A stretch of DNA of 64,000 bases from Solirubrobacterales bacterium. GTDB lineage: Bacteria > Actinomycetota > Thermoleophilia > Solirubrobacterales > 70-9. The position numbers and the translations under genes were made by a program. The stretch lies in contig DATMZR010000036.1 of the NCBI GenBank assembly GCA_035573435.1, positions 62,001 to 126,000 of the forward strand. Reading direction: 5' to 3'. The notes beneath the pieces were generated by a model that searched no databases, was not told where the DNA came from, and saw nothing but the letters and a program-made list of their open reading frames with translations. Below, piece after piece: positions 1 to 64,000 of the stretch; the stretch's first letter is position 1, and the number at the start of each line of letters is the position of its first letter.

Positions 1-154
1 CGACAACGTTCAGGTGGTTGGGCCGTGAGTCAAGCCACGGTGGCCGCAACGTTCGAAGCGTGGTGTGGCGCCTGTACACTCGGCCGCTGCTCGAGGCCAG
101 AGCCAACCATTGGCGAGGGCGCCAGGAACTCGATGGGCCAAGAGCTCGATTGGG

Positions 155-967
155 ATGATCGATCGCCTGAAGCGCACGCGCCGCCGGGTTCTTCGCCGCT
201 GGCGCTACCGGCACGTGCGCGACTGGATCGTTGGCCCGCCCGACTTCGTCGGCGTCGGTACGCAGCGTTCCGGGACGACGTGGTGGTGGCGGCTGCTCTG
301 CGACCATCCCCGGGTCCACGAGCCGGCGGGCGGGAAGGAGATCCACTTCTTCGACAAGTACTTCGCGCGTGACTTCTCCGACGACGACGTGCGTGCCTAC
401 CACCGAATCTTCACCCGGCCCAAGGGAACGATCACCGGAGAGTGGTGTCCGCGCTACATGCACGACTTCTGGACGCCGGCTCTCCTGCGCAGGGCCGCGC
501 CCGACGCGAAGCTCCTGGTACTACTCAGAGACCCGGTCGGTCGCTATCGGTCGGGCCTCAGCCACGAGCTGGATGTGCTCCAGCGGGATGTGCGGGGTAA
601 GCGCCGCGGGTATGTGGGCGCGATGGACGCGAACGATGCCCTGAGCCGCAGCCTGTACGGCAGGCAGCTGCGGAGGCTGTTCGAGCACTTCGACCGAGCG
701 CAGGTCCTGGTGCTCCAATACGAGCAGTGCGTGCAGGACCCCAGAGCAGAGCTCCGGCGGACCTATGAGTTCGTCGGCGCCGACGTTCCCCACCACGTGC
801 CGACGTTTCTCACCGATCGAGCCGGTCAGTCGCATCCTCAGGTAGAGGTCATGGATGAGGTGACGGAGGCGGCACGCCACATCATCCACAGTGATCTGGC
901 CGAGCTGAAAGCCCTCGTTCCGGAGATCGACTTCAACCTCTGGCCCTCGTGCCAGGCCATCGGTTAG
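155..967 (+). CDS. PAPS-dependent sulfotransferase (carbohydrate type)
   Basis: Predicted to move a sulfuryl group from PAPS onto a hydroxyl or amine, most likely of a sugar chain given the neighbours. With the ATG at 155 the protein has 270 residues, normal for this family. The 5'-phosphosulfate loop GTQRSGTTW lies at residues 35-43 and the 3'-phosphate-binding region RDPVGRYRSG near residue 125, two hallmarks of the heparan/Golgi sulfotransferase fold. An arginine-rich N-terminus (residues 4-22) precedes the domain; no convincing membrane helix is seen. The frame stays open upstream to 65, but those residues look unrelated and there is no good ribosome site there. It converges tail-to-tail, 7 bases apart, with the lyase-like lipoprotein. 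The family call is solid; the acceptor is unknown. Confidence 0.85.
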   Translation: MIDRLKRTRRRVLRRWRYRHVRDWIVGPPDFVGVGTQRSGTTWWWRLLCDHPRVHEPAGGKEIHFFDKYFARDFSDDDVRAYHRIFTRPKGTITGEWCPRYMHDFWTPALLRRAAPDAKLLVLLRDPVGRYRSGLSHELDVLQRDVRGKRRGYVGAMDANDALSRSLYGRQLRRLFEHFDRAQVLVLQYEQCVQDPRAELRRTYEFVGADVPHHVPTFLTDRAGQSHPQVEVMDEVTEAARHIIHSDLAELKALVPEIDFNLWPSCQAIG

Positions 968-974
968 GAACCGC

Positions 975-2075
975 TCAGGGCTGGATCGCCCGCCGCAGCT
1001 CTTGGACCGATCGCCCCCCCCAGGGGTCGCTGGGCGAGTGGGCGAGGACCTCGACGTTCGCATAGTCCCGACTGACTGAGGGCAGGCTTACGTGGTTGTA
1101 AGGGCCGATCGAGAGCATGGCGTAGCTGTCGCCCCCGTTGAGCGTCCCCGAGGTGATCCTCTCCGTCAGGGGACGGTACCGCCAGTAGTTGCTGTCGCCG
1201 TTGGTATCACCCCAGAGCCGGAAAGCGCCCTCGGTCTGATCACTGTCAAATTGGACATCGATGCAGAGGCGCAGCCATTTTCCGCGCGGCACGTCCCGGA
1301 AGAAGTACTCCCTGACGTGCTGGCCCTGGTTGTAATTGTTAACGAGCTTCAGTCCATTCCGACCTTCGAGCATTGAGAGGATTGGACCCCCGTGGGTCTT
1401 GATCTGCCACACCTGTGAGTACTTGGTATTGCCGCCTCCGGGACCGACGTTGTACGGCAGCGGCGTGGGGGCTTGCAGGCGAACACCCATGCAGGTGAGG
1501 CTTCTCGTGCCGGCTCTGTAGCAGTAGAAGGTGTTGCTGCACGACTGGTTTATGAGTTGCGTTCGTGTCGAGTCTCGCTGGTGGTGGAAGTCCCATTCGC
1601 TCTGAGACACAACGCGCGAGCCTGAACGAGGTGTGCCGCTACCTCCTCTTACCCCGATGAAGCGCTGCGCCCTCTTGCCAAGATAGGTCACCTGTGTGTA
1701 CGAACTGCCCTTCTGAATCCACAGGTGGCCGGACGTCGGGAACCCGGCGGTCGACCGAACGTTGAGGCTTAGGCGTGGCAGGGTCTGCGACGCCGACAAC
1801 TTCGTTTCCTCGATCTTCAGCGTCCGGTACCCGTGGTGGACGATGCCGTTGATGTCCGGGTGCGGATCCCCGCCGGTGGCGTGATAGGAGATCAGGGGAT
1901 CCTGCTCGGCCTTGTAGCAGCACGCCCCCTGGTCGAAGGCATCCGAGACCCCACGCCATTCCGAGACCGGATTCGGATTCGTCACTGGATCGCTTTGGAC
2001 CTTGGTGCAGCCGGCGAGGGCGAGCGCGAGTAGGGCGAACAGAGCGCCCAACGAAGCGCGAGGTGCTTGTTTCAC
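975..2075 (-). CDS. Lipoprotein with heparin-lyase-like (concanavalin-like) fold
   Basis: A 366-residue exported lipoprotein. Residues 1-22 form a lipoprotein signal peptide ending in the lipobox LALAGC, so the Cys would be lipidated and the protein anchored outside the membrane. The rest resembles the jelly-roll polysaccharide lyase family that includes heparin lyase I: a segment around YSQVWQIKTHGGP followed by LSMLEGRNGLKL, and later GKWLRLCIDVQF with DTNGDSNYW. These are fold-level similarities; I cannot confirm catalytic residues, so it may bind rather than cleave a glycan. The start is GTG with AGAGAGG five bases upstream. A c-di-AMP riboswitch occupies its leader. The adjacent sulfotransferase and the C5-epimerase at 12.3 kb suggest a uronic-acid-containing substrate. 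Confidence 0.7.
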   Translation of the reverse strand: MKQAPRASLGALFALLALALAGCTKVQSDPVTNPNPVSEWRGVSDAFDQGACCYKAEQDPLISYHATGGDPHPDINGIVHHGYRTLKIEETKLSASQTLPRLSLNVRSTAGFPTSGHLWIQKGSSYTQVTYLGKRAQRFIGVRGGSGTPRSGSRVVSQSEWDFHHQRDSTRTQLINQSCSNTFYCYRAGTRSLTCMGVRLQAPTPLPYNVGPGGGNTKYSQVWQIKTHGGPILSMLEGRNGLKLVNNYNQGQHVREYFFRDVPRGKWLRLCIDVQFDSDQTEGAFRLWGDTNGDSNYWRYRPLTERITSGTLNGGDSYAMLSIGPYNHVSLPSVSRDYANVEVLAHSPSDPWGGRSVQELRRAIQP

Positions 2076-2089
2076 AATGCCTCTCTTGG

Positions 2090-2213
2090 TCGCTTACGGG
2101 GTTAGCTGACGGGCTAGCGCCGAAAGGAAGCGCTATGCGGACCACTTGCCACGATTCGCCCCGGGTGGGATCTGGGTCCCCCGTTCCCGCGGATATGTGG
2201 CGGGACTCAGCGA
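2090..2213 (-). promoter_or_regulatory. c-di-AMP (ydaO/yuaA) riboswitch for the lyase-like lipoprotein
   Basis: Read on the minus strand, the leader carries the ordered conserved blocks of the ydaO/yuaA class: ACGGGGGACCCA, then GGGGCGAATC, then CCCGTCAGCTAACCCCGTA. Outer arms TCGCT and AGCGA at the two ends can form P1. It ends a few bases before the AGAGAGG ribosome site of the GTG start at 2075. In this class c-di-AMP binding normally turns expression off. I compared with remembered consensus blocks, not a covariance model. Confidence 0.88.
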
Positions 2214-2256
2214 GAAGTTGCGCAACCCTAGCAAGACCTGCAGACGAAACTCACAA

Positions 2257-2300
2257 TTCACTAACGGAAATACGCAGATTCACTAACAGAAAATCGCATC
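2257..2300. repeat. Two tandem 22-bp direct repeats upstream of riboswitch
   Basis: The unit beginning TTCACTAACGGAAATACGCA is followed exactly 22 bp later by TTCACTAACAGAAAATCGCA. A two-turn helical period suggests head-to-tail protein binding. It sits in the 2076-2484 gap, which holds the riboswitch and presumably the lipoprotein promoter; I see no gene in that gap. Confidence 0.6.
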
Positions 2301-2484
2301 GGGCTGTCGAGCGAACCGGAGGCCGTGACCGGTCTCCACGGCGCTCGAAACCCGCGCGGGAGCACGAAGGCAAGGGTCTCGGCGGGCGAGACGGCTCAGC
2401 TGTGGACAGAGGGGAGTCCCCTGCGCTGGGCCATATCCTGCATTGAATGCGCGGCGAGACGCCGACGGAGTAGGGCGGCGCCAG

Positions 2485-3567
2485 ATGAAGGGTGAGCTTC
2501 ACGACAGCCTCGAGTCGATACTGCCGGAGTGGGAGGAGTTGTTCCGCTCCGACCCCGAAGCGACCCCGTTCATGTCACCCGAATGGGCACGAGCGTGGTG
2601 GCCGAGCTGGGGAAGTTCGAGCCGGCCGTGGACTGTCGTCGTTCGCGATAGCGGCCGGCTCGTGGGCCTCGCGCCGTTCATCCTCCGCAGACGCGGCCCC
2701 CTTCGGATCCTGGGGCGGCCCGGCTCACACCCGAGCCAGGACATCCTGGCCACGTCTGAGCTGCGGCCGGCTGTGGCGGAGGAGGTGGTTCGCGAGATCG
2801 TCAAGAGGCGCAGGGAGTGGGACCTTCTGGCGATCAGCTGGTTCCCCGAGACCTCGTCCATCCAGCCCTCGATGAAGCGGCAGGGGCTGCGCCTGCGGGA
2901 GCGCCGTACGGCCACCTACCCTCGGCTCGAGCTTCCTTCCAGCTTCGACGAGTATCTGGAATGGCTTCCGCGCAAGCGCAGAAAGGACCTCAGGCGCCAC
3001 CTTCGCCGACTCGACGACGGTGAGCTCGAGGTCGTTCGGGTCGGGGAGCCGGCGGCGATCGGCGCCGCGGTCGATCGCTGGCATGCCTTGAAGCTGAGCT
3101 GGTGGGAAGCCAAGGAGGACACGGAGATCCACCCCGGGCAGCGTGGCTCGCGATACGTCGGATTCCTGCGGGAGCTGATGCCGCTGATGGTCTCCGCCGG
3201 GCTCGGCGAGGTCTGGGAGCTCCGACACTCAGGACAGGTCGTGGGCGTCGAGGTCAGCCTGCTCGACCGGCGCAACTTCTACTCCTGGCAGGGAGGCTAT
3301 GACCTCGAGGTCGCTCACCTGGGACCGGGAAAGGTCGCGATCGGGGAGGGCATACGGGCTTCGATTGCCGCTGGGCGCCGCTACTACGACCTGATGCGGG
3401 GCGCGGACAGCTACAAGTACTGGTACGGATGCCGCGATCGAGAGAGCCGCTCTCTGCTGATTGGGAACAGCCGTCCGACGTCCCGCGCGGCCCTGCTCGC
3501 GATCGGTCCCTACGAGCGGCTTCGGGGTTCCTCGGGAACCGACTCGCCGGACGGGGCAGGGGACTAG
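2485..3567 (+). CDS. BioF2/CelD-type (GNAT/FemAB-like) acyltransferase
   Basis: A protein of about 360 residues resembling the BioF2-like acetyltransferase domain found in CelD/BcsL proteins of polysaccharide loci, with an N-acyltransferase fold shared with GNAT and FemAB enzymes. Supporting segments are the basic stretch LPRKRRKDLRRHLRRL, the core GEVWELRHSGQVVGVEV, YSWQGGYDLEVAHLGPGK, and the C-terminal YYDLMRGADSYKYWYG. It probably transfers an acyl or aminoacyl group to an envelope glycan or its precursor; the donor is unknown. ATG 2485 is preceded by GGAGTAGGG. An in-frame ATG at 2443 would add 14 residues without a clear ribosome site. Its 3' end overlaps the convergent ATP-grasp gene by 4 bases. 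Confidence 0.75.
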   Translation: MKGELHDSLESILPEWEELFRSDPEATPFMSPEWARAWWPSWGSSSRPWTVVVRDSGRLVGLAPFILRRRGPLRILGRPGSHPSQDILATSELRPAVAEEVVREIVKRRREWDLLAISWFPETSSIQPSMKRQGLRLRERRTATYPRLELPSSFDEYLEWLPRKRRKDLRRHLRRLDDGELEVVRVGEPAAIGAAVDRWHALKLSWWEAKEDTEIHPGQRGSRYVGFLRELMPLMVSAGLGEVWELRHSGQVVGVEVSLLDRRNFYSWQGGYDLEVAHLGPGKVAIGEGIRASIAAGRRYYDLMRGADSYKYWYGCRDRESRSLLIGNSRPTSRAALLAIGPYERLRGSSGTDSPDGAGD

Positions 3568-4721
3568 CCGGCCGCCGGGCGGTCGTTGTCGAGGCCGAGG
3601 CGGGCACGGCGCCCGCGAAACCGGCGCGTTACCGCTCGTGAGGAGAGCAGCAGGGCCGGCATCGGGTCATCTGATGCCCACATCGACCCCGCTCCAGACG
3701 GCATCCGGCGTCTCAGTAGTCGCCGAGGCAGGCCCTGCGCGGCGGCCGCCAAGTCCCCCTTCAGCCAGCGGTAGGTGACCCCGGTCGGGTAGGGGCGCAG
3801 CGGCGGACGTGGGCCGCCGGTGACGACCGCGTGCCACACCATGGGAAGGTTCACCCCGCACGCGAGCGCCAAGGGAAGACAGGCGTAGAAGCGGGGATTG
3901 ACGTCGATCAGGGTCTTCCCCCGCGCGTCGTCGACGAAATCGAGTTGAGCGAGCCCCCAGTAACCAGCCCGTCGCAGGAACTCGGCGGCACGCTCGACGA
4001 GCTCGGGGTCGGGCTCGACGCTCACGGCATAGTTGATCGACCCGGCCTTCGGCGGCCACGTCTCGCGGGCGAGCCCCTGGAACTGCGCAGCCACCTGCCC
4101 GTCCCGATCGAGGACGAGCTCGAGCGAGATCAGCGGGCCGGACGCGTGCTCTTGAACAAGGACCCGCTCCTCCGGGGGCACCTCTCGCCACTCCAGAGCC
4201 GCCCGCAGCTCCTCCTCGGTCTCGATGACCTTCGCCGAGCCCAGGCGCCCGACCGGAGCGGCGGGCTTGATCACGCTGGGAAGCGGTATCGACGACTCCA
4301 AGAGCTCGGCGACCGTCGCTTCGGCGATCGCAGCCGGGGACCTCAGTCCCACCTCGGCGGTAAGGGCCTCCAGCCCGGGCTTCTCGCGGATCTTGCGCAA
4401 AGCATCGTTCGTCGGGAACGGGAACATGACCTCGGGCGGCATTTCCGCCAAGTGCTCGACGATCGCGTCGATGCTCTCCTCCCGGCTGGGGTAGACGACG
4501 AGCGGGCCGCGCTCCCTTGCAACGCGCGCGATCAGGTCGACGTAGGCCTCGGGGCTCGCCACGGCGTCAGGACCGACCTCACGCTGCCTCGTGTAGCGCG
4601 ACCACAGTCCGGCGGCCGACCGATCGGGGCCGAGCGCGATCACCCCGATGCCGCCCCGGCCCAGCCCTCTTACGCCGGCGACCGCCGGGGCCAGCTGTAC
4701 ATCCGTTACCAGGGCGTCCAA
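3564..4721 (-). CDS. ATP-grasp carboxylate-amine ligase (first of three)
   Basis: A 385-residue ATP-grasp enzyme, expected to activate a carboxylate as acyl-phosphate and join it to an amine. The Rossmann-like N-terminus (VTDVQLAPAVAGVRGLGRGG) is followed by the ATP-grasp lobes, seen in VIKPAAPVGRLGSAKVIE near residue 150, RVLVQEHASG near 205 and the Mg-binding LIDVNPRFYACL near 290. It is related to the carbamoyl-phosphate-synthase-like ligases that often occur in actinobacterial polysaccharide loci. The best start is TTG at 4721; no in-frame ATG lies nearby, so the exact N-terminus is uncertain. It is divergent from the FAD oxidoreductase. Substrates cannot be read from sequence; uronic-acid carboxyls plus amino acids are a reasonable guess. 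Confidence 0.8.
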   Translation of the reverse strand: MDALVTDVQLAPAVAGVRGLGRGGIGVIALGPDRSAAGLWSRYTRQREVGPDAVASPEAYVDLIARVARERGPLVVYPSREESIDAIVEHLAEMPPEVMFPFPTNDALRKIREKPGLEALTAEVGLRSPAAIAEATVAELLESSIPLPSVIKPAAPVGRLGSAKVIETEEELRAALEWREVPPEERVLVQEHASGPLISLELVLDRDGQVAAQFQGLARETWPPKAGSINYAVSVEPDPELVERAAEFLRRAGYWGLAQLDFVDDARGKTLIDVNPRFYACLPLALACGVNLPMVWHAVVTGGPRPPLRPYPTGVTYRWLKGDLAAAAQGLPRRLLRRRMPSGAGSMWASDDPMPALLLSSRAVTRRFRGRRARLGLDNDRPAAG

Positions 4722-4774
4722 TGGGCGAGAAAGCGTAGGGCACGCCGCGGCTCATCTCGAGTGACTGGGGCCGT

Positions 4775-4785
4775 GTGATAATCAC
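4775..4785. promoter_or_regulatory. Palindromic operator candidate GTGATAATCAC
   Basis: An 11-bp perfect palindrome with a single central base lies in the roughly 100-bp divergent region between the ATP-grasp gene (minus) and the FAD oxidoreductase (plus). The position suits a repressor acting on both promoters. No regulator is identified. Confidence 0.35.
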
Positions 4786-4823
4786 GTCAAGGGAGGTCCG
4801 ACGATCGGACTTCGCCACGCTGC

Positions 4824-5990
4824 ATGGCACGACGCCCTCGCATAGTTGTGATCGGCGCCGGAATAATCGGCACGAGCATTGCCTCGCGGCTCGCGGGTCG
4901 CGGCGCATCCGTGACGATGGTCGAGGCAGCGCTCCCCGGCGCCGGGACGACGGGCACGAGCCTGGCCTGGGTGAACGCCAGCAGCAAGCTCGATACAAGC
5001 CGGGAGTACTTCGACCTCACCGTCAGAGCTACGGCTGAGCACCATGCCCTCGCGGACGCACTTGGCGAAACGCGCACCTTCCATCCCACGGGCAACATCG
5101 AGATCTCCCGCCAACCCGAGGACGCAGATCGCCTGAATTCGAAGGTCACACGGCTCCAGGAAAGGGGATATCGCGCCGACCTCGTTCCCATCCGAGAGCT
5201 GGGGCAGCTGGAACCGGGCCTCAAATTGCCCGCGACAGCCGTTGCCGCTTATTACGCCGACGAGGGGTGGGTGGACGGACCGGCGATGGCACGGGCGCTG
5301 CTGGAGCGCGCCAGGCGTTCGGGGGCAAAGGTTCTCCTGCAGACGGCGGCGAAGCACCTCGTGCTCAAGAACGACGCGGTCGCGGGAGTCGCCCTGGCGG
5401 GTGGGGAAGCAGTCCGCGCAGACACCGTCGTCGTTGCGACCGGCCCATGGACGCAGGACTTTCTCGCTCGCCTCGGTGTGGAGGTTCCGCTGGCGCATGG
5501 CGAGGACGAGGGGTCAAAGGCGTTCGGCCTCCTGGTCACCGTGCTGCCGACGGCGGGAAGTCCAAGCACGGTCCTGCATAGCCGTGAGGTCAACTGGGCG
5601 CCCCGGCCTTCAGGGCATGCCGTCCTTGCGAGCGCCGGGGCGGACCGCGTGATCGCAGGTGATCGCTCGGCGGAGACGGTCAGGGCGGCGGCGAACACGC
5701 TGCTGGAGCGGGCGGCGGATCTGAGCGCGCGCTTCGCCGACGCGAGCTTCGAGCAGGCGCAGATCGGCTTGCGCGCCCTCCCGATCGACGGGTGGCCGGT
5801 CTGCGGCTGGATCGACTCGATCGATGGTCTCTACGTGGTCGTGACGCACAGCGGGATCACCCTCGCTCCGCTTCTGTCCCAGCAGGTGGCGGAGGAGATC
5901 GTCGAGGGAGGCGAAGCATCCGCCCTGAGTCCGTTCCGGCCTTCGCGGTTCGATGGCGCCGCCGGCGAGCGCGCCCCGGCCGACCAATAG
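4824..5990 (+). CDS. FAD-dependent amine/amino-acid oxidoreductase (DAO/DadA family)
   Basis: A 388-residue flavoprotein. The N-terminal dinucleotide fold is clear: RIVVIGAGIIGTSIASRL at residues 5-22, with VTMVEA closing the second strand. The second FAD contact VVVATGPWTQDF lies near 205 and the C-terminal GLYVVVTHSGITLAPLL completes the D-amino-acid-oxidase-like fold. Family members oxidise amines, D-amino acids, sarcosine or opine-type secondary amines. Given a nearby opine-dehydrogenase-like protein, an N-alkyl amino acid substrate is possible, but this is inference. No ribosome site adjoins ATG 4824; GGGAGG lies about 30 bases upstream, so the N-terminus or leader is unusual. It converges with the second ATP-grasp gene. 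Confidence 0.85.
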   Translation: MARRPRIVVIGAGIIGTSIASRLAGRGASVTMVEAALPGAGTTGTSLAWVNASSKLDTSREYFDLTVRATAEHHALADALGETRTFHPTGNIEISRQPEDADRLNSKVTRLQERGYRADLVPIRELGQLEPGLKLPATAVAAYYADEGWVDGPAMARALLERARRSGAKVLLQTAAKHLVLKNDAVAGVALAGGEAVRADTVVVATGPWTQDFLARLGVEVPLAHGEDEGSKAFGLLVTVLPTAGSPSTVLHSREVNWAPRPSGHAVLASAGADRVIAGDRSAETVRAAANTLLERAADLSARFADASFEQAQIGLRALPIDGWPVCGWIDSIDGLYVVVTHSGITLAPLLSQQVAEEIVEGGEASALSPFRPSRFDGAAGERAPADQ

Positions 5991-6015
5991 CTTCAGCGGC
6001 GACCGGCCAGGACAC

Positions 6016-7212
6016 TCACCGCCGGAAGACCTTTCCGCGCAGCCAGGCGCGGAACGGGCCGAGGTCATCGCGAGCAAGCCAATGCAATTCCTGGACTCCG
6101 CGGACTGACTTGACCCACTCGCGCACGCTGACGCGATCCTCCCCCCGACTGGGGAAGACCGCGCGGAGGTCGCGCTCGTCCAGCCACTTCCTCCCATCCT
6201 GAGCCGCGGTATCACCCATCGGCTGCCCGGAAAGGTCCTGGTAACAGAGGCGAACGACGTCGAGACCGTTGGCGCCGGTGAAGAGACGGAACACGCTGCT
6301 GACCCGCGCGTTGACGTCCAGCACCTTGTACGTACCGTCGCGAACGTCGTGGCGCCATCCAACCCCACAGCAGCCGCGATATCCCAACGCAGTCATGAAA
6401 CGGTACGTCTGACTCGCAACTGTGTCGTTCGACTCAACCTCCGCCAACGATGCGGTTCCCATCGAGGACAACTGGCGGAGCTTCTTTCCGGTGAACACGA
6501 CGCCATGACCGTCGTCGCGTCCGAAATAGCCATTGCACATCCAGACGTTGTCGACACCGCCTGGGATGTGTTCCTGCAGTACGAAGTTCCATGTTTCGCG
6601 GGACACGGCTTCTTCAATCGCGTCGTCCAGCTCGGGCTGCGACCGAGCGATCGTGTTTTCTGGGGCGGGCAGAAACGGATCGGCCGCTTTTACGACCAGC
6701 GGAAACCCCGTCCTTGCCGCAAATTCGTCGATCTCCGCGCGAGAGGTTGGTTGCACGGTGACGGGCGTTGGAATGTCGTGCTGCGTCGCCAGCACGTGCA
6801 TGTCCCACTTGTTCAGCAGCCTCCCCACAATCGAGGAGGCAGGTCGAGGAAACTGAAAATAGTCGGCCAAAGCCTCGCTGTGGCGTTCGAAAAAGATCGC
6901 AACCCAATCGTTGGTCGTGAAAAGGATCGGGTGCGAACCGTGCTTCTTCGCCAGCTTCGACCCGACATCCCGAAGGAGCTCAACCGAATCCAGCTCGGGT
7001 CGCTCAAAGAAATCCCATAGCGTCCTGTCCTCCCAGTAGCGCGAAGAAAATACGGGTGACAGAGCCGTATTTTCCGGCGCGACCGGATACACGGAGACTC
7101 CGAGGCGGCCAAGCGTGCGGGCAATGGCGAGGGGTCCGTAGCTCTGGCGGCCGCGGAACACGACCACGGCGGGTACCTGGGTATCAACGACTGGTACCTG
7201 GGTATCGATCAA
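6016..7212 (-). CDS. ATP-grasp ligase (second of three), coupled to the opine dehydrogenase-like gene
   Basis: A 398-residue ATP-grasp protein of the same class as its neighbours. Visible parts are the N-terminal FRGRQSYGPLAIARTLGRLG, the ATP lobe FPLVVKAADPFL near residue 172, FVLQEHIPGGVDNVWM near 205 and the metal-binding VLDVNARVSSVFRLFTGANG near 300. The stop of the upstream opine-dehydrogenase-like gene is only 3 bases before the TTG start, so the two are almost certainly translated together. The first 14 codons contain a 21-bp duplication (DTQVP twice); GTG codons just after it are alternative starts. It likely links a carboxylate and an amine supplied by, or resembling, the partner's product. 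Confidence 0.8.
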   Translation of the reverse strand: MIDTQVPVVDTQVPAVVVFRGRQSYGPLAIARTLGRLGVSVYPVAPENTALSPVFSSRYWEDRTLWDFFERPELDSVELLRDVGSKLAKKHGSHPILFTTNDWVAIFFERHSEALADYFQFPRPASSIVGRLLNKWDMHVLATQHDIPTPVTVQPTSRAEIDEFAARTGFPLVVKAADPFLPAPENTIARSQPELDDAIEEAVSRETWNFVLQEHIPGGVDNVWMCNGYFGRDDGHGVVFTGKKLRQLSSMGTASLAEVESNDTVASQTYRFMTALGYRGCCGVGWRHDVRDGTYKVLDVNARVSSVFRLFTGANGLDVVRLCYQDLSGQPMGDTAAQDGRKWLDERDLRAVFPSRGEDRVSVREWVKSVRGVQELHWLARDDLGPFRAWLRGKVFRR

Positions 7213-7215
7213 GGT

Positions 7216-8466
7216 CTATCGCACCCGCTGGGCCTCGAGAGCCGCCTCGGCGCTGTACCACCGGATGAGCTCGTCCGGAGAGAAGATCCCGTGGTTCTGT
7301 GGAGTTGGGAGATCTGCCACGTCGGGTCCTTCCAGCCGGCCGTCGGCGAGGTAGCCCTTGTCGAGAACGCCCTGCGCCCACGAAATGACCTCATCGATCA
7401 TTGGTGTCTCGACCGCGGCGATGTCCGCGAGCGCACGGGTGATCACCAGCCCGTAGGGGACGTCCTCCGTGAGGGAGCGGTATTGGAAGTTCGGAGTGAA
7501 TCTCCCGGGCGTCAGCTCGACCATCGGTGTGCGCCGCTCTTGGATGGGGCCGGTTCGAAAGCACGTGGCGACCGTGCTCGAGTCGGCGGTCACGTGAGCG
7601 TATGAGGCTCGCAGCCAGTCGTGAACGGACTGGACGTGGTCGAGGCGCAGCGCCCTCTCGGTCTTGTCTCTCAGCGCGTGAGCGACAGCAAGTGCCTCGG
7701 CAGACATGCGTTCAACGACCTCTCCCATCTCATCAGTCGCCTCTGCGTACAAGAAGGGGACCGAATCGGCGTCGTACTCCTCGCCGCTCCAGGACCGAAA
7801 ATGCCCGTACATCAGGCCTGTGTGTATGACCTGGCCCTGGTTGCCGAGAGTCAGGCTCAGGAAGCTCGCTGCGGGCGCGAGCCGCGTTCCAAAGATCTGG
7901 GACAGCTTGCGCGCCAGATGTTCACCGGAATCGGGCGGCAGCGATGCGATGGTCCCCTCCGCCTTCGCTGCGCCGATGTTCACGGCCTCACCCGGCTTCA
8001 CGATTCGTGTCGACCAGGGGAGGGTCTGCAGGCCAAAGATCGTCTGGCGTTTGGAGCCGCGACGAGGAAGATGCCGCGCAGCCTCGAACTCGAACCCGCC
8101 TCGCGTCGGCAGGCACCCCACGGGGGTTTCATCGCCGAGGTGCGTCCCTATCCGGCGCAGGACCTCAGCGTGAGCAAAAGCCGGTACGGCGAGCAAAACC
8201 ATATCTGCGTTCGGGATCACCTCCGCGGGATCTGAGGAGATGGTTCGCAGCCGATCCGCCTCCGCCTGGATGACCCCTGTGGAGCGGAGACCGTCGCGTG
8301 ACCGGCCCCCGTGAAGGAGGTCGGCTCTCTCTGGTGAGCTGACCAGCCAGTCGACGTGGGCGGTGAAACGCTGTGAAAGGACTACCGCGAGGGCGTGCCC
8401 GGCGTTGCCGCCTCCGCAGATCGTGATGACGCGGGTTTCGTCGGCTGATTCACCGGTCTCGCTCAT
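7216..8466 (-). CDS. NAD/NADP octopine/nopaline (opine) dehydrogenase family protein
   Basis: A protein of about 416 residues. The N-terminal nucleotide-binding fold starts with VITICGGGNAGHALAVVLSQ, and the helical C-terminal domain has the family-typical segment YRSLTEDVPYGLVITRALAD near residue 340. Opine dehydrogenases condense an amino acid with a 2-oxo acid and reduce the imine with NAD(P)H, giving a secondary-amine dicarboxylate. Fold and family are well supported; the true reaction is unknown. ATG 8466 is chosen; an in-frame GTG at 8496 would add 10 residues. It is the first gene of a two-gene unit with the ATP-grasp ligase 3 bases downstream and is divergent from the methyltransferase. 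Confidence 0.8.
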   Translation of the reverse strand: MSETGESADETRVITICGGGNAGHALAVVLSQRFTAHVDWLVSSPERADLLHGGRSRDGLRSTGVIQAEADRLRTISSDPAEVIPNADMVLLAVPAFAHAEVLRRIGTHLGDETPVGCLPTRGGFEFEAARHLPRRGSKRQTIFGLQTLPWSTRIVKPGEAVNIGAAKAEGTIASLPPDSGEHLARKLSQIFGTRLAPAASFLSLTLGNQGQVIHTGLMYGHFRSWSGEEYDADSVPFLYAEATDEMGEVVERMSAEALAVAHALRDKTERALRLDHVQSVHDWLRASYAHVTADSSTVATCFRTGPIQERRTPMVELTPGRFTPNFQYRSLTEDVPYGLVITRALADIAAVETPMIDEVISWAQGVLDKGYLADGRLEGPDVADLPTPQNHGIFSPDELIRWYSAEAALEAQRVR

Positions 8467-8575
8467 CGGGCGCCGAACGCCTCGGTTACGCCGCACTGGC
8501 TTTGCATGCGCTCGATCATAGGTGGCCCTGCGGCCGATCGTGCCGCCCTCCGGGTGCCGGCGTCAGCCGGTGTCC

Positions 8576-8592
8576 CTTTAGGCGCGCTAAAG
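8576..8592. promoter_or_regulatory. Inverted-repeat operator candidate CTTTAG-GCGCG-CTAAAG
   Basis: Perfect 6-bp arms flank a 5-bp centre in the 181-bp divergent region between the opine-dehydrogenase-like gene and the methyltransferase. A GC-rich imperfect hairpin (GGTGCCGGC...GCCGGTGTC) lies just upstream. The site could regulate either direction. Confidence 0.35.
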
Positions 8593-8647
8593 GTTTTCCC
8601 GTGAACCTGGTATGCGCGCGAATCGGCGCTGGTTAGGACTGAGCGAT

Positions 8648-9436
8648 ATGGGTAGCAAGTTTGTGGGCATGAGCAGGGACGAAACAGAAGTCATTCGTCA
8701 TCACTGGGACCGGCGCGCTCCGACCTTCGACGAGCATGCCGGCCACGGGCTCTTCAGCGACGACCAACGACGCGCCTGGCTCGAGTTGTTCGCCCGCTTC
8801 TCAGAGCGGCCGCACGAAGTCCTCGACGTCGGGTGTGGAACCGGCTTCATCGCTCTCAGATTCGCGGAGCTCGGACACGCGGTCACGGGCATCGATCTTT
8901 CGCCTCTGATGATCGACCGCGCCGAAAGCAAGGCCCAGAGGGCGGGACTCGAGATCGACTACCGGGTTGGAGACGCGAGCGCGCTCGATTACGAGGACGA
9001 GACCTTCGACGTCGTCGTCGCACGCCACGTCGTCTGGAACCTGCCCAGTCCTGAGCTGGGCGTCGCGGAATGGCTCCGCGTCCTTCGCCCTGGGGGCCGG
9101 CTCCTTGTCATAGAAGGCAAATGGGCCGACAATCAGGCCGCGGAGACCCACAGGCAACGGAAGAAGCGCTTGAAGGACAGATTCAAGGACGCCATCGTCG
9201 AAATCTCCGTGCGCAGCGGTATTCGTCCCAAGCGACTGCGCAGGACTCACCGTTTTTATCGCCGGGTGGAGAGGGACCTGCCATTTTCGGGCGGACCAAC
9301 AGCGGACCGCCTTGTCGACCTACTGCGGCGGCTGTCTCTGGCCGACATCGAAGTCGAGCCTCTCATGGATCCGACTCTCTGGGGTGAGGAGCTGGAGTTC
9401 CCGCGGTATCTCGCTTCGGCGACCCGGCTGGACTGA
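8648..9436 (+). CDS. Class I SAM-dependent methyltransferase
   Basis: About 262 residues with the standard class I fold. Motif I VLDVGCGTGFIALRFAELG sits near residue 58, the acidic second strand GIDLSPLM follows, then DYEDETFDVVVARHVVWNLP near 110-130 and the post-motif LRVLRPGGRLLVIEGKW. This is the ubiquinone/small-molecule type rather than a nucleic-acid enzyme. Start choice: ATG 8648 has TAGGAC eight bases upstream, consistent with the leaderless style seen elsewhere; ATGs at 8612 and 8669 are alternatives. Lying between the opine-dehydrogenase-like gene and the third ATP-grasp gene, it may methylate a component of the same product. Confidence 0.8.
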   Translation: MGSKFVGMSRDETEVIRHHWDRRAPTFDEHAGHGLFSDDQRRAWLELFARFSERPHEVLDVGCGTGFIALRFAELGHAVTGIDLSPLMIDRAESKAQRAGLEIDYRVGDASALDYEDETFDVVVARHVVWNLPSPELGVAEWLRVLRPGGRLLVIEGKWADNQAAETHRQRKKRLKDRFKDAIVEISVRSGIRPKRLRRTHRFYRRVERDLPFSGGPTADRLVDLLRRLSLADIEVEPLMDPTLWGEELEFPRYLASATRLD

Positions 9437-9497
9437 CAGCGACTGACTGAGGCGCCAGGGAGGTGACCTGCCGACCGGAAGGCTAGGGTACGCCGCC

Positions 9498-10724
9498 GTG
9501 ACCCCGGACGAGAATCCTCCGGCGGTCACCTTTGGCGGCGAAGGGATCGCCTTTCCGGTTGTGCGCAGCCTCGACCGGGCGGGCGTGAGGGCCTATGCCG
9601 TCGGAGGCGACCCGGAGTACAACCCGATTGCCTACTCGCGCCACTGCGCCGGGTACACCGACCTGGGCAGCAAGGAGGGGGTGGTGGACCGCTGGCTGGA
9701 CTGGCTGGCCGGGGAGGCCCCGCGCGGCGCCGTGTTGATGCCGTGCAACGACGACAGCCTGGACCTGATCGTTCGCCACCGAGCGACGCTCGAGGAACTG
9801 GGATACGTGCCGGTGGAAGCGGACGACGAGGTGCTGGCGGCGATGCTCGACAAGGAGCGGACGTACGAGCTCGCCCGCGCGGCCGGCGTCCCGACACCCC
9901 GCACGTGGACCATCGGGAGCGGCAGTGACCTCGACGAGTCGATCGAGGAGATCGGTTACCCGTGCGCGCTGAAACCCCTCCACACCCACCTGTTCGCGCG
10001 GGTCTTCGGCGTCGGATTCAAGCTGCTGGTGGCGAACGACCGCCGCGAGCTGGAGGAGGGGCTGAGCCGGATGACGGCCCTTGGACTGGAGATGGCCGTC
10101 ACCGAGATCATTCCGGGACCCGAGACCGAGCTGCTCTCCTACTGCGGCTACCTGGACGAGCGCGGCGAACCGCTGACCCACTTCACCTTCCACAAGCTCC
10201 GGCAGTACCCGCCCCATTTCGGTCTCGGGTGCTACGTCGTCAGCGATTGGAACCAGGAGGCGATCGACGCCGGGCTCCACTTCCTCCGGGGGGTGGGGCT
10301 TCGCGGCCTCTTCCATGTGGAGTTCAAGCGTGATCCCCGCGACGGCCAGCTGAAGCTCTTGGAGTGCAACCATCGCTTCACGATCGAGACGATGTTCGCC
10401 GCTACCGACCTGCCGTTACTGACCTATAACCGACTCCTGGGCCGCCCGCTGCCGCCCGCCCGCCCTTACAAGTCGGGAGTGCACCTGTGGAGCCCGGTGC
10501 CGGACGTTCGGGCCTTCCTTGCGTACAGACGGCGCGGAGAGCTCACCTTCGGACGGTGGCTGTTGAGCCTGATGCACCGGCAGCGCTTTCATGCCTTCAG
10601 GTGGGACGACCCGCTGCCCACGATCCGCCACCACCTCACGCTGGTGGGGCGGGTCATACGGCGGCTGCTCTTCGGACGACGGCAGGTGCGCGAGGAGGAC
10701 CCGCTGCTCGCGTCCGGGCGGTAA
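9498..10724 (+). CDS. ATP-grasp ligase (third of three)
   Basis: A 408-residue ATP-grasp enzyme. The N-terminal FGGEGIAFPVVRSLDRAGV is followed by central domain segment MLDKERTYELARAAGVPTP near residue 118, ATP-binding YPCALKPLHTHLF near 153, ITEIIPGPETEL near 197 and the metal site LKLLECNHRFTIETMF near 285. The last feature, LLECNHR, replaces the DVNPR/DVNAR seen in the other two copies, so this is a distinct subgroup. The GTG start is preceded by TAGGGT at 9484-9489, a plausible -10 box. The flippase gene follows 58 bases later on the same strand, tying this ligase to the polysaccharide export genes. Confidence 0.8.
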   Translation: MTPDENPPAVTFGGEGIAFPVVRSLDRAGVRAYAVGGDPEYNPIAYSRHCAGYTDLGSKEGVVDRWLDWLAGEAPRGAVLMPCNDDSLDLIVRHRATLEELGYVPVEADDEVLAAMLDKERTYELARAAGVPTPRTWTIGSGSDLDESIEEIGYPCALKPLHTHLFARVFGVGFKLLVANDRRELEEGLSRMTALGLEMAVTEIIPGPETELLSYCGYLDERGEPLTHFTFHKLRQYPPHFGLGCYVVSDWNQEAIDAGLHFLRGVGLRGLFHVEFKRDPRDGQLKLLECNHRFTIETMFAATDLPLLTYNRLLGRPLPPARPYKSGVHLWSPVPDVRAFLAYRRRGELTFGRWLLSLMHRQRFHAFRWDDPLPTIRHHLTLVGRVIRRLLFGRRQVREEDPLLASGR

Positions 10725-10782
10725 CGGTCGGGACGCGGACCTGCACCGGTAATTGGGGCACCCCGTAACGTGCCCACCGGTT

Positions 10783-12336
10783 ATGAACGAGAAGGACTCT
10801 CAGGCTCCCCGCGAGCTGACCGGGACGGTCGTGCGCGGCGTCGGCTTGGCCGGTGGCGGATACCTGATCACTCAGGTGATCAACTTCGCCATCTACCTGG
10901 TGCTGGCGCGGCTCGCCACGCCCACCGATTTCGGCCAACTGGCGGCGGGCGCCGTGGTCGTGCTCGCCGGGCTCTCGTTGGCCGATTCCGGCCTCAACGC
11001 GGCAGTCGTCCAGCGCCGCGACCGGATCGAGGAGGCGGCGAGCACTGCCGTAGTGGCAGTCGTGCTCAGCGGCGTCCTGTTCACGGCCGCGGCGCTCGCG
11101 ATCTCCCCGCTGATCGGCCGCCTATTCCACAGCCACGAGGTGACCCTGGTGGCGGCTGCCTCCTCCGGCTGGATCCTCATCCGCTCGTTCGCGATCATCC
11201 CGGACTCCATGCTCCAGCGGCGCTTCTCGTTCCTGCGCCGGGCGGTGATCGACCCTCTGGGCATGGTTGTGTTCGGGGCGGTCGCAATCGCGACCACCGC
11301 GGCGGGCATGGGGGTCTGGGGGCTCGTCCTTGGCAACTACGCCCAGTTCACGACCATGGCCGTGTCGTCGTGGGTGCTGGGGCGGTGGCGACCGAAGCTG
11401 CGGCTCGCGTCGGTGGCGATGTGGCGGGAGCTGGTCGCCTTCGGGCGCCACGTCATGACTTCGAACATGCTCGTTCGGCTCGGTGGGGTGATCCAAACGT
11501 CGCTCATCGGGCGCCTCTTCGGCACGGACACGTTGGGCCAGTTTCGATACGGGTCTCGCGTCACCTCGTCACCACTGGGGGCATTGATGAACGCAGGTTC
11601 CTACGTTCTCTATCCGGCCCTTTCGCGGATCTCGGACGACGCGCGGAGATTCGAGCGCGGATTCCTGCGCTCGGTCCGCCTGACGTGCGCGACCGCGATG
11701 CCGTTGAGCTTCGCGCTGCTGCCGCTCGGGGTCCCCATCGCGCTCGTCGTCTTCGGGCCGCAGTGGCGGGAGGCGGGCGAGCTCATCAGTGCGATGTTCG
11801 CCTACTCCGGAGCGCGCGCCTTCATCTCCACCACCAGGGAGACGTTCAAGGCGTCGGGTCGGTCGGAGCGCTTGACGAGGATCCAGCTCGTCTCCTTCGT
11901 GCTCACCCTGGGCCTGATCGTCGCCTTCTCATGGATCGGACCGGTCGGGGTTGGCATCGGCATCTCTCTCAGTTCGATCGGCACCGCGGTGTACGCGACA
12001 CGAGCCGTCTCCCCGATCACCGGGGTCCCGGTGCGACGCATCGCAGCCGAGATCTGGCCGCCCATGGTTGCGTCGGCGGTGATGGCGGCCGCAGTCTTCC
12101 TGGCGCAGCTCGCAGTCGAGCCAGAGGCTCATGGCACCGCGGTGGGGATGATCCTGTTGGCCGGGGATGTGTTGTTGGCAGGCGTTGTCTATCTCGGAGC
12201 GCTGACCGTGATCGCGCCGGGGACCGCTCGGGAGCTGCGGGAGATCATGAGCCAGCTTCGTGAGCGCCTGCCGTGGCGCCGGGCTTCCGCCTCCGCCGTC
12301 GAGCCGGAATCGAACGCAGCTGTTCCCAACCCCTGA
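10783..12336 (+). CDS. Wzx-type polysaccharide flippase (MOP superfamily)
   Basis: A protein of about 517 residues with 12 or more hydrophobic helices, of the Wzx/MviN-like polysaccharide transporter type. The opening VRGVGLAGGGYLITQVINFA and the later LARLATPTDFGQLA are typical of this family, which flips undecaprenyl-diphosphate-linked oligosaccharides across the inner membrane. The C-terminal 40 residues are hydrophilic and basic. ATG 10783 is used; the frame is open to a TTG at 10753, but that would add an unlikely N-terminus. It ends 10 bases before the convergent C5-epimerase gene. Confidence 0.88.
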   Translation: MNEKDSQAPRELTGTVVRGVGLAGGGYLITQVINFAIYLVLARLATPTDFGQLAAGAVVVLAGLSLADSGLNAAVVQRRDRIEEAASTAVVAVVLSGVLFTAAALAISPLIGRLFHSHEVTLVAAASSGWILIRSFAIIPDSMLQRRFSFLRRAVIDPLGMVVFGAVAIATTAAGMGVWGLVLGNYAQFTTMAVSSWVLGRWRPKLRLASVAMWRELVAFGRHVMTSNMLVRLGGVIQTSLIGRLFGTDTLGQFRYGSRVTSSPLGALMNAGSYVLYPALSRISDDARRFERGFLRSVRLTCATAMPLSFALLPLGVPIALVVFGPQWREAGELISAMFAYSGARAFISTTRETFKASGRSERLTRIQLVSFVLTLGLIVAFSWIGPVGVGIGISLSSIGTAVYATRAVSPITGVPVRRIAAEIWPPMVASAVMAAAVFLAQLAVEPEAHGTAVGMILLAGDVLLAGVVYLGALTVIAPGTARELREIMSQLRERLPWRRASASAVEPESNAAVPNP

Positions 12337-12346
12337 TGCCGCGGGG

Positions 12347-13324
12347 CTAGGCCGCCGGATCCTCGCCGAGCTCAGCCGTTCGCTCGCCCGGCACACTGCT
12401 GGTCCGGTCCCAGGGCAGGCGACCCGCGAGGAGCCGGTTGCGAGGAACCAGGATTCGGAATGTCGTCTTGTGGGCAAGGGCGCGCATCCTGGCCAGGCGT
12501 CGCTCCTGGTAGGCCTCGAACACCGAACAGGCGCTCGCGAACTCGGGGCGGTCGGTGAGCAGAGCCATTGCCTTGAGCTGCTCTATATGGAGGCGGTGAT
12601 ATGCGGGACTGGCGACGTTGGTCACGGCATGGGGGAAGAGGTCGTAGCGCGACCAGTAGCCCGTGTCGTAACGGTCGAGCATCCCGGCAAGGGTCTCGAC
12701 ACTCTCGTCATAGAGCCGCTGGGCGTCCGGGTCGCCGAGGGCGCGGGCCGCGTCGAAGCACCCCCAGATCGCGAACATGCCGCCGTTGAGCACGCAGGAG
12801 GGCGGATCGGTTGGGTACTCCTCCAGGAAGATCCCATGGTCGAGTTGGGCCATCGCGCCGCCCGCGCGCGGCGTCCGGCTGAGCGGTCCGATCGCCTTCA
12901 AGGCCGCTTCTGCGAACCGCTCCTCCGACGTCTCTTGGTAGATGCGGATGAGTAGGCTCGCGCCCTCGCCCTGCGCCATCGCGGAGACCCATGGCGGGCG
13001 GAGGGGGAACGTGTGAGGGAAGGTGTACCTGTGAAGCCACGCTCCGGCAGCCTGCCCGTCCGCCTCCTGACGGTTGACCAACCACTCCGCTGCCGAGGTC
13101 GCGACACTGCGCCAGGCCTCCCCGTCGCCGGCGAGGTAGCGCTCGTAGTAGGCGAGGCCGCGTTGCGCGACAGAAACGTAGGACTCCTGGTGCGATGCCA
13201 GCCAGGCCGGGGGCCATTCGGGAGAGGGAGCCTTGACACGGAAGTCGATCGGGTAGCCTCGCGTCTCCGTGGCGCTCAGCTGGGCGCCCATAGGCAGATC
13301 GAAAGAACGCAGTTGGCGGGGCAT
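12347..13324 (-). CDS. D-glucuronyl C5-epimerase family protein
   Basis: About 325 residues matching the C-terminal catalytic domain of D-glucuronyl C5-epimerases, which convert D-glucuronate to L-iduronate within a polymer. Seen directly: GLAYYERYLAGDGEAW early on, ADGQAAGAWLHRYTFPHTFP and PPWVSAMAQGEGASLLIRIY in the middle, LEEYPTDPPSCVLNGGMFAI, and YDTGYWSRYDLFPHAVTNVA with YHRLHIEQLKA at the end. The paired tyrosines and Glu around YWSRYDL correspond to the conserved active-site region of the eukaryotic enzyme. Bacterial homologues with this activity are known. No signal peptide is visible, so the site of action is unclear. ATG 13324 is used, leaving 26 bases to the divergent glycosyltransferase start; a longer reading would overlap that gene. 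Confidence 0.85.
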   Translation of the reverse strand: MPRQLRSFDLPMGAQLSATETRGYPIDFRVKAPSPEWPPAWLASHQESYVSVAQRGLAYYERYLAGDGEAWRSVATSAAEWLVNRQEADGQAAGAWLHRYTFPHTFPLRPPWVSAMAQGEGASLLIRIYQETSEERFAEAALKAIGPLSRTPRAGGAMAQLDHGIFLEEYPTDPPSCVLNGGMFAIWGCFDAARALGDPDAQRLYDESVETLAGMLDRYDTGYWSRYDLFPHAVTNVASPAYHRLHIEQLKAMALLTDRPEFASACSVFEAYQERRLARMRALAHKTTFRILVPRNRLLAGRLPWDRTSSVPGERTAELGEDPAA

Positions 13325-13338
13325 GCGACGGCCCAGAG

Positions 13339-13344
13339 TAGCTT
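13339..13344 (+). promoter_or_regulatory. -10 box TAGCTT of a likely leaderless promoter
   Basis: TAGCTT is followed by exactly six bases and then ATG 13351, the arrangement also seen before pcrA, cysE, ndh and the gene at 39428. It implies transcription starts at or next to the start codon. Confidence 0.5.
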
Positions 13345-13350
13345 CGCCGG

Positions 13351-14520
13351 ATGAGCAGGACCCCAAAGGCACGAAAGCTTCGCCATCTGACCCTCGTCGA
13401 CCGGATCGGCTCCTTCGGCGGGGGAGAGCGGCTTGCCGCCGAGTTCTCGAAGCGGCTCTCACCTGAACGCTTCGACAGAATTCTTTGTGCAACACGCTGG
13501 GGACCCGAGGTCGAGTCGCGGCCGACCCGGGCGCAGGCGGTCGACGATCTCTCTGAGCACGGCGTCAGGTTCGTCGGCCTCGACCGCAGGCACGCCCTGG
13601 GCCTGCGGTCGTGGCGAGAGCTCCTGCTGTTGATGCGCCGGGAGCGGATCGACGTCCTGCACGCGCACAAGTTCGGCTCAAATCTGTGGGCCGCCCTCCT
13701 GGGGCCACGCGCGGGCGTGCCGCTGATCGTCGCCCACGAGCACACGTGGTCGTTCGAGGGCGGCGCCCAGCGGCGCTTCATCGACCGCCAGGTGATCGCC
13801 CGTCGCTGCGACATGGTGGTGGCGGTCTCTCGCGAGGACCGGCGCAGGCTGGTCGAGCTCGAGGGGCTACCCCCGGAGCGCGTGGTCTACATCCCGAACG
13901 GCATCCCCGCGCCGCCACCTCCGACGGGAGCCGTGCAACGCGCCGGCCTCGGCCTCCACGAGGACGATCTCGTGGTTGGGACGGTGGGCGTCCTTCGGCC
14001 CCAGAAGGCGCTGGACGTCCTCGTCAAAGCGGCCGCGATCCTGCGCGGGGAGTTTCCCAGCCTGCGCGTCCTCATGGTCGGCGCCGGACCGGACTACGGG
14101 ACGCTCGAGAAGCTGATCGATGACCTCGACCTCTCGAACACGGTCAGCATGCTCGGCTTCCGCACGGACGTCCCCGAGCTGCTGCCGATCTTCGACGTGG
14201 CAGCATCTTCATCCGACTTCGAGGGCAGTCCCCTGGCGGTCCTGGAGTACATGGAGGCGGGCCTGCCCGTGGTCTCGACCAGGGTCGGCGGGGTCCCTGA
14301 CCTGGTCGAAGACGGGGTCACGGGCCTGCTGGTGGACCGGGGGGATCCCGGGGCGCTCGCGCGCGCGATCGCTGAGCTGCTCCGCGACCCCGACCGGCGC
14401 GCTCGGATGGGACATGAAGCCCGTGAACGGCGGCGGCGCGAGTTCGACATCAATCACACGGTCGAGCGCATCGAGCAGCTCTACGAGGATCTCTGGCGCG
14501 ACAAGGCTGGAGCCGGCTAG
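13351..14520 (+). CDS. Family 4 glycosyltransferase
   Basis: A 389-residue GT-B fold retaining glycosyltransferase. The N-terminal acceptor domain starts with VDRIGSFGGGERLAAEFSKR. The donor domain has VGTVGVLRPQKALDVLVKA near residue 210, VLMVGAGPDYGTLEKL, and the GT4 signature SSDFEGSPLAVLEYMEAGLP near 288-306 with the conserved E-x7-E pair, followed by VGGVPDLVEDGVTGLLV. It probably adds a hexose or uronic acid to the lipid-linked repeat unit. It is divergent from the C5-epimerase, and its end overlaps the convergent Wzy-like gene by 4 bases. Confidence 0.88.
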   Translation: MSRTPKARKLRHLTLVDRIGSFGGGERLAAEFSKRLSPERFDRILCATRWGPEVESRPTRAQAVDDLSEHGVRFVGLDRRHALGLRSWRELLLLMRRERIDVLHAHKFGSNLWAALLGPRAGVPLIVAHEHTWSFEGGAQRRFIDRQVIARRCDMVVAVSREDRRRLVELEGLPPERVVYIPNGIPAPPPPTGAVQRAGLGLHEDDLVVGTVGVLRPQKALDVLVKAAAILRGEFPSLRVLMVGAGPDYGTLEKLIDDLDLSNTVSMLGFRTDVPELLPIFDVAASSSDFEGSPLAVLEYMEAGLPVVSTRVGGVPDLVEDGVTGLLVDRGDPGALARAIAELLRDPDRRARMGHEARERRRREFDINHTVERIEQLYEDLWRDKAGAG

Positions 14521-15914
14521 GTCGGTGCAGGGCGCCGCTCGATCCTCCGGGAGACCGCGAGCAATGCCGGGCCGATGGCGAGCAGCAGCCATAGCACCTT
14601 CGAGTATTGGTCGGAGAGGAAGAAATCGGCGGCGAGCAGGGCCAAGATGGCCACGATCACCGCGCGGGTTATGAGCTCCATCTCGCCGTCACCCAAGCGG
14701 GCGAAGCGCCGTGCCGCCAGGACAGCAGCTCGCAGCGATCCTGCGACGATCAAGAGGAAGAGGCACAGGCCGACGACCCCGAGCTCGGCCAAGAAGCCCA
14801 GGTAGATGTTGTGAGCGACATGGGGCTCGTCCACCACGTACTTGTCCTGCTGAAGCGCCCCGGGCTCGACCAGGAGGTAGTGGATCGAGGAAACGGGGAA
14901 GTTCCCTGCCCCGACGCCCGTGACCGGGTTCGCTTCCACCATCCGCCACCCGACCTTCCAGATGTCGGTCCGCCCGCTGCCGCCGTCCGCCTCGAACAGC
15001 CTGTGCCCCGCGGCGGGAACCACCGCCGTGAAGTACCCGATCGCGATCACCGCCACGAGTAGCGCCAGGCTGGCGGCCAGGAAGCGTCGCCCGCGCGCGA
15101 CGAGCACCGTCGCCACCATCGCCGCGCCGAGGGCGAACAGGCCACCCCTGGAGACCGTGAAGAAGATGCCGAGCAGGGTGATCGTGGCCGCGGCCGCGGC
15201 CGCGAGGCGGACCGCGCTCGATCGTGCGCTGCTTGCTGCCAGCGCGATCGAGAGCGTGAAGCCGACCACGAGCACCGATGCCAGCTGATTGGGATCGCCA
15301 ATCGTGCCGGCGAGCCGGTTGAGCCCGCTGGCGGAGGTCGGTCCTGTCGCGTAGCCGGCTGCGCTGGGCTGCGCGACGATGCCGTAGAGCCCGGCGATCA
15401 CGGCGCCGGCGACGAGCGCTCCGATCAAGGCGCGCACTTGCTTGCGGCTTTGGATCGCCGTGAAGACCACCAGGAACAGCGCCGCGTTGAGCACGTAGCG
15501 GAGCAACGCGGAGGTCGTGGCGCCCGGCTGCTCGGCCCAGATCGTGCTCATCGTGACCCAGAGGAGGAACAGTGCGATGCACCAGGACATCCACGGGTGG
15601 ACCGCCCAGAACAACTCTTCCGACCGGTCCCGGGTGGCGATTCTCGCCAACCAGGAGATCGCCAGCGCGAGCCCCGCGAGCTTGGTGATGTTCACCGCCA
15701 GGCCCGCCCCCGGCGTCAGGCTGAGAAACGTGATCAGCGTGAAGAGCACCAACCCCGAGGCCAGGTCCGCCGTGGCGATCAGCACGAACGCAATGCCGAA
15801 CGCTGCGAGGATCGCCAGGGTCGGGTCGCGGCCGGCGAGGAGGCCGATGGCTGCGGCCGTGGCCCCGAAACCCGCGGCGAATCCCCAGTTAGGCCCTGCC
15901 AGCCTGCCTACCAA
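14517..15914 (-). CDS. O-antigen ligase/Wzy polymerase-like membrane protein
   Basis: A 465-residue polytopic membrane protein with about 11-12 helices. The large periplasmic loop contains GRTDIWKVGWRMVEANPVTG and VAHNIYLGFLAELGVVGL, the conserved signature of the WaaL/Wzy_C family, whose members polymerise repeat units or ligate glycans. Because the gene directly follows the Wzz-kinase gene (11 bases apart, same strand), polymerase is the more likely role. The best start is TTG 15914, with no strong ribosome site, suggesting coupling to the upstream gene. Confidence 0.82.
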   Translation of the reverse strand: MVGRLAGPNWGFAAGFGATAAAIGLLAGRDPTLAILAAFGIAFVLIATADLASGLVLFTLITFLSLTPGAGLAVNITKLAGLALAISWLARIATRDRSEELFWAVHPWMSWCIALFLLWVTMSTIWAEQPGATTSALLRYVLNAALFLVVFTAIQSRKQVRALIGALVAGAVIAGLYGIVAQPSAAGYATGPTSASGLNRLAGTIGDPNQLASVLVVGFTLSIALAASSARSSAVRLAAAAAATITLLGIFFTVSRGGLFALGAAMVATVLVARGRRFLAASLALLVAVIAIGYFTAVVPAAGHRLFEADGGSGRTDIWKVGWRMVEANPVTGVGAGNFPVSSIHYLLVEPGALQQDKYVVDEPHVAHNIYLGFLAELGVVGLCLFLLIVAGSLRAAVLAARRFARLGDGEMELITRAVIVAILALLAADFFLSDQYSKVLWLLLAIGPALLAVSRRIERRPAPT

Positions 15915-15924
15915 GGTGGTGAGC

Positions 15925-17559
15925 CTACTCGGATCGTGGGGCGCCGCTGCGAACCGGTTCGCCGGCCGGATCGGCCAGGTCGCCGCTGATCACCGGCCGC
16001 GGCCTTTCCTGCTGGCGTCGCTGGGCGGCGTAGTAGTGGTAGTCCGATCGCCTGGGCTTCGGCGTGCCGACGACCGCAAACCCGACTGGCCTGATGCCAT
16101 GCTCGGCGAGCAACTCGCCGAGGTGCGAGAGCTTCCTGAGGTCGGTCCTGCCGATCCCGGCGACGAGCAATACCTCGTCCATGTAGCTGGCGAGGGGCAG
16201 CGCGTCGATGACATCGCCGAGCGGAGCCGAGTCGACCACGACGTAGTCGGCCAGGCGGCGAGCCTCAGCGATCATCTCCCGCGCGGCCGGCAGGGAGAAA
16301 AGATCGCTGATCCACCCCCCGGCGTAGTCGGCCAGAAGCAGGCCGAAGTTCGAGCCGAGGGTGGACGTTGCCACGAGCGCATCCTGAAGCGCCACGCTGT
16401 CGATGAGCACGCTCTCGATCCCGTACTTGACCTGCACATCGAGTGCCTGCGCGATCGCGGGCCTTCGCAGGTCGGCCTCGATGAGGATCACGCTGTGGCC
16501 AACGGAGGCGAGCGACGACGCCAAGTTGATCGCCGTGGTCGTCTTGCCCTCGGAGGAGGAGCTCCCGGTGACGAGGATCGCGGAGGAGTCGGCGCCCGAG
16601 GCGCGGCGCGACGCTGCGAGCGTTCCCCGGAGTGTCCGGTAGGCCTCCAGCTCGGCCAGCGACAGGTCCGTCGGGGCGAGCGGCTTGCTGGTCCGCCGTT
16701 GCTTTCTCGGGATGCGCGCCAGGATCGGCAGTCGGTACAGACGCTTCAGCTGCTCCTCGCGCCGCAGGCGCGGGTCGAGCAACTCGAACGCGAATGCGCC
16801 ACCGATGCCGAGCACCAACCCAGCAAGCAGCCCGCCGGCGATGCTGAGCTTGGTCTTCGGCGAGCTCGGCGATGACGGGGCGTCCGCATTGGTCTGGATG
16901 GTGATCGTGGGGTCCGGGCCGCTGCGGAGCGTCTCGAGGACCGTGACTGCTCCCCGAAGCTCCCGCAGCGAGGTCGGGCCTCCGGGTACGGCCGCCGCCT
17001 CGGCGCGGCGCTGGAGCCCGGGCAGCGTCCGGTCGATCGCGGCGTGGAGCGTCGCGGTCTGTTCGGCAACCGACTGCGCCGCGAAGGCATTGGCCAGATC
17101 CCGTGCCTTGTCCGGCGAGTCTCCCTTCGCGGTGACGGCAACTATGTTGCTCTGGGCGACCGGTTCCGCGGTCACCTTCTCCAGCAGCGCATTCGCGGTC
17201 TTCGGTGAGTTGAGTTCCTGCTTGACACGGTTGGCGACGTCCACGTTCGTCACCAGCTGAGCTGCCGTCTCGACGTCGCGGGTGGGGTCGGATGACTGGT
17301 GGATCAACGGCAGGCTGGACAGGGTCGTGTCCGTCCCGGGCACAGCGGTGATGAGGAGATCCGCGGTGGCCTCGTACACCTTGTTCGCCGTGACCACGTA
17401 CACGATCGCGATGCTGGTGGTGAGCACGACCGCCGCCACAACGATCCAGATCCGCTCGCGCAGGATCCGGACGTATTGGCGCAGACCGGCCTCTTCCTCG
17501 GGAGGCTGGAGCCAGTCGGTGGTCCCTGCTTGTCTGAGATCGGAGCTTGCCCCGTCCAT
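15925..17559 (-). CDS. Wzz chain-length determinant fused to BY-kinase
   Basis: A 544-residue polysaccharide co-polymerase. Residues about 25-60 hold the Wzz N-terminal domain and first helix (IVVAAVVLTTSIAIVYVV). The second helix, IAGGLLAGLVLGIGGAFAF, lies near 245, and a cytoplasmic CpsD-type kinase follows. Walker A is GSSSSEGKTTT near 338. The Walker A' strand reads ILIEADLRRP, with Glu where Asp is usual, and the Walker B area reads VVVDSAPLGD rather than DTPP. A short Tyr cluster (YHYY) near the C-terminus could be the autophosphorylation tail. It controls polymer length together with the adjacent Wzy-like protein, and is divergent from a GT4 gene. Confidence 0.88.
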   Translation of the reverse strand: MDGASSDLRQAGTTDWLQPPEEEAGLRQYVRILRERIWIVVAAVVLTTSIAIVYVVTANKVYEATADLLITAVPGTDTTLSSLPLIHQSSDPTRDVETAAQLVTNVDVANRVKQELNSPKTANALLEKVTAEPVAQSNIVAVTAKGDSPDKARDLANAFAAQSVAEQTATLHAAIDRTLPGLQRRAEAAAVPGGPTSLRELRGAVTVLETLRSGPDPTITIQTNADAPSSPSSPKTKLSIAGGLLAGLVLGIGGAFAFELLDPRLRREEQLKRLYRLPILARIPRKQRRTSKPLAPTDLSLAELEAYRTLRGTLAASRRASGADSSAILVTGSSSSEGKTTTAINLASSLASVGHSVILIEADLRRPAIAQALDVQVKYGIESVLIDSVALQDALVATSTLGSNFGLLLADYAGGWISDLFSLPAAREMIAEARRLADYVVVDSAPLGDVIDALPLASYMDEVLLVAGIGRTDLRKLSHLGELLAEHGIRPVGFAVVGTPKPRRSDYHYYAAQRRQQERPRPVISGDLADPAGEPVRSGAPRSE

Positions 17560-17697
17560 TGGAGACAGGATTGTTGCATTGGCGGCGGAGGAGCTTGGGT
17601 CTGGGCTTGCGAGACCTCGCTTGGCGCCGGCACGCCCAGGTAGGATTCCGCACCAATTTCTCCACTCTGAACGAGAGATGTCCTAGGAAACTCGCCG

Positions 17698-18843
17698 GTG
17701 CGGCTGGCCGTCTACACGGACTACGTCTATCGCGAGGTGGACGGTGAGGTGTTCGCCGAGCGCGCGTTCGCCCTCTTTCTTGGGCGCTTGAGCGGCGCCG
17801 TCGATCGCCTCGTGCTCATCGGCCGAGAGGCCCCGGAGCCTGATCGCACGCGCTATGCGGTTGGGTCCCGCGTCGAGCTCGTGTCGCTGCCGTACTACCA
17901 GCGTTTGTCGGACCCGTGGGCGGTCCTGCGCTCCTCGGTCTTATCGCTGGCGAGGTTCTGGCGAGCCCTCCGAGACGTGGACTGCGTTTGGCTGCTTGGG
18001 CCGCACCCGGTCGCGATCGTCTTCGCGGGCCTGGCGGCCATGCGGCGCAAGAAGATTGTCCTCGGGGTGCGCCAGGACATGCCCGCCTACGTGGAGTCGC
18101 GGCACCCGGGCCAGCGACTCCTTCGGCTCGCTGGCCGCGCTCTCGACCTCGCGTTCCGAGTGCTCGCACGCGTGTTTCCTGTCGTGGTTGTGGGCCCGGG
18201 GATCGCGGCCCGCTACGGGAAGGCGAGGTCGGTGCTCGAGATCGCCGTTTCCCTGATCGACGCCGACGACGTCGTGCCGCCGGCGGTCGCGCTGCAGCGC
18301 TCCTACGATGGCGAGATCCGGGTCATCAGCGTTGGCCGGCTCGAGGCCGAGAAGAACCCGCTGCTGCTCGCCGACGTGCTTGCGCGCCTCGGGGAGAACG
18401 GCGATCGCTGGCGCCTGGTCGTCTGCGGCGAGGGCCCGCTGCAGGCGGCGCTCGAGGATCGCCTCCAGGAGCTCGGTCTTGCCGAGCGCGCCGAGCTGGT
18501 GGGCTACGTTCCCTTCGGCCCGCGCCTCCTTTCGCTCTATCGAGAGAGCCACGCGATGCTCCACGTGTCCTGGACAGAGGGGTTGCCCCAGGTGATCGTG
18601 GAGGCCTTCGCCGCCGGTGTTCCGGTGGTTGCGACCGACGTCGGAGGGGTTGCGGAGGCGTTCGGGGACACGGTGCGCCTCATCCCAGCCGGAGACGCCG
18701 ATGCGGCGGCCGGCGCGCTCCGGGAGATCGTCGCCGACCCGAGGCTGCGGCAGGCGCTCGTGCAGGGTGGCCACGACCAGGCTGCGGCGCGGACGGCCGG
18801 CATCGAGGTGGAGCGCGTCGCCGAGTTCCTGCGTCGCGCCTGA
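17698..18843 (+). CDS. Family 4 glycosyltransferase
   Basis: A 381-residue GT-B glycosyltransferase. It opens with RLAVYTDYVYREVDGEVFAE and has a middle segment VISVGRLEAEKNPLLLADVL near residue 205 that begins the donor domain. The signature VSWTEGLPQVIVEAFAAGVP near 285-304 provides the E-x7-E catalytic pair, followed by ATDVGGVAEAFGD. GTG 17698 has TAGGAAA about 8 bases upstream, which could be a ribosome site or a -10 element. It ends one base before the convergent epimerase gene. It probably assembles the repeat unit; donor and acceptor are unknown. Confidence 0.88.
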   Translation: MRLAVYTDYVYREVDGEVFAERAFALFLGRLSGAVDRLVLIGREAPEPDRTRYAVGSRVELVSLPYYQRLSDPWAVLRSSVLSLARFWRALRDVDCVWLLGPHPVAIVFAGLAAMRRKKIVLGVRQDMPAYVESRHPGQRLLRLAGRALDLAFRVLARVFPVVVVGPGIAARYGKARSVLEIAVSLIDADDVVPPAVALQRSYDGEIRVISVGRLEAEKNPLLLADVLARLGENGDRWRLVVCGEGPLQAALEDRLQELGLAERAELVGYVPFGPRLLSLYRESHAMLHVSWTEGLPQVIVEAFAAGVPVVATDVGGVAEAFGDTVRLIPAGDADAAAGALREIVADPRLRQALVQGGHDQAAARTAGIEVERVAEFLRRA

Positions 18844-19812
18844 TCAGCGCGCCCTGGGTACCGGCTGAGTCGCGCGTTCTGGGACTCCGGCGGCGTCCAG
18901 CATCGCAATCAGGCCGGCCCGCAGGCTGACCTGAGGCTCCCAGCCCAGCTCCGCTCGAATCTTGGTCGTGTCGGCGAGTGTCCGCCGGACGTCGCCGGCA
19001 GCGTGTTCGCCATACCGAACCTCCACCGTCACACCGCTGAGCTCCTCGACGGCCGCGATCGCCTCGCGGAGGGTCGCCTCGCTTCCGGCGCCGACGTTGT
19101 AGACGGCGCCGGAGGGCGCGAGCCGCATAGCTTCCACTGTCGCGGCCACCGCATCGCCGACGTAAGTGAAGTCGCGCGACTGGTCCCCGGCTCCGTAGAC
19201 CTCGAACGCCGTCTCTTCGACCAGCGCGGCGATGATCCGCGAGAACGCCATGTCCGGGCGCTGGCGCGGCCCGTAGAGGCTGAAGTAGCGCAGCCCCACG
19301 AAATCGAGCGCGGCATTCCTGTGCTGGGCGGCGGCGAGCTGCTCGGCGGCGAGCTTGGTCACTCCGTACGGCGACACGGGTGCCGGGACGGTCTCCTCCG
19401 GGGTGGGATGGGCGAGGGCGTCGCCGTAGACCGACGACGACGACGCGAGGACCAGCCGGATGCCGCGCGATGCCGCCTGCTCGACGACCCGGTGGGTGCC
19501 GAGCACATTGTCGTGGACGTAGGCGCGGAAGCTGGCGCCCCAGCTTGCGCGCACGCCGGGACGGCCCGCCAGGTGGAAGATACCGTCCACGCCGTCCAGG
19601 GCCTCCTCGGGCAGCGACTCGGCGAGATCGCACGCGGTCAGGATGAACTTCGGGTGCGATTGCGCCGGGGCGATCGCCGCTTCCTTCAGGTCGCGTGGGT
19701 AGTAGTCGTTGAAGGAATCGACCCCGAAGACCTCACAACCGTCGGCGAGCAGTGCCTCAACGAGGGTCGAGCCGACGAATCCGGCACACCCGGTAACGAG
19801 GTAGCGCGGCAT
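18844..19812 (-). CDS. Extended SDR nucleotide-sugar epimerase (UDP-glucuronate 4-epimerase-like)
   Basis: A 322-residue NAD-dependent short-chain dehydrogenase/reductase. The glycine motif TGCAGFVGSTLVEALL lies at residues 7-22, the second strand VFGVDSFNDYYPRDLKE near 34 resembles UDP-glucuronate 4-epimerases (which carry a DNFNDYY-like stretch), HLAGRPGVRASWG follows near 93, and the catalytic S...YxxxK is ASSSSVYGD with YGVTKLAAEQ. It would interconvert UDP-GlcA and UDP-GalA, or UDP-Glc and UDP-Gal. The uronic theme of the locus favours the former, but this is inference. It lies 49 bases downstream of the sortase gene on the same strand. Confidence 0.8.
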   Translation of the reverse strand: MPRYLVTGCAGFVGSTLVEALLADGCEVFGVDSFNDYYPRDLKEAAIAPAQSHPKFILTACDLAESLPEEALDGVDGIFHLAGRPGVRASWGASFRAYVHDNVLGTHRVVEQAASRGIRLVLASSSSVYGDALAHPTPEETVPAPVSPYGVTKLAAEQLAAAQHRNAALDFVGLRYFSLYGPRQRPDMAFSRIIAALVEETAFEVYGAGDQSRDFTYVGDAVAATVEAMRLAPSGAVYNVGAGSEATLREAIAAVEELSGVTVEVRYGEHAAGDVRRTLADTTKIRAELGWEPQVSLRAGLIAMLDAAGVPERATQPVPRAR

Positions 19813-19861
19813 CGGCGTACCTTAGAGCGCTCGTCGACGCAGGGACATCGGCCCGGGGTCC

Positions 19862-20566
19862 CTACGGGTCGGACCACTTCCGGTCGCCCAGCGCGAAGAA
19901 GCTCACCTGTGTCAGCTTCGCGAACGCGGCAATCCGCTGGGCGGCGCTGTAGAGCGGATGGCATGCCGTGAGCACGAGCCGCTCGTAGCCGACCTCGTGG
20001 ATGATGCTGACGTCTGAGTCGTCCACCACCCTCGTCTTCTGCACCCGGTAGGCGAAGTTGGCGTAGGGCATCTCGATCTCGATCTCGTCGCCTCGCTGTA
20101 GCTCATCGAGATGGCGAAACGGGGCCAGGTAGGTGGTGCGGTGTCCCGCAAAGGCGGTGGTTCCGGGCTGGCCCGGGAACGGCGTCTCCGGATAGTGGCC
20201 CGGTCCCTTCTGGAGGCTGGCGGTGTCGGTGCCCTGGACTGCGACCACGTCCAGGTCGATGCTCGGGATGCGCAGGCGACCGATGGCTTCGCCGGTCTGG
20301 ACGCGCTTCGCAAACAGGCCCGCAAGAGCCTCGACCTTCCTTCCAACCCCGTCGAGGTGCTCGACCTTGCGCAGGTCCGCCCTGGCCGGGAACTCGCTCT
20401 CCAGCTGGGCGAGCTGGTCCTCGGCCTTGCCCTGCTGAATCGATCCGTAGACGGTCGATACGGGCTCCTTCCAGGCCAGGGTGGTGACGACGTCCGCCAC
20501 CACCACCAGGCCGGCGGTGATCAGTGCCAAGGAGACGATGCGAAGGGCTCGGCGCACGGCGTCCAT
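19862..20566 (-). CDS. Sortase (class E-like transpeptidase)
   Basis: A 234-residue membrane-anchored sortase. One N-terminal helix (residues about 8-31, SLALITAGLVVVADVVTTL) precedes a spacer, then the beta-barrel: GRLRIPSIDLDVVAVQG near 95, catalytic His in TAFAGHRTTYLAPF near 140, catalytic Cys in LVLTACHPLYS near 200 and Arg in SAAQRIAAF. The HRTTY and TACHP forms resemble class E sortases of actinobacteria. Two short LPFTG proteins in this window (29685 and 43270) are obvious candidate substrates. It is divergent from argG and precedes the sugar epimerase, so wall anchoring may be linked to the glycan. Confidence 0.88.
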   Translation of the reverse strand: MDAVRRALRIVSLALITAGLVVVADVVTTLAWKEPVSTVYGSIQQGKAEDQLAQLESEFPARADLRKVEHLDGVGRKVEALAGLFAKRVQTGEAIGRLRIPSIDLDVVAVQGTDTASLQKGPGHYPETPFPGQPGTTAFAGHRTTYLAPFRHLDELQRGDEIEIEMPYANFAYRVQKTRVVDDSDVSIIHEVGYERLVLTACHPLYSAAQRIAAFAKLTQVSFFALGDRKWSDP

Positions 20567-20631
20567 GATTGCGGACCTGGAGGAGCCAGCGGGCGTCTTC
20601 GTCCCATTGGGGCGTGCGAGACTTGGCTCTC

Positions 20632-21918
20632 GTGGCCGAGCATCGTGTGGAGCGCACCGCCTCTTATGAGGCAGACCCCGAACAGCTGGGGCGCGTCCTG
20701 CTGCTGTATTCCGGGGGCCTTGACACCTCGGTGATGCTGCGCTGGATCCAGGAGCGCTATGGGGCCGAGATAGTGACCCTCACCGTCAACCTGGGTCAGC
20801 CCGGGGAGGACTGGGAGGTGGTGGTCGGCAAGGCCCGGGACCTCGGAGCGCTGGACGCGATCGTGGTCGACGCTCGCGAGGAATTCGCGCGCGACTACGT
20901 GCTGCCTGCGATCAAGGCCAACGCGCTCTACGGCGGCGGCTACCCACTGTTCACGGCGCTCGGGAGGCCGCTGATCGCCAAGCTCGCGGTCGACCACGCC
21001 CGGCGCGCGGGCTGCGACACGATCGCGCACGGCTGCACGGGAAAGGGCAACGACCAGGTGCGGATCGAGGCGACGGTGGCCACTCTCGATCCCGAGCTGG
21101 GGGTGATCGCACCGGTGCGGGAGTGGCGCATGGGACGTGAGGAAGAGATCGCCTACGCTCGGCAGCACGGGATCCCCGTTAAGGGCGGCACCGAGGCGCC
21201 GCCGTACTCGATCGACGACAACCTCTGGGGGCGCTCCTCGGAGGGCGGCGCGATCGAGGACCTGGACGAGCCGCCCCGCGACGACGTCTTTCAGCTGGTG
21301 GCGCGCCCCGAGGACGCCCCGGACCGCCCGCAGGTGGTCCGGGTCGGGTTCGAGCGCGGATGTCCGGTGACGCTCGACGGCCAGCGACTCGGCCTCGTCG
21401 AGTTGCTCGAGCGCGCCGCTGAGCTCGGGCGGCGGCACGGGGTCGGAGTCGTCGACCAAATCGAGGATCGCGTCGTCGGGCTCAAGGTCCGCGACCTCTA
21501 CGAGGTGCCGGCTGCGGCGATCATCCTCACGGCCCACCGCGAGCTCGAAAGGCTGGTGTCGACCAGCCACCAGAACACCTGCAAGCGGGCGCTGGAAGAC
21601 AGGTGGGCGTACCTGTGCTACGCCGGGCTCTGGTACGAACCGTTGCGTGCGGACCTCGATGCGTACATGGACTCCGCGAACGAGCTGGTCACCGGGGAGA
21701 TCACGGTGAAGCTCTACAAGGGCTCGGCAACTCCCGTGGCGCGCAGCTCGCCCAACGCGCTCTATGACCGCTCGCTCGCCTCTTTCGGCGAGTCGGGGGG
21801 CGAGTTCAGCCAGGCGGCGAGCCCTGGGTTCATCGAGCTGTTCACCCTTCAGACTCGGATGGCGCACCGGATCCGCGCCCGGGCCGGCGAACAGCGAAAC
21901 CAGACGAAGGAGGAGTGA
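20632..21918 (+). CDS. argG: Argininosuccinate synthase
   Basis: Joins citrulline and aspartate with ATP hydrolysis to AMP, the penultimate step of arginine synthesis. About 428 residues. The ATP loop YSGGLDTSVMLRW is near the start, then VTLTVNLGQPGEDWEV, ALYGGGYPLFTALGRPLIA and HGCTGKGNDQVRIEATV, all diagnostic. The protein is somewhat longer at both ends than the common 400 residues. The N-terminus is uncertain: the frame is open to 20569, GTG 20614 and GTG 20647 are alternatives, and GTG 20632 is preferred because GAGACT sits eight bases upstream. Its stop overlaps the next small gene (TGATG). Confidence 0.92.
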   Translation: MAEHRVERTASYEADPEQLGRVLLLYSGGLDTSVMLRWIQERYGAEIVTLTVNLGQPGEDWEVVVGKARDLGALDAIVVDAREEFARDYVLPAIKANALYGGGYPLFTALGRPLIAKLAVDHARRAGCDTIAHGCTGKGNDQVRIEATVATLDPELGVIAPVREWRMGREEEIAYARQHGIPVKGGTEAPPYSIDDNLWGRSSEGGAIEDLDEPPRDDVFQLVARPEDAPDRPQVVRVGFERGCPVTLDGQRLGLVELLERAAELGRRHGVGVVDQIEDRVVGLKVRDLYEVPAAAIILTAHRELERLVSTSHQNTCKRALEDRWAYLCYAGLWYEPLRADLDAYMDSANELVTGEITVKLYKGSATPVARSSPNALYDRSLASFGESGGEFSQAASPGFIELFTLQTRMAHRIRARAGEQRNQTKEE

Positions 21919-22070
21919 TGGCCGCGGTGTACGAGCTGATTGGTCGCCTGGTCGTGCGGTTCGTCCGGGTGCGCTACCGGCGCCAGATCCGCGTTGCGGC
22001 GGGCGTCGCCTTGGCTGGGATGGCCGCCGCCGCCTACCTGGCGGCGACCCGCCAGCCGCCCGAGGGATAG
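21918..22070 (+). CDS. 50-residue membrane protein translationally coupled to argG
   Basis: A short ORF starting at the ATG that overlaps the argG stop by one base. AAGGAGGAG lies just before it inside argG, an ideal ribosome site. The product has a basic amphipathic first half (residues 13-25 include RFVRVRYRRQIR) and one likely transmembrane helix (VAAGVALAGMAAAAYLAA, residues about 26-43), ending PPEG. The placement and signal argue for a real gene; no function is known. It could be a small inner-membrane helper or a coupling peptide. Confidence 0.6.
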   Translation: MAAVYELIGRLVVRFVRVRYRRQIRVAAGVALAGMAAAAYLAATRQPPEG

Positions 22071-22179
22071 CCGATCGGATGGGGGAGGGGCCCCCGTGTT
22101 GCAGGATCCCTTGCAGGCCCGCCTTTCGCAAGGCTGGCTTCATAACTTCCTAACGATTCGCTAGGATGCCCCGCTCAAA

Positions 22180-22320
22180 CCGCCGAGCCTTCCGGGCTTT
22201 CCGGAAGGGCGGGGGAACCGCTGGGACGGTCCGTGTGGCTCGTCTCGGGGGCGAATCGCGGCGACACCGCCGCGTAGCGCCAGTCCTTCGGCGCGAGCCC
22301 GTCAGCTAACCCCGTAGGCA
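22180..22320 (+). promoter_or_regulatory. c-di-AMP (ydaO/yuaA) riboswitch for the transglycosylase-like gene
   Basis: In order: GGGCGGGGGAACC, GGGGGCGAATCGCGGC and GAGCCCGTCAGCTAACCCCG followed by TAGGC, the conserved blocks of the ydaO/yuaA class. GCC at 22182-22184 can pair with GGC at 22317-22319 to close P1. The next gene starts only 8 bases later. Riboswitches of this class commonly precede wall hydrolase and resuscitation-factor genes in actinobacteria, which matches. A TAGGAT box at 22162-22167 is a candidate -10. Confidence 0.9.
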
Positions 22321-22327
22321 GTGAAGG

Positions 22328-23365
22328 ATGTCGCCCGCCAACTTGACAGAAGCCGCACGGTGGCGCGCCCGGGGATGGGTTCGCCGTGGCGGCGTGCTTG
22401 CGCTCCTCGTGGGCGTCGCGATCGCGGTGCCCGCTGCCCGGACAGGCGCCCAAAGCGTCGACGATCTGAACTCCAGAATCGCCTCGGCCCAATCGCAGGC
22501 GGAGAGCCTTGGCGCCAGGATCGACGCCACCACCTCGCAGCTCGGGGCCGCCCGGTCGCAGGCCGCGGCTGCCGCCGCACGGGAAGCCGAGCTCTCTGCG
22601 GTCCTGGCGGAAGGGCAGGAGCGCGAAGCCCAGCTCGAGATCCGCGTTCAAGAGGCGACGGCGCAGCTCGCCCGCGCGCGAACGCGCCTGCACCGCGCTC
22701 TGGGGGCGCTCTCGGCCCGTCTCGTCTCCATCTACAAGAGCGATGCGCCGGATGCGACCGAGCTGCTGCTGAACGCAAGGGGCTTCGATGACCTCGCCAA
22801 TCGCGCCGAGCTGCTCGGCCGGATCGAGGACGCTGACGCGGCGCTCGCCGCCAGGGTGCGTGTGCTCCGCGACCTGGTCTCGGCGCACCTCGCCGAGGTG
22901 AAGCAGGCTCGCGCCCAGGCGGTCGCCTTCAATCAGCGGGTGGCCGCCGCTCGCGACGAGATCGCGAGCGTTCGCGCCACCGCCGAGGCCCAGGCGGCAC
23001 AGCTCGACCAGGCTCGCGCGGAGCAGGCCGCGGCGCTCTCCAGCCTTCGTTCCCAGGTGGCCAGCTGGGAGCAGCAGGTCGTCGACGCCCAGCAAGTCTC
23101 GGCGGCTCAGGCTCAGGCGACCGTGTCCAGCTGGTTCGGCGATTGGGCCATTCCGCAGGCGATCGTGATGTGCGAGTCCGGCGGCAACTTCGGCGCGATC
23201 AACCCGTCGTCGGGGGCGGGTGGCGCGTACCAGATCCTGCCATCGACCTGGCGCATGTACGGCGGCCATGGCTCACCCCAAAGCGCCTCTCCGGAAGAGC
23301 AGGGCAGGGTCGCCTCACAGATCTGGGCCGACTCCGGATCAAGCGCTTGGGAGTGCGCCCAGTAG
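22328..23365 (+). CDS. Secreted coiled-coil protein with transglycosylase-like (Rpf/SLT-type) domain
   Basis: A 345-residue exported wall enzyme candidate. Residues about 20-41 form a signal peptide (RRGGVLALLVGVAIAVPAA, then ARTGAQS). Residues 45-265 are an alanine/glutamine-rich coiled coil like those of NlpC/EnvC-type wall proteins. The C-terminal 80 residues hold a lysozyme-like domain: PQAIVMCESGGNFGAINPSS, with the catalytic Glu in CESGG, then GAYQILPSTWRMYGG and a final WECAQ. It probably cleaves or binds peptidoglycan. The gene is under a c-di-AMP riboswitch. ATG 22328 immediately follows AAGG, unusually close for a ribosome site, so initiation may depend on the riboswitch fold. Confidence 0.85.
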   Translation: MSPANLTEAARWRARGWVRRGGVLALLVGVAIAVPAARTGAQSVDDLNSRIASAQSQAESLGARIDATTSQLGAARSQAAAAAAREAELSAVLAEGQEREAQLEIRVQEATAQLARARTRLHRALGALSARLVSIYKSDAPDATELLLNARGFDDLANRAELLGRIEDADAALAARVRVLRDLVSAHLAEVKQARAQAVAFNQRVAAARDEIASVRATAEAQAAQLDQARAEQAAALSSLRSQVASWEQQVVDAQQVSAAQAQATVSSWFGDWAIPQAIVMCESGGNFGAINPSSGAGGAYQILPSTWRMYGGHGSPQSASPEEQGRVASQIWADSGSSAWECAQ

Positions 23366-23370
23366 CCGCC

Positions 23371-23411
23371 CTGCCCCCGGGCCGCGCGCCGACTGCGCGC
23401 CGTTTGGGCAG
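23371..23411 (+). terminator. GC-rich hairpin after the transglycosylase-like gene
   Basis: CTGCCC and GGGCAG enclose an inner self-complementary GCGCGC...GCGCGC stem six bases after the stop codon. There is no strong U-tract, as is common in high-GC actinobacteria. Likely a terminator between convergent genes. Confidence 0.5.
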
Positions 23412-23442
23412 GTAGGGCGCGCCTCTTCCACGACGGCGCCAT

Positions 23443-23477
23443 GGCGCCTTTATGGCGCAAACCGCCACAAAGCCGCC
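23443..23477. repeat. Dispersed palindrome, copy 1 of 3 (degenerate)
   Basis: Arms GGCGCCTTTATGGCG and CGCCACAAAGCCGCC match at 13 of 15 positions across a 5-base loop. It belongs with the elements at 40894 and 63817. It lies between convergent genes, which suggests a bidirectional terminator or REP-like role. Confidence 0.5.
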
Positions 23478-23513
23478 AAGGGTCGCGATTTCGACTGGGG
23501 GGAGCCGCTCTCT

Positions 23514-24821
23514 CTAGCGCGACGCCGTGTCAGGCGTCTCGAGCGCGGCTCCGCCGGGCGCTCGGCCGACCGCTGCATCCGGCCGCGTCGCCTCCGCGGT
23601 TGCCGCGAGATCATCGACCGGCTCGCCCTTCCATCCCGCTCTGGAGAGCGCCACCGAGGCGACGGCCAGCACCACCAGAACTCCCGCCCCCGCGACCACG
23701 AAGCTCGCCCGAGGATCGAAGATCGCGGTCACCGCGCCCCCGATCACGAATCCCAGCCCCGGCATCGCCGTGCCGACGGACTCCAGCAGGGAGATCACGC
23801 GGGCCTGGAAGTCGGTGCGCGTGAGCTGCTGGACCGCAGTGATCAACGCCACCCACTGGATGCCGTTCCCGGCCCCTCCCACGGAGGATGCGATGCAGGC
23901 GACCAGCAGAGTGGGCGCCGCGCCGGTGGCCAGGTAGGCGCACCCGATCGCCAGGGTGCTGACCGGCAGCAGGATGCGAAGCTCGGTTCGCCGCAGGAGC
24001 GCGAAGGCGAGCCCGCCCACGACCATCCCGGCGCCCCAGCTCGCCAGCAGCGCGCCATAGCCGGCGTCCCCGGCCCCCAGGGTCTCCTTTGCGAACACCA
24101 CCTCGATCGGAATCACGACCGCGAAGAAGACGAAGGCCATCGCCTGGGCGGTTAGCAGAAGCTTTAGTTGCCGGTGCGACGAGACGTACTGCAGCCCCCG
24201 CCGCAGCCGCGTGGTCCACCCAGCGGCCTCGGGCTTGGCCCGGGGCAGGCTGGAGGTGGTGGCGAGTAGCAGCGCCGCCGCGGCGAAGGAGGCCGCGTCG
24301 GCCAAGAGCGCCGTGCGCGGCCCGCCGGTGGCGACGACGACGCCCGCAAGCGCCGGACCGGCCGCGGCACCAACCGTGAAGCCGATGTTGAGGAGCGCAT
24401 TTCCGTCACGCAGCATTCCGTGCGGCGTCAGCACCGAGGCCGCCGCCGCCCTGGTGAGGGTGCGTCCGCAGGTGCCGAGAGCGCCGGCGAGCGCGGCCAA
24501 CGCGATCACGGGCGGCAGGGAGAAGTCCGTGGACAGCGCCGCGAGGCCGGCGAAAGCGGCAGCCTGCACGATGCTCAGGGCGGGCAGGCTGACGCGGCTG
24601 TGCAGCGACTCGAGGCGGGCGACCAGTGGCGGTGTCGCCAGCGCCGGCGCGAACTGAAGCGCCAGGAACAGGGCCGCCGTCGCGAGAGGGCTTCCCGTCT
24701 GGTCGAAGACCAGCACGGCCAGCGCGATCTCTCCCAGCCAATCGCCGAGCTCGTCCACGAAGCGAACCAGGGCCAGGCGGCGAAACGCGGGCAGGCGGAG
24801 GGGGCGGAGGGCGGCGGGCAT
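23514..24821 (-). CDS. MFS transporter (drug/metabolite efflux type)
   Basis: A 435-residue membrane protein with about 12 helices in the major facilitator layout. Near the N-terminus, FRRLALVRFVDELGDWLGEI followed by ALAVLVFDQTGSPLATAALF resembles the first helices of MFS_1/MFS_3 efflux carriers. A basic cytoplasmic loop (TTRLRRGLQYVSSHRQLK) separates the halves, and a hydrophilic Ala/Pro-rich tail of about 45 residues ends the protein. The substrate is not predictable. Its 5' region (24822-25099) holds a hairpin and repeat motifs listed separately. Confidence 0.8.
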   Translation of the reverse strand: MPAALRPLRLPAFRRLALVRFVDELGDWLGEIALAVLVFDQTGSPLATAALFLALQFAPALATPPLVARLESLHSRVSLPALSIVQAAAFAGLAALSTDFSLPPVIALAALAGALGTCGRTLTRAAAASVLTPHGMLRDGNALLNIGFTVGAAAGPALAGVVVATGGPRTALLADAASFAAAALLLATTSSLPRAKPEAAGWTTRLRRGLQYVSSHRQLKLLLTAQAMAFVFFAVVIPIEVVFAKETLGAGDAGYGALLASWGAGMVVGGLAFALLRRTELRILLPVSTLAIGCAYLATGAAPTLLVACIASSVGGAGNGIQWVALITAVQQLTRTDFQARVISLLESVGTAMPGLGFVIGGAVTAIFDPRASFVVAGAGVLVVLAVASVALSRAGWKGEPVDDLAATAEATRPDAAVGRAPGGAALETPDTASR

Positions 24822-24845
24822 GGGATTTACGTTGATTCGCGGTTA

Positions 24846-24860
24846 TCTGCAAGTTTCCGG
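24846..24860. promoter_or_regulatory. Shared intergenic motif TCTGCAAGTTTCCGG upstream of the MFS gene
   Basis: Very similar strings occur at 2265-2278 (minus strand, TCTGCGTATTTCCG) and at 26812-26825 (TTGCAAGTTTCGGG), each in the 5' region of a regulated gene. This is a candidate binding site for a common regulator; the BldC-like protein encoded at 26500 is one possibility. Confidence 0.35.
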
Positions 24861-24894
24861 CGATTTCGGTAACGTTTCGCAGGTAATGCATCGG

Positions 24895-24913
24895 CCTCCC
24901 AAACGTTGGGAGG
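24895..24913. promoter_or_regulatory. Perfect hairpin CCTCCCAA-ACG-TTGGGAGG
   Basis: Eight-base perfect arms around a three-base centre, between the 3' end of the HD-GYP gene and the MFS gene (both minus strand). It could be an operator, or a terminator of the HD-GYP transcript. Confidence 0.45.
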
Positions 24914-24969
24914 GTTCACGGAAGAAGAAGGGACGGTCATGGGCTACTCGCGTCGCTGACGGATCAGCA

Positions 24970-25008
24970 GCTTTTGAAAGGACTAGTTGCTTTTAGAAAG
25001 CGCTAGTG
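24970..25008. repeat. Imperfect 19-bp tandem repeat
   Basis: GCTTTTGAAAGGACTAGTT is followed at once by GCTTTTAGAAAGCGCTAGT. It lies in the 278-bp gap between the HD-GYP and MFS genes, where I see no gene. Confidence 0.4.
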
Positions 25009-25099
25009 GGTAGCGCCGCGGCTCCAACGCAGCTCTCGCTCCGGTGGAGCCTAGCCTCAATGACGGCGGTCGGTGGTTGGCTTGCCGTCCAGGGAGGGC

Positions 25100-26491
25100 T
25101 TAGATCGGGAGCCGCGGCCCACGCGTTGTTCCGGCCGTCGCATACTCATGGATCCGTCGATCGAGCGCGAGCTCGGTCTCGAAGTCTGCATCCTCCCCGT
25201 GCCGGTACGGCAGGTCCTTGTCGACCAGGAGCTCGGCGAGGATCTCGACGAAGGTGGGGTCGAGTTGCGTGCCGGCGGAGCGGCGTAGCTCGCTGATCGC
25301 CTCGTGGGTGCTCACCGGGCGCCGGTAGGAGTCGCGGGCCGTGAGCACGTCGTACGTGTCGGCGACGGCGATCACTTTCGAGAGCACTGGAATCTCGTCG
25401 CCGCGAAGGCTCAGCGGGTACCCGAGACCGTCGAGCCGCTCGTGGTGGGCCAGGATGATCTCCCCGACCGGCTGGTAGCCGTCGATCTGCGAGACGATCC
25501 GCGCGCCCTCGTAGGGGTGCTTGCGGATCTCCACCCAGTCAGCCTCGGTCAGCTCCGCGTTCCCCTTCAGGATCCGGTCCGGAAGGATGAACTTGCCGAT
25601 GTCGTGTAATAGCCCGGCGGTGTGGGCAAGCTCCTGCTGTTCCTCGGAGAGCCCCGCGGCGGCCGCGATCTCGCGCGCGTAGCGAGCCACCGCTGCGCTG
25701 TGGCGCGCGGTCATCCGATCCCGGAGATCCAGCGTCCGCAGCAGCGCGCTCAACAGCGCGACCTGGAACCCGGCGAGCTGGTTCGCCCGCAGCTCGAGCT
25801 CGTCGGCGCGTTGCTGGGAGAGGAGCAGCGCGCCGATCAGGTACTGGAAGACGATCACGACGACCGCGAACATCGCCACGGTCGGCAGGCCGAACTGGAC
25901 GTACAGGAAGGCGACGCCCACTGCCAGCAGCGCGGAGGCGAGCTCGGAGGGAAGCAGCGGGGCAAGCCCTCGGCGCACCGCTGTCCACAGCGGAGTGCCG
26001 TCCACGTAGCTGGAATAGCCGGCGATCAGGGTGAAGTTGATCGCCAGCGCGAAGACGAAGAGGCCGAACACGCATAGGTAGAAGAGCCCGTCGGTCTGGC
26101 TGATCCCCGCCACCTGGAGGGTCGTGGTGAAGGCAAGCCCGGAGAGCAGCGGGAACCAGGCGTAGGTGACCAGGTTGATCAGCAGCACGTTCGGCGCGTA
26201 GCGGAACCGGAGCCACGCGGCGACCATGGTGCAGACCCCGATCAGCGCGGCCGGTGTCTCGCCCAGGAAGACGGTGGCCGTGACGATGGTCAGGAAGCTC
26301 GACGAGATCACCATCCGGCTGGCAGGGGTGTTCACCGCCGTCAGCTCGCCGACCACGGAGGTGACCAGCAGGATGCCGAGCAGGGCCAGGTCCCAGTTCG
26401 AGTCGCCGTTGGCGAGCACGGCGACCACGAGGGCCGCGGCCACCGCGGCCAGCTCGAGGGTGATTACCCTCTTGCTTGGGCGTCCTGGCAT
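25100..26491 (-). CDS. Membrane HD-GYP domain c-di-GMP phosphodiesterase
   Basis: A 463-residue protein with a hydrophobic sensor half (residues about 8-220, seven or eight helices) followed by a cytoplasmic HD-GYP domain. Conserved residues are visible: DRMTARHSAAVARYAREIA near 255, the HD pair in HTAGLLHDIGKFILPDRI near 283, HPYEGARIV, HHERLDGLGYP for the GYP-type motif, and KVIAVADTYDVLTARDSYR. HD-GYP enzymes hydrolyse c-di-GMP to GMP. The membrane part resembles an unnamed MASE-like sensor. It starts 8 bases after the BldC-like gene ends, so the two form one transcript. Confidence 0.88.
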   Translation of the reverse strand: MPGRPSKRVITLELAAVAAALVVAVLANGDSNWDLALLGILLVTSVVGELTAVNTPASRMVISSSFLTIVTATVFLGETPAALIGVCTMVAAWLRFRYAPNVLLINLVTYAWFPLLSGLAFTTTLQVAGISQTDGLFYLCVFGLFVFALAINFTLIAGYSSYVDGTPLWTAVRRGLAPLLPSELASALLAVGVAFLYVQFGLPTVAMFAVVVIVFQYLIGALLLSQQRADELELRANQLAGFQVALLSALLRTLDLRDRMTARHSAAVARYAREIAAAAGLSEEQQELAHTAGLLHDIGKFILPDRILKGNAELTEADWVEIRKHPYEGARIVSQIDGYQPVGEIILAHHERLDGLGYPLSLRGDEIPVLSKVIAVADTYDVLTARDSYRRPVSTHEAISELRRSAGTQLDPTFVEILAELLVDKDLPYRHGEDADFETELALDRRIHEYATAGTTRGPRLPI

Positions 26492-26499
26492 AGGGTGGT

Positions 26500-26706
26500 C
26501 TAGCCGCGCATCGCGGCGACGGACTGGCCGTTCTCCGATGGCTCGCGCATCGAGCGGATGAACCGGTCGAGGTCGGCGGTCGAGAACCGCCGCTGCCCGC
26601 CGGGTGTCCGGTAGACGGGAACGAGCCCCTGGTTCGACCAGCTGCGCAGCGAGGCGGCGCTGACGCCCAGATAGGCGGCCGCCTGGCCAACGTTCAGTAG
26701 TCGCAT
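26500..26706 (-). CDS. BldC-like MerR-type winged-helix regulator
   Basis: Taking ATG 26706 with GGGAGG six bases upstream gives 68 residues, the same length as Streptomyces BldC. The sequence is a minimal MerR/excisionase winged helix: VGQAAAYLGVSAASLRSWSN is the helix-turn-helix and YRTPGGQRRFSTADLDRFIR the wing and third helix. BldC-type proteins bind AT-rich direct repeats head-to-tail and control developmental genes. A longer frame to 26742 lacks a ribosome site. It is cotranscribed with the HD-GYP gene and divergent from the SpoIIE gene. Confidence 0.82.
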   Translation of the reverse strand: MRLLNVGQAAAYLGVSAASLRSWSNQGLVPVYRTPGGQRRFSTADLDRFIRSMREPSENGQSVAAMRG

Positions 26707-26789
26707 TTGTCCTCCCATTCTCTGTTCAGTCCCCACAGTCATGAGGTAAATCGCATAAAGGGCCCGTTTGGTGCGGTTTCTGACTAAGT

Positions 26790-26830
26790 TTTGCGCAGTT
26801 TACTTCGCTTTTTGCAAGTTTCGGGCCGAC
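26790..26830. promoter_or_regulatory. AT-rich tandem motif array between bldC-like and spoIIE-like genes
   Basis: Successive T-rich pieces GTTTTGCGCA, GTTTACTTCG, CTTTTTGCAA and GTTTCGG recur about every 10 bp in an otherwise GC-rich divergent region. This is the kind of phased direct-repeat tract that BldC-type regulators bind, so autoregulation is plausible (inference). Confidence 0.4.
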
Positions 26831-26925
26831 GGAACCGCACCTGCCCGGCTGCGGATCGCTGATTTCGGCTACCGGAAGCGGGGCATTCATTGGTCGACCG
26901 GGCACGAGTTAGACTCGCAAGCCAG

Positions 26926-28191
26926 GTGGTGGACCCGGATCGAGAAGAGGCCACAGCGGGCGCGCCCGCCGACCGCGAGTCGCCGGCTGGGGGCGACGAG
27001 TGGGCCTCAGGCGCGGCGGAATCCGGCGAGGGGGACCCGATCCTGGGCGCGACCCTGAATGCCCTGAAGGCTGCCGCCGAAGGCGTCGAGATCGAGCGGC
27101 GGGTCGCCGAGACCCTCCAGCGAAGCCTCCTGCCGCAACTGCCGGTCGTGCCTGGCCTGCGACTCGCGGCTCGGTATCGGCCGGGCAGCGCGGAGACCAG
27201 GATCGGGGGCGACTGGTACGACGCAATCCCGCTGCGGGGTGGGAATTTGGGCATCGCGATCGGAGACGTGGTCGGTCGCGGCGTCAAGGCGGCGGCGCGG
27301 ATGGCGCACCTGCAAAGCGCCTTGCGCGCTTACGCGCTGGAGTCTCTTCGCCCCGCCCTGGTTCTGGAGCGCATGAACAGCTTCGTGCTCGAGGGAGAGC
27401 AGGGTGGGATGGTCACGCTGCTCTACGCGGTGGTCGACCCGGACGGACATACTGTCCACGTGGCGAGCGCCGGGCATCCCCCGCCGTTGGTGCTCGATCC
27501 GGGCGCACCGCCGACCTACGCGGAGGCGCCCGCGGGCGCCCCGCTGGGGGTGGCGCGCTACTCCGTGTATGAGGAGGGGGTGACGACGCTCGACCCCTGG
27601 TCCACCGTGCTGCTCTACACCGACGGTCTCGTTGAGGGCCCTCAGCTGCCCCTGGGCCAGGGCCTCGAGGTGCTTCGGAGCAACATGGAGGACGGGCCGC
27701 GCGAGCCCGAGACCCTGTGCGACGCCGTGCTCGAATCGCTCGACGTGCGGGTGGGCTTCAGCGACGACCTGGCACTGCTCGCGCTCCAGTTGACGCCGCC
27801 GGGCAAGACGCTGGAACTGGAACTCCCGGCCAGGCCCGCGTCGCTTGCCGCCATGCGTCGCGCGGTGGCGCAATGGCTGCGGCTCGCCGGAGCAAGGGAG
27901 GACGAGATCTACGAGGTCCTGGTCGCCTGTGGTGAGGCTTGCGCGAACGCGGTGGCGCACGCTCATCCCGCCCTCTCGGACTCGTTGTTCGAGGTTCGAG
28001 CCACGCAAGAGGGGTCGGAGGTCGAGATCACGGTCCGCGACACCGGCCGCTGGCGCCCGCCTGCGGATGAGGGTCGAGGGCGTGGGCTCGCCGTGATGCG
28101 GGAGCTGATGGACGAGGTGGAGATCGAGCCCTCGGAGAAGGGCACCACGGTCACACTGAGGCGACGCTTGCGAAGCGAGACTTCGGCATGA
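26926..28191 (+). CDS. SpoIIE/PP2C phosphatase fused to HATPase anti-sigma kinase
   Basis: About 421 residues. The N-terminal half is a PP2C-type SpoIIE phosphatase: LQRSLLPQLPVVPGLRLAAR, then GGDWYDAIPLRGGNLGIAIG and DVVGRGVKAAARMAHLQSAL, with TVLLYTDGLVEGP and VGFSDDLALLAL for the metal-binding aspartates. The C-terminal about 130 residues form an RsbW-type GHKL kinase domain (EVLVACGEACANAVAHAH with the N-box, then ITVRDTGRWRPPADEGRGRG). It can both dephosphorylate and phosphorylate STAS partners. TAGACT at 26910-26915 points to GTG 26926 or 26929 as start; the frame is open to TTG 26890. The STAS gene overlaps its end by 4 bases. Confidence 0.88.
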   Translation: MVDPDREEATAGAPADRESPAGGDEWASGAAESGEGDPILGATLNALKAAAEGVEIERRVAETLQRSLLPQLPVVPGLRLAARYRPGSAETRIGGDWYDAIPLRGGNLGIAIGDVVGRGVKAAARMAHLQSALRAYALESLRPALVLERMNSFVLEGEQGGMVTLLYAVVDPDGHTVHVASAGHPPPLVLDPGAPPTYAEAPAGAPLGVARYSVYEEGVTTLDPWSTVLLYTDGLVEGPQLPLGQGLEVLRSNMEDGPREPETLCDAVLESLDVRVGFSDDLALLALQLTPPGKTLELELPARPASLAAMRRAVAQWLRLAGAREDEIYEVLVACGEACANAVAHAHPALSDSLFEVRATQEGSEVEITVRDTGRWRPPADEGRGRGLAVMRELMDEVEIEPSEKGTTVTLRRRLRSETSA

Positions 28192-28550
28192 GAGGCCCGC
28201 TGGCGGATTTGAAGTTTGAGGAGACCGGCAACGTGATCGTGGGACGCGTCGCGGGCGAGATCGAAAGCGTCAACGCCGCGGAGATGAGCACGGCGCTCGC
28301 GAAGCGGTTGACCTCCGAGGCGGCAGGCCTGGTCATCGACCTCTCGCAGGTGACCTACCTGGACAGCGCCGGAATCGAACTTCTATTCGACCTGGCGCGA
28401 AGGTTGCGGACGCACCGCCAACGGCTGCGGCTCGTGGTCCCGGCTGAGGCGCCGATGCGTCGCGTCCTCGAGCTGTGCGACATCGATCGCGCCGCTCCGA
28501 TCGACACGACCGTCGAGGCAGCGCTCGAGGGCTTCGGGGACCCGTCCTGA
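28188..28550 (+). CDS. STAS-domain anti-anti-sigma factor
   Basis: A 120-residue single STAS domain. The diagnostic stretch LVIDLSQVTYLDSAGIELLF at about residues 46-65 includes the Ser of LDSAG, which is phosphorylated in this family. It overlaps the SpoIIE-kinase gene by 4 bases (ATGA), so the two are coupled and presumably form one partner-switching module. No sigma-factor gene is seen nearby, so the target is elsewhere or non-sigma. Confidence 0.88.
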   Translation: MRGPLADLKFEETGNVIVGRVAGEIESVNAAEMSTALAKRLTSEAAGLVIDLSQVTYLDSAGIELLFDLARRLRTHRQRLRLVVPAEAPMRRVLELCDIDRAAPIDTTVEAALEGFGDPS

Positions 28551-28559
28551 GGTCGCCGT

Positions 28560-29393
28560 TCAGGGAGCGCCGGCGGCCGACCAGGAGGCGCGGAAGCGTT
28601 CCAGCGTCTCCGTCAGGCGGGCGGGCGGATCGCCGCTCGAGGAGACCAGGATCTCGCCGACCCTGCCCGCGAACGCCTGCAGCAGCAAGAGTTCTCCTCG
28701 TCCCGTGAGCCTGCTTGGCCGCGTCGTCAGGCAGATCACCCCGACCAGTCTTCCCGAGGCGGTCATCGGCGCGTAGATCGTGGTTCGGCCACGGGCGTCG
28801 CCGTGGGACCCCGAGCCGTGAACCAGTTGCGCCCGGCGTTCGAGCGCCGCGCGGCCGAGCGTCCCTTGGCCGAGCGAGACCCGCTCGGGGTGATGGTGGT
28901 CGCCGGCCTGGTCGCTGGCCCCCTGCGTTGCGGCGCGGCGCAGCGATAGCCCGTCCTCCTCGGCCAGGAATACCGTGCCTCCGTCGACGTCATAGAGCGA
29001 AACCAGCCCCGCGAGCAGCGTCGTCAGCGTCTCGTCGGACTTCCCGGCCGCGAGGTTGGCTCGGGCTCGAGTGCGCCCGCCGCGGACCGTCGCGGGTGCT
29101 GCGGGCTCGGCTTCGCGCTGCGGCGCCGCGGCATCTGATTCGGCGTTCATGTGATCGCCGATCTCGTTGCGCTGGAAGGCCAGCGCAACGGCCTGCGCGC
29201 GACTGGTGGCGCCCAGCTTGGACATCGCGTTGCGAATGTGCGTGCGCACGGTCTCCGGCGACAGGACCAGCGTCTCAGCGATCTGGGCGCCGCTCTCCCC
29301 GGCGGCGATCATGCCGAGGATCTGCCGCTCCCGCACGGAGAGAGGCGTCCCCTGACCGTCGCCGCGAACGGATCGGTGCGTATCTTCGGTCAA
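28560..29393 (-). CDS. LuxR-type regulator with C-terminal GAF sensor
   Basis: About 277 residues with the DNA-binding domain first: LSVRERQILGMIAAGESGAQ, then ETVRTHIRNAMSKLGATSRA within the first 90 residues. A hydrophilic linker leads to a GAF domain (DETLTTLLAGLVSLYDVDGG, TVFLAEEDGLSLRRAA, LVGVICLTTRPSRLTGRGEL). The HTH-before-sensor order is unusual for LuxR proteins. TTG 29393 is preferred because GGAGGA lies four bases upstream; the frame remains open to 29531. It is convergent with the STAS gene. The ligand is unknown; GAF domains often bind small molecules or nucleotides. Confidence 0.78.
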   Translation of the reverse strand: MTEDTHRSVRGDGQGTPLSVRERQILGMIAAGESGAQIAETLVLSPETVRTHIRNAMSKLGATSRAQAVALAFQRNEIGDHMNAESDAAAPQREAEPAAPATVRGGRTRARANLAAGKSDETLTTLLAGLVSLYDVDGGTVFLAEEDGLSLRRAATQGASDQAGDHHHPERVSLGQGTLGRAALERRAQLVHGSGSHGDARGRTTIYAPMTASGRLVGVICLTTRPSRLTGRGELLLLQAFAGRVGEILVSSSGDPPARLTETLERFRASWSAAGAP

Positions 29394-29512
29394 CTGTCCT
29401 CCGTCTCGCGGCCCGCCGTCCCTCGACGGCGAAGCTTGCTTTTCCGGCAGGCTAACACTAACCGCATTGGGGTAACGCGGGCCGCAAAACCAGGTAACTG
29501 GGACCCCATCTG

Positions 29513-29542
29513 TTGACTTCCGGTGCCTCAACTGGGCATTCT
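29513..29542 (+). promoter_or_regulatory. Candidate promoter TTGACT-N18-CATTCT
   Basis: A -35-like TTGACT and -10-like CATTCT separated by 18 bases lie about 145 bases upstream of the LPFTG gene. The 29394-29684 leader contains no other recognised element. Confidence 0.35.
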
Positions 29543-29684
29543 GGTCCCGTCCCGAAAACCCAGGTGGGGTAGATCCCAGGCAGGGGTTGCCCCCGTCCCC
29601 TCTTCACCCGCGGTTGCATGGCAAGATGGATTGCGGGACTCCGGGGGGGTAACAGCGTCGTCGCTGACGGCAGGAGAAATAAGC

Positions 29685-30023
29685 ATGTTGAATCGAATCG
29701 CAGGCCAGCGTCCACGGCCTCAGTGGGGATTGTGGATTGCCTTGGCACTCGCCATCGTTGCGCTCGCAGTTCCGACCGCTGCGCTGGCGGGCTCTCCCAC
29801 TGACTACCAGTACAACCCGACCAATCACCAGATCGCGGCCAGTGGAGGCGGCGGCGGGCCATCCGAGCCCTCCAGTCCCTCGAGCGGCGAGAATCACGTG
29901 GTGAGTGGCCTTCCGTTCACCGGCTTCGATGTCGGAATCCTCGCACTCGCGTCGGTCGCTCTGATGGGTGCCGGCCTGACTCTGCGGCGGCTTTCCGATC
30001 CGGCCAGGCGGCCTTCCTCTTAG
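29685..30023 (+). CDS. Short LPFTG cell-wall-anchored protein (module A)
   Basis: A 112-residue sortase substrate. Residues about 12-35 form a signal peptide (WGLWIALALAIVALAVPTAA, then LAGS). A mature region of about 50 residues rich in Gly, Ser and Pro follows, then the sorting signal LPFTG near residue 80, a hydrophobic helix (VGILALASVALMGAGLTL) and a basic tail (RRLSDPARR). ATG 29685 has GGAG about eight bases upstream. The exposed part is tiny, so it can hardly be an enzyme; a wall spacer, glycan acceptor or sensor are possibilities. The sugar-phosphate transferase follows 62 bases later, the same order as in module B at 43270. Confidence 0.8.
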   Translation: MLNRIAGQRPRPQWGLWIALALAIVALAVPTAALAGSPTDYQYNPTNHQIAASGGGGGPSEPSSPSSGENHVVSGLPFTGFDVGILALASVALMGAGLTLRRLSDPARRPSS

Positions 30024-30085
30024 GCGCCTAGAAACAGGGGAGCAGGAGGCGAGACGGGGCCGCGGAGCGAGCGGAGGACGAAGAG

Positions 30086-31558
30086 ATGCTGGATACACCC
30101 AACCACTCTCGGGTCGTCGTCCCCGTGGCGCTCCGTGCGCTCGAGGCCCAGCGCCTGGTCAACCTGATCGCTTTCAAGGTGAGCCCGGCCGTGGCGGCGG
30201 GGCTCATCGCTTACGCACACACCGATGAGCTCGGCTCCTCGGTGCTGGTCGCGACGGCGATCCTCGCCGCTCTGCTGCTCGTCGACCGCTCCACCCTGCC
30301 GCTGGGGTTGATGCCAACGGCGCGGCTGGCACTGGGCCTCGTTGCGCCCGTGCTCGGGGCTGCGGCCGCTGCGTGGGTGCTTGCGGTCACCGGTCAGGCG
30401 CTGCCGCTCGCAGAGTTCCAGGCGCCGGTCGCCGGCGCCTGGCTGATCATGGCCCTGGGTGCCTGGGTGACGACCCGCTTCGACGATGATCGACACGTGC
30501 AGGTCGGGGTGATCGGGTCGGCAGGCTTCGCCTCGGATCTCGCCGAAGAGCTCGACGCGGCCGGCATCCGCGCCTACGAGGTGATCGGCTGGTTCGGGCG
30601 CGGGGCGCCCGGTCCCGACACGCCGGGGGTGGGCACCGGTCGCCTCCGCTACCTCGGCAGCCTGGAAGACGTTCGCTCGGCCGTCTTGGAGAGGCGGATC
30701 GAGCTGCTGGTCTGCGGGCGTGCAGAGCCCACCGACGCCGGCGAGGGCGCCGATCCGTATCACGACCCATACGTGTCGATCGCGGATTCCTGCCTGGATC
30801 TACCGGTGCGGATGCTCGATGCGAACCAGCTCTACGAGGACCTGCTGGGCCATGTGCCGCTCGGGACCACGGACTCGGCTTGGTTCCGCTACATCATGCA
30901 TCCGCGCTTCCGACCGACGTCCCCGCTCTGGAAGCGCTGCTTCGACCTGGCCAACGCGGCCTGGATGGCGGTCTTCGTGGTGCCGCTGATCGGGATCGCC
31001 GGGCTGGGAATCAAGCTGGCCGACGGTGGGCCCGTCTTCTATCGGCAGCGGCGCGTCGGAGAGCGTGGGAAGGAGTTCGAGCTCATCAAGCTCCGGACGA
31101 TGGTGCCGAACGCGGAGCTCAGCGGGCCGCAGTGGTCCGAGCCCGGTGACGAGCGCGTGACGCGGCTCGGCAGGTTCCTGCGCCGGACTCACATCGACGA
31201 GCTCCCACAGCTGTGGAACGTTGTGCGAGGCGAGATGACGCTGGTCGGCCCGCGGCCTGAGCGTCCGGAGATCTGCGCCGAGCTGGAGAACCGGTTCCCG
31301 CATTACATCCGCCGGCATCTCGTGAAGCCGGGGATCACGGGCTGGGCGCAGCTACGGTGCGGCTACGCCGGCTCTGAGCTGGGCACCGCCTGGAAGCTCT
31401 GCCACGACCTCTTCTACATCAAGCGACGTTCGATCTTGGCGGATTGGCTGATCATCGTCGAGACCGTAGTCCTGGCGGGGCGGGACGCCCATCGGGCGCT
31501 TCGAGCCCCGCGCCATCGGTTCATCGTGGGCGAGGCCAGTGAGGTTCATCGTGGGTGA
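30086..31558 (+). CDS. Polyprenyl-phosphate sugar-1-phosphate transferase (module A)
   Basis: A 490-residue initiating enzyme of polysaccharide synthesis. Four or five N-terminal helices and a CoA-binding-like cytoplasmic domain (VGVIGSAGFASDLAEELDA) precede the catalytic sugar-transferase domain: GGPVFYRQRRVGERGKEFEL, then IKLRTM, LRRTHIDELPQLWNVVRGEM and LVGPRPERPE, and KPGITGWAQLRCGYAG. It transfers a sugar-1-phosphate from a UDP-sugar to undecaprenyl phosphate on the inner face of the membrane. GGAGGACGAAGAG precedes the ATG. It is paralogous to the enzyme at 43655. The PAS-LuxR gene overlaps its stop. Confidence 0.9.
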   Translation: MLDTPNHSRVVVPVALRALEAQRLVNLIAFKVSPAVAAGLIAYAHTDELGSSVLVATAILAALLLVDRSTLPLGLMPTARLALGLVAPVLGAAAAAWVLAVTGQALPLAEFQAPVAGAWLIMALGAWVTTRFDDDRHVQVGVIGSAGFASDLAEELDAAGIRAYEVIGWFGRGAPGPDTPGVGTGRLRYLGSLEDVRSAVLERRIELLVCGRAEPTDAGEGADPYHDPYVSIADSCLDLPVRMLDANQLYEDLLGHVPLGTTDSAWFRYIMHPRFRPTSPLWKRCFDLANAAWMAVFVVPLIGIAGLGIKLADGGPVFYRQRRVGERGKEFELIKLRTMVPNAELSGPQWSEPGDERVTRLGRFLRRTHIDELPQLWNVVRGEMTLVGPRPERPEICAELENRFPHYIRRHLVKPGITGWAQLRCGYAGSELGTAWKLCHDLFYIKRRSILADWLIIVETVVLAGRDAHRALRAPRHRFIVGEASEVHRG

Positions 31559-32199
31559 GGCCGGTGAATAGCATCACCCCGGAGCTGGCCGGCGCCACGG
31601 GCCCGGCGGCCGTCCCGACTCAGCTCGCGATCCTCGTGGTCGACGACGATCGACGCTGCCTGGAGGTCAATCTGGCGGCCTGCCGACTGCTCGGCCTTCC
31701 CCGATCGGCTGCGCTCGGCCGCACGGTGGACGACTTCCTCGCCCCCGGCATGCGCAAGCGCCTCGACCACGTCTGGCGCGCCTTCCGCGAGGGCGGAGGA
31801 CACGCCGGGCCGTTCGAGCTCAACTCCCAGGCCGCCGAGGTGCACGAGGTGAACCTCAGCGTGGTGGCCAATGTGCTGCCGAGTCGCCACCTGCTGATCC
31901 TGACGACGACTGACGCTCGAGTCGATAACGCACAAACCACCCGGCAGGCGCTACCAGAGCAGCGCCGATCGAGTCGGGTCAACAGCCGCTTTGGCCGAGG
32001 TGGGCCGACCCCCCGCGAGCGGGAGGTGCTCACGATGTTGGCTGCCGGGGCGACCGACGAGCAGATCGCGGAGATGCTCGAGCTCTCCCCGGCGACGGTG
32101 CAGACCCACGTCCGAAACGCCAAGGCCAAGCTCGGGGCGCGGACTAGGGCCCAGGCCGTGGCCATGGCGCTCCAGCACGGCATGATCACTGTCGGCTGA
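31555..32199 (+). CDS. PAS-LuxR transcriptional regulator
   Basis: A 214-residue one-component regulator. The N-terminal PAS-like domain (AILVVDDDRRCLEVNLAACR near residue 22, HLLILTTTD near 110) is followed by a LuxR helix-turn-helix: TPREREVLTMLAAGATDEQI, then TVQTHVRNAKAKLGARTRAQ. The VDDD string superficially recalls a receiver domain, but no phosphoacceptor layout follows. Its GTG overlaps the stop of the transferase gene, so it is made with module A and may control polysaccharide genes. GTG 31564 is an alternative start. Confidence 0.82.
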   Translation: MRPVNSITPELAGATGPAAVPTQLAILVVDDDRRCLEVNLAACRLLGLPRSAALGRTVDDFLAPGMRKRLDHVWRAFREGGGHAGPFELNSQAAEVHEVNLSVVANVLPSRHLLILTTTDARVDNAQTTRQALPEQRRSSRVNSRFGRGGPTPREREVLTMLAAGATDEQIAEMLELSPATVQTHVRNAKAKLGARTRAQAVAMALQHGMITVG

Positions 32200-32292
32200 G
32201 CAGCCCCGCGGCCGGTCCTGAACCGCGGCGCGCATCCGGGCCAGCAAATGAGGGGAGCGGGCCCGGAACGCGCCGCGGCCCGCGCGCCGGTA

Positions 32293-34314
32293 TCAGCCCC
32301 GGCCGCCCGGCGAGCGAGTGCCGAGGTCCTCCTTCAGAGCCAGGACCTGGGGGTCATAAGGGTTGAGTCGCTCGGCGATCGCCAGCTCTCGGCGGGCCCG
32401 CCGAGGCGAGCGCCGGGCATAGAGCTCCGCCAGGTTGAAGTGCGCCGCCCATTCCTCGGGGCGGTCCCGCGCCGCCTGATGAAAGGCGTCGATCGCGCGA
32501 GCTCGATCCCGGTCGGCGCGGGCGATTGCGCCCTCGGCGAGCACCGGATCTATGCTCAGCGGGTTGAACGTCTCGGCACGATCGAGATCGTCGTAGGCGC
32601 GCGAGAGGTCGGACCGCCATTCGCCATAGGCGTCGTTGACGTAACGGTGACTGAGATAGGGCGCGACCGCCGAGACCGCGAGCACCACGGCGGCCACAGC
32701 CAGCCAGCGACGACCCTGACCCCGGGGCGCGTCACCGACGATCCTGAGAGCCGGCGCACAGGCCGAGCCGAGCAGAGCGAGGACCGGCGCGGTGAGTGCC
32801 GGGTACGGCCAGAACCAGTCGAAGGACGCATGCCCAAGCCAGTAGGCGGCGGCTGTCAGGGCGATGATCGATAACCACGCTGGTTGGGGGCCCAGGCGTC
32901 GCGCCCGCACCGCCCCGAGACCGGCTGCTGCGATTGCGCCGAGGAACAACAGCAACCCTGGATAGCCGAACTCGGACAGGTTCTCCAGCGCGATGTTATG
33001 CGCGTCGTGAACCGAGACCGGGCTGTCCTCCTCCCGGTCGCGCAGATAGCTGTACAGGAAGCCGCCGCCACCCTCGCCAAGCAGGGGCTCCTCGCGGGCA
33101 TCGATCAGTGCCACCCGCCAGATCGCGGGGCGCCGGGTGGCGGCGTTCAGCGAGGAGAAGCGGTTCGACTCGGCGCTCAGGTTGGCATTCTGGCCGCTGG
33201 ACAGCTGGGAGACACGCTGATCGATCCAATCGACGGGATTGCCGACCGCCACCGCGAAGGCGATCGAGCCGGCGAGCACCGCGGTCACGAGTCCGGCGAG
33301 GGTGACGCGATTGGCGACCTGGACCCGGCGCTCCGAGGCGGGAATGCGCTTCCCCAGCAGGGAGGCCACGGCGCCTAACGCCAGCGAGCCGGCGCAGGTG
33401 AGCGCGACGGCGCGCCCGGCCGCGTGCAACTCATCGAGCGCCGATTGCAGCGGACCGTCCGCATTCGCGGCGCGGTAGAGATCGATCAGGGCGGGGAGGA
33501 TGAGCAACGCTGGGAGAACGGCGAGCGCCAACCACCAGATCCTGCGAGCCCGGTCCTCGGAGAAGAGCAGATAGACGCACAACGCCGCCGCGCCGCCGAT
33601 CAGGGATCCACGGCTCTGGCTGAGCATCGCCAACTCGAGGCACAGCGTCGCGGTCGCCAGCGCAAGGGCACGCACGGGCCAGACGCTGCCGCGGTGTGAC
33701 GCCAGCCCCAGCGCCGGCCACAGGGCGATTGCGAAGAAGGCCGCGTTCGCGTTCCGGTACCCGAGCGGAAACTCGAGCGTTCCGTCGCCCTCGAGATAGT
33801 GCGCAACGTGATCACCGGTGAGCAGGCCGAGCACGGCGACCGTGCCCGCAAACGCCCCCGCGACGGCGAGCGGAACCCACGCCAGATGCAGGCGGTTGCC
33901 CAGCAGATTGCAGAGCCAGATCCCCAGCCCGAAAGCCAGCGCGTAGGTGAGGATGCGCTGGCCGTCTTCTATCGCGACGTCCGGGGCCGGGCTCCAAAGC
34001 GCGGACAGCGCCGCCCATCCGCCGAGCCCGGCAAGCAAGGCGAAGGCGATGGTCGCCGGCCGCGAGGGGCGCAGGCTGCCGCGCCAGGGAGCGGTCCAGG
34101 CAAGCACAACGGTGGTGGCGCAGAGCAGGATCGTCCCCGGGAGCAACACGGTCCCGAAGAAGGCGCCGTCCTTCGCGGCCCACCACGACCAGACGATCGT
34201 GAGGACGGCGAGCAACAGCACCGCCGCCGGCTCCACCCGCCGGCTCGGTGCCGGGGCGGCCTCCCGGTCGGCGGGCGCGACGGGCGCGGCTGTGGCTTCT
34301 GGGCCGGCTGACAT
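32293..34314 (-). CDS. O-antigen ligase/Wzy-like membrane protein with C-terminal TPR
   Basis: A 673-residue membrane protein with about 12 helices. The ligase-type periplasmic loop contains ATRRPAIWRVALIDAREEPL, LLGEGGGGFLYSYL and VHDAHNIALENLSEFGYPGL, the Wzy_C signature with its conserved His. After the last helix (WLAVAAVVLAVSAVAPYLS) comes a domain of about 115 residues with tetratricopeptide-like repeats (ARAIDAFHQAARDRPEEWAA, HFNLAELYARRSPRRARREL). TPR tails occur in some glycan ligases and suggest a protein partner. This is the second Wzy/WaaL-like protein here, so one may polymerise and the other ligate. It precedes no close partner; the sugar epimerase ends 21 bases away. Confidence 0.8.
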   Translation of the reverse strand: MSAGPEATAAPVAPADREAAPAPSRRVEPAAVLLLAVLTIVWSWWAAKDGAFFGTVLLPGTILLCATTVVLAWTAPWRGSLRPSRPATIAFALLAGLGGWAALSALWSPAPDVAIEDGQRILTYALAFGLGIWLCNLLGNRLHLAWVPLAVAGAFAGTVAVLGLLTGDHVAHYLEGDGTLEFPLGYRNANAAFFAIALWPALGLASHRGSVWPVRALALATATLCLELAMLSQSRGSLIGGAAALCVYLLFSEDRARRIWWLALAVLPALLILPALIDLYRAANADGPLQSALDELHAAGRAVALTCAGSLALGAVASLLGKRIPASERRVQVANRVTLAGLVTAVLAGSIAFAVAVGNPVDWIDQRVSQLSSGQNANLSAESNRFSSLNAATRRPAIWRVALIDAREEPLLGEGGGGFLYSYLRDREEDSPVSVHDAHNIALENLSEFGYPGLLLFLGAIAAAGLGAVRARRLGPQPAWLSIIALTAAAYWLGHASFDWFWPYPALTAPVLALLGSACAPALRIVGDAPRGQGRRWLAVAAVVLAVSAVAPYLSHRYVNDAYGEWRSDLSRAYDDLDRAETFNPLSIDPVLAEGAIARADRDRARAIDAFHQAARDRPEEWAAHFNLAELYARRSPRRARRELAIAERLNPYDPQVLALKEDLGTRSPGGRG

Positions 34315-34335
34315 CCCGGCAAAGCTACTGGCCCG

Positions 34336-35268
34336 CTAGGCGATTGAATCCGCGGTTGCCCGCAGGCCCTGCTCGAGACTCGTCCGGGCCTGCCAGCCCA
34401 GGTTCTGGGCGGCGAGCGAGCTGTCGATCGCGATGCGCTGCACCTCGCCCGGGCGGGCGGGAGTCATCTCTGGATCGAACTCTTGGTCGCAGATGCCCGC
34501 CAGCAGGCGGCCGAGCTCCAGCACGCTGGTCTCGACCCCGGTGCCGATGTTGTAGGTCCCTTGCGCCTCCGACTCCGCTGCAGTCAGGAAGGCGTCCACC
34601 ACATCCCCAACGTAGATGTAGTCGCGCGTCTGGTGGCCGTCGCCGAACACCTTCGGGACGCCCCCGTCGAGGAGCGCCCCGCAGAAGATCGCCACGACGC
34701 CCGCCTCCCCGAGAGGGTCCTGCCGCGATCCGTACACGTTGCCGAGCCGCAGCGAGATCGTTGAGACGCCGTAGAGGCGGCTGTAGAGAGACAAATAGCC
34801 CTCGGCCGTGTACTTGCTCTGGCCGTAAGGGGCATCGGGCATGCATTCGGCTCGCTCGTCGAGTGGAAGCGGGCGCCCGCTGCCCTCGCCGTAGACTGCC
34901 CCGCCGGTCGAGGCCAGGATGACGCGTGACCCGGGCTTCTGCCGGGCTGCCTCGAGCAGGTTGAGCGTCCCGCCAACATTGACGCCCAGGTCGAAGACCG
35001 GATCGGACACGGACCGGCGCACGTCGATCTGAGCGGCGAGGTGGAAGAGGACGTCGGGTGAGTGGGCCTCGAAGGTGCGGCTGAGGGCAGCCTTGTCGGT
35101 GATGTCCGTCTCCAGCAGCAGAGCACCCTTGGCGATGGCGTCGTCGAGATTCTGGCGTCGCCCGGTCGACAGATCGTCGATCACCACGACCCGGTCGCCA
35201 CGCGCGACCAGCGCATCGACCACGTTAGAGCCGATGAAGCCTGCCCCGCCGGTTACGAGCGCCTCCAT
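34336..35268 (-). CDS. UDP-glucose 4-epimerase-like SDR (GalE family)
   Basis: A 310-residue extended SDR. TGGAGFIGSNVVDALVARGD at residues 6-25 binds NAD, VVVIDDLSTGRRQNL gives the epimerase-type second strand, and HLAAQIDVRRSVSDPVFDLG near 76 is typical of actinobacterial GalE homologues. The catalytic residues are in ASTGGAVYGEG and PYGQSKYTAEG. The expected reaction is UDP-Glc/UDP-Gal or UDP-GlcNAc/UDP-GalNAc interconversion. It is the upstream partner of the Wzy-TPR gene on the same strand (21 bases). Confidence 0.85.
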   Translation of the reverse strand: MEALVTGGAGFIGSNVVDALVARGDRVVVIDDLSTGRRQNLDDAIAKGALLLETDITDKAALSRTFEAHSPDVLFHLAAQIDVRRSVSDPVFDLGVNVGGTLNLLEAARQKPGSRVILASTGGAVYGEGSGRPLPLDERAECMPDAPYGQSKYTAEGYLSLYSRLYGVSTISLRLGNVYGSRQDPLGEAGVVAIFCGALLDGGVPKVFGDGHQTRDYIYVGDVVDAFLTAAESEAQGTYNIGTGVETSVLELGRLLAGICDQEFDPEMTPARPGEVQRIAIDSSLAAQNLGWQARTSLEQGLRATADSIA

Positions 35269-35305
35269 TGAAGAACGGCAGCTTAAAACCCTGGACTGCG
35301 CTCTG

Positions 35306-35761
35306 CTAGGGCCCGGTCGCGATCGCGCCCAGCTGCGCGGGGGTCAGCAGGGCTCTCAAGGTGCCGTTCTCGATTCCGGCCAGCCCGCCCTTCTTGAGCT
35401 TGACCCGGGCACCCGTGGCCGCCTCGATCGCGTGTGAGAAGTCGGGCTCGTGACCTACCAAGAGCACGTTTCCGGCCCATCCCTGGGTGCCGGCCTGGGC
35501 CGCCACTCGCTCCAGCTCGAAGTCGCCGCCCCGAAGCATCTCGGTCTCCTCGACGTCGACGCCCAGCTTGCGACAGGCGATGCGCGCCGTGTCGCGGGCA
35601 CGGATCTTGGGAGAAGTCAGGCAGGCACCAATGCCGTCATCGATTGCCTCGAGGGCCCGGCCGGCGACCTCCGCTTGCCGCTCGCCCGTCTCGGTCAGCC
35701 TCCTCGCCGCGTCGTCCTCGGCGGCCTCCTCCGCGTCGCCGTGTCGCAAGAGCCAGATCAT
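35306..35761 (-). CDS. SixA-type phosphohistidine phosphatase
   Basis: A 151-residue histidine phosphatase. It starts directly with the RHG motif (MIWLLRHGDAE), and the second catalytic His is in VLLVGHEPDFSHAIEAAT near residue 103; SPKIRARDTARIA and GTLRALL fit the SixA branch. SixA removes phosphate from histidine-phosphorylated proteins such as HPt domains. The frame is open far upstream, but the RHG motif must be near the N-terminus, which fixes the start. It is divergent from dnaE with a 69-base gap. Confidence 0.85.
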   Translation of the reverse strand: MIWLLRHGDAEEAAEDDAARRLTETGERQAEVAGRALEAIDDGIGACLTSPKIRARDTARIACRKLGVDVEETEMLRGGDFELERVAAQAGTQGWAGNVLLVGHEPDFSHAIEAATGARVKLKKGGLAGIENGTLRALLTPAQLGAIATGP

Positions 35762-35830
35762 CGTCGGGAATCGTCGCACGGTGCGTGTTCGGCTGCCGGT
35801 GGCATCTGGGCCGATTGAAATGATCCCTTC

Positions 35831-38800
35831 GTGAGCGGGGAAGCTGTCCACCTGCACGTCCACAGCGAGTACTCGCTGCTCGACGGCGCCTGCAAGATCG
35901 CCGCCAAGGACGCTGACGGCGCGGACTGCGGGCTGGCCGCGCGCGCTGCAGAGCTGGGCATGCCGGCCCTTGGCCTCACCGATCACGGGGTGATGAACGG
36001 GGCTGTAGAGCACTACAAGGCCTGCCACAAGCACGGAATCAAGCCCATCCTGGGGCTGGAGGCCTATCTGGTCGACGACCGGCGGCGCGCCGGGGAGCGC
36101 CTCGAGCGCAACCACCTGACCCTGCTCGCGGCCTCGGATGGCGGCTTTCGGAACCTCGTGAAGCTCACGTCGGCCGGCTTCCTCGAGGGATTCGGGCGCG
36201 GGAAGCCAAGCGTTGACCTGGAGCTCTTGGAGCGGCATTCGGAAGGGGTGATCGCCCTCACCGGATGCCTCCAGTCGCGCTTCTGTCGGCGCCTGGTGGA
36301 GGAGCGGCCGGCGGATGCCCGCGCCCATGTCGACGAGCTCTTGGGCGTCTTCGGGCCGGACAACGTCTACTTCGAGATCCAGGCCAATGGGCTGGCGGAG
36401 CAGGAGAAGGCCAATGAGGGGATCGTCCGAACGGCAAAGGAGCTCGGCCGGCCGCTGGTGGCCACGGCCGACGTTCACTACCTGCGCCGGGAGGACTACT
36501 CGAACCACGCCGCGCTTCTGTGCATGCAGACCAAGTCCACCGTCGAGCAGCCGAAGCTGCGCTTCGAGACAAACGAGTTCTTCCTCAAGAGCCCCGCCGA
36601 GATGGCGGAGTCGTTCTCGCGCTGGCCCGAGTCGGTGCCGACCACCCTGGAGATCGCCGAGCGCTGCGACGTGGAGATCGAGCTCGGCCAGCTCCTCTTG
36701 CCTCGCTTCCCGACGCCGGAGAACGAGGAGCCGACCGCGATGCTGCGGCGACTCGCCACCGAGGGCCTCGCGCGTCGCTATGGGGATCCGCCCCCCGGGG
36801 AGGCCCGCGAGCGGTTGGAGTTCGAGCTCTCGGTGATCGCCGAGATGGGCTTCGACTCCTACTTCCTCATCGTGTGGGACTTCGTCAGGCACGCCAAGGA
36901 AAATGGGATCGCCGTCGGCCCGGGTCGTGGCTCCTCGGCGGGCTCGATCGTCGCGTACTGCCTCAACATCACGGACCTCGACCCGCTCGCCAACGAGCTG
37001 CTCTTCGAACGTTTCCTCAATCCGGCCCGCAAGTCGATGCCGGACATCGACATCGACTTCTCGGTTCGCGGTCGGGAGCGAGTGATCCGCTATGTGGGCG
37101 AAAAGTACGGGCGCGAGTCGGTGGCGCAGATCATCACCTTCGGCAAGATGGCGCCCCGTGCTGCGACCCGCGACGCAGCGCGGGTCCTGGGTTTCGACTA
37201 CGCGACCGGCGACCGGATCGCCAAGCAGATACCCGAGCCGGTGCTCGGCCGGAATCCGAGCTTCAGGGAGTGCCTCGCGGATGGGGAGGAGCTCAAGCAC
37301 ACCTACGACTCCGATGGCGACGCGCGCCGCATCATCGATGTTGCGCGCGGCCTCGAGGGGATCGTCCGCAACAACTCGATTCACGCCGCCGCCGTTGTGA
37401 TCGCCGATCGGCCTCTTGCGGACATCGTTCCCCTTCAGCTCGCGGAGGATCGCGGTGGCGGCGCCGAGCGCGAGCCAAACGCCGTCGGCCCCCAGAACGG
37501 CGGCCGCGCCGAGCGCGCCTACAAGATCGTCACCCAGTACTCGATGGGGCCGATCGAGGAGATGGGCCTCTTGAAGATGGACTTCCTGGGGCTCCGCAAC
37601 CTCGACGTGATCGAGGACGCGGTCGAGATCATCGAGCGCTCCCGAGGCGTGGAGATCGAGATCGAGGCGATCCCGCTCGACGACGCCAAGACCTTCGAGA
37701 TGCTGTCAGGGGGGAACTCGGTTGGCGTCTTCCAGCTCGAGTCGGACGGCATGCGCGACGCGCTGCGCCGGGTACGCCCGACCGACTTCAACGACATCGT
37801 CGCCCTGGTTTCCCTGTATCGGCCGGGGGCGATGCGCTTCATCGACGACTACGCGAACGGCAAGCGCGACCCCGCGTCGGTTCGCTACGCGGATCCTCGT
37901 CTACGCTCGATCACCGAGTCCACGTACGGGTGCTGCATCTACCAGGAGCAGCTGATGGAGATCGCCAAGCAGATGGCGGCCTTCAGTCCTGCCGAGGCGG
38001 ACGATCTGCGGAAGGCGGTGGGGAAGAAGAAGCGCGACCTGATGGCGCAGATGAAGGACAAGTTCCTGGCCGGCCTCGCGGATTCGGGGACCGATCGCCG
38101 GGTCGCCCAGGACCTGTGGTCGCTGATGACGGCCGCGGCGGATTACAGCTTCAACCGAAGCCACGCGGCCTGTTACGCGCTGATCGCCTATCGAACCGCC
38201 TTTTTGCGGGCGAACTACCCCGCCGAGTACATGGCTGCCGTGATCTCCTCGGTGATGACCACCAAGGACAAGGTGCCTTTCTTCGTCAATCGTTGCGAGG
38301 AGATGAGCATCCAGGTGCTGCCTCCGGACGTCAACTCGTCCGACCACGGGTTCGTGGTGAGCGGCAAGTCGATCCGTTTCGGCCTCGACGCAGTCAAGAA
38401 CGTCGGCCACCAGGCGGTGGAGGGGATCATCAGGGCACGCGAGAGCAGCGGCCCCTTTTCATCGATCTGGGACTTCTGCGACCGGGTGGACGCCCGGGCG
38501 GTCAACAAACGGGCGGTCGAGTGCCTGATCAAGTGCGGCGCCCTCGATTCGACCGGCGCGAGCCGCAAGGGAATGCTCGAGGTGCTGTCCGTGGCCCAGG
38601 CGAGCGCCTCGAAGTCTCAGGAGGACGCTCGGCGCGGGCAGGGCTCGATCTTCGACCTCGGCGGCGAGCAGCCCGGGGGCGCGGCGACGCCGGCCGGTGG
38701 GGCCGGGGAGGAGCGGCCGCCGGTCCCGAGCGAGGAATTCGACCAGCGGGAGCTGCTGGGGCTCGAGAAGGAAACCCTGGGCACGTTTCTCTCCGCGCAC

Positions 38801-39403
38801 CCGCTCGCCGAGGTTCGCGACGCGCTTCGCGAACGAGTGGACTGCTCGCTGGAGGAGGTGGGGCGCAAGGAGGACGGCGCGTGGGTCTCCGTGGGCGGGA
38901 TCGTCAGCGAGCGCAAGCGGGTCCGCACGCGCAGCGGCGCCCACGTGATGTTCGCGACCCTCGACGATCTGGAGGGGCGGGTGGAGCTCTTCGTCCGCGA
39001 CGCGACCTCGGAGGCGGCGGACCGGATCGAGCTCGATCGCGTGATCCTGGTGCGGGGCCGAGTCGATCACAAGGGCCGCGGCGAGACCAGCCTCGTGGTC
39101 GCCGAGGCCGAGCCATTCGAGCCGGGCGAGGACGAGGTGGCGGCGGCGCGAGCCAAGGCCAAGGCTCGCCGACCCGATCGGATCCTCCTGCGAGTCAGCG
39201 CAGGCGAGTTCGGGGCCGAGCTCGTCGAGGAGCTGAAGGCGTTGTTCCAAAGCTTTCCGGGCGACTGCGAGGTGGTGCTCGAGATGGAGACACGCGAGGG
39301 CACCCGGCGACTCCGATTTGGCCGCGAGTACTGCGTCACCCCGTCCCAGGCCCTCCGTGCCGAGCTCGACCACCTGCTGGGCCCACAAGCGCTGGCGGCC
39401 TGA
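35831..39403 (+). CDS. dnaE: DNA polymerase III alpha subunit (DnaE1 type)
   Basis: The replicative polymerase, 1190 residues, a normal length. The N-terminal PHP domain begins HLHVHSEYSLLDGACK and continues to about residue 200. The polymerase core contains AVGPGRGSSAGSIVAYCLNI and PDIDIDFSVRGRERVI, whose aspartates bind the catalytic metals, near residue 402. A helix-hairpin-helix region (near 870-960) and an OB fold (near 1015-1090, GAWVSVGGIVSERKRV) follow. No intein or error-prone DnaE2 signature is seen. GTG 35831 is the start. Confidence 0.96.
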   Translation: MSGEAVHLHVHSEYSLLDGACKIAAKDADGADCGLAARAAELGMPALGLTDHGVMNGAVEHYKACHKHGIKPILGLEAYLVDDRRRAGERLERNHLTLLAASDGGFRNLVKLTSAGFLEGFGRGKPSVDLELLERHSEGVIALTGCLQSRFCRRLVEERPADARAHVDELLGVFGPDNVYFEIQANGLAEQEKANEGIVRTAKELGRPLVATADVHYLRREDYSNHAALLCMQTKSTVEQPKLRFETNEFFLKSPAEMAESFSRWPESVPTTLEIAERCDVEIELGQLLLPRFPTPENEEPTAMLRRLATEGLARRYGDPPPGEARERLEFELSVIAEMGFDSYFLIVWDFVRHAKENGIAVGPGRGSSAGSIVAYCLNITDLDPLANELLFERFLNPARKSMPDIDIDFSVRGRERVIRYVGEKYGRESVAQIITFGKMAPRAATRDAARVLGFDYATGDRIAKQIPEPVLGRNPSFRECLADGEELKHTYDSDGDARRIIDVARGLEGIVRNNSIHAAAVVIADRPLADIVPLQLAEDRGGGAEREPNAVGPQNGGRAERAYKIVTQYSMGPIEEMGLLKMDFLGLRNLDVIEDAVEIIERSRGVEIEIEAIPLDDAKTFEMLSGGNSVGVFQLESDGMRDALRRVRPTDFNDIVALVSLYRPGAMRFIDDYANGKRDPASVRYADPRLRSITESTYGCCIYQEQLMEIAKQMAAFSPAEADDLRKAVGKKKRDLMAQMKDKFLAGLADSGTDRRVAQDLWSLMTAAADYSFNRSHAACYALIAYRTAFLRANYPAEYMAAVISSVMTTKDKVPFFVNRCEEMSIQVLPPDVNSSDHGFVVSGKSIRFGLDAVKNVGHQAVEGIIRARESSGPFSSIWDFCDRVDARAVNKRAVECLIKCGALDSTGASRKGMLEVLSVAQASASKSQEDARRGQGSIFDLGGEQPGGAATPAGGAGEERPPVPSEEFDQRELLGLEKETLGTFLSAHPLAEVRDALRERVDCSLEEVGRKEDGAWVSVGGIVSERKRVRTRSGAHVMFATLDDLEGRVELFVRDATSEAADRIELDRVILVRGRVDHKGRGETSLVVAEAEPFEPGEDEVAAARAKAKARRPDRILLRVSAGEFGAELVEELKALFQSFPGDCEVVLEMETREGTRRLRFGREYCVTPSQALRAELDHLLGPQALAA

Positions 39404-39415
39404 ATGCGGCGCGTT

Positions 39416-39421
39416 TAGACT
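39416..39421 (+). promoter_or_regulatory. -10 box TAGACT, likely leaderless promoter
   Basis: TAGACT lies six bases before ATG 39428, just after the dnaE stop. It implies the small Cys-rich gene has its own leaderless transcript. Confidence 0.5.
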
Positions 39422-39427
39422 TCCCAC

Positions 39428-39823
39428 ATGCCGCTCAAGCAACGAGAGCAGGAGAGTGTCCGGGCCGGCGAGTGCCGTCGGTGCCGCACCTTCTGCGACC
39501 GTCTCGTTGACCCTCGCGGCTGCCTGGAGCTTCGCTGTCGCTATCTGTACAGCTACGTGGATCCGCTCAGCGGCGGTCAGTACATGGGCTGCATGCGCAA
39601 GGTCTTTCGCGCCGAGATCGACCTGGCGATGTTCGAGGCTGCCGAGCGAGACGGCGGCTACGGCGGCATCAAGATGACGGGCGAGCCTCTGCCTCAGTGT
39701 CAGACCCGGGTGGAGCCGGCCTACGAGCAGGTGGGGCCCGCCCACGAGTGCGTCAACCCGGGCTTCTTCGACTGCGGCGCAGGCGAGCCTCAGACGTTCG
39801 ACCTGCGCGACGCCCTGGCCTAA
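39428..39823 (+). CDS. Conserved-looking Cys-rich protein, probably metal-binding
   Basis: 131 residues, family not recognised. Nine cysteines occur at residues 16, 19, 23, 32, 37, 55, 91, 107 and 115. The first three form CRRCRTFC, and DPRGCLELRCRYLYSYVDP and GGQYMGCMRKVFRAEIDLAM follow. The spacing suggests a zinc or iron-sulfur site. No helix-turn-helix, signal peptide or membrane segment is visible, so it is probably cytoplasmic. It stands 24 bases after dnaE with its own promoter-like box, and a structured repeat starts two bases after its stop. Confidence 0.7.
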   Translation: MPLKQREQESVRAGECRRCRTFCDRLVDPRGCLELRCRYLYSYVDPLSGGQYMGCMRKVFRAEIDLAMFEAAERDGGYGGIKMTGEPLPQCQTRVEPAYEQVGPAHECVNPGFFDCGAGEPQTFDLRDALA

Positions 39824-39824
39824 G

Positions 39825-39928
39825 TAATCCGGCGGAAGCCTCGGCTTCGCCTACGTTTCCGCCGGGCAATGGCGCGGACCTGACCCGGCAGGTCCACACG
39901 TTGCTGCCGCGACTTCGTCGCTAGCCCA
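39825..39928 (+). repeat. Structured ~100-bp repeat, copy 1
   Basis: Starts two bases after the stop codon at 39823. Hairpins can form from CGGCGGAA with TTTCCGCCG, GACCTG with CAGGTC, and GCGA-CTTCG-TCGC. The reverse-complement copy at 47863-47965 shares most of the sequence. The last stem differs by a compensatory pair (GGGA-CTTCG-TCCC there), supporting RNA structure. It sits between convergent genes. Confidence 0.75.
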
Positions 39929-39933
39929 GGCCG

Positions 39934-40812
39934 CTAGCGTTGAGCTAGGGCCTCCTTGCGGAGGCGCTTCGCGGTTCGCACCTCCCTGCGATCCGGGCCC
40001 TTGCCGTCTGGGCCCGGGGTCTCGATCAGCGCCGGCAGCCCATCGAAACGCGGCTCGGATAGGAACGGGCGAAGCCCCTTGCGCCCCAGCTCCCCGTCGC
40101 CCAGGTTCGCATGCCGGTCGCGGTTCGAGCCGAGGGGCACCTTGGAATCGTTCACGTGCAGGCAGAGCAACCGGTCGAGTCTCACCTTGGCGTCGAATTC
40201 GTCCACCACCTCGGCGAGCGCCTCGCGCGTGCGGATCTCGAACCCCGAGGCCAGCAGGTGGCAGCAGTCCAGGCAGGCGCCCAGGCGCTCACCGCCTCCG
40301 GCGGCTTCAATCAGCTCGGCGAGCTCGTCGAAGTTGCGGCCGAGTGGCCCCTGCGTGCCGGCGGTGTTCTCGAGCAGAAGCGGCGTGCGCTCCGAGCTTT
40401 GGAGCGCCTGGCTGATCGCCTTGCCGGCGCGCCTCACCGAGGGGCCCTGGGGCTCTCCCTTGCGCGCCCCGGCGTGGAGGACAACCCCTGCGGCGTCGAT
40501 CCCATCGCCGATCCGCAGCGCGTGCGTCAGCGAGGTGAGGGACTTGCGCCGGACCTCGCGCTCCTTGCTGGCGCAGTTGATCAGGTAGACAGCGTGGATG
40601 ACCACCGCTTGGAGCGGCGAGTCGGCCATCGCCTGGCGAAACGCTTCGAAGTCCTCCTCCGTGTAGCGGGTCGGCCTCCACATGCGCGGGCTCTGATGGA
40701 AGATCTGGATGGCATCGCAGTCGAGCTCCACGCCACGCTCGACGGCCTTTGCGAGCCCGCCTGCGGTGGAAACATGGGCTCCGATCAGCACCGGACGCCG
40801 CGTTCTTCGCAT
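39934..40812 (-). CDS. nfo: Endonuclease IV (deoxyribonuclease IV)
   Basis: A 292-residue AP endonuclease with a TIM-barrel fold, cutting 5' of abasic sites in base-excision repair. Seen: IGAHVSTAGGLAKAVERGVE at the start, AIQIFHQSPRMWRP, VIHAVYLINCAS, LLLENTAGTQGPLGRNFDEL, GACLDCCHLLASGF, LLCLHVNDSKVPLGSNRDRH and LPALIETPGPDGKGPDRREV. These carry the metal-binding His, Glu and Asp residues of the family. The basic C-terminus (KRLRKEALAQR) is usual. A perfect palindrome abuts the start codon. Confidence 0.93.
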   Translation of the reverse strand: MRRTRRPVLIGAHVSTAGGLAKAVERGVELDCDAIQIFHQSPRMWRPTRYTEEDFEAFRQAMADSPLQAVVIHAVYLINCASKEREVRRKSLTSLTHALRIGDGIDAAGVVLHAGARKGEPQGPSVRRAGKAISQALQSSERTPLLLENTAGTQGPLGRNFDELAELIEAAGGGERLGACLDCCHLLASGFEIRTREALAEVVDEFDAKVRLDRLLCLHVNDSKVPLGSNRDRHANLGDGELGRKGLRPFLSEPRFDGLPALIETPGPDGKGPDRREVRTAKRLRKEALAQR

Positions 40813-40813
40813 T

Positions 40814-40826
40814 CCAATGCCATTGG
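40814..40826. promoter_or_regulatory. Palindrome CCAATGCCATTGG at the nfo start
   Basis: A 13-bp perfect palindrome with one central base ends one base upstream of the nfo ATG. It could be an operator or a leader hairpin affecting initiation. Confidence 0.4.
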
Positions 40827-40845
40827 CGGCACCCTAGCGAGGGCC

Positions 40846-40893
40846 GGAGGCCACCAGTAAAGGCGAGGCGGAGGCCACCAGTAAAGGCGAGCC
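40846..40893. repeat. 24-bp tandem direct repeat, two copies
   Basis: The unit beginning GGAGGCCACCAGTAAAGGCG occurs at 40846 and again at 40870, nearly identical. It is the first element of the 598-bp gene-free gap 40813-41410 and runs directly into a dispersed palindrome. Confidence 0.65.
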
Positions 40894-40932
40894 CTGGCGG
40901 GTTTGTGGCGGATATCGCCATAAACTCGCCAG
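40894..40932. repeat. Dispersed palindrome, copy 2 of 3
   Basis: CTGGCGGGTTTGTGGCG and CGCCATAAACTCGCCAG pair around GATAT. Nearly the same element occurs at 63817. Here it lies upstream of nfo rather than between convergent genes. Confidence 0.6.
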
Positions 40933-41021
40933 CGGCCAGAACTTCGCCCAGGAGCAAGTACCGCCCGCCGGCATGCTGCACGCCTGTCATACCGGCTTCC
41001 ACCTCCCCGATTTGAGGTAAA

Positions 41022-41054
41022 TCTACCCTGATCTGGGTACGAAATTAGGGTAGA
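41022..41054. promoter_or_regulatory. Inverted repeat TCTACCCT...AGGGTAGA
   Basis: Perfect 8-bp arms separated by 17 bases, in the gap before the GGDEF-EAL gene. This is a candidate operator or RNA hairpin. Further on (41055-41198) I see only GC-rich sequence without a clear gene. Confidence 0.4.
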
Positions 41055-41198
41055 AGGCGCTCCAGGCTCCCCCGCAGGGTGGTTCTAGGTCTCGCCCCTC
41101 CAAAGGGATGGAGGGCAGGGTTCTTACGAACGGCAGAGGTTTAGGCGAGGGGAAGTTACGACTGTGGCAGGGAGGCCAGCAGTATCACTAGGCGGCGG

Positions 41199-41465
41199 TT
41201 GGACGAGCTCGGACTGGCGCCGGTCGGGCGTCGGCTGGGGTTGACCATGCGACGCGTCTTGCTCCTCAATGCGTTGGCCTCGGTGCCCTGGACGCGCGGC
41301 TACTGGACGGTGGACGCCGATGACTCCGACGGCGACGGCCGCGGGGATGGCTGGACCAGCTCCAGTAGCCGCGACGATGGCCGGACCGGCGAGGGTATGG
41401 CCTGCAGCTCATGGCGCACGCAGAGCTCGTCGGGAAACTTCCGGTCGAGCGTCGGTTGGGACTGA
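41199..41465 (+). pseudogene. Duplicated N-terminal fragment of the GGDEF-EAL protein
   Basis: This frame encodes PVGRRLGLTMRRVLLLNALA, closely matching PVERRLGLTMQRVFLEELA at the start of the adjacent GGDEF-EAL protein, about 221 bp further on and in a different frame. The two DNA copies differ mainly at synonymous positions, so both were once translated. After the similarity the frame degenerates into Asp/Gly/Ser-rich sequence with no domain. It is most likely a remnant of a tandem duplication; a short real peptide cannot be excluded. Confidence 0.45.
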
Positions 41466-43270
41466 CCATGCAGCGCGTTTTTCTCGAGGAGCTCGCGCGA
41501 GCTACGCGCGCTATCTGCGAAGCGCCCGACGCCGAACACGCGGTCGCGGTTCTGCTCGACCATGCCCACAGGATGTTGGGCGCCCGCAGAACCGAGCTAA
41601 TGTTGCTCTCGCACGAAGGGGCGACAACCGCCCTTCGAGCGAGACTGGAGCCGGGCCGGCCGGTGGCTCGTCCACGCGCGATCGATCCCTCGAAAGATGC
41701 CGTGTGGAATGCGGTGGCGGGCCTGCGCCGAGCGGCGCGCCTGCCCGAGTCGGCGAGCCCCAAGGTGAAGGAGGGACTGCGCGCGGAGGGGATCCAAGAG
41801 GCGATTGCCGCTCCGATAGTCCACGCCGGCAGCTTCAAAGGCGCGGTGCTCGCCGCGGATCCGGTCAACGAGCTGGAGGGCTTCACTAGGGATCACCTGG
41901 CGCTCGTGGAGCTGCTCGCCGCCCATGCTGGGGCGGCGCTGGAGGTCGACCGGCTCAGCGAGTCCTTCATGGAGCTTCGACGGCTCCAACGGGAGCTTAG
42001 GCATCACGCTCTGCATGACGCTCTCACAGGTCTCGCAAACCGCGTTCTGTTCGTCGAACGCCTCAAGCATGCGCTGACCCGGCGGTCCCAGGCGCCGCTG
42101 GGAGTCCTGTTCATCGACCTTGACGACTTCAAGTCGATCAATGACATGCACGGTCACGCCGCGGGCGACCAGGTACTGATCCGGACCGCGACTCGGCTGC
42201 AGCGGTGCCTGCGCCCACACGACACGGCGGCGCGGCTCGGCGGCGATGAGTTTGGTGTCCTGCTCGAGGACGTCGTCGATGAGGCGGAGGCACAGCAGGT
42301 GGCCGACCGGATCGCGCGCGCCCTGCGCGGCGAGAGCTCGAACGGCAGCGGCGGCACGCGAGTCAGCGTCGGCATTGCGATAGCGAGGCCGGGGACAGAG
42401 AGCTCGGGGGAGTTACTGCGAAATGCCGATCTCGCGATGTACGCAGCAAAGGACGGCGGCAAGGGCCGCTCCGCCGTGTTCCGGCGCTCGATGTATGAGC
42501 AAGCGGCCCTTCGGTACCGCCTCGGGGTCGAGTTGCCGGCGGCGATCCGCAACGACCAGCTTGTGGTGCATTACCAGCCCATCCTGGCGCTTGATGGCCG
42601 CCGGATAGCCGGCCACGAGGCGCTCGTCCGCTGGCGTCATCCAAATCGTGGCGAGCTGCTCCCGACCGAGTTCCTGCCGGTCGCCGAGGCATCAGGCGTC
42701 ATGTCCGAGCTGTTTCGCTTCACGCTCGGAAGGGCGCTCGCGGATTGCTCAGAGCCGGGCCGGCTCAACCCAGGCTTTGTATGCGTGAACGTCTCCTCGA
42801 GCCAGCTCGAGCATTCGCACTTCCTCACCGACCTTGAGAACGCGCTGGCCGACTCCGAGGTTCCGGCGGATCGTCTGATCCTCGAGGTCGTGGAGACCGA
42901 GCTGATGGCTGGGCTGATTCTCGCGACCAGCCGTCTGGAGTCAGTCCGCCGTCTGGGCGTGCGGGTGGCCATCGGGGACTTCGGCACCCGCCACTCCCTT
43001 GAGCACCTCGTGCGATTGCCGGTGGGCATCATCAAAATCCCCCGTTCCCTGACCACGGACGCGGCGCGCAACCGGCGCGTCTCGGCACTCCTTGACGCGG
43101 TCCGTTCGATGGCACACGAGCTCGGCCTCACGGTGGTGGCCGAGGGCCTCGAGGAGGAGGATCAGCTGGAGGCGCTCACGGAGATCGGGATTCCGTACGG
43201 ACAGGGCTTCCTGCTCGGCTGCCCCGAGCCGCTCGCGGCTCAAGACGGAACGCAACTGCCGGTGCTCTGA
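41411..43270 (+). CDS. GAF-GGDEF-EAL c-di-GMP signalling protein
   Basis: 619 residues. A GAF-like sensor (about 20-180) leads by a short helix to GGDEF (about 200-360): LHDALTGLANRVLFVERLKH, then RLGGDEFGVLLED with an intact motif and an RxxD inhibitory site (RPHD) five residues before it. The EAL domain (about 375-610) has GHEALVRWRHP and AEGLEEEDQLE, but DDFGTG is altered to GDFGTR and the usual KIDRSF is KIPRSL. Predicted role: diguanylate cyclase with a weak or dead phosphodiesterase half that may bind c-di-GMP. ATG 41411 is chosen because upstream codons show conserved coding; ATG 41468 is an alternative. Its stop overlaps the LPFTG gene start (TGATG). Confidence 0.85.
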   Translation: MAHAELVGKLPVERRLGLTMQRVFLEELARATRAICEAPDAEHAVAVLLDHAHRMLGARRTELMLLSHEGATTALRARLEPGRPVARPRAIDPSKDAVWNAVAGLRRAARLPESASPKVKEGLRAEGIQEAIAAPIVHAGSFKGAVLAADPVNELEGFTRDHLALVELLAAHAGAALEVDRLSESFMELRRLQRELRHHALHDALTGLANRVLFVERLKHALTRRSQAPLGVLFIDLDDFKSINDMHGHAAGDQVLIRTATRLQRCLRPHDTAARLGGDEFGVLLEDVVDEAEAQQVADRIARALRGESSNGSGGTRVSVGIAIARPGTESSGELLRNADLAMYAAKDGGKGRSAVFRRSMYEQAALRYRLGVELPAAIRNDQLVVHYQPILALDGRRIAGHEALVRWRHPNRGELLPTEFLPVAEASGVMSELFRFTLGRALADCSEPGRLNPGFVCVNVSSSQLEHSHFLTDLENALADSEVPADRLILEVVETELMAGLILATSRLESVRRLGVRVAIGDFGTRHSLEHLVRLPVGIIKIPRSLTTDAARNRRVSALLDAVRSMAHELGLTVVAEGLEEEDQLEALTEIGIPYGQGFLLGCPEPLAAQDGTQLPVL

Positions 43271-43668
43271 TGGGTTGTAGAGCTCAACTACCGACGGCGC
43301 TCATCCTGGATTCCAAGGTGGACAAGCTGACTTCGCGCGATCCCGGTCGACGGGATCACGCGCCCCTCCCCGTTCGAGGCCGGAAGCTGATCGTGTCGGC
43401 TGTCGTCACCGCTGCGCTGCTCGTTCCGGGGGCGGCCGCAGCGCAGGCCTCAAGCCCGACATCGACCCAATACGACGACCAGGTAACGCTCGCACGGCAC
43501 CAGGTGCATCAGGCCACGACCGCAGGCCCCGACGATCCGGTGATCAGCGCTCTTCCGTTCACCGGCGTCGATCTCGTGATCCTGGCTTTCGCGGCCATGG
43601 TGCTGGTTGGCGCTGGGGCCGCCCTTCGGAGACTGAGCGCCGCCGGCGAGTCTGATGAGCGCGCCTAA
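43270..43668 (+). CDS. Short LPFTG cell-wall-anchored protein (module B)
   Basis: A 132-residue sortase substrate. A long basic N-terminus precedes the signal helix (LIVSAVVTAALLVPGAAAAQ, residues about 40-59). The mature part is about 40 residues and includes SPTSTQYDDQVTLARHQVHQ. The sorting signal LPFTG lies near residue 97, followed by VDLVILAFAAMVLVGAGAAL and RRLSAAGESDERA. It is coupled to the GGDEF-EAL gene (one-base overlap) and overlaps the transferase gene by 14 bases. It is homologous in layout and in the SPT-x-Q-Y stretch to the 29685 protein. It probably belongs to a small family tied to glycan initiation; function unknown. Confidence 0.8.
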   Translation: MGCRAQLPTALILDSKVDKLTSRDPGRRDHAPLPVRGRKLIVSAVVTAALLVPGAAAAQASSPTSTQYDDQVTLARHQVHQATTAGPDDPVISALPFTGVDLVILAFAAMVLVGAGAALRRLSAAGESDERA

Positions 43669-45097
43669 GCAATCTCGATCCTGGTCGCTGGGGCCCCTGG
43701 GCGCGCGTCGCCTGCTGGACCTCATCGCGCTCGGGATTGTGCCTGCAACCGCCGCCGGCGTGCTCGCCTTCACGCACAGTGGCCGTCCCTACTGGGGGAT
43801 GGTTGTCGCCGTCTTGATCTTTGTCGCGAACCAGCTGGTCAGCCGCACGAGGTATCCGCTCCACCTGATGCCGATCGCCAGGTTCGCCACTTGCGTTCTC
43901 AGCCCGCTGCTCGGGGCTCTCTTGGCCTGGGCGGTGGCCCTCTCCACGGGAATGGGCTCGTTGGGGGACTCCCTGATCCCCGCAGTCGTGGGCGCTTTGC
44001 CGCTCGCGGCTTTCGGGTGCTGGATCAGGGGCCGCTTCGACATGAGCGTTGGGGTGCGCATCGCAGTCATCGGCGACCCGGAGGTCGCCGATGGGCTCAG
44101 CAAGGAGATCGCGATGGCGAGGGTTCACGGTTACCGGGTCCTCGGGTGGGTCTCCGTCAATGGCCGATCTCCTGCTGAGCTGGCAACCGAGGTTCCGTAT
44201 CTCGGCCCGATCGAGGACCTCCGTCGGATCGTCCCTGCTCACCAGATCGAGTTGCTCGTCCACGCGCAGGGCCCCTCCGGGGAGGTCTCTCGCCTCGAAA
44301 TCTTCGAAGCTGTTGGTGCCGGCTGCCTCGATCTGCCGGTGAAGTTGATCGAGGCAAGCCAGTTCTACGAGGAGCTGCTGGGCCACGTTCCGGTCGGGCA
44401 GATCAACGCGGCCTGGTTTCAGTACCTGATGCACCCGCGCTATAGGCGCACCCCGACCTTCACTAAGCGCGCCTTCGACCTCGCAATCGGCGGCGTGGCG
44501 CTGGTCTTCGCTGCGCCGCTGATCGCCCTGTTCGCGGTGATCATCAAGCTGTCGGACGGGGGCCCCGTGTTCTACCGCCAGCGCCGAGTCGGCGAGGGCG
44601 GGTGCGAGTTCGAGATGATCAAGCTGCGCTCCATGCGCCCGGACGCCCAGGCGAGTGGTGCACAGTGGTCGAGCCGTGACGACCACCGCGTTCTACCCGT
44701 CGGCCGCTTGATGCGCAAGCTCCACGTCGACGAGCTTCCCCAGCTGTGGAACGTCCTGCGCGGCGAGATGACGCTGGTCGGCCCACGGCCCGAGCAGCCG
44801 CAGCTCGTCTCGGAGCTCGAACGCCGCTTTCCCCACTACGAGCGCCGAAGTCTGGTGAAGCCGGGCATCACCGGCTGGGCGCAGGTGCGCTGCGGCTATG
44901 CGGGGACCAGCGAGGGCTCCGCCTGGAAGCTCTGTCACGACCTCTACTACGTGAAGCACCGCTCGCTTCTCGCCGATCTGATGATCATCCTTGAGACCGC
45001 TCTGGCGCTCGGCCATCGAGCCCAGTTCGAACTGGATCCGCCGGGCGAGCAGTTCATCGTCATGAACGAGGCGGCGGTGGAGGCTCTCAGCACCTAA
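43655..45097 (+). CDS. Polyprenyl-phosphate sugar-1-phosphate transferase (module B)
   Basis: A 480-residue paralogue of the enzyme at 30086. The N-terminal helices and the middle Rossmann-like domain (VRIAVIGDPEVADGLSKEIA) are more diverged. The catalytic domain is very similar: GGPVFYRQRRVGEGGCEFEM, IKLRSM, MRKLHVDELPQLWNVLRGEM, LVGPRPEQPQ and KPGITGWAQVRCGYAGTSEG. It starts 14 bases inside the LPFTG gene, so c-di-GMP enzyme, wall protein and transferase form one operon. Two initiators imply two lipid-linked sugars or conditional use. Confidence 0.9.
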   Translation: MSAPKQSRSWSLGPLGARRLLDLIALGIVPATAAGVLAFTHSGRPYWGMVVAVLIFVANQLVSRTRYPLHLMPIARFATCVLSPLLGALLAWAVALSTGMGSLGDSLIPAVVGALPLAAFGCWIRGRFDMSVGVRIAVIGDPEVADGLSKEIAMARVHGYRVLGWVSVNGRSPAELATEVPYLGPIEDLRRIVPAHQIELLVHAQGPSGEVSRLEIFEAVGAGCLDLPVKLIEASQFYEELLGHVPVGQINAAWFQYLMHPRYRRTPTFTKRAFDLAIGGVALVFAAPLIALFAVIIKLSDGGPVFYRQRRVGEGGCEFEMIKLRSMRPDAQASGAQWSSRDDHRVLPVGRLMRKLHVDELPQLWNVLRGEMTLVGPRPEQPQLVSELERRFPHYERRSLVKPGITGWAQVRCGYAGTSEGSAWKLCHDLYYVKHRSLLADLMIILETALALGHRAQFELDPPGEQFIVMNEAAVEALST

Positions 45098-45151
45098 AGG
45101 CCGTCACCGGCGGCCACGCCCCAATTCGGCCGCGATTGGATCGGGGGCGAT

Positions 45152-45157
45152 TAGTCT
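45152..45157 (+). promoter_or_regulatory. -10 box TAGTCT before gltX
   Basis: TAGTCT lies nine bases before ATG 45167 with no ribosome site between, consistent with a leaderless or very short-leader transcript. Confidence 0.4.
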
Positions 45158-45166
45158 CACGGCGTA

Positions 45167-46549
45167 ATGGCTCGCTTTCGCTTCGCCCCGTCGCCGACGG
45201 GGGCGCTGCACATCGGCGGCGCCCGGACGGCGCTTTACAACTGGCTATTGGCCCGGAACTCGGGCGGCACGCTGGTGCTGCGGATCGAGGACACGGATCG
45301 CGAGCGCTCGGTCCCCGAGAACGTGGAGCAGATCCTCGACGCCCTGCGGTGGCTGGAGCTCGACTGGGACGAGGGGCCGCTGAGCCAGCACGAGCGCCGC
45401 CGGCGCCACCGCGAACGGGTGGACGAGCTGATCGCGGGCGGCCACGCTTACCCCGATCCGGCGACCGCCGAGGACGTTCGCGCCTGGAAGGAGACCCACG
45501 GTGGCGCGGGCTATCGGGGCACGTCCCGCGACGAGCCCGGCGCAGCGGTGCGACTACGGGTGCCGGACGAGGGGGTGACCGTGGTGGAGGACATGATCCG
45601 CGGCGCCGTCCGGTTCGAGAACCGGATCCAGGACGACTTCGTGATCGCACGGGGCGACGGCACCCCGCTGTACAACCTCGCGGTTGCGGTGGACGACGCG
45701 GACATGGGGATCACCGACGTCGTTCGCGGCGACGACCACCTCTCGAACACGCCGAAGCAATTGCTGGTGCTCCGCGCTCTCGGTGTCCCCGAACCGCGCT
45801 ACGCGCATCTGCCGCTCCTGCACGGGCCCGACGGGCGCAAGCTCTCCAAGCGGCATGGCGCCGCTTCGGTGCAGGAGCTACGGCAGCGCGGTTATCTACC
45901 CGCCGCCCTCCGCAACTACCTCGCCCTGCTTGGTTGGGGAACCGACGACGATGCGACGATCCTCAGCACTGAGGAGCTGATCGAGCGCTTCTCGATCGAT
46001 CGCGTAGGCCGTTCCTCGGCGATCTTCGACGAGCGCAAGCTGCGCTGGCTCAACGGGCGCTACATGCGCGAGCTGGCGCTTCCCTCCTACGAGCAGGTGG
46101 TGGCCGCTCACCTGCGACGCGTGGGCAACCCACACGACGCGGAAGCATTCGAGGCTGCAAGTCCGGAGCAGCGAAGGAGGGCGTGCGAGATCGTTCGGGA
46201 TAAGGCGCAGACGCTAGAAGAGGTGTGGCCCTTGATCCGGTTCCTGTTCGCGGGGCCGGTCGACGATGCGGGCGCCTGGGACCGGATGCTGACCCCCGAG
46301 GCGCGCTCCGTGCTGTCGGAAGCCCTCGAGGCACTGCGCTCTGCTGACGGCTTCGACGCGTCGGCGATCGAGGCGGCTCTGGGCCAGGTCGTGGAGCGCT
46401 CGGGCCTCAGCGCAAACTCCATCTATCAGCCGATCCGTGTCGCGATCACCGGAACCACGGTCTCGCCGGGCATCTTCGACTCGCTTGCCGCGCTGGGACG
46501 CGAGGAGTCCCTGGCCAGAATCGAGCAGGCGCTGAAGAGCCTGGGGTGA
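45167..46549 (+). CDS. gltX: Glutamyl-tRNA synthetase
   Basis: A 460-residue class I synthetase that charges tRNA with glutamate. The HIGH motif appears as LHIGGARTALYNWLLAR at residues about 14-30, LVLRIEDTDRERS follows, and the KMSKS loop is KLSKRHGAASVQELRQRGYL near 224. The C-terminal all-helical anticodon domain is complete. Because gatCAB is also present (58.9-62.1 kb), this enzyme may be non-discriminating and also make Glu-tRNA-Gln; that is inference from pathway logic. Confidence 0.95.
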   Translation: MARFRFAPSPTGALHIGGARTALYNWLLARNSGGTLVLRIEDTDRERSVPENVEQILDALRWLELDWDEGPLSQHERRRRHRERVDELIAGGHAYPDPATAEDVRAWKETHGGAGYRGTSRDEPGAAVRLRVPDEGVTVVEDMIRGAVRFENRIQDDFVIARGDGTPLYNLAVAVDDADMGITDVVRGDDHLSNTPKQLLVLRALGVPEPRYAHLPLLHGPDGRKLSKRHGAASVQELRQRGYLPAALRNYLALLGWGTDDDATILSTEELIERFSIDRVGRSSAIFDERKLRWLNGRYMRELALPSYEQVVAAHLRRVGNPHDAEAFEAASPEQRRRACEIVRDKAQTLEEVWPLIRFLFAGPVDDAGAWDRMLTPEARSVLSEALEALRSADGFDASAIEAALGQVVERSGLSANSIYQPIRVAITGTTVSPGIFDSLAALGREESLARIEQALKSLG

Positions 46550-46632
46550 GCCCCGACCGGGGCGTCGCCCAGGGAAGAACGAGGGGTGTCCCCGGGCACC
46601 TGGGCTAAACGTGAGCCCGCGCCCTGCCGATC

Positions 46633-47847
46633 ATGGAGACGGTACCCCCGATGCCTCAGGTAGCGACCAAACAGCGGCAGCAGCGAGCACCGCGGAAGCG
46701 GGCGCTGGCGCCGCGGAAGCCTGCCGGGAATCCCTCCCGGAAGGGCGCTTCCACGCAAGCGCACGCCAAGTCCCGGAAGGCGAAGGCACTGAAAGCGAGC
46801 GGTGGGACGCCGAAGCCGGCCGCGAAGAGAGAGCGCGGTGGCGGACAGGGCGGCCGTCGTCTGGCGATCGCGTTCGATTCCGTGTCACGTCTGCCGGCAC
46901 TGGCCGAGTCCCGCAGCCGATTCCTGCACGCCTCCGATCGCGAGGCGGCGTCACCGGGGGAGCTCGCGCAGACGATCGAGTCCGATGTCGCCCTGACGAT
47001 TGCCGTCATGCGTGCGGCAGGCGGGGCGAGTCCTAACGGCAGGACGGGCGGTGTGCACCAGGCGATCGATGAGCTGAGCGCGCCGGGTGTTCGAGAGGTT
47101 GTCGTCTCGATCGACACTTATGACCCGCTGAATTCGCCCAGCGTCCAAGCCCAGCGGCACGAGCGCTTTCGGCGGCACGCCGTGGCCACGCGACACGCCA
47201 CCGACCGGATCGGAGAGTTGGCTCGGCTTCCGGAACGAGACGAGCTGGCGATCGCGGCGCTTGTCCACGATATCGGGCGCATGGTCCTGTGGGAGATGTA
47301 TGGGCAGTTCGAGAAGCTCGACGACCGCAAGATGGCGCCCGAAGCGCGGGTGCGATGTGAGAGGCGCGAGCTCGGAATCGACCACGCCCTCGTGGGGGCG
47401 GTCCTCGCCAGGCGCTGGGGTTTTCCCCGTGGGGTCGCGGTCGCAATCGAGCGCCATCACGCCTCGCGTGCCGGCGGGCATGCGGCGGCCATCCGGCTGG
47501 CCGACCTGATCGTCCACCATGCCCATGGCGAGGCCGCCCCCGCCGACGCGATCGTCGATGCTGCCTCGCGGCTCGGACTCGAGCGCAAGCAGCTGGGCTC
47601 GCTCCTCTATGAGTTTCCCTATCTGGGAACGGAGCGCCGACGCGGCTCGGAGCCCTGCCCGCTGTCCGCGCGCGAGATCGACGCGCTGCGCGGGCTCGCG
47701 GAGGGCAAGGTCTACAAGCAGATTGCCTCCGAGCTGTCGCTCTCGGTGAGCACCATTCGCACCCACCTGCACAACGTCTACCGCAAGATCGACGCGGTGG
47801 ACCGCGCCCAGGCCGTCCTCATCGCCCGCGACCGCGGCTGGATCTAG
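46633..47847 (+). CDS. HDOD-domain protein with C-terminal LuxR helix-turn-helix
   Basis: 404 residues. The first 78 residues are Lys/Arg/Ala/Gly-rich and disordered. An HDOD domain (about 80-330) follows: LAQTIESDVALTIAVMRAAG, AVATRHATDRIGELARLPER, AALVHDIGRMVLWEMYGQFE with an intact HD pair, and VAVAIERHHASRAGGHAAAI. The C-terminal LuxR domain reads CPLSAREIDALRGLAEGKVY, then TIRTHLHNVYRKIDAVDRAQ. Coupling HDOD directly to LuxR is uncommon. It is probably a regulator whose activity depends on a ligand or protein contact of the HDOD part. A hairpin-rich leader (46550-46632) could terminate gltX. Confidence 0.82.
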   Translation: METVPPMPQVATKQRQQRAPRKRALAPRKPAGNPSRKGASTQAHAKSRKAKALKASGGTPKPAAKRERGGGQGGRRLAIAFDSVSRLPALAESRSRFLHASDREAASPGELAQTIESDVALTIAVMRAAGGASPNGRTGGVHQAIDELSAPGVREVVVSIDTYDPLNSPSVQAQRHERFRRHAVATRHATDRIGELARLPERDELAIAALVHDIGRMVLWEMYGQFEKLDDRKMAPEARVRCERRELGIDHALVGAVLARRWGFPRGVAVAIERHHASRAGGHAAAIRLADLIVHHAHGEAAPADAIVDAASRLGLERKQLGSLLYEFPYLGTERRRGSEPCPLSAREIDALRGLAEGKVYKQIASELSLSVSTIRTHLHNVYRKIDAVDRAQAVLIARDRGWI

Positions 47848-47862
47848 CAAACAACCCCCGCG

Positions 47863-47965
47863 TGGGCTAGGGACGAAGTCCCGGTAGCTGCGTGTGGACC
47901 TGCCGGGTCAGGGCTGCTCCCTCGCCCGCCGGAAACGTAGGCGAAGCCGAGGCTTCCGCCGGATT
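47863..47965 (-). repeat. Structured ~100-bp repeat, copy 2 (inverted)
   Basis: The reverse complement of this interval matches 39825-39928, including GGCGGAAGCCTCGGCTTCGC, CTGACCCGGCAGGTCCACAC and a terminal CTTCG hairpin with a compensatory base-pair change. On the minus strand it starts four bases after the stop codon of the response regulator, so both copies follow a gene 3' end in the same sense. Confidence 0.75.
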
Positions 47966-47968
47966 GAT

Positions 47969-48589
47969 TTACTCGATTAGCGAGCTACGAAAGGCGATCG
48001 CCACGGCGTGGGCGCGATCGCGGGCGCCTAGTCGCGCCAAGATCGCCTTCGTGTGCGAGCGGACTGTCTCGGCGCTCAGGCCGAGCCGCGTCGCGACCCG
48101 CGCGGTCGACTGGCCGTCGGCATAGAGCTGGAGAATCTCGCACTGGCGGCGTGTGAGAGCGGACCGGCCCCTGCCGTCAGCCGCCGGGTCGACGAACCGC
48201 TCGGACTCAAGAGCGGCGTCCACCGCGCGGTTCAGCTCCTCGAGCGGCGAGCTCTTGACCACGTAGGCGGTGGCGCCCGCCCTGATCGCCTCGGTGGCGG
48301 CGTGACGTTGAGCCTGGGGCCCGTGGGCGACGATCCCGAGACCCGGTTGCGCCTTGCGGAGGGCCCGGATTGCGGCCGTTCCGGAGAGGTCTTCGTCGTG
48401 GTCCGGCCCGCTTGCGCGACACAGGTCGACGATCGCGATGTCGAAGTCACCGATCGAGGTGAGCAGCTCGAGGGCGCCGCTGCCGTTCTCGGCCTCCTCT
48501 ACCTCGTACCGGCGGCCGAGCAGCTCGCGCACCCCATGGCGCACGATGGGCTCAGCGTCTATGACCATGCAGCGTCGGTCCTCGCTCAC
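47969..48589 (-). CDS. NarL/FixJ-type response regulator
   Basis: 206 residues from GTG 48589, which has GGAGGGA seven bases upstream; the frame is open to 48649. The receiver domain opens CMVIDAEPIVRHGVRELLGR, the phosphoacceptor is in FDIAIVDLCRASG and the conserved Lys in AYVVKSSPLEELN. The usual Thr/Ser position reads VAHG, so switching may be atypical. The LuxR domain is LTRRQCEILQLYADGQSTAR, then TVRSHTKAILARLGARDRAH. No sensor kinase gene is adjacent, so it is an orphan here. Confidence 0.85.
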   Translation of the reverse strand: MSEDRRCMVIDAEPIVRHGVRELLGRRYEVEEAENGSGALELLTSIGDFDIAIVDLCRASGPDHDEDLSGTAAIRALRKAQPGLGIVAHGPQAQRHAATEAIRAGATAYVVKSSPLEELNRAVDAALESERFVDPAADGRGRSALTRRQCEILQLYADGQSTARVATRLGLSAETVRSHTKAILARLGARDRAHAVAIAFRSSLIE

Positions 48590-48767
48590 AACACTCCCTC
48601 CGGCCACGACGGCCCGGATAAGCCACGGTCGCTCGGTCCCCGAGAGCACAAACCGGCCAATTCAGGCCAGCGTCCGCATCCTAGCGGCCGCCGCGGGAAG
48701 CCGTCGGCATCCGCGCGGAAACACCGATCTTTTTCTCGACGCCGCCCGTTCCGCTACAAAGGCTCGG

Positions 48768-49166
48768 ATGATCTCGGTGACGTCGAAGTCCCGTTACGCG
48801 GTGGTCGGCCTCGCGGAGCTGGCGCGTGTGGGGGAGCGTCCGGTGCCGATTGCTCAGGTCGCAGAGCGGCGAGGGATGCCCGTGCAGTTCCTGGAGCAGC
48901 TGTTCACGACCCTGCGCCGCGATGGGCTGCTTCAGAGCCACCGCGGCGTCAAGGGCGGCTACACGCTTGCCCGGCCTCCGGAGGAGATCACGGTGCTCGA
49001 GGTCGTGCAGTCCCTTGATGGCAGGCTGGGCGACGAGGGCAAGGAAGCGGGCGGCATCTGGGAGCAGGGGGTCGAGGCGCTGCGCGACGTCTTCCGAAGC
49101 ACCACCATCGCGGACATCGCCCGTCGGGAGGCCGAGTCGAAGGGCGCGGGGATGTACCACATCTGA
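48768..49166 (+). CDS. Rrf2-family regulator lacking cluster cysteines
   Basis: A 132-residue Rrf2 protein: SKSRYAVVGLAELARVGERP, AQVAERRGMPVQFLEQLFTT, LRRDGLLQSHRGVKGGYTLA and PEEITVLEVVQSLDG give the winged helix and dimer helix. There is no cysteine at all, so it cannot hold the Fe-S cluster of IscR or NsrR. It is closer in kind to CymR, the cysteine-metabolism regulator that works with CysK. cysK-cysE lie 1.6 kb downstream, which makes that role plausible but unproven. The longer open frame upstream is ignored because the Rrf2 domain starts at this Met. Confidence 0.85.
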   Translation: MISVTSKSRYAVVGLAELARVGERPVPIAQVAERRGMPVQFLEQLFTTLRRDGLLQSHRGVKGGYTLARPPEEITVLEVVQSLDGRLGDEGKEAGGIWEQGVEALRDVFRSTTIADIARREAESKGAGMYHI

Positions 49167-49234
49167 GCTAGCCACTGGGTCGCCTCCCGCCAGAAAGCAA
49201 AGTGCCGCTTTGCATGGAAAGCGACACGTTCACC

Positions 49235-49262
49235 ATCGCGAGATACTGCGCGGGCGATGTCG
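49235..49262 (+). promoter_or_regulatory. Leader repeat copy 1 (GATACT box before ATGTCG)
   Basis: GCGAGATACTGCGCGGGCG immediately precedes ATGTCG at 49256. GATACT nine bases before the ATG looks like a -10 element. Close copies end at 49796 and 50506. Confidence 0.55.
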
Positions 49263-49294
49263 CGACAACCCTCGAGCGAAGGGGAGAACTCATG
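49256..49294 (+). CDS. 12-residue upstream ORF coupled to the GFA gene
   Basis: ATGTCG... encodes MSRQPSSEGENS and stops at TGA 49292-49294, overlapping the GFA start by ATGA. The ORF contains the GFA ribosome site. Its existence is suggested by the shared leader repeat; translation is not proven. It would act as a coupling peptide. Confidence 0.4.
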
Positions 49295-49729
49295 AGCCAG
49301 GATGGAAAAGCCTCGAAAGGGCAGTGCTTCTGTGGCGCTGTCACGGTTGTCGTCACAGGCGATCCGGTGGGCGCTGGCTACTGCCATTGCAACGCCTGCA
49401 GGAGCTGGTCCGCCAGCCCGGTCAACGCATTCACGCTCTGGAAGCCCGAGGCGGTGAAGGTGACCCAAGGAGACGACAAACTCGGGGAGTACCACAAGAA
49501 CGAGCGCGCCTATCGGCAGTGGTGCAAGGTCTGCGGCGGCCATGTGCTGACGCGGCACCCGGAGTGGGACTTGGTCAGCGTCTACGCGGCGACGATCCCT
49601 GCGCTTCCGTTCGCACCCGCATTGCACGTCAACTACGAGTCGACCGTGCTGCGCATGAAGGATGGCCTCCCCAAGTTCAAGGACTTCCCGAAACAGTCGG
49701 GCGGCACCGGCGAGACGATCGCCGAGTAG
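49292..49729 (+). CDS. GFA/CENP-V (Mss4-like) zinc protein
   Basis: 145 residues with the zinc-binding Mss4-like fold of the GFA family (named after a putative glutathione-dependent formaldehyde-activating enzyme). The ligands are visible: GQCFCGAVTVVVTG, AGYCHCNACRSWSASPVNAF and QWCKVCGGHVLTRHPEW. Most family members have unknown substrates and probably conjugate or bind thiol adducts. ATG 49292 with GGGGAGAA upstream is a strong start; an earlier in-frame ATG at 49202 is disfavoured. It shares its leader repeat with the NTF2-like gene that follows. Confidence 0.85.
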   Translation: MSQDGKASKGQCFCGAVTVVVTGDPVGAGYCHCNACRSWSASPVNAFTLWKPEAVKVTQGDDKLGEYHKNERAYRQWCKVCGGHVLTRHPEWDLVSVYAATIPALPFAPALHVNYESTVLRMKDGLPKFKDFPKQSGGTGETIAE

Positions 49730-49770
49730 GAACGCGACCGAGCGGGAATTCGTGAAAACGGCTTCCGCTA

Positions 49771-49798
49771 AGCGAGATACTGCGTCGACGATGTCGGA
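49771..49798 (+). promoter_or_regulatory. Leader repeat copy 2, at the NTF2-like start
   Basis: AGCGAGATACTGCGTCGACG precedes ATGTCG at 49791, again with GATACT nine bases before the start codon. No ribosome site lies between, consistent with leaderless expression. Confidence 0.55.
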
Positions 49799-50189
49799 GG
49801 ACAATGCCGAGATCGTGCGGCGCCAGAACGAAGCGTGGAACCGGCGCGACCTGAGGACATGGTTGGCCTTGTATCGGCCCGAGGCGGAAATTGACTGGTC
49901 GCGGTCTCGAGGGCCGCTCAAGGGCGTCTATCGCGGTGATCGCGAGCGTGAGGCCTTCTGGGAGGCATTCTGGTCGACTTTCGACGACGTTCATGTCGAG
50001 ATGCACGGCTTCACGGAGGTTGGCTCCGAGATCGTGGTCCCAAACACCGCCCACGTCCGAGGGCGCCAGGGGATCGAAGTACTCGCGAGAAGCACGTTCG
50101 TGTTCACGGTCGAGAAAGGACAGATCATTCGCCTTCGCTTGTTCCAGGAGCAAGCTGAAGCCCTCGAAGCCGTCGGGCTGCGGGAGTAG
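49791..50189 (+). CDS. NTF2-like/SnoaL-fold protein
   Basis: A 132-residue single NTF2-like domain. The opening EIVRRQNEAWNRRDLRTWLA with LYRPEAEIDW is the classic first part of SnoaL-type proteins, and TAHVRGRQGIEVLARSTFVF followed by TVEKGQIIRLRLFQEQAEAL completes the cone-shaped sheet. Family members include isomerases, cyclases and binding proteins, so the reaction cannot be named. It starts at the ATG of the leader repeat, 61 bases after the GFA gene. Confidence 0.85.
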   Translation: MSEDNAEIVRRQNEAWNRRDLRTWLALYRPEAEIDWSRSRGPLKGVYRGDREREAFWEAFWSTFDDVHVEMHGFTEVGSEIVVPNTAHVRGRQGIEVLARSTFVFTVEKGQIIRLRLFQEQAEALEAVGLRE

Positions 50190-50326
50190 CGCTTAGGACG
50201 AGAAGCAGTCGGGAGTGAAACCCGAACCACACCCGGGTTAGGCGGCAGACCGGGGTTAGACCTACCACATCTGAAATCCGTTTAGGGACGATTGAGAGTC
50301 CGCGAGTAGTCGTATTGGTCCTTGTA

Positions 50327-50440
50327 GCCCGGAGGCAAGGTAGAGCCTCCGCAGCGGTCGAGCTCCCCCAGCGGCTGCGGCAGGGGAAGAGGCGTGCCCG
50401 GCGGTCAAGCGGCTGGCCGCCGGGCGGCGCCTCCCACTGG
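50327..50440 (+). ncRNA. Hairpin-rich region, structured RNA candidate
   Basis: Three strong stems in series: GGAGGC with GCCTCC, CCGCAGC with GCTGCGG, and GAGGCG-t-GCCCGGCGG with CCGCCGGGC-g-GCGCCTC. It lies in the 565-bp gap 50190-50754, which otherwise holds a pair of CCGGGTTAG/CCGGGGTTAG direct motifs at 50238-50265 and the third leader repeat. It matches no RNA family I know; chance stems in GC-rich DNA are possible. Confidence 0.3.
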
Positions 50441-50478
50441 ACGCGTGAGCGTCACCGGCTAGGTTCTCGCTCTGCTAT

Positions 50479-50508
50479 CGCGCGAAATACTGCGCGGGCG
50501 ATGTCGCA
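50479..50508 (+). promoter_or_regulatory. Leader repeat copy 3
   Basis: CGCGCGAAATACTGCGCGGG followed by CG and ATGTCG repeats the pattern of copies 1 and 2. It is nearly identical to copy 1 over 28 bases, yet no proper gene follows. Confidence 0.55.
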
Positions 50509-50557
50509 AGAGCACACGATTGCGACGGGCAATATCGGGTACCCACAAAGCACCTGA
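50501..50557 (+). other. 18-codon ORF behind leader repeat copy 3
   Basis: Encodes MSQEHTIATGNIGYPQST from the ATGTCG of the repeat and then stops. It may be the stub of a lost NTF2-like gene (compare MSEDNAE at 49791) or a leader peptide for cysK. Weak evidence for translation. Confidence 0.3.
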
Positions 50558-50651
50558 CTCGCCGGGGGGTTTCCCATGATCGCCGGGCGGGGTTGGTTTC
50601 TGAGGCGTGAGGCGTCGTGGACGCTCGTCGTTTCGAGAGACCCCTCTCAAA

Positions 50652-50692
50652 GGGAGCGCCGCTCTTCCCCCTCCCTGAGCGGCGGCGCTCCC
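50652..50692 (+). promoter_or_regulatory. Strong hairpin in the cysK upstream region
   Basis: GGGAGCGCCGCTC pairs with GAGCGGCGGCGCTCCC around a pyrimidine-rich loop, about 60 bases before the cysK start. Its location suggests attenuation or a terminator for the short upstream ORF. No T-box or SAM-riboswitch core was recognised. Confidence 0.45.
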
Positions 50693-50754
50693 ACGTGCCT
50701 GGAGTGGTTGCGACCGGCCCCGAGCGCCGCCTTTCCGGGTACTTTGGCGCGGTC

Positions 50755-51714
50755 GTGGGTGGAGAGCCGCGCACTAATGAGGAACTCGGGGCGATCGCGC
50801 GAGAGGCATCGAGCACGGTCGGCAACACGCCTCTCGTCGTCCTCAGGCGAATGGCGGAGGGGCTGAGCGCCGAGGTCGTCGCCAAGCTCGAATACCTGAA
50901 TCCCGGTGGGTCAGTCAAGGACCGGATAGGCGTGGCGATGATCGACGCCGCCGAGCGTGAGGGGCTGGTGACGCCGGGGCGGACGGTGATCGTTGAGCCG
51001 ACCAGCGGCAACACCGGGATCGCGCTGGCGATGGTCTGCGCGGCCCGCGGCTACGAGCTCGTCCTGACCCTGCCCGAGGGAATGACCCGGGAGCGGACCG
51101 CGCTTCTACGCACCTATGGCGCGGAGGTTCACGAGACCCCGTCGCTCGGTGGCATGAACGAGGCCGTGGAGCTCGCAGAGCGAATCGCGAGCGAACGCGG
51201 CGCGTTCATGCCCCAGCAGTTCCGAAACCCGGCCAACCCCGAGATCCACCGGCGCACAACCGCCGAGGAGATCTGGCGCGATCTGGACGGCGAGGTCGAT
51301 GCCTTCGTCTGCGGGGTCGGCACCGGCGGCACGATTACCGGCGTCGGGCAGGTGCTCAAGGAACGCCGCCCCTCGGTGCGGGTGGTCGCCGTGGAGCCTG
51401 CCACGTCGACGGTGCTGTCCGGTGGGATCGCGGGCCCCCACAAGATCCAGGGGATCGGCGCCGGCTTCGTTCCCGAGGTGCTGGACCGCGCCGTGATCGA
51501 CGAGGTCATCCCGGTCGACGACGAGACCGCGCTGCGGCGGGCGCGCGAGGCGGCGCGGTGCGAAGGGCTCCTGGTCGGGATCTCGGCCGGCGCGGCGATC
51601 GACGCGGCACTGGAGCTCGCTGCCCGGCCCGAGCTCTCAGGCAAGCGAGTCGTCGTCATCGTCCCCGACGGAGGCGAGCGCTATATGTCGCTGCCGTTCT
51701 TCGCTCCGGAGTAA
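50755..51714 (+). CDS. cysK: Cysteine synthase (O-acetylserine sulfhydrylase)
   Basis: About 319 residues, PLP-dependent, making cysteine from O-acetylserine and sulfide. [14 protein letters not shown] is near the N-terminus, the PLP lysine is in [15 protein letters not shown] near residue 55, then [36 protein letters not shown] and the end [21 protein letters not shown] 50755 with TACTTT nine bases upstream is preferred; the open frame extends to 50617, but those residues are Arg/Pro-rich and non-homologous. CysE is the next gene. A cystathionine beta-synthase-like or CysM role is less likely given the cysE pairing. Confidence 0.9.
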
Positions 51715-51715
51715 C

Positions 51716-51721
51716 TACGCT
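51716..51721 (+). promoter_or_regulatory. -10 box TACGCT, leaderless promoter of cysE
   Basis: TACGCT starts two bases after the cysK stop and lies six bases before ATG 51728. It is identical to the box before ndh, so cysE may also be transcribed on its own. Confidence 0.5.
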
Positions 51722-51727
51722 TTGGCC

Positions 51728-52462
51728 ATGTTCGGCCTCCATACCCTTCAACGCGTCGGCAAGGAGATCAGGGCCGACGTGGCCTCGGCGCGCGACCGCG
51801 ATCCCGCGGCGCGGGGGGTGGGCACCGCCGAAATCCTCATGAACTGGGCCGGGGTGCAGGCGATCCTCGTGCACCGCGTCGCACACGCCCTGCACGAGTC
51901 CGGCGTGCCGCTGGTGCCGATGGCGCTTTCGTACACGAGTCGCGCGGTGACCGGGGTCGAGATTCATCCGGCTGCCCGGATCGGCGCCGATCTGTTCATT
52001 GATCACGGCTCCGGCGTCGTCATCGGCGAGACCGCGGAGATCGGCGACCGGGTGACGCTGTATCAAGGCGTCACACTCGGCGGCACCGGATTTGCGCGAG
52101 GCAAGCGCCACCCCACGGTCGAGGACGACGTTTCGATCGGCTCGGGCGCCAAGCTGCTGGGGCCGGTGACCGTCGGCCGCTCCGCGAAAGTGGGCGCGAA
52201 CACGGTCGTGATCGAGGATGTGCCGCCAGACTCCACCGTGGTGGGCAATCCTGGCCACCCGGTCCGGGTCGAGGGCCGTCGGGTCGAGGGACCCGATGCC
52301 GATTGGATCCACCTGCCGGACCCGGTGGCCGATGCCATCAAGGGCCTGGCAGAGCGGATCGGCGAGCTGGAGCGCCGCCTCGGCGACCTCGACGGAAAGC
52401 AGTCCCAGGGCGAGGTGCGCGAGCTGAACCCCAAGCGCGGGCCTTCCACCGCAGGAGGCTGA
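51728..52462 (+). CDS. cysE: Serine O-acetyltransferase
   Basis: A 244-residue enzyme making O-acetylserine from serine and acetyl-CoA, the substrate of CysK. The N-terminal helices contain ASARDRDPAARGVGTAEILM and HRVAHALHESGVPLVPMAL. The left-handed beta-helix is clear: DHGSGVVIGETAEIGDRVTL, YQGVTLGGTGFARGKRHPTV, DDVSIGSGAKLLGPVTVG, then VVGNPGHPVRVEGRR. A coiled C-terminal tail (LAERIGELERRLGDLDGKQS) extends beyond the usual end. It follows cysK by 13 bases. Confidence 0.93.
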   Translation: MFGLHTLQRVGKEIRADVASARDRDPAARGVGTAEILMNWAGVQAILVHRVAHALHESGVPLVPMALSYTSRAVTGVEIHPAARIGADLFIDHGSGVVIGETAEIGDRVTLYQGVTLGGTGFARGKRHPTVEDDVSIGSGAKLLGPVTVGRSAKVGANTVVIEDVPPDSTVVGNPGHPVRVEGRRVEGPDADWIHLPDPVADAIKGLAERIGELERRLGDLDGKQSQGEVRELNPKRGPSTAGG

Positions 52463-52507
52463 GCTCAGCTCCAAACAAACGCGCTCCGAGCGCGCCGCGA
52501 CCGTAGC

Positions 52508-52513
52508 TATGCT
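52508..52513 (+). promoter_or_regulatory. -10 box TATGCT, leaderless promoter of pcrA
   Basis: TATGCT-CGGCTG-GTG: the box lies six bases before the start codon with no ribosome site between. Nearly the same string (TACGCT-CGGCCC-GTG) precedes ndh. Confidence 0.55.
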
Positions 52514-52519
52514 CGGCTG

Positions 52520-54802
52520 GTGGCCACTGAGACAGGGTTAAGGCCGATTGAGCCGGGCGCCAGCCAGGTCGAGCGCCTGCTCGCGGAGCTGAATCCGCCG
52601 CAGCGCGAGGCGGTCGTTCACGGTGAGGGGCCCCTGCTGGTGCTTGCCGGGGCCGGCTCCGGGAAGACGCGCGTGCTCACCTATCGGATCGCCTACCTGC
52701 TGGCCACCGGGCAGGCGCAGCCCTCCGAGATCCTGGCGATCACCTTCACCAACAAGGCCGCCGGCGAGATGCGCGAGCGCGTCGAGCAACTGGTGGGCCG
52801 CGTCTCGCGCCTGATGTGGGTGATGACCTTCCACTCGGCCTGCGCCCGGATCCTGCGCGCCGAGGCCGAGCGCCTTGGCTACAAGCGCGCCTTCACGATC
52901 TACGACCAGGCCGATTCGCTACGGATGGTCAAGCGTTGTCTGGAGGAGCTGGACGTCGACCCGAAGCGCTTTCCGCCCCGTGCCATCCGCGCCCAGATCT
53001 CGGCGGCCAAGAGCCAGCTGATCGATGCTGACGAGTACAGCGCGGCCCAGGGCTCGCACTTCGAGCGCACGGCGGCTGACGTCTACCGGCTATACGAGCG
53101 GCGAATGCTGGAGGCGAACGCCATGGACTTCGACGACCTGCTCGTACGCACCGTGAACCTGCTGGAGCTGTTCGAGGACGTGCGCGAGCGTTACCGTCGC
53201 GCCTTCCGTTGGGTGCTCGTCGACGAGTATCAGGACACGAACCGAGTCCAGTACCGCCTCCTCCAGCTCCTCTGCACCGAGCGGGGAAACCTGTTCGTGG
53301 TGGGGGACGACTTCCAGTCCATCTACGCCTTTCGGCACGCCGACATCCGCAACATCCTCGAGTTCGAGCGTGACTTCCCGGAGACGACGGTCGTCAAGCT
53401 GGAGCAGAACTACCGGTCCACCCAGACGATCCTCGACGCGGCCAACGGAGTGATCGCCAACAATCGCGGCCAGAAGCCCAAGCGCCTGTGGACGGATGCG
53501 GATGCCGGTGACCCCGTAGCGATCGTCGAGCTCGACGACGAGCACGCCGAGGCGCGGTACGTGGCCTCGGAGGTGGAGCGGCTCGTAACGGACGAGGGTG
53601 TGCCGCGTGACGAAATCGCGGTCTTTTATCGAGTCAACGCGCAGAGCCGGGTGCTCGAGGACACGCTGGTGCGCTTCGAGATTCCCTACCAGGTGATCGG
53701 GGGCACGAAGTTCTACGAGCGGGCGGAGATCAAGGACGCCATCGCGTACCTGAGCCTGATCGCCAATCCCGCCGACGCGGTCTCGTTCGCGCGGATCGTC
53801 AACTCGCCGCGTCGCGGAATCGGCCAGACGACCGAGGGGCGGCTCCTGTCGCACGCCAACACCACCGGGGAGGACATCTGGGACGTGTCCGCTCGGCCGG
53901 AGCAGGTGCCGGGCCTGGGACCGACCGCGGTGAAGGCGGTGGGCCGCTTCGCCGAGGTGATGCAGGGCCTACGCGAACGCACTAGGGGGGGCCTGGCCCC
54001 CCTCGGCGCCGCCTCTGGCGACGCCTCCCCCGGGTCGGGCTCCGTGGCCGAGCTGCTGGAGGCGGTGCTGACCGACAGCGGCTACCTCGAGGCGCTTGAG
54101 TCTGAGAGGACGATCGAGGCGGAAGGGCGTATCGAGAACCTGCGGGAGCTGATCGGCGTCGCCGGCGAGTTCGACGCCAACCGAGAGCTGGAGGGCGAGA
54201 GCCAGGCCCGGCCGCTGGAGGAGTTTCTGGCCCAGCTCGCCTTGTACACGGACCAGGACGCGCTCCAGGCCGAGGAGGAGCTCTGCACGCTGATGACCCT
54301 CCACAACGCCAAGGGGCTCGAATACGAGGCCGTGTTCATGATCGGCTGCGAGGAGGGAGTGTTCCCGCATATGCGCTCGCTGGAGGAGGGAAATCTCGAG
54401 GAGGAGCGCCGACTCTGCTACGTGGGAATGACGCGCGCCAAGCAACGGCTTTGCCTTACCTTCGCCCGACGGCGAAGCCTGTACGGAGGTCGGGGGCACA
54501 ACCTCCGCTCGCGGTTTCTGGGCGAGATCCCGGACGAGCTCGTGGAGCGCCAGGGCGCGGCACCGACGACCGGCTGGGCTGCCGCTGGGCTCGGCGCGGC
54601 GGTTGGGATCGGCGCGCGCGAGCGCGCCCGCCCCCAGTCCTCGCCGCTCGAGCTTCAGGTCGGGGACGACATCGTGCACGCGACCCTTGGCGCAGGTGTG
54701 GTGACCGGGGTGGAGCCCGACCAGGTGATCGTCGTTCGGTTCGCCGGCGAGGCGACAGAGCGCAAGCTGATGGCGGATTACGCGCCGTTGAAGAAGGTTT
54801 GA
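52520..54802 (+). CDS. pcrA: UvrD/PcrA-type superfamily 1 DNA helicase
   Basis: A 760-residue 3'-5' helicase for repair and removal of proteins from DNA. All SF1A motifs are present: Q-motif LNPPQREAV, Walker [21 protein letters not shown] near residue 45, [18 protein letters not shown], Walker [20 protein letters not shown] near 233, [58 protein letters not shown] and [19 protein letters not shown]. The C-terminal about 60 residues form a PcrA-type RNA-polymerase/DNA-contact domain ([20 protein letters not shown]). Confidence 0.94.
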
Positions 54803-54830
54803 GGCGCGAGGCAGCGGCTGGGAGCAGGGC

Positions 54831-55685
54831 GTGGGCGCGACGGTGATCGACGGGAAAGCTGTTGCGGCCGAGGTTCGCGGGCGCGTGGCGACCTCGGTGA
54901 AGGAGTTCGCGGGGGCGAACGGCGGCCGGGTGCCCGGGCTGGCCACCGTGCTCGTTGGCGACGATCCCGCCTCGCAGATCTACATCGCCAACAAGCGCCG
55001 CCAGGTGGAGGAGGTGGGAATGCGCTCGGTGCACCACGGGATGGACGCCTCGATCGACCAGGACGAGCTGCTCGGCCTGGTCGCCGCCTTGAACGCCGAC
55101 ACCGAGGTGGACGGCATCCTGGTGCAGCTGCCGCTTCCCGCAGGGATCGACCAGGACGCGGTGATCGCCGCGATCGATCTCCGGAAGGACGTCGACGGGC
55201 TGACCGCTCCCAGCGCCGGCTTGCTCGCCCAGGGGCGCCCCGACCTGGTGCCGTGCACTGCCCAGGGGGTGATCGAGCTTCTCCGTCATACGGGGATCGA
55301 GCTGGAGGGGGCGGAGGCAGTGGTTGTCGGCCGCTCGATCCTGGTCGGCCGGCCGCTGGCCAGCCTGCTGTTGAATGCGCACGCCACGGTTACGGTCTGT
55401 CACTCCCGGACGCACGACCTGGCGGGCGTTTGCCGGCGCGGGGACATCCTCATCGCGGCGGTCGGCTCGCCGCGACTGGTGAAGGCCGACTGGGTGAAGC
55501 CCGGCGCCACGGTGATTGACGTGGGCGTCAATCGCACCGATGACGGTGTGGTCGGCGACGTTGACTTCGCCGCCGTCCTCGAGGTGGCGGGCGCGATCAC
55601 GCCGGTGCCCGGCGGGGTTGGACCGATGACCATCGCGATGCTGCTTCAGAACACGGTTTCGGCCGCCAGATCCCGCTCGGACTGA
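54831..55685 (+). CDS. folD: Methylenetetrahydrofolate dehydrogenase/cyclohydrolase
   Basis: A 284-residue bifunctional enzyme of one-carbon metabolism, converting 5,10-methylene-THF to 10-formyl-THF. Conserved parts: [20 protein letters not shown] with the catalytic Lys, [58 protein letters not shown] for NADP binding and [20 protein letters not shown] near the end. GTG 54831 lies 28 bases after pcrA with GGAGCAGG upstream. Confidence 0.95.
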
Positions 55686-55807
55686 GCGGCCGCTTGTGTA
55701 TTCCGACTGGCGCCCCGGTCTACGCTCGCCCTGCGCAGAAGCCCGAGTCGGGAGGATCGGACCGTCTCAGGTTGAATGAAGCGAGGTCATCCACCAGAGG
55801 AGACTCC

Positions 55808-56365
55808 ATGGACTTCAGCAGACTTACCCAGGGCGAGAAGATTGCGGGCATATCAGGCGTTGCGCTGATCCTGATCATGTTCATCTTCAAGTGGTTTGGG
55901 CTCGAGGCCACCTTCCCCGGCTTCACAGCCGAAGCGTCCCAGAACGCGTGGCACGCCTATGGGTGGTTCCTTGTGTTCGTGCTGCTGGTCACCGGCTTTG
56001 CCGCCGTTGGTCTGGCGCTGATGAAGGCCTCGCAGAGTGATGTGGGGCTTCCCGTCGCGATGAGCGCGATCGTCGCGGGGCTTGGAGTTGTCGCCCTCCT
56101 CATCATTGTCATCAGCATCTTCAGTCCGCCCAACATCGCCGGCGTCGATCTGCCTGAGGGTGTGGACAAGACCCGGAAGATCGGCGTCTGGCTCGGGCTG
56201 CTCGCGGCGATCGGCGTCACTTACGGCGGTTGGCGGGCGATGCAGGAGGAGGGGGCCTCCTTCGGCGGCCAGACCGACCGTCTCGGCGAGCGCGATCGCG
56301 GCCCGGGTGCCCCGCCTCCGCCTTCTTCAACTCCTCCGCCTCCGCCTCCCAGCCAGGCCCCGTAG
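55808..56365 (+). CDS. Four-helix membrane protein with Pro-rich tail
   Basis: 185 residues, no named family recognised. Four hydrophobic helices are visible: ISGVALILIMFIFKWFG (about 16-32), YGWFLVFVLLVTGFAAVGLA (about 51-70), AMSAIVAGLGVVALLIIVIS (about 83-102) and KIGVWLGLLAAIGVTYGGW (about 123-141). A hydrophilic tail follows, ending in proline runs (APPPPSSTPPPPPPSQAP), possibly spanning or contacting the wall. ATG 55808 has GAGGAG six bases upstream. It could be a transport accessory or stress protein. Confidence 0.75.
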   Translation: MDFSRLTQGEKIAGISGVALILIMFIFKWFGLEATFPGFTAEASQNAWHAYGWFLVFVLLVTGFAAVGLALMKASQSDVGLPVAMSAIVAGLGVVALLIIVISIFSPPNIAGVDLPEGVDKTRKIGVWLGLLAAIGVTYGGWRAMQEEGASFGGQTDRLGERDRGPGAPPPPSSTPPPPPPSQAP

Positions 56366-56388
56366 CCCCCGGCTTCGGGATCCCCTGT

Positions 56389-56417
56389 GCGACGGCCGCC
56401 TCCAGGGCGGCCGTCGC
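56389..56417. terminator. Bidirectional terminator hairpin
   Basis: GCGACGGCCGCC and GGCGGCCGTCGC are perfect 12-bp arms around TCCAG, placed between convergent genes ending at 56365 and 56438. TGTTAG follows on the plus strand. Confidence 0.8.
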
Positions 56418-56437
56418 TGTTAGCGAGTGGCGGGTCG

Positions 56438-58315
56438 CTAGTTCAAGCGATCTGCCAGTTGGCGCGACACTCGGGACGCCATCGCGATGATGGTCATCAT
56501 CGGGTTGACGCCGATCGAGCTCGGCAGCAGGCTGCCGTCCGCCACGTAGAGGCTGTCGGCGCCGCGAACGGCGCCGTCGGTGGCGACCACGCCGGCCCCG
56601 GGGTCGGCGTCCATTCGCGCGGTGCCCATGGGATGGAAGGCCTCGAGTCGAAGCGCACCCGCGGCCGGCGGCGACGTGTCGAGGTCCGCGATCCGATCTT
56701 TGGGGATCGCTGGGATCCCGGCGATCTGCGGATAGACCTCGCGGGCGCCCGCAGCGTAGAAGAGCTCGGCCGCGCGCGCGATCCCGAAGCTCAGCCGGGC
56801 AGCGTCGTCATCCGTAAGGCGATAGGTGATGCGCAGCGAGCCGTCGCGGGCGAGGCCCACCCGCCCAGCGGACTGATCCGAGAGATGGACGCCGGTCGAG
56901 GCGATCCGGTCATATGCGAGCACGCGCTCGGCGTGCTCGACTCCTGTGCCCGGAAGCCATTGCGCGCCGAATGCAAGCGGGGTGAACGTGGCCTCCAGCA
57001 GGATGCCCTGATCCTCCCACTCGTCCACCGCGTAGCTCTGCATCACGCCGTCCCAGCCGCGCACCTCCTCGGCGAAGCGGGCACCGACCCAGCACGCCGG
57101 ATGAATGCGAAGGTTGTGGCCCAGCTGTCGGCTCGGCGAGCTGAAGCCCGACCGCAACAGGAGCTCCGGGGTCCCGAAGGCGCCGCCCGCCAAGACGACC
57201 GCCCGCCGGGCACGGAGGGTGAACGGCCGGGCCCGGCCGTTGACGCGCGCGACGCACTCGATGCCTGTGGCCCGTTCGCGCTCGAAGACCACCCGCCGAG
57301 CTTCCACTTGCGCTCGAACCCGCGCGCCGGCCGCGACCGCTCGCGGCAGGTAGGAGACATGCATTGCCTGCTTGGCGTCCAAGCGGCACCCGGCCGGACA
57401 GGAGCTGCACACGAAGCAGGCGCCGGCGTTTCGCTGTAGGGGCCGGTGGCGGACTCCCAGTGCGTCGGCACCCTCGCGGAGGAGCTGGCCGTTGCGCCCC
57501 ATCCGCTCGGGATCGACAGGGCGCACGCGGAGCATCTCCTCGGCTGCCTCGTACTCACCAATCAGATCGGTGGCCCATTCGATTCCATGCTCGGTCGCCC
57601 AGGCGCCGAGCACGTGCTCAGGCGCCCGGAAGCAGGTGCCCGAATTGATCACCGTCGTCCCGCCAACGGCGCGACCGACCGGCGTCGGGATCGCGGGCCG
57701 GCCCTCGGCGATCGTCAGGCCGCCGTCGCGGTAGAGCGCGGCGAGCGCGGCGAGAGGCTCGTCGGGATAGGTGTGCCGGTCCAGGTACGGACCGGCCTCG
57801 AGCACCACGACCTCCAGCCCGGCCTCCGCGAGGATGGTCGCCGCGACCGCCCCGCCCGCGCCCGAGCCGACGATCGCGACATCGCATTCCTCGCCGCCCG
57901 TAGGCGGGCTCAACTCACCGAGGCCCAGGTGGGCGTCCGGCCTCGGCGCGCCATCGGCGACCTCACACCGCATCGTGTAGCCAACCGCCGCCTGCACCCG
58001 CCCGTCGTTTCCGTAACCGAGGCCAGCGAGGACCTTGAGGAAGAGCAGCAGATCCGCAGCGCGCGGCAGGCTCGAACCCTCGAGACGGCGGAGGAAGTCC
58101 TGCCGCGCCTCCAGGCTCGCGCGGCTGAACCGCCACGGGAAGGGGAGCCATTCGAGGACCCAGAGGGCGAGCTTGACCTGCTTCACGCTGCGCCTCGGCA
58201 TGGTCCCCAGGTAACGGTTGACCGGCTCGGCCACCTCGACCGCGTCCTTGTGCCGCGAGTGGGGCAGCCCGCCCGCGCTGGCGGCCGGGGGAAGCGCCCC
58301 AAAGCCCGGCGCCAT
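56438..58315 (-). CDS. GMC-family FAD oxidoreductase
   Basis: 625 residues. An N-terminal helical region of about 140 residues, resembling those of long-chain alcohol oxidase-type proteins, precedes the FAD fold (CDVAIVGSGAGGAVAATILA with VVVLEAGPYLDRHTYP, near residue 144). GMC signatures follow: GRAVGGTTVINSGTCFRAPE, AVVLAGGAFGTPELLLRSGF and the C-terminal EAFHPMGTARM with YVADGSLLPSSIGVNPMMTI. ACFVCSSCPAGCRLDAKQAM may hold a cysteine cluster. It oxidises an alcohol, possibly a sterol or long-chain alcohol. The frame upstream of ATG 58315 (to about 58411) reads like further homologous sequence (PAELRILRAFAEAM) without a standard start, so the true start may be a CTG. Confidence 0.88.
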   Translation of the reverse strand: MAPGFGALPPAASAGGLPHSRHKDAVEVAEPVNRYLGTMPRRSVKQVKLALWVLEWLPFPWRFSRASLEARQDFLRRLEGSSLPRAADLLLFLKVLAGLGYGNDGRVQAAVGYTMRCEVADGAPRPDAHLGLGELSPPTGGEECDVAIVGSGAGGAVAATILAEAGLEVVVLEAGPYLDRHTYPDEPLAALAALYRDGGLTIAEGRPAIPTPVGRAVGGTTVINSGTCFRAPEHVLGAWATEHGIEWATDLIGEYEAAEEMLRVRPVDPERMGRNGQLLREGADALGVRHRPLQRNAGACFVCSSCPAGCRLDAKQAMHVSYLPRAVAAGARVRAQVEARRVVFERERATGIECVARVNGRARPFTLRARRAVVLAGGAFGTPELLLRSGFSSPSRQLGHNLRIHPACWVGARFAEEVRGWDGVMQSYAVDEWEDQGILLEATFTPLAFGAQWLPGTGVEHAERVLAYDRIASTGVHLSDQSAGRVGLARDGSLRITYRLTDDDAARLSFGIARAAELFYAAGAREVYPQIAGIPAIPKDRIADLDTSPPAAGALRLEAFHPMGTARMDADPGAGVVATDGAVRGADSLYVADGSLLPSSIGVNPMMTIIAMASRVSRQLADRLN

Positions 58316-58411
58316 CGCCTCCGCGAACGCTCGCAGGATGCGCAGCTCGGCGGGGCGCAGCCCCTGGGCGGCTTCAGCTAGCTCAGCGGCACCGGACCCC
58401 GGCGGGCGCCT

Positions 58412-58864
58412 TCAGGGAGGGGCGCCCGGCTCTCCGATTCTGCCCGCCACCGACCACAAGAACACTGCGAGCACCGCCAGGAACCCGTCGACGAGGAAAT
58501 TGAGCAGGTAAATGAAGACGTCCTGGTCGAAGAGGTAGAAGCCGAGCGCGGCGAGCGACGACGCCGTCTTGCCCGCCGCGAGGACGAGGAGCAGCGGGCG
58601 GAAGCGAGGCACGTCGGCCTGGACCACCAGGCAGATGCCCGTGATCACCACCATGTAGGCGAAGCCGAGCGCCAACCAGAACTGCTCCGTGGTCTCGGGC
58701 GCGCGGGTGAATTCCCCCAGCGGCAGCCAGTCGCCGAGGTCGGAGATCACGTCCAGGACCCCGTCGGGCGTGACGATGAACAGGATCCCGACCACCGCGA
58801 AGCTCGCCGCCAGCAGTCGGAGGGTGAGAACGACGAAGCGCTCCGCGGTCACAGGCTGGGGCAT
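58412..58864 (-). CDS. Four-helix membrane protein (DoxX/DUF-like)
   Basis: 150 residues with four hydrophobic segments: VVLTLRLLAASFAVVGILFI, FWLALGFAYMVVITGICLVV, LLLVLAAGKTASSLAALGFY and FIYLLNFLVDGFLAVLAVFL. The loop after helix 1 reads TPDGVLDVISDLGDWLPL. The family is not identified; the layout is that of small DoxX- or DUF4345-like proteins. It lies just upstream of the GMC gene on the same strand, so it may assist that oxidase. ATG 58864 is used. It is divergent from gatC. Confidence 0.75.
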   Translation of the reverse strand: MPQPVTAERFVVLTLRLLAASFAVVGILFIVTPDGVLDVISDLGDWLPLGEFTRAPETTEQFWLALGFAYMVVITGICLVVQADVPRFRPLLLVLAAGKTASSLAALGFYLFDQDVFIYLLNFLVDGFLAVLAVFLWSVAGRIGEPGAPP

Positions 58865-58876
58865 CCTACCCCGGCC

Positions 58877-58882
58877 TAGAAT
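58877..58882 (+). promoter_or_regulatory. -10 box TAGAAT, leaderless promoter of gatCAB
   Basis: TAGAAT lies seven bases before ATG 58890 in a 25-base divergent gap, leaving no room for a ribosome site. Confidence 0.5.
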
Positions 58883-58889
58883 CCGCTTC

Positions 58890-59174
58890 ATGATCGATCG
58901 GGAGCAGGTCCTGCACGTGGCCCGGCTGGCCCGACTCGAGCTGACGGACGAGGAGGTCGAGCGCATGTCGGGCGAGCTGACCACGATCCTCGATCACGTT
59001 GAGCGCATGAACGAGCTCGAGCTCGACGGGGTGGAGCCCACCTCGCACGTGGTCGCCCTGGAGAACGTCCTGCGCGCCGACGAGCCGCGCCCGAGCTGGC
59101 CGCGTGAGCGAATCCTGGAGCCGGCGCCCGACCCAGCCGAGGGAGCGTTCCGCGTGCCCTCTCCGCAGGCGTGA
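58890..59174 (+). CDS. gatC: Asp/Glu-tRNA amidotransferase subunit C
   Basis: A 94-residue GatC. The start MIDREQVLHVARLARLELTD is typical, as are ELTTILDHVERMNELELDGV and EPTSHVVALENVLRADEPRP. It stabilises the GatA-GatB interaction. It overlaps gatA by 4 bases (GTGA) and heads the gatCAB operon, which amidates Glu-tRNA-Gln and/or Asp-tRNA-Asn. Confidence 0.93.
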   Translation: MIDREQVLHVARLARLELTDEEVERMSGELTTILDHVERMNELELDGVEPTSHVVALENVLRADEPRPSWPRERILEPAPDPAEGAFRVPSPQA

Positions 59175-60634
59175 GCGCCGAGATCCTCGAGTTGACCGTC
59201 GCCGAGGCGCTGCGGCGAATCGAGGCCGGTGAGCTCGCGGCCGACGAGTACTTCGACACCTACGCCGGTGCCGCCCACGACGAGGAGCTCAACGCCTACC
59301 TTCGGGTCCAGCGCCGGAGCGACGAACCACGAACCACGAACGAGGGCGCCGACGCAGCGCTTCGCGGCGTGCCCATTGCGGTCAAGGACATCTTCTGCAC
59401 GGAGGGGATCGAGACCACTGCGGGGTCGCGGATCCTGGAGGGCTACCGGCCGCCGTACACCGCCACCGCGGTGCGAAGGCTCGCCGACGCCGGAGCCCGG
59501 CTCCTCGGCAAGACGAACATGGACGAGTTCGCGATGGGCTCCTCGAACGAGAACTCGGGCTACGGCCCGGTGCTCAACCCCTGGGATCGCGAGCGGGTCC
59601 CGGGAGGGTCGTCAGGGGGCTCGGCGGCGGCGGTCGCGGGTCGGGCGGCGCCTTGGGCGATCGGCACCGACACCGGCGGCTCGATTCGCCAACCCGCGTC
59701 GCTCTGCGGGATCGTCGGCCTGAAACCAACCTACGGGGCCGTATCCCGCTACGGGATGATCGCCTTTGCCTCCTCGCTCGACCAGTGCGGCCCGTTGACC
59801 CGTGACGTCAGGGATGCGGCGCTTCTCTTGCGGGCCACCGAGGGCCGCGATCGGTGCGACTCGACCTCGGTCGGCATCGAGGGCGGCGTGACGCTGCCGT
59901 CGCGTGAAAGCCTCGAAGGGCTCCGCTTCGGTGTGCCGCAGGAGCTTTCCGCCGAGGCGGAGGGGATCGAGGCCGGCGTCTCCGAGGTCTTCGGCCGCAC
60001 GCTTACGCTGATCGAGGAACTGGGCGGCAAGGTGGACGAGTGCGAGCTCCCTCACGCCGCCCACGGCCTGTCGGCCTACTACGTCCTGGCGCCGGCCGAG
60101 GCCTCGGCGAACCTCGCTCGCTACGACGGGGTGCGCTTCGGTCCTCGCGCGGACGCGGACGGCGACCTGATCGCGATGTACGAACGGACTCGCGCGGAGG
60201 GGTTCGGCGCCGAGGTCAAGCGGCGGATCATGCTCGGCACCTACGCGCTGTCCTCGGGCTACTACGAGGCCTACTACGGCCGCGCCCAGCGCGTTCGCAC
60301 CAAGATCGCAGACGACTTCCGAAACGCGTTCGAGCGCTTCGACTACCTGGTGACGCCGACCTCGCCGACGGTGGCCTTCAGGCTCGGGGAGCGAACCGCC
60401 GATCCGCTGGCGATGTACTTGTCGGACTTCTGCACCGTGCCGATGTCGCTGGCTGGGATCCCCGCGATCTCCCTCCCCGCTGGGCTCGCCGAGCCCAGCG
60501 GGGGCGGCCCGAAGTTGCCTGTGGGCTTCCAGATAGCCGGCCCGGCCTTCGGCGAGTCCGGGCTCCTCGATGCCGCTCATGCGCTCGAGCGAGCCATCGG
60601 TTTCGACACCAGACCGCCGGGGGTGAGCTCTTGA
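59171..60634 (+). CDS. gatA: Asp/Glu-tRNA amidotransferase subunit A
   Basis: A 487-residue amidase-signature enzyme that releases ammonia from glutamine for GatB. The Ser-cisSer-Lys triad is visible: Lys in GVPIAVKDIFCTEG near residue 71, Ser in GGSSGGSAAAVAGRAAPWAI near 146 and the nucleophile region in GTDTGGSIRQPASLCGIVGL near 170. KPTYGAVSRYGMIAFASSLD also matches. GTG 59171 overlaps gatC; the stop overlaps gatB (TGATG). Confidence 0.95.
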   Translation: MSAEILELTVAEALRRIEAGELAADEYFDTYAGAAHDEELNAYLRVQRRSDEPRTTNEGADAALRGVPIAVKDIFCTEGIETTAGSRILEGYRPPYTATAVRRLADAGARLLGKTNMDEFAMGSSNENSGYGPVLNPWDRERVPGGSSGGSAAAVAGRAAPWAIGTDTGGSIRQPASLCGIVGLKPTYGAVSRYGMIAFASSLDQCGPLTRDVRDAALLLRATEGRDRCDSTSVGIEGGVTLPSRESLEGLRFGVPQELSAEAEGIEAGVSEVFGRTLTLIEELGGKVDECELPHAAHGLSAYYVLAPAEASANLARYDGVRFGPRADADGDLIAMYERTRAEGFGAEVKRRIMLGTYALSSGYYEAYYGRAQRVRTKIADDFRNAFERFDYLVTPTSPTVAFRLGERTADPLAMYLSDFCTVPMSLAGIPAISLPAGLAEPSGGGPKLPVGFQIAGPAFGESGLLDAAHALERAIGFDTRPPGVSS

Positions 60635-62106
60635 TGCCGGAGGGGTACGAGGGGGTGATCGGGCTCGAGATCCACGTCCAGCTGTCGACGCGGACGAAGA
60701 TGTTCTGCGGCTGCGAGCTCTCGTTTGGTGACGAGCCGAACACGCACACCTGCCCGATCTGCCTGGGGCATCCCGGGACCCTGCCGGTCACCAACGAGCA
60801 GGCGGTCCGCTACGCGCTCCAGATCGCTTTGGCGCTTGGCTGCGAGCCTGCCGCCCGCTCGATCTTCCACCGCAAGAACTACTTCTATCCGGACCTGCCG
60901 AAGGGCTACCAGATCAGCCAGTACGACATCCCGCTGGCGAGCGAGGGCCGACTGGGCGACGTGCGGATCCATCGCGTGCATCTGGAGGAGGACGCCGCGA
61001 AGCTGATCCACCTCGGCGAATCGGGCCGCATCCACGGCTCCGCCGCGTCGCTGGTGGACTTCAACCGCGGCGGCACGCCCTTGGTCGAGATCGTCACGGA
61101 GCCCGACCTGCGTAGCCCGACCGAGGCACGTGAGTGGGCACAGCTCATGCGGACCACGGTCAAGCAGCTGGGAGTCTCCGATGTGAACATGGAAGAGGGG
61201 AGCCTCCGCTGCGACGCCAACGTCTCGGTGCGGCGCGCCGGCGCCGAGCAGCTCGGGACGAAGACCGAGCTCAAGAACATGAACAGCTTTCGATTCCTAG
61301 AGCGGGGGATCACAGCCGAGCTGGAGCGCCAGGCGTCGTTGCTCGAGTCGGGGGAGCAGGTTGAGCAGGAGACGTTCCACTTCGATCCGCGAACGGGGGC
61401 GCTGACTCCGCTGCGCTCCAAGGAGTACGCGCACGACTACCGCTACTTCCCTGAGCCCGACCTCGTCCCGCTCGCCCCCACCGAGGAGATGCTGCGCACG
61501 GCAAGGCAAGCGCTTCCCGAGCTCCCGGCCGAGAGGCGCGAGCGCTACCAGGCCGAGCTCGGCCTGCCGGAGGTGACCGCCCGCCAGCTCGCCTTCGACG
61601 CGGAGCTGGGCGCTTACTTTGAGCGCGCTCTGAACGCTTCGCGTCAGGGCACGGTTGCGGAGGGTCCTGCGCCCGAGCCGAGGACGATCGCCAACTGGGT
61701 TACCGGCGAGCTCGTGGGCCGGTTGCGGGAGGCAGGGGATGGGGAGGTGGACCCGGTGAGCTCGAAGGTGTCGCCGGAGGCCCTGGCGGCCCTGGCCGGC
61801 ATGGTCGAGTCGAACCAGGTGACTACGGGCGCCGCGCGGCAGGTGCTGGCAACCCTGGTCGCCGAGGGCGGGGACCCGGCCGAGATCGTGGAGCGCGAGG
61901 GCCTCGCCCAGATGTCCGATGCCGGCGAGCTCGAGGCCATGGTCGACCGTGCCATCGAGGCCGAGCCCGTCGCCGCGGAGAAGGTCAAAGCAGGCAACCC
62001 GAAGGCAATCGGCCCGATCGTCGGCGCGGTGATGCGGGAGACGAAGGGCAGAGCAGATGGCGGGCAGGTGACGCGGCTGATCCAGCAGAAGCTGGGCCTC
62101 GACTAG
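60634..62106 (+). CDS. gatB: Asp/Glu-tRNA amidotransferase subunit B
   Basis: A 490-residue kinase/transamidase subunit that phosphorylates the tRNA-bound acid and replaces it with the amide. Seen: GVIGLEIHVQLSTRTKMFCG, NTHTCPICLGHPGTLPVTNE for the zinc site, YFYPDLPKGYQISQYDIPLA, VDFNRGGTPLVEIVTEPDLR, GSLRCDANVSVRR and the YqeY-like tail KAGNPKAIGPIVGAVMRETK. Its presence indicates the indirect route to Gln-tRNA and/or Asn-tRNA. Confidence 0.95.
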   Translation: MPEGYEGVIGLEIHVQLSTRTKMFCGCELSFGDEPNTHTCPICLGHPGTLPVTNEQAVRYALQIALALGCEPAARSIFHRKNYFYPDLPKGYQISQYDIPLASEGRLGDVRIHRVHLEEDAAKLIHLGESGRIHGSAASLVDFNRGGTPLVEIVTEPDLRSPTEAREWAQLMRTTVKQLGVSDVNMEEGSLRCDANVSVRRAGAEQLGTKTELKNMNSFRFLERGITAELERQASLLESGEQVEQETFHFDPRTGALTPLRSKEYAHDYRYFPEPDLVPLAPTEEMLRTARQALPELPAERRERYQAELGLPEVTARQLAFDAELGAYFERALNASRQGTVAEGPAPEPRTIANWVTGELVGRLREAGDGEVDPVSSKVSPEALAALAGMVESNQVTTGAARQVLATLVAEGGDPAEIVEREGLAQMSDAGELEAMVDRAIEAEPVAAEKVKAGNPKAIGPIVGAVMRETKGRADGGQVTRLIQQKLGLD

Positions 62107-62119
62107 CGCCGATCGTCAC

Positions 62120-62138
62120 TTGTAACAACTTGTTACAA
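62120..62138. promoter_or_regulatory. Perfect operator TTGTAACAACTTGTTACAA upstream of ndh
   Basis: Nine-bp perfect arms around one base, covering the expected -35 region 5-6 bases upstream of the TACGCT box. This is the position of a repressor site. It resembles Rex or TetR-type operators in size but is not the classical Rex sequence. Confidence 0.7.
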
Positions 62139-62143
62139 GGTGG

Positions 62144-62149
62144 TACGCT
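62144..62149 (+). promoter_or_regulatory. -10 box TACGCT, leaderless promoter of ndh
   Basis: TACGCT-CGGCCC-GTG: the box lies six bases before the start codon. Together with the operator just upstream it forms a compact regulated promoter. Confidence 0.6.
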
Positions 62150-62155
62150 CGGCCC

Positions 62156-63475
62156 GTGGCGTGGAATGTGGTCATTGCCGGCGGTGGGTTTGGCGGCGCG
62201 TACGCCGCGCGCCAGCTCGAGCGGCTGCTCCCGAAGCAGTCCGCTCGCCTGATGCTGGTCAACGACGTCAACTTCCTGCTCTACACGCCGTTCCTGCCCG
62301 AAGCTGCGGCGGGCACCCTGGAGCCGCGCCATGTGGTGACGCCGCTTCGGGACATGCTGAAGCGCACGTTCCTGCGCCTGGGGGCGGTCACCGAGCACGA
62401 CCCGGCGGCGCGAACGGTTCGCATCCGTGATCACCAGGGCGAAACCGAGGAGCAGCGCTACGACCAGCTGGTCCTGTCTCTGGGGTCGGTGTCGCGACTC
62501 CTGCCCATCCCGGGCTTGGAGCACGCGATCGGGTTCAAGAGCCTCGCCGACGCCATCTGGCTCCGAAACCACGTGATCGAGACGCTCGAGGCCGCGAACG
62601 CCAGCGAGGATTCGGAGCGACGCCAGGAGCTCCTCACCTACGTATTCGTGGGCGGGGGCTATGCGGGCCTGGAAGCGCTCGCCGAGCTCCAGGACTTCGC
62701 CGCCGACGCGATGGACTCCTACCCTCGCGCGCGGCTTCAGGGAATGCGCTGGATCCTGGTCGAGGCGACCGACCGCGTTCTGCCCGAGATCGACCTGAGG
62801 CTCGCCGAGTACGCGGCACGAGAGCTTCGCAGCCGCGGCATCGACATCCGTCTGGGGACGCGTCTCGAGGCGGTGGAGCCGGACGCCGTTACGCTCTCGA
62901 CCGGGGAGCGAATTCCCACCCGGACCATGGTCTGGACCACGGGGGTTGCGCCGCATCCCAGCCTCGCCGAGCTGAGCGTGCCGCTGAACGAGCACGGGCG
63001 GGTGCGGGTCGACGAGTACATGCGGGTTGAGGGCATGCAGGGCGTCTGGGCGATCGGGGACTGCGCCGCTGTCCCGGATCCCTCTGCCGGGATGACCCGA
63101 CCGTCGCCTCCGACCGCTCAGCACGCCATCCGCCAGGGCCGGGCTGTTGCGCACAACGTGGCCGCCGAGCTCGGCATCGGCAAGGCAAGGCCGTTCCGGT
63201 ATCGCAACAAGGGCGCGTTCGTCAACCTGGGTCGCTACAAGGCGGTGGGTCGGCTGGGACGGTTCACCTTCTCGGGGTTCCCGGCCTGGTGGCTGGCCCG
63301 CACGTACCACATGAGCCAGATCCCGGGCACCGCGCGCAAGATCCGCGCCGTGGTCGACTGGACGGTCGGCCTGCCGTTCCGCCGAGACGTCGCCGAGGTC
63401 GGCTCGATCGGCCACCCGCGACCGCTTCGCGTCGAGGAGTACGCGCGCGGCGGCAGCCATCGGCCGGTCTCCTGA
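62156..63475 (+). CDS. ndh: Type II NADH dehydrogenase (NDH-2)
   Basis: A 439-residue non-proton-pumping NADH:quinone oxidoreductase on the inner membrane face. FAD site VVIAGGGFGGAYAARQLERL at residues 5-24; RYDQLVLSLGSVSRLLPIPG; NADH site TYVFVGGGYAGLEALAELQD near 161; TMVWTTGVAPHP; and GVWAIGDCAAVPD for the second FAD contact near 298. The C-terminal helices (FSGFPAWWLARTYHMSQIPG) mediate membrane attachment. The start GTG 62156 is fixed by the promoter geometry. The operator suggests redox or ligand control. Confidence 0.93.
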   Translation: MAWNVVIAGGGFGGAYAARQLERLLPKQSARLMLVNDVNFLLYTPFLPEAAAGTLEPRHVVTPLRDMLKRTFLRLGAVTEHDPAARTVRIRDHQGETEEQRYDQLVLSLGSVSRLLPIPGLEHAIGFKSLADAIWLRNHVIETLEAANASEDSERRQELLTYVFVGGGYAGLEALAELQDFAADAMDSYPRARLQGMRWILVEATDRVLPEIDLRLAEYAARELRSRGIDIRLGTRLEAVEPDAVTLSTGERIPTRTMVWTTGVAPHPSLAELSVPLNEHGRVRVDEYMRVEGMQGVWAIGDCAAVPDPSAGMTRPSPPTAQHAIRQGRAVAHNVAAELGIGKARPFRYRNKGAFVNLGRYKAVGRLGRFTFSGFPAWWLARTYHMSQIPGTARKIRAVVDWTVGLPFRRDVAEVGSIGHPRPLRVEEYARGGSHRPVS

Positions 63476-63513
63476 GCAAAGTACGCCCGCCTTTCGTCCG
63501 CCAGAATTGAGAC

Positions 63514-63795
63514 ATGGCGGCGCCCTACGTGATCATCGCCCTCTCGTTCGGCATCGCCACGGGAGTGATCGGGCGCGCCAAGGGGAGCTCCTTCCTCATC
63601 TGGCTGGTCGTCGGCTCGGTGCTGCCGGTCCTTGGCCTGATCGCGGTCATCCTGTACGAGCCGGACGACGAGCCCGAGCGCCGCTGCCCTCGCTGCGGAA
63701 AGGTCCACAAGCTCTACGTCCAGGTCTGCAACCGGTGCGGGGCGGACCTCTACTTTCCGGAATCATCGGACCAACCCCAGGCCGGGCAGGGCTAG
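63514..63795 (+). CDS. Two-helix membrane protein with zinc ribbon
   Basis: 93 residues. Two membrane helices (YVIIALSFGIATGVIG, about 5-20, and FLIWLVVGSVLPVLGLIAVI, about 27-46) are followed by a cytoplasmic zinc ribbon with CPRCGK and CNRCGADLYFP. The short acidic linker EPDDEPERR separates them. CAGAAT six bases before the ATG is a leaderless-type box. Function unknown; such proteins often act as small membrane adaptors. It follows ndh by 38 bases. Confidence 0.75.
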   Translation: MAAPYVIIALSFGIATGVIGRAKGSSFLIWLVVGSVLPVLGLIAVILYEPDDEPERRCPRCGKVHKLYVQVCNRCGADLYFPESSDQPQAGQG

Positions 63796-63816
63796 TAGGG
63801 GGTCGGGCGGCGGGGA

Positions 63817-63855
63817 TTGGCGAGTTTGTGGCGCATAGCGCCATAAACTCGCCAA
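63817..63855. repeat. Dispersed palindrome, copy 3 of 3
   Basis: TTGGCGAGTTTGTGGCGC pairs with the reverse arm GCCATAAACTCGCCAA around CATAGC. It is the best-preserved copy and lies between convergent genes, consistent with bidirectional termination. Confidence 0.65.
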
Positions 63856-63886
63856 GGGCGGCCATTCAGGCCGCGGGCCCTGGCCT

Positions 63887-64000
63887 CTACCTGAGCCACG
63901 TGCGAACGATCGCGTTCGCGAAGCCGAGCCCGTAGCGCACCACCGCCGGCTTCTTCGAATGGCCGTGCATGCGCCGCGCGACCGTCACCGGGACCTCCTT
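63887..64000 (-). CDS. Family 2 glycosyltransferase, C-terminal fragment (cut by window edge)
   Basis: The last 37 codons of a minus-strand gene running out of the window. The readable end, EVPVTVARRMHGHSKKPAVV, then RYGLGFANAIVRTWLR, matches the usual C-terminus of GT2 polyprenyl-phosphate glycosyltransferases of the dolichyl-phosphate-mannose synthase type, where an HGxSKK stretch precedes a final amphipathic helix. The catalytic part lies outside the window, so the call rests on the tail alone. Confidence 0.6.
   Translation of the reverse strand, partial: KEVPVTVARRMHGHSKKPAVVRYGLGFANAIVRTWLR

What the first reader, a model, noticed from the sequence alone, without database searches (positions are those of the whole stretch)
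29685..45097. Duplicated module: tiny LPFTG wall protein plus initiating sugar-phosphate transferase
At 29.7 and 43.3 kb a 112-132-residue sortase substrate, with only about 40-50 exposed residues, directly precedes a paralogous polyprenyl sugar-1-phosphate transferase; a sortase is encoded at 19.9 kb. The fixed pairing suggests the microprotein takes part in glycan assembly, for example as a wall acceptor or anchor, which I do not know to be described.
Basis: partly seen in the sequence, partly recalled or inferred. Interest (0 to 1): 0.7.

Follow-up and report, generated by a model that had tools for sequence, protein, structure and literature searches.

The report
Wall-anchored mini-protein paired with glycan ligase
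Two tiny cell-wall-anchored proteins in this bacterium belong to a family that sits, across two classes of Actinomycetota, beside an enzyme of the kind that attaches sugar chains to proteins, so they are probably dedicated pegs that fix the cell's outer polysaccharide to its wall, perhaps through one conserved tyrosine.

Summary
In detail: two LPFTG mini-proteins (29685-30023, 43270-43668), each directly upstream of a PF02397 initiating sugar-phosphate transferase, and one sortase, the only one in the genome. The stated refutation fails: the pairing recurs in other genera and families of Solirubrobacterales. The more constant partner is another gene, a Wzy_C ligase with a C-terminal TPR domain (window 32293-34314). 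Its AlphaFold model matches WaaL (7TPG, Z 21.6), and three Arg/Arg/His residues like those of WaaL and PglL are invariant in 64 homologues. LPxTG mini-proteins lie within 1.3 kb of 36 of 90 such ligases, against 2 of 167 control genes; a second class of the phylum shows the same pair. All 62 distinct LPxTG mini-proteins carry a tyrosine, 56 exactly one, usually about 8 residues after signal cleavage, in an otherwise low-complexity linker. One clade keeps the tyrosine motif without LPxTG. Best reading: a dedicated O-oligosaccharyltransferase/acceptor pair, as for WsfB (Wzy_C+TPR; tyrosine-linked S-layer glycan) or PglL/TfpO, whose acceptor is sorted to the wall and so tethers exopolysaccharide covalently. 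Glycosylation, the tyrosine linkage and sorting are inferred, not shown.

The parts
29685..30023 (+). Mini-protein 1 (112 aa): signal peptide, SPTDYQY motif, linker, LPFTGFD, TM, LRRLS
   Evidence: Translation; orthologues in G001, G002 and others; upstream AGGAGA
30086..31558 (+). TR1, polyprenyl-phosphate sugar-1-phosphate transferase
   Evidence: PF02397 E 5.8e-58; TIGR03025 282 bits, under its cut-off of 295.55
32293..34314 (-). Wzy_C ligase with C-terminal TPR domain (673 aa): proposed O-oligosaccharyltransferase for the mini-protein
   Evidence: PF04932 51.6 bits; AlphaFold model pLDDT 91.5; WaaL 7TPG Z 21.6 over 386 residues; R235, R395, H439 invariant in 64 sequences
43270..43668 (+). 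Mini-protein 2 (132 aa, or 116 aa from GTG 43318): SPTSTQY motif, LPFTGVD, TM, LRRLS
   Evidence: Translation; profile match of the family
43655..45097 (+). TR2, polyprenyl-phosphate sugar-1-phosphate transferase
   Evidence: PF02397 E 2.4e-60; TIGR03025 320 bits, over its cut-off
19862..20566 (-). Sortase, the only one in the genome; class E-like
   Evidence: PF04203 E 1.9e-29; single genome match; class E model 127 bits, cut-off 160
10783..12336 (+). Wzx-type flippase of the polysaccharide cluster
   Evidence: PF13440 E 6e-52
14517..15914 (-). Second Wzy_C protein (465 aa, no TPR match): probable polymerase of the cluster
   Evidence: PF04932 E 3.2e-20
15925..17559 (-). Wzz-type chain-length protein with nucleotide-binding domain
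   Evidence: PF02706, PF13614

Best explanation
The mini-protein is the dedicated acceptor of a Wzy_C-TPR O-oligosaccharyltransferase (window 32293-34314), and the unit tethers exopolysaccharide to the cell wall. PF02397 transferases start the glycan on undecaprenyl phosphate; the Wzx/Wzy/Wzz cluster builds it; the ligase, with its TPR domain outside the membrane, moves the lipid-linked glycan onto the newly exported mini-protein, probably at the conserved tyrosine about 8 residues from the mature N-terminus; the sortase cleaves LPFT|G and joins the protein to peptidoglycan, so that glycan, short disordered linker and wall become one covalent chain. Shown: gene content, fold and invariant residues of the ligase, its linkage with the mini-protein in two classes, the conserved tyrosine, the sorting signal. 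Inferred: glycosylation, tyrosine as the site, sorting, and the role as a tether.
For: Ligase linkage: LPxTG mini-protein within 1.3 kb of 36/90 ligases versus 2/167 other large genes; 9/9 versus 2/71 in named sortase loci; 13/13 loci in another class. Mini-protein type follows the ligase tree, 20 changes versus 57.8 shuffled. Ligase fold = WaaL plus TPR, with invariant R, R, H as in WaaL and PglL (PMC3643930). WsfB of P. alvei has the same Wzy_C+TPR make-up and is the predicted transferase to tyrosine; its pathway starts with the PHPT-family enzyme WsfP (PMC2943079). O-OTases usually lie beside their substrate gene. Tyrosine in 62/62, single in 56, 9.3% at positions 4-12 versus 0.5% beyond 15. 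The cluster has its own Wzy, so the TPR protein is extra. Glycosylation of a sortase-anchored actinobacterial protein has precedent: GspA (PMC6381275).
Against: No direct evidence of glycosylation or sorting. PglL-specific Pfam domains were not found in the ligase. 21 of 98 ligases have no recognised partner. One clade lacks LPxTG although most of its genomes keep a sortase, so the wall step is not universal. LCP enzymes are present and could anchor the glycan instead. Serine and threonine make up about 24% of the linkers, so the tyrosine may be a docking residue. In the window the ligase is 9 kb from mini-protein 2.
Confidence: 0.55

Rival explanations
1. Same acceptor system, but the glycan goes to Ser/Thr of the linker and the conserved tyrosine is only the docking site for the ligase's TPR domain.
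For: Linkers are rich in Ser and Thr; TPR domains bind peptides; known PglL and WsaB systems use Ser/Thr.
Against: No Ser/Thr position is conserved beside the tyrosine; several exposed regions are only 16-26 residues long.
Confidence: 0.18
2. The Wzy_C-TPR protein is a polysaccharide polymerase and the mini-protein a non-covalent wall foothold or regulator of it, as suggested for SspA of Actinoplanes.
For: SspA, a disordered protein anchored by a class E sortase, is needed for firm sporangia; its authors speculate on interaction with Wzy or the matrix polysaccharide (PMC13293333). Wzy_C alone does not tell ligase from polymerase.
Against: The window cluster already has a Wzy of 465 aa; the best fold match is the ligase WaaL, although solved polymerases may be scarce in the library.
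Confidence: 0.15
3. The linkage reflects only co-location within polysaccharide loci; the mini-protein is an unrelated small wall protein such as an adhesin or coat protein.
For: Some relatives carry similar proteins away from a ligase (G006, G017, G053).
Against: The two usually lie within 300 nt, in several orders and orientations and in two classes; the type follows ligase phylogeny; controls show 2/167.
Confidence: 0.1

Closest known systems
S-layer glycosylation of Paenibacillus alvei (WsfP, WsfB)
   Same: PHPT-family initiating transferase; Wzy_C ligase with C-terminal TPR; tyrosine as acceptor (PMC2943079)
   Different: Acceptor there is a large S-layer protein, not an LPxTG mini-protein beside the ligase; no sortase step
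Dedicated O-oligosaccharyltransferases PglL, PglS, TfpO/PilO, TfpM
   Same: Wzy_C enzyme encoded beside its one substrate; Arg/Arg/His residues (PMC3643930; PMC12645811)
   Different: Gram-negative, pilin substrates, mostly Ser/Thr; PglL_A and Wzy_C_2 domains not found here
Exosortase/PEP-CTERM exopolysaccharide system
   Same: Sorted C-terminal tag next to polysaccharide genes, including PF02397 and a TPR protein (PMC1569441); ligase resembles TIGR03097 weakly
   Different: Sortase and LPxTG instead of exosortase and PEP-CTERM; TIGR03097 score far below its cut-off
Actinomyces oris GspA/LcpA
   Same: A sortase-anchored actinobacterial protein receives a glycan (PMC6381275)
   Different: Transfer is by an LCP phosphotransferase, not a Wzy_C ligase
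Actinoplanes missouriensis SspA
   Same: Small disordered protein anchored by a class E sortase and linked to a Wzx/Wzy-dependent matrix (PMC13293333)
   Different: No glycosylation or adjacent ligase in the passages read; tyrosine motif not checked

Membership tests
Wzy_C / O-antigen ligase superfamily (PF04932) | Match over the curated cut-off | tested here: met
   51.6 bits against 31.7
Wzy_C / O-antigen ligase superfamily (PF04932) | WaaL fold | tested here: met
   7TPG, Z 21.6, rmsd 4.7, 386 of 403 residues
Wzy_C / O-antigen ligase superfamily (PF04932) | Two Arg and one His of WaaL/PglL | tested here: met
   R235, R395, H439 invariant in 64 sequences; equivalence by order and kind, not by residue-level superposition
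PglL-type O-oligosaccharyltransferase | PglL_A and Wzy_C_2 domains | tested here: not met
   Not among Pfam matches at E up to 1
WsfB-type O-oligosaccharyltransferase | Wzy_C with C-terminal TPR | tested here: met
   Residues 550-673 align with solved TPR domains, Z 16-17; weak Pfam TPR in the window protein, clear in L304
WsfB-type O-oligosaccharyltransferase | Transfers glycan to tyrosine | not testable with these tools
   Needs glycopeptide analysis
LPxTG sortase substrate | Signal peptide, LPxTG, TM, basic tail | tested here: met
   Both window proteins
LPxTG sortase substrate | Processed by the sortase | not testable with these tools
   Needs wall fractionation
Class E sortase (NF033747) | Score over 160 bits | tested here: not met
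   127.3 bits, best of the sortase class models
Exosortase A O-glycosylation ligase (TIGR03097) | Score over 188.1 bits | tested here: not met
   39.8 bits

The most novel reading that the evidence does not exclude
An undescribed envelope system of at least two actinobacterial classes: a Wzy_C-TPR ligase loads exopolysaccharide onto one conserved tyrosine of a mini-protein that a sortase then fixes to peptidoglycan, making a covalent polysaccharide-tyrosine-protein-wall tether. Where LPxTG has been lost, the same tyrosine protein would serve as a membrane tether.
Probability: 0.38. Interest if true: 0.85.

Novelty: new variant of a known kind. Interest (0 to 1): 0.7.

Why it matters
Known covalent attachment of Gram-positive surface polysaccharides to the wall goes largely through LCP phosphotransferases (established knowledge). 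A ligase/acceptor/sortase route would be another way to fasten a polysaccharide to peptidoglycan, would extend dedicated O-oligosaccharyltransferase pairs from Gram-negative pilins to Actinomycetota, and would supply short tyrosine acceptors with their ligases for glycoengineering. It predicts a single modified residue per protein, so it can be tested directly.

Tried and rejected
Transferase pairing as the core unit: rejected as the most constant feature (transferase near in 13/31; two clades). Recent duplication of the module: not supported. Loss of the sortase in genomes whose mini-protein lacks LPxTG: rejected, most still have one, though in genus g40 it reads SACTPLFSA where others read TACHPLYSA; genus g16 does not follow that change, so co-variation of motif and sortase is only a lead. 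Absence of LCP enzymes as support: rejected, at least two in each of 17 genomes. Phylum search with the larger ligase alignment gave no answer; repeated with the smaller one. Plasmid collection: no ligase match. PDB by sequence: no true relative of the ligase. Mini-protein model: low confidence, pLDDT 60.8, two hydrophobic helices and one short one. Weak Pfam hits of mini-proteins to a viral glycoprotein J model are under its cut-off and taken as chance.

Full report
WHAT IS THERE. The window lies in a 2.58-Mb, 43-contig genome. Named relatives of its sortase are Solirubrobacterales, class Thermoleophilia. The two mini-proteins, both transferases and the sortase are at the stated places. The sortase is the only one in the assembly and adjoins a Wzx/Wzy/Wzz-type polysaccharide cluster at 10.8-19.8 kb. 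Mini-protein 1 has a good ribosome-binding site and a 76%-identical orthologue in G002. The start of mini-protein 2 is uncertain.

IS IT MORE THAN CHANCE. A search of 60 relatives with TR2 gave 11 close orthologues in other genomes. The LPFTG protein lies directly upstream in G001, G002, G005, G011, G019 and G049, with a weaker candidate in G008. G029, G016 and G006 have the transferase without a recognised mini-protein beside it, and in G017 the contig ends there. The two transferases of the window are old paralogues, not a fresh duplication.

THE MORE CONSTANT PARTNER. The surroundings of the mini-proteins show a recurring neighbour: a Wzy_C protein of about 670 residues with a C-terminal TPR domain. 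In the window it is at 32293-34314, 0.7 kb beyond TR1 on the other strand. Three surveys test this. (a) Sortase-centred loci of named organisms: 9 of 9 with a ligase nearby also have an LPxTG protein near it, 2 of 71 without one do (one of the two looks spurious, and the groups were read off the output by eye, loci with only weak ligase scores under 100 bits counted as without). (b) Ligase-centred loci from 232 genomes of the order: an automatic scan found LPxTG matches within 1.3 kb of 40 of 90 ligases. I removed four false motif matches by eye (L213, L214, L217, L248), leaving 36/90, against 2/167 around other large genes in loci without a ligase; the control was not trimmed (Fisher p 6e-17). 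(c) Another class of the phylum (family code f19, unnamed; its many sortases, suggest Rubrobacter, which is inference): 13 of 13 loci have a small LPxTG protein within 1 kb of the ligase, with stretches such as PADTQYTP and SSDAQYGAP. Related sequences are not independent, so the p-values overstate certainty; recurrence in two classes, both orientations and several gene orders is the stronger point.

TYPES OF MINI-PROTEIN. With hand-checked labels (a few, including the window, lie beyond 1.3 kb; the f19 labels were given after reading), 77 of 98 ligases have a recognised anchored small protein: 54 with LPxTG (types A, B, R), 17 with an SPLLSGYGGPG-like motif and LGLSG or nothing in place of LPFTG (type C), 5 with a YELPV motif and a plain TM anchor (type D), 1 other. 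Types C, D and E were found with a filter that required a tyrosine, so they do not count as evidence for it. Types cluster on the ligase tree: 20 changes against a shuffled mean of 57.8 (FastTree; near relatives inflate this).

THE TYROSINE. In 62 distinct LPxTG mini-proteins, collected without a tyrosine filter, every one has a tyrosine in the exposed part and 56 have exactly one. By a simple cleavage rule of my own it is at mature position 8 in 28 and at positions 4-12 in 50. Tyrosine makes up 9.3% of residues at positions 4-12 and 0.5% beyond 15. The preceding residue is Gln, Gly or Ala in 55. No other column near it is as constant. The exposed parts are rich in Gly, Ser, Ala, Pro and Thr.

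THE LIGASE. PF04932 is matched above its cut-off. The AlphaFold model has mean pLDDT 91.5 and pTM 0.92. The best solved match is the WaaL O-antigen ligase 7TPG, Z 21.6 over 386 residues, then TPR proteins for residues 550-673. R235, R395 and H439 are invariant in 64 sequences and correspond in order and kind to WaaL R215/R288/H338 and PglL R224/R298/H349 (PMC3643930). The stretch HNIALENLSEFGYPG fits the H[NSQ]x9GxxG signature that I recall for O-antigen ligases (memory, not checked). By the positive-inside rule (arginine-rich loops at 468-478 and 521-535) the TPR domain is outside, on the side of H439; this is inference.

HOW IT MOST LIKELY WORKS. WsfB of Paenibacillus alvei is a Wzy_C protein with a C-terminal TPR motif, predicted to move the S-layer glycan to tyrosine; its pathway starts with WsfP, a PHPT-family enzyme (PMC2943079). 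Several O-OTases lie beside the gene of their substrate (PMC3643930; PMC12645811). Adding the sorting signal and the single sortase gives the model in Best explanation. Rivals are glycosylation of Ser/Thr with the tyrosine as docking site, a polymerase with a wall-bound partner as suggested for SspA of Actinoplanes (PMC13293333), and mere co-location.

KNOWN OR NEW. Nine paper searches listed no paper describing this module, as far as titles, abstracts and the passages read show; only open-licence full text was searchable. Each ingredient is known; the combination of Wzy_C-TPR ligase, tyrosine mini-protein and sortase anchor appears undescribed, so it is filed as a new variant of a known kind.

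LIMITS. Genes were called with a small codon-usage script of my own, without a standard gene finder. Signal-peptide cleavage was estimated by rule. No result bears directly on glycosylation or wall anchoring.

Noticed in passing
L212-L214, L216-L219, L221, L224, L227, L231, L248-L251, L254; sortases in L281-L284, L286, L289, L291, L293: In genera g40 and g16 the ligase-linked small protein keeps an SPLLSGYGGPG-like motif but has LGLSGxD or nothing where others have LPFTGxD. In g40 many sortases read SACTPLFSA instead of TACHPLYSA.
   Followed up: partly
L253, L256, L257, L272, L280: Another small two-TM protein with an IYELPVD-like motif and no LPxTG lies beside a separate clade of the ligase.
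   Followed up: partly
L304, L305, L308, L325, L326: In family f19 some of the sorted proteins are longer (about 180-245 aa) and carry a shared stretch like ASVVLQDADGTQGTFIDG between the tyrosine motif and LPxTG.
   Followed up: no
Genomes of family f19: 3 to 23 sortase matches per genome, most with 6 or more, against one to four in most Solirubrobacterales examined.
   Followed up: no
window 12347-13291: A D-glucuronyl C5-epimerase-like gene in the polysaccharide cluster suggests a uronic-acid-containing polymer.
   Followed up: no
window 25100-32199 and 41411-43270: Signalling genes surround both modules: HD_5, SpoIIE/STAS, GAF- and PAS-LuxR regulators and a GGDEF-EAL protein whose stop overlaps the first ATG of mini-protein 2.
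   Followed up: no
L261 (own genome, contig C21): A second Wzy_C-TPR ligase of the same genome has no recognised mini-protein beside it.
   Followed up: no
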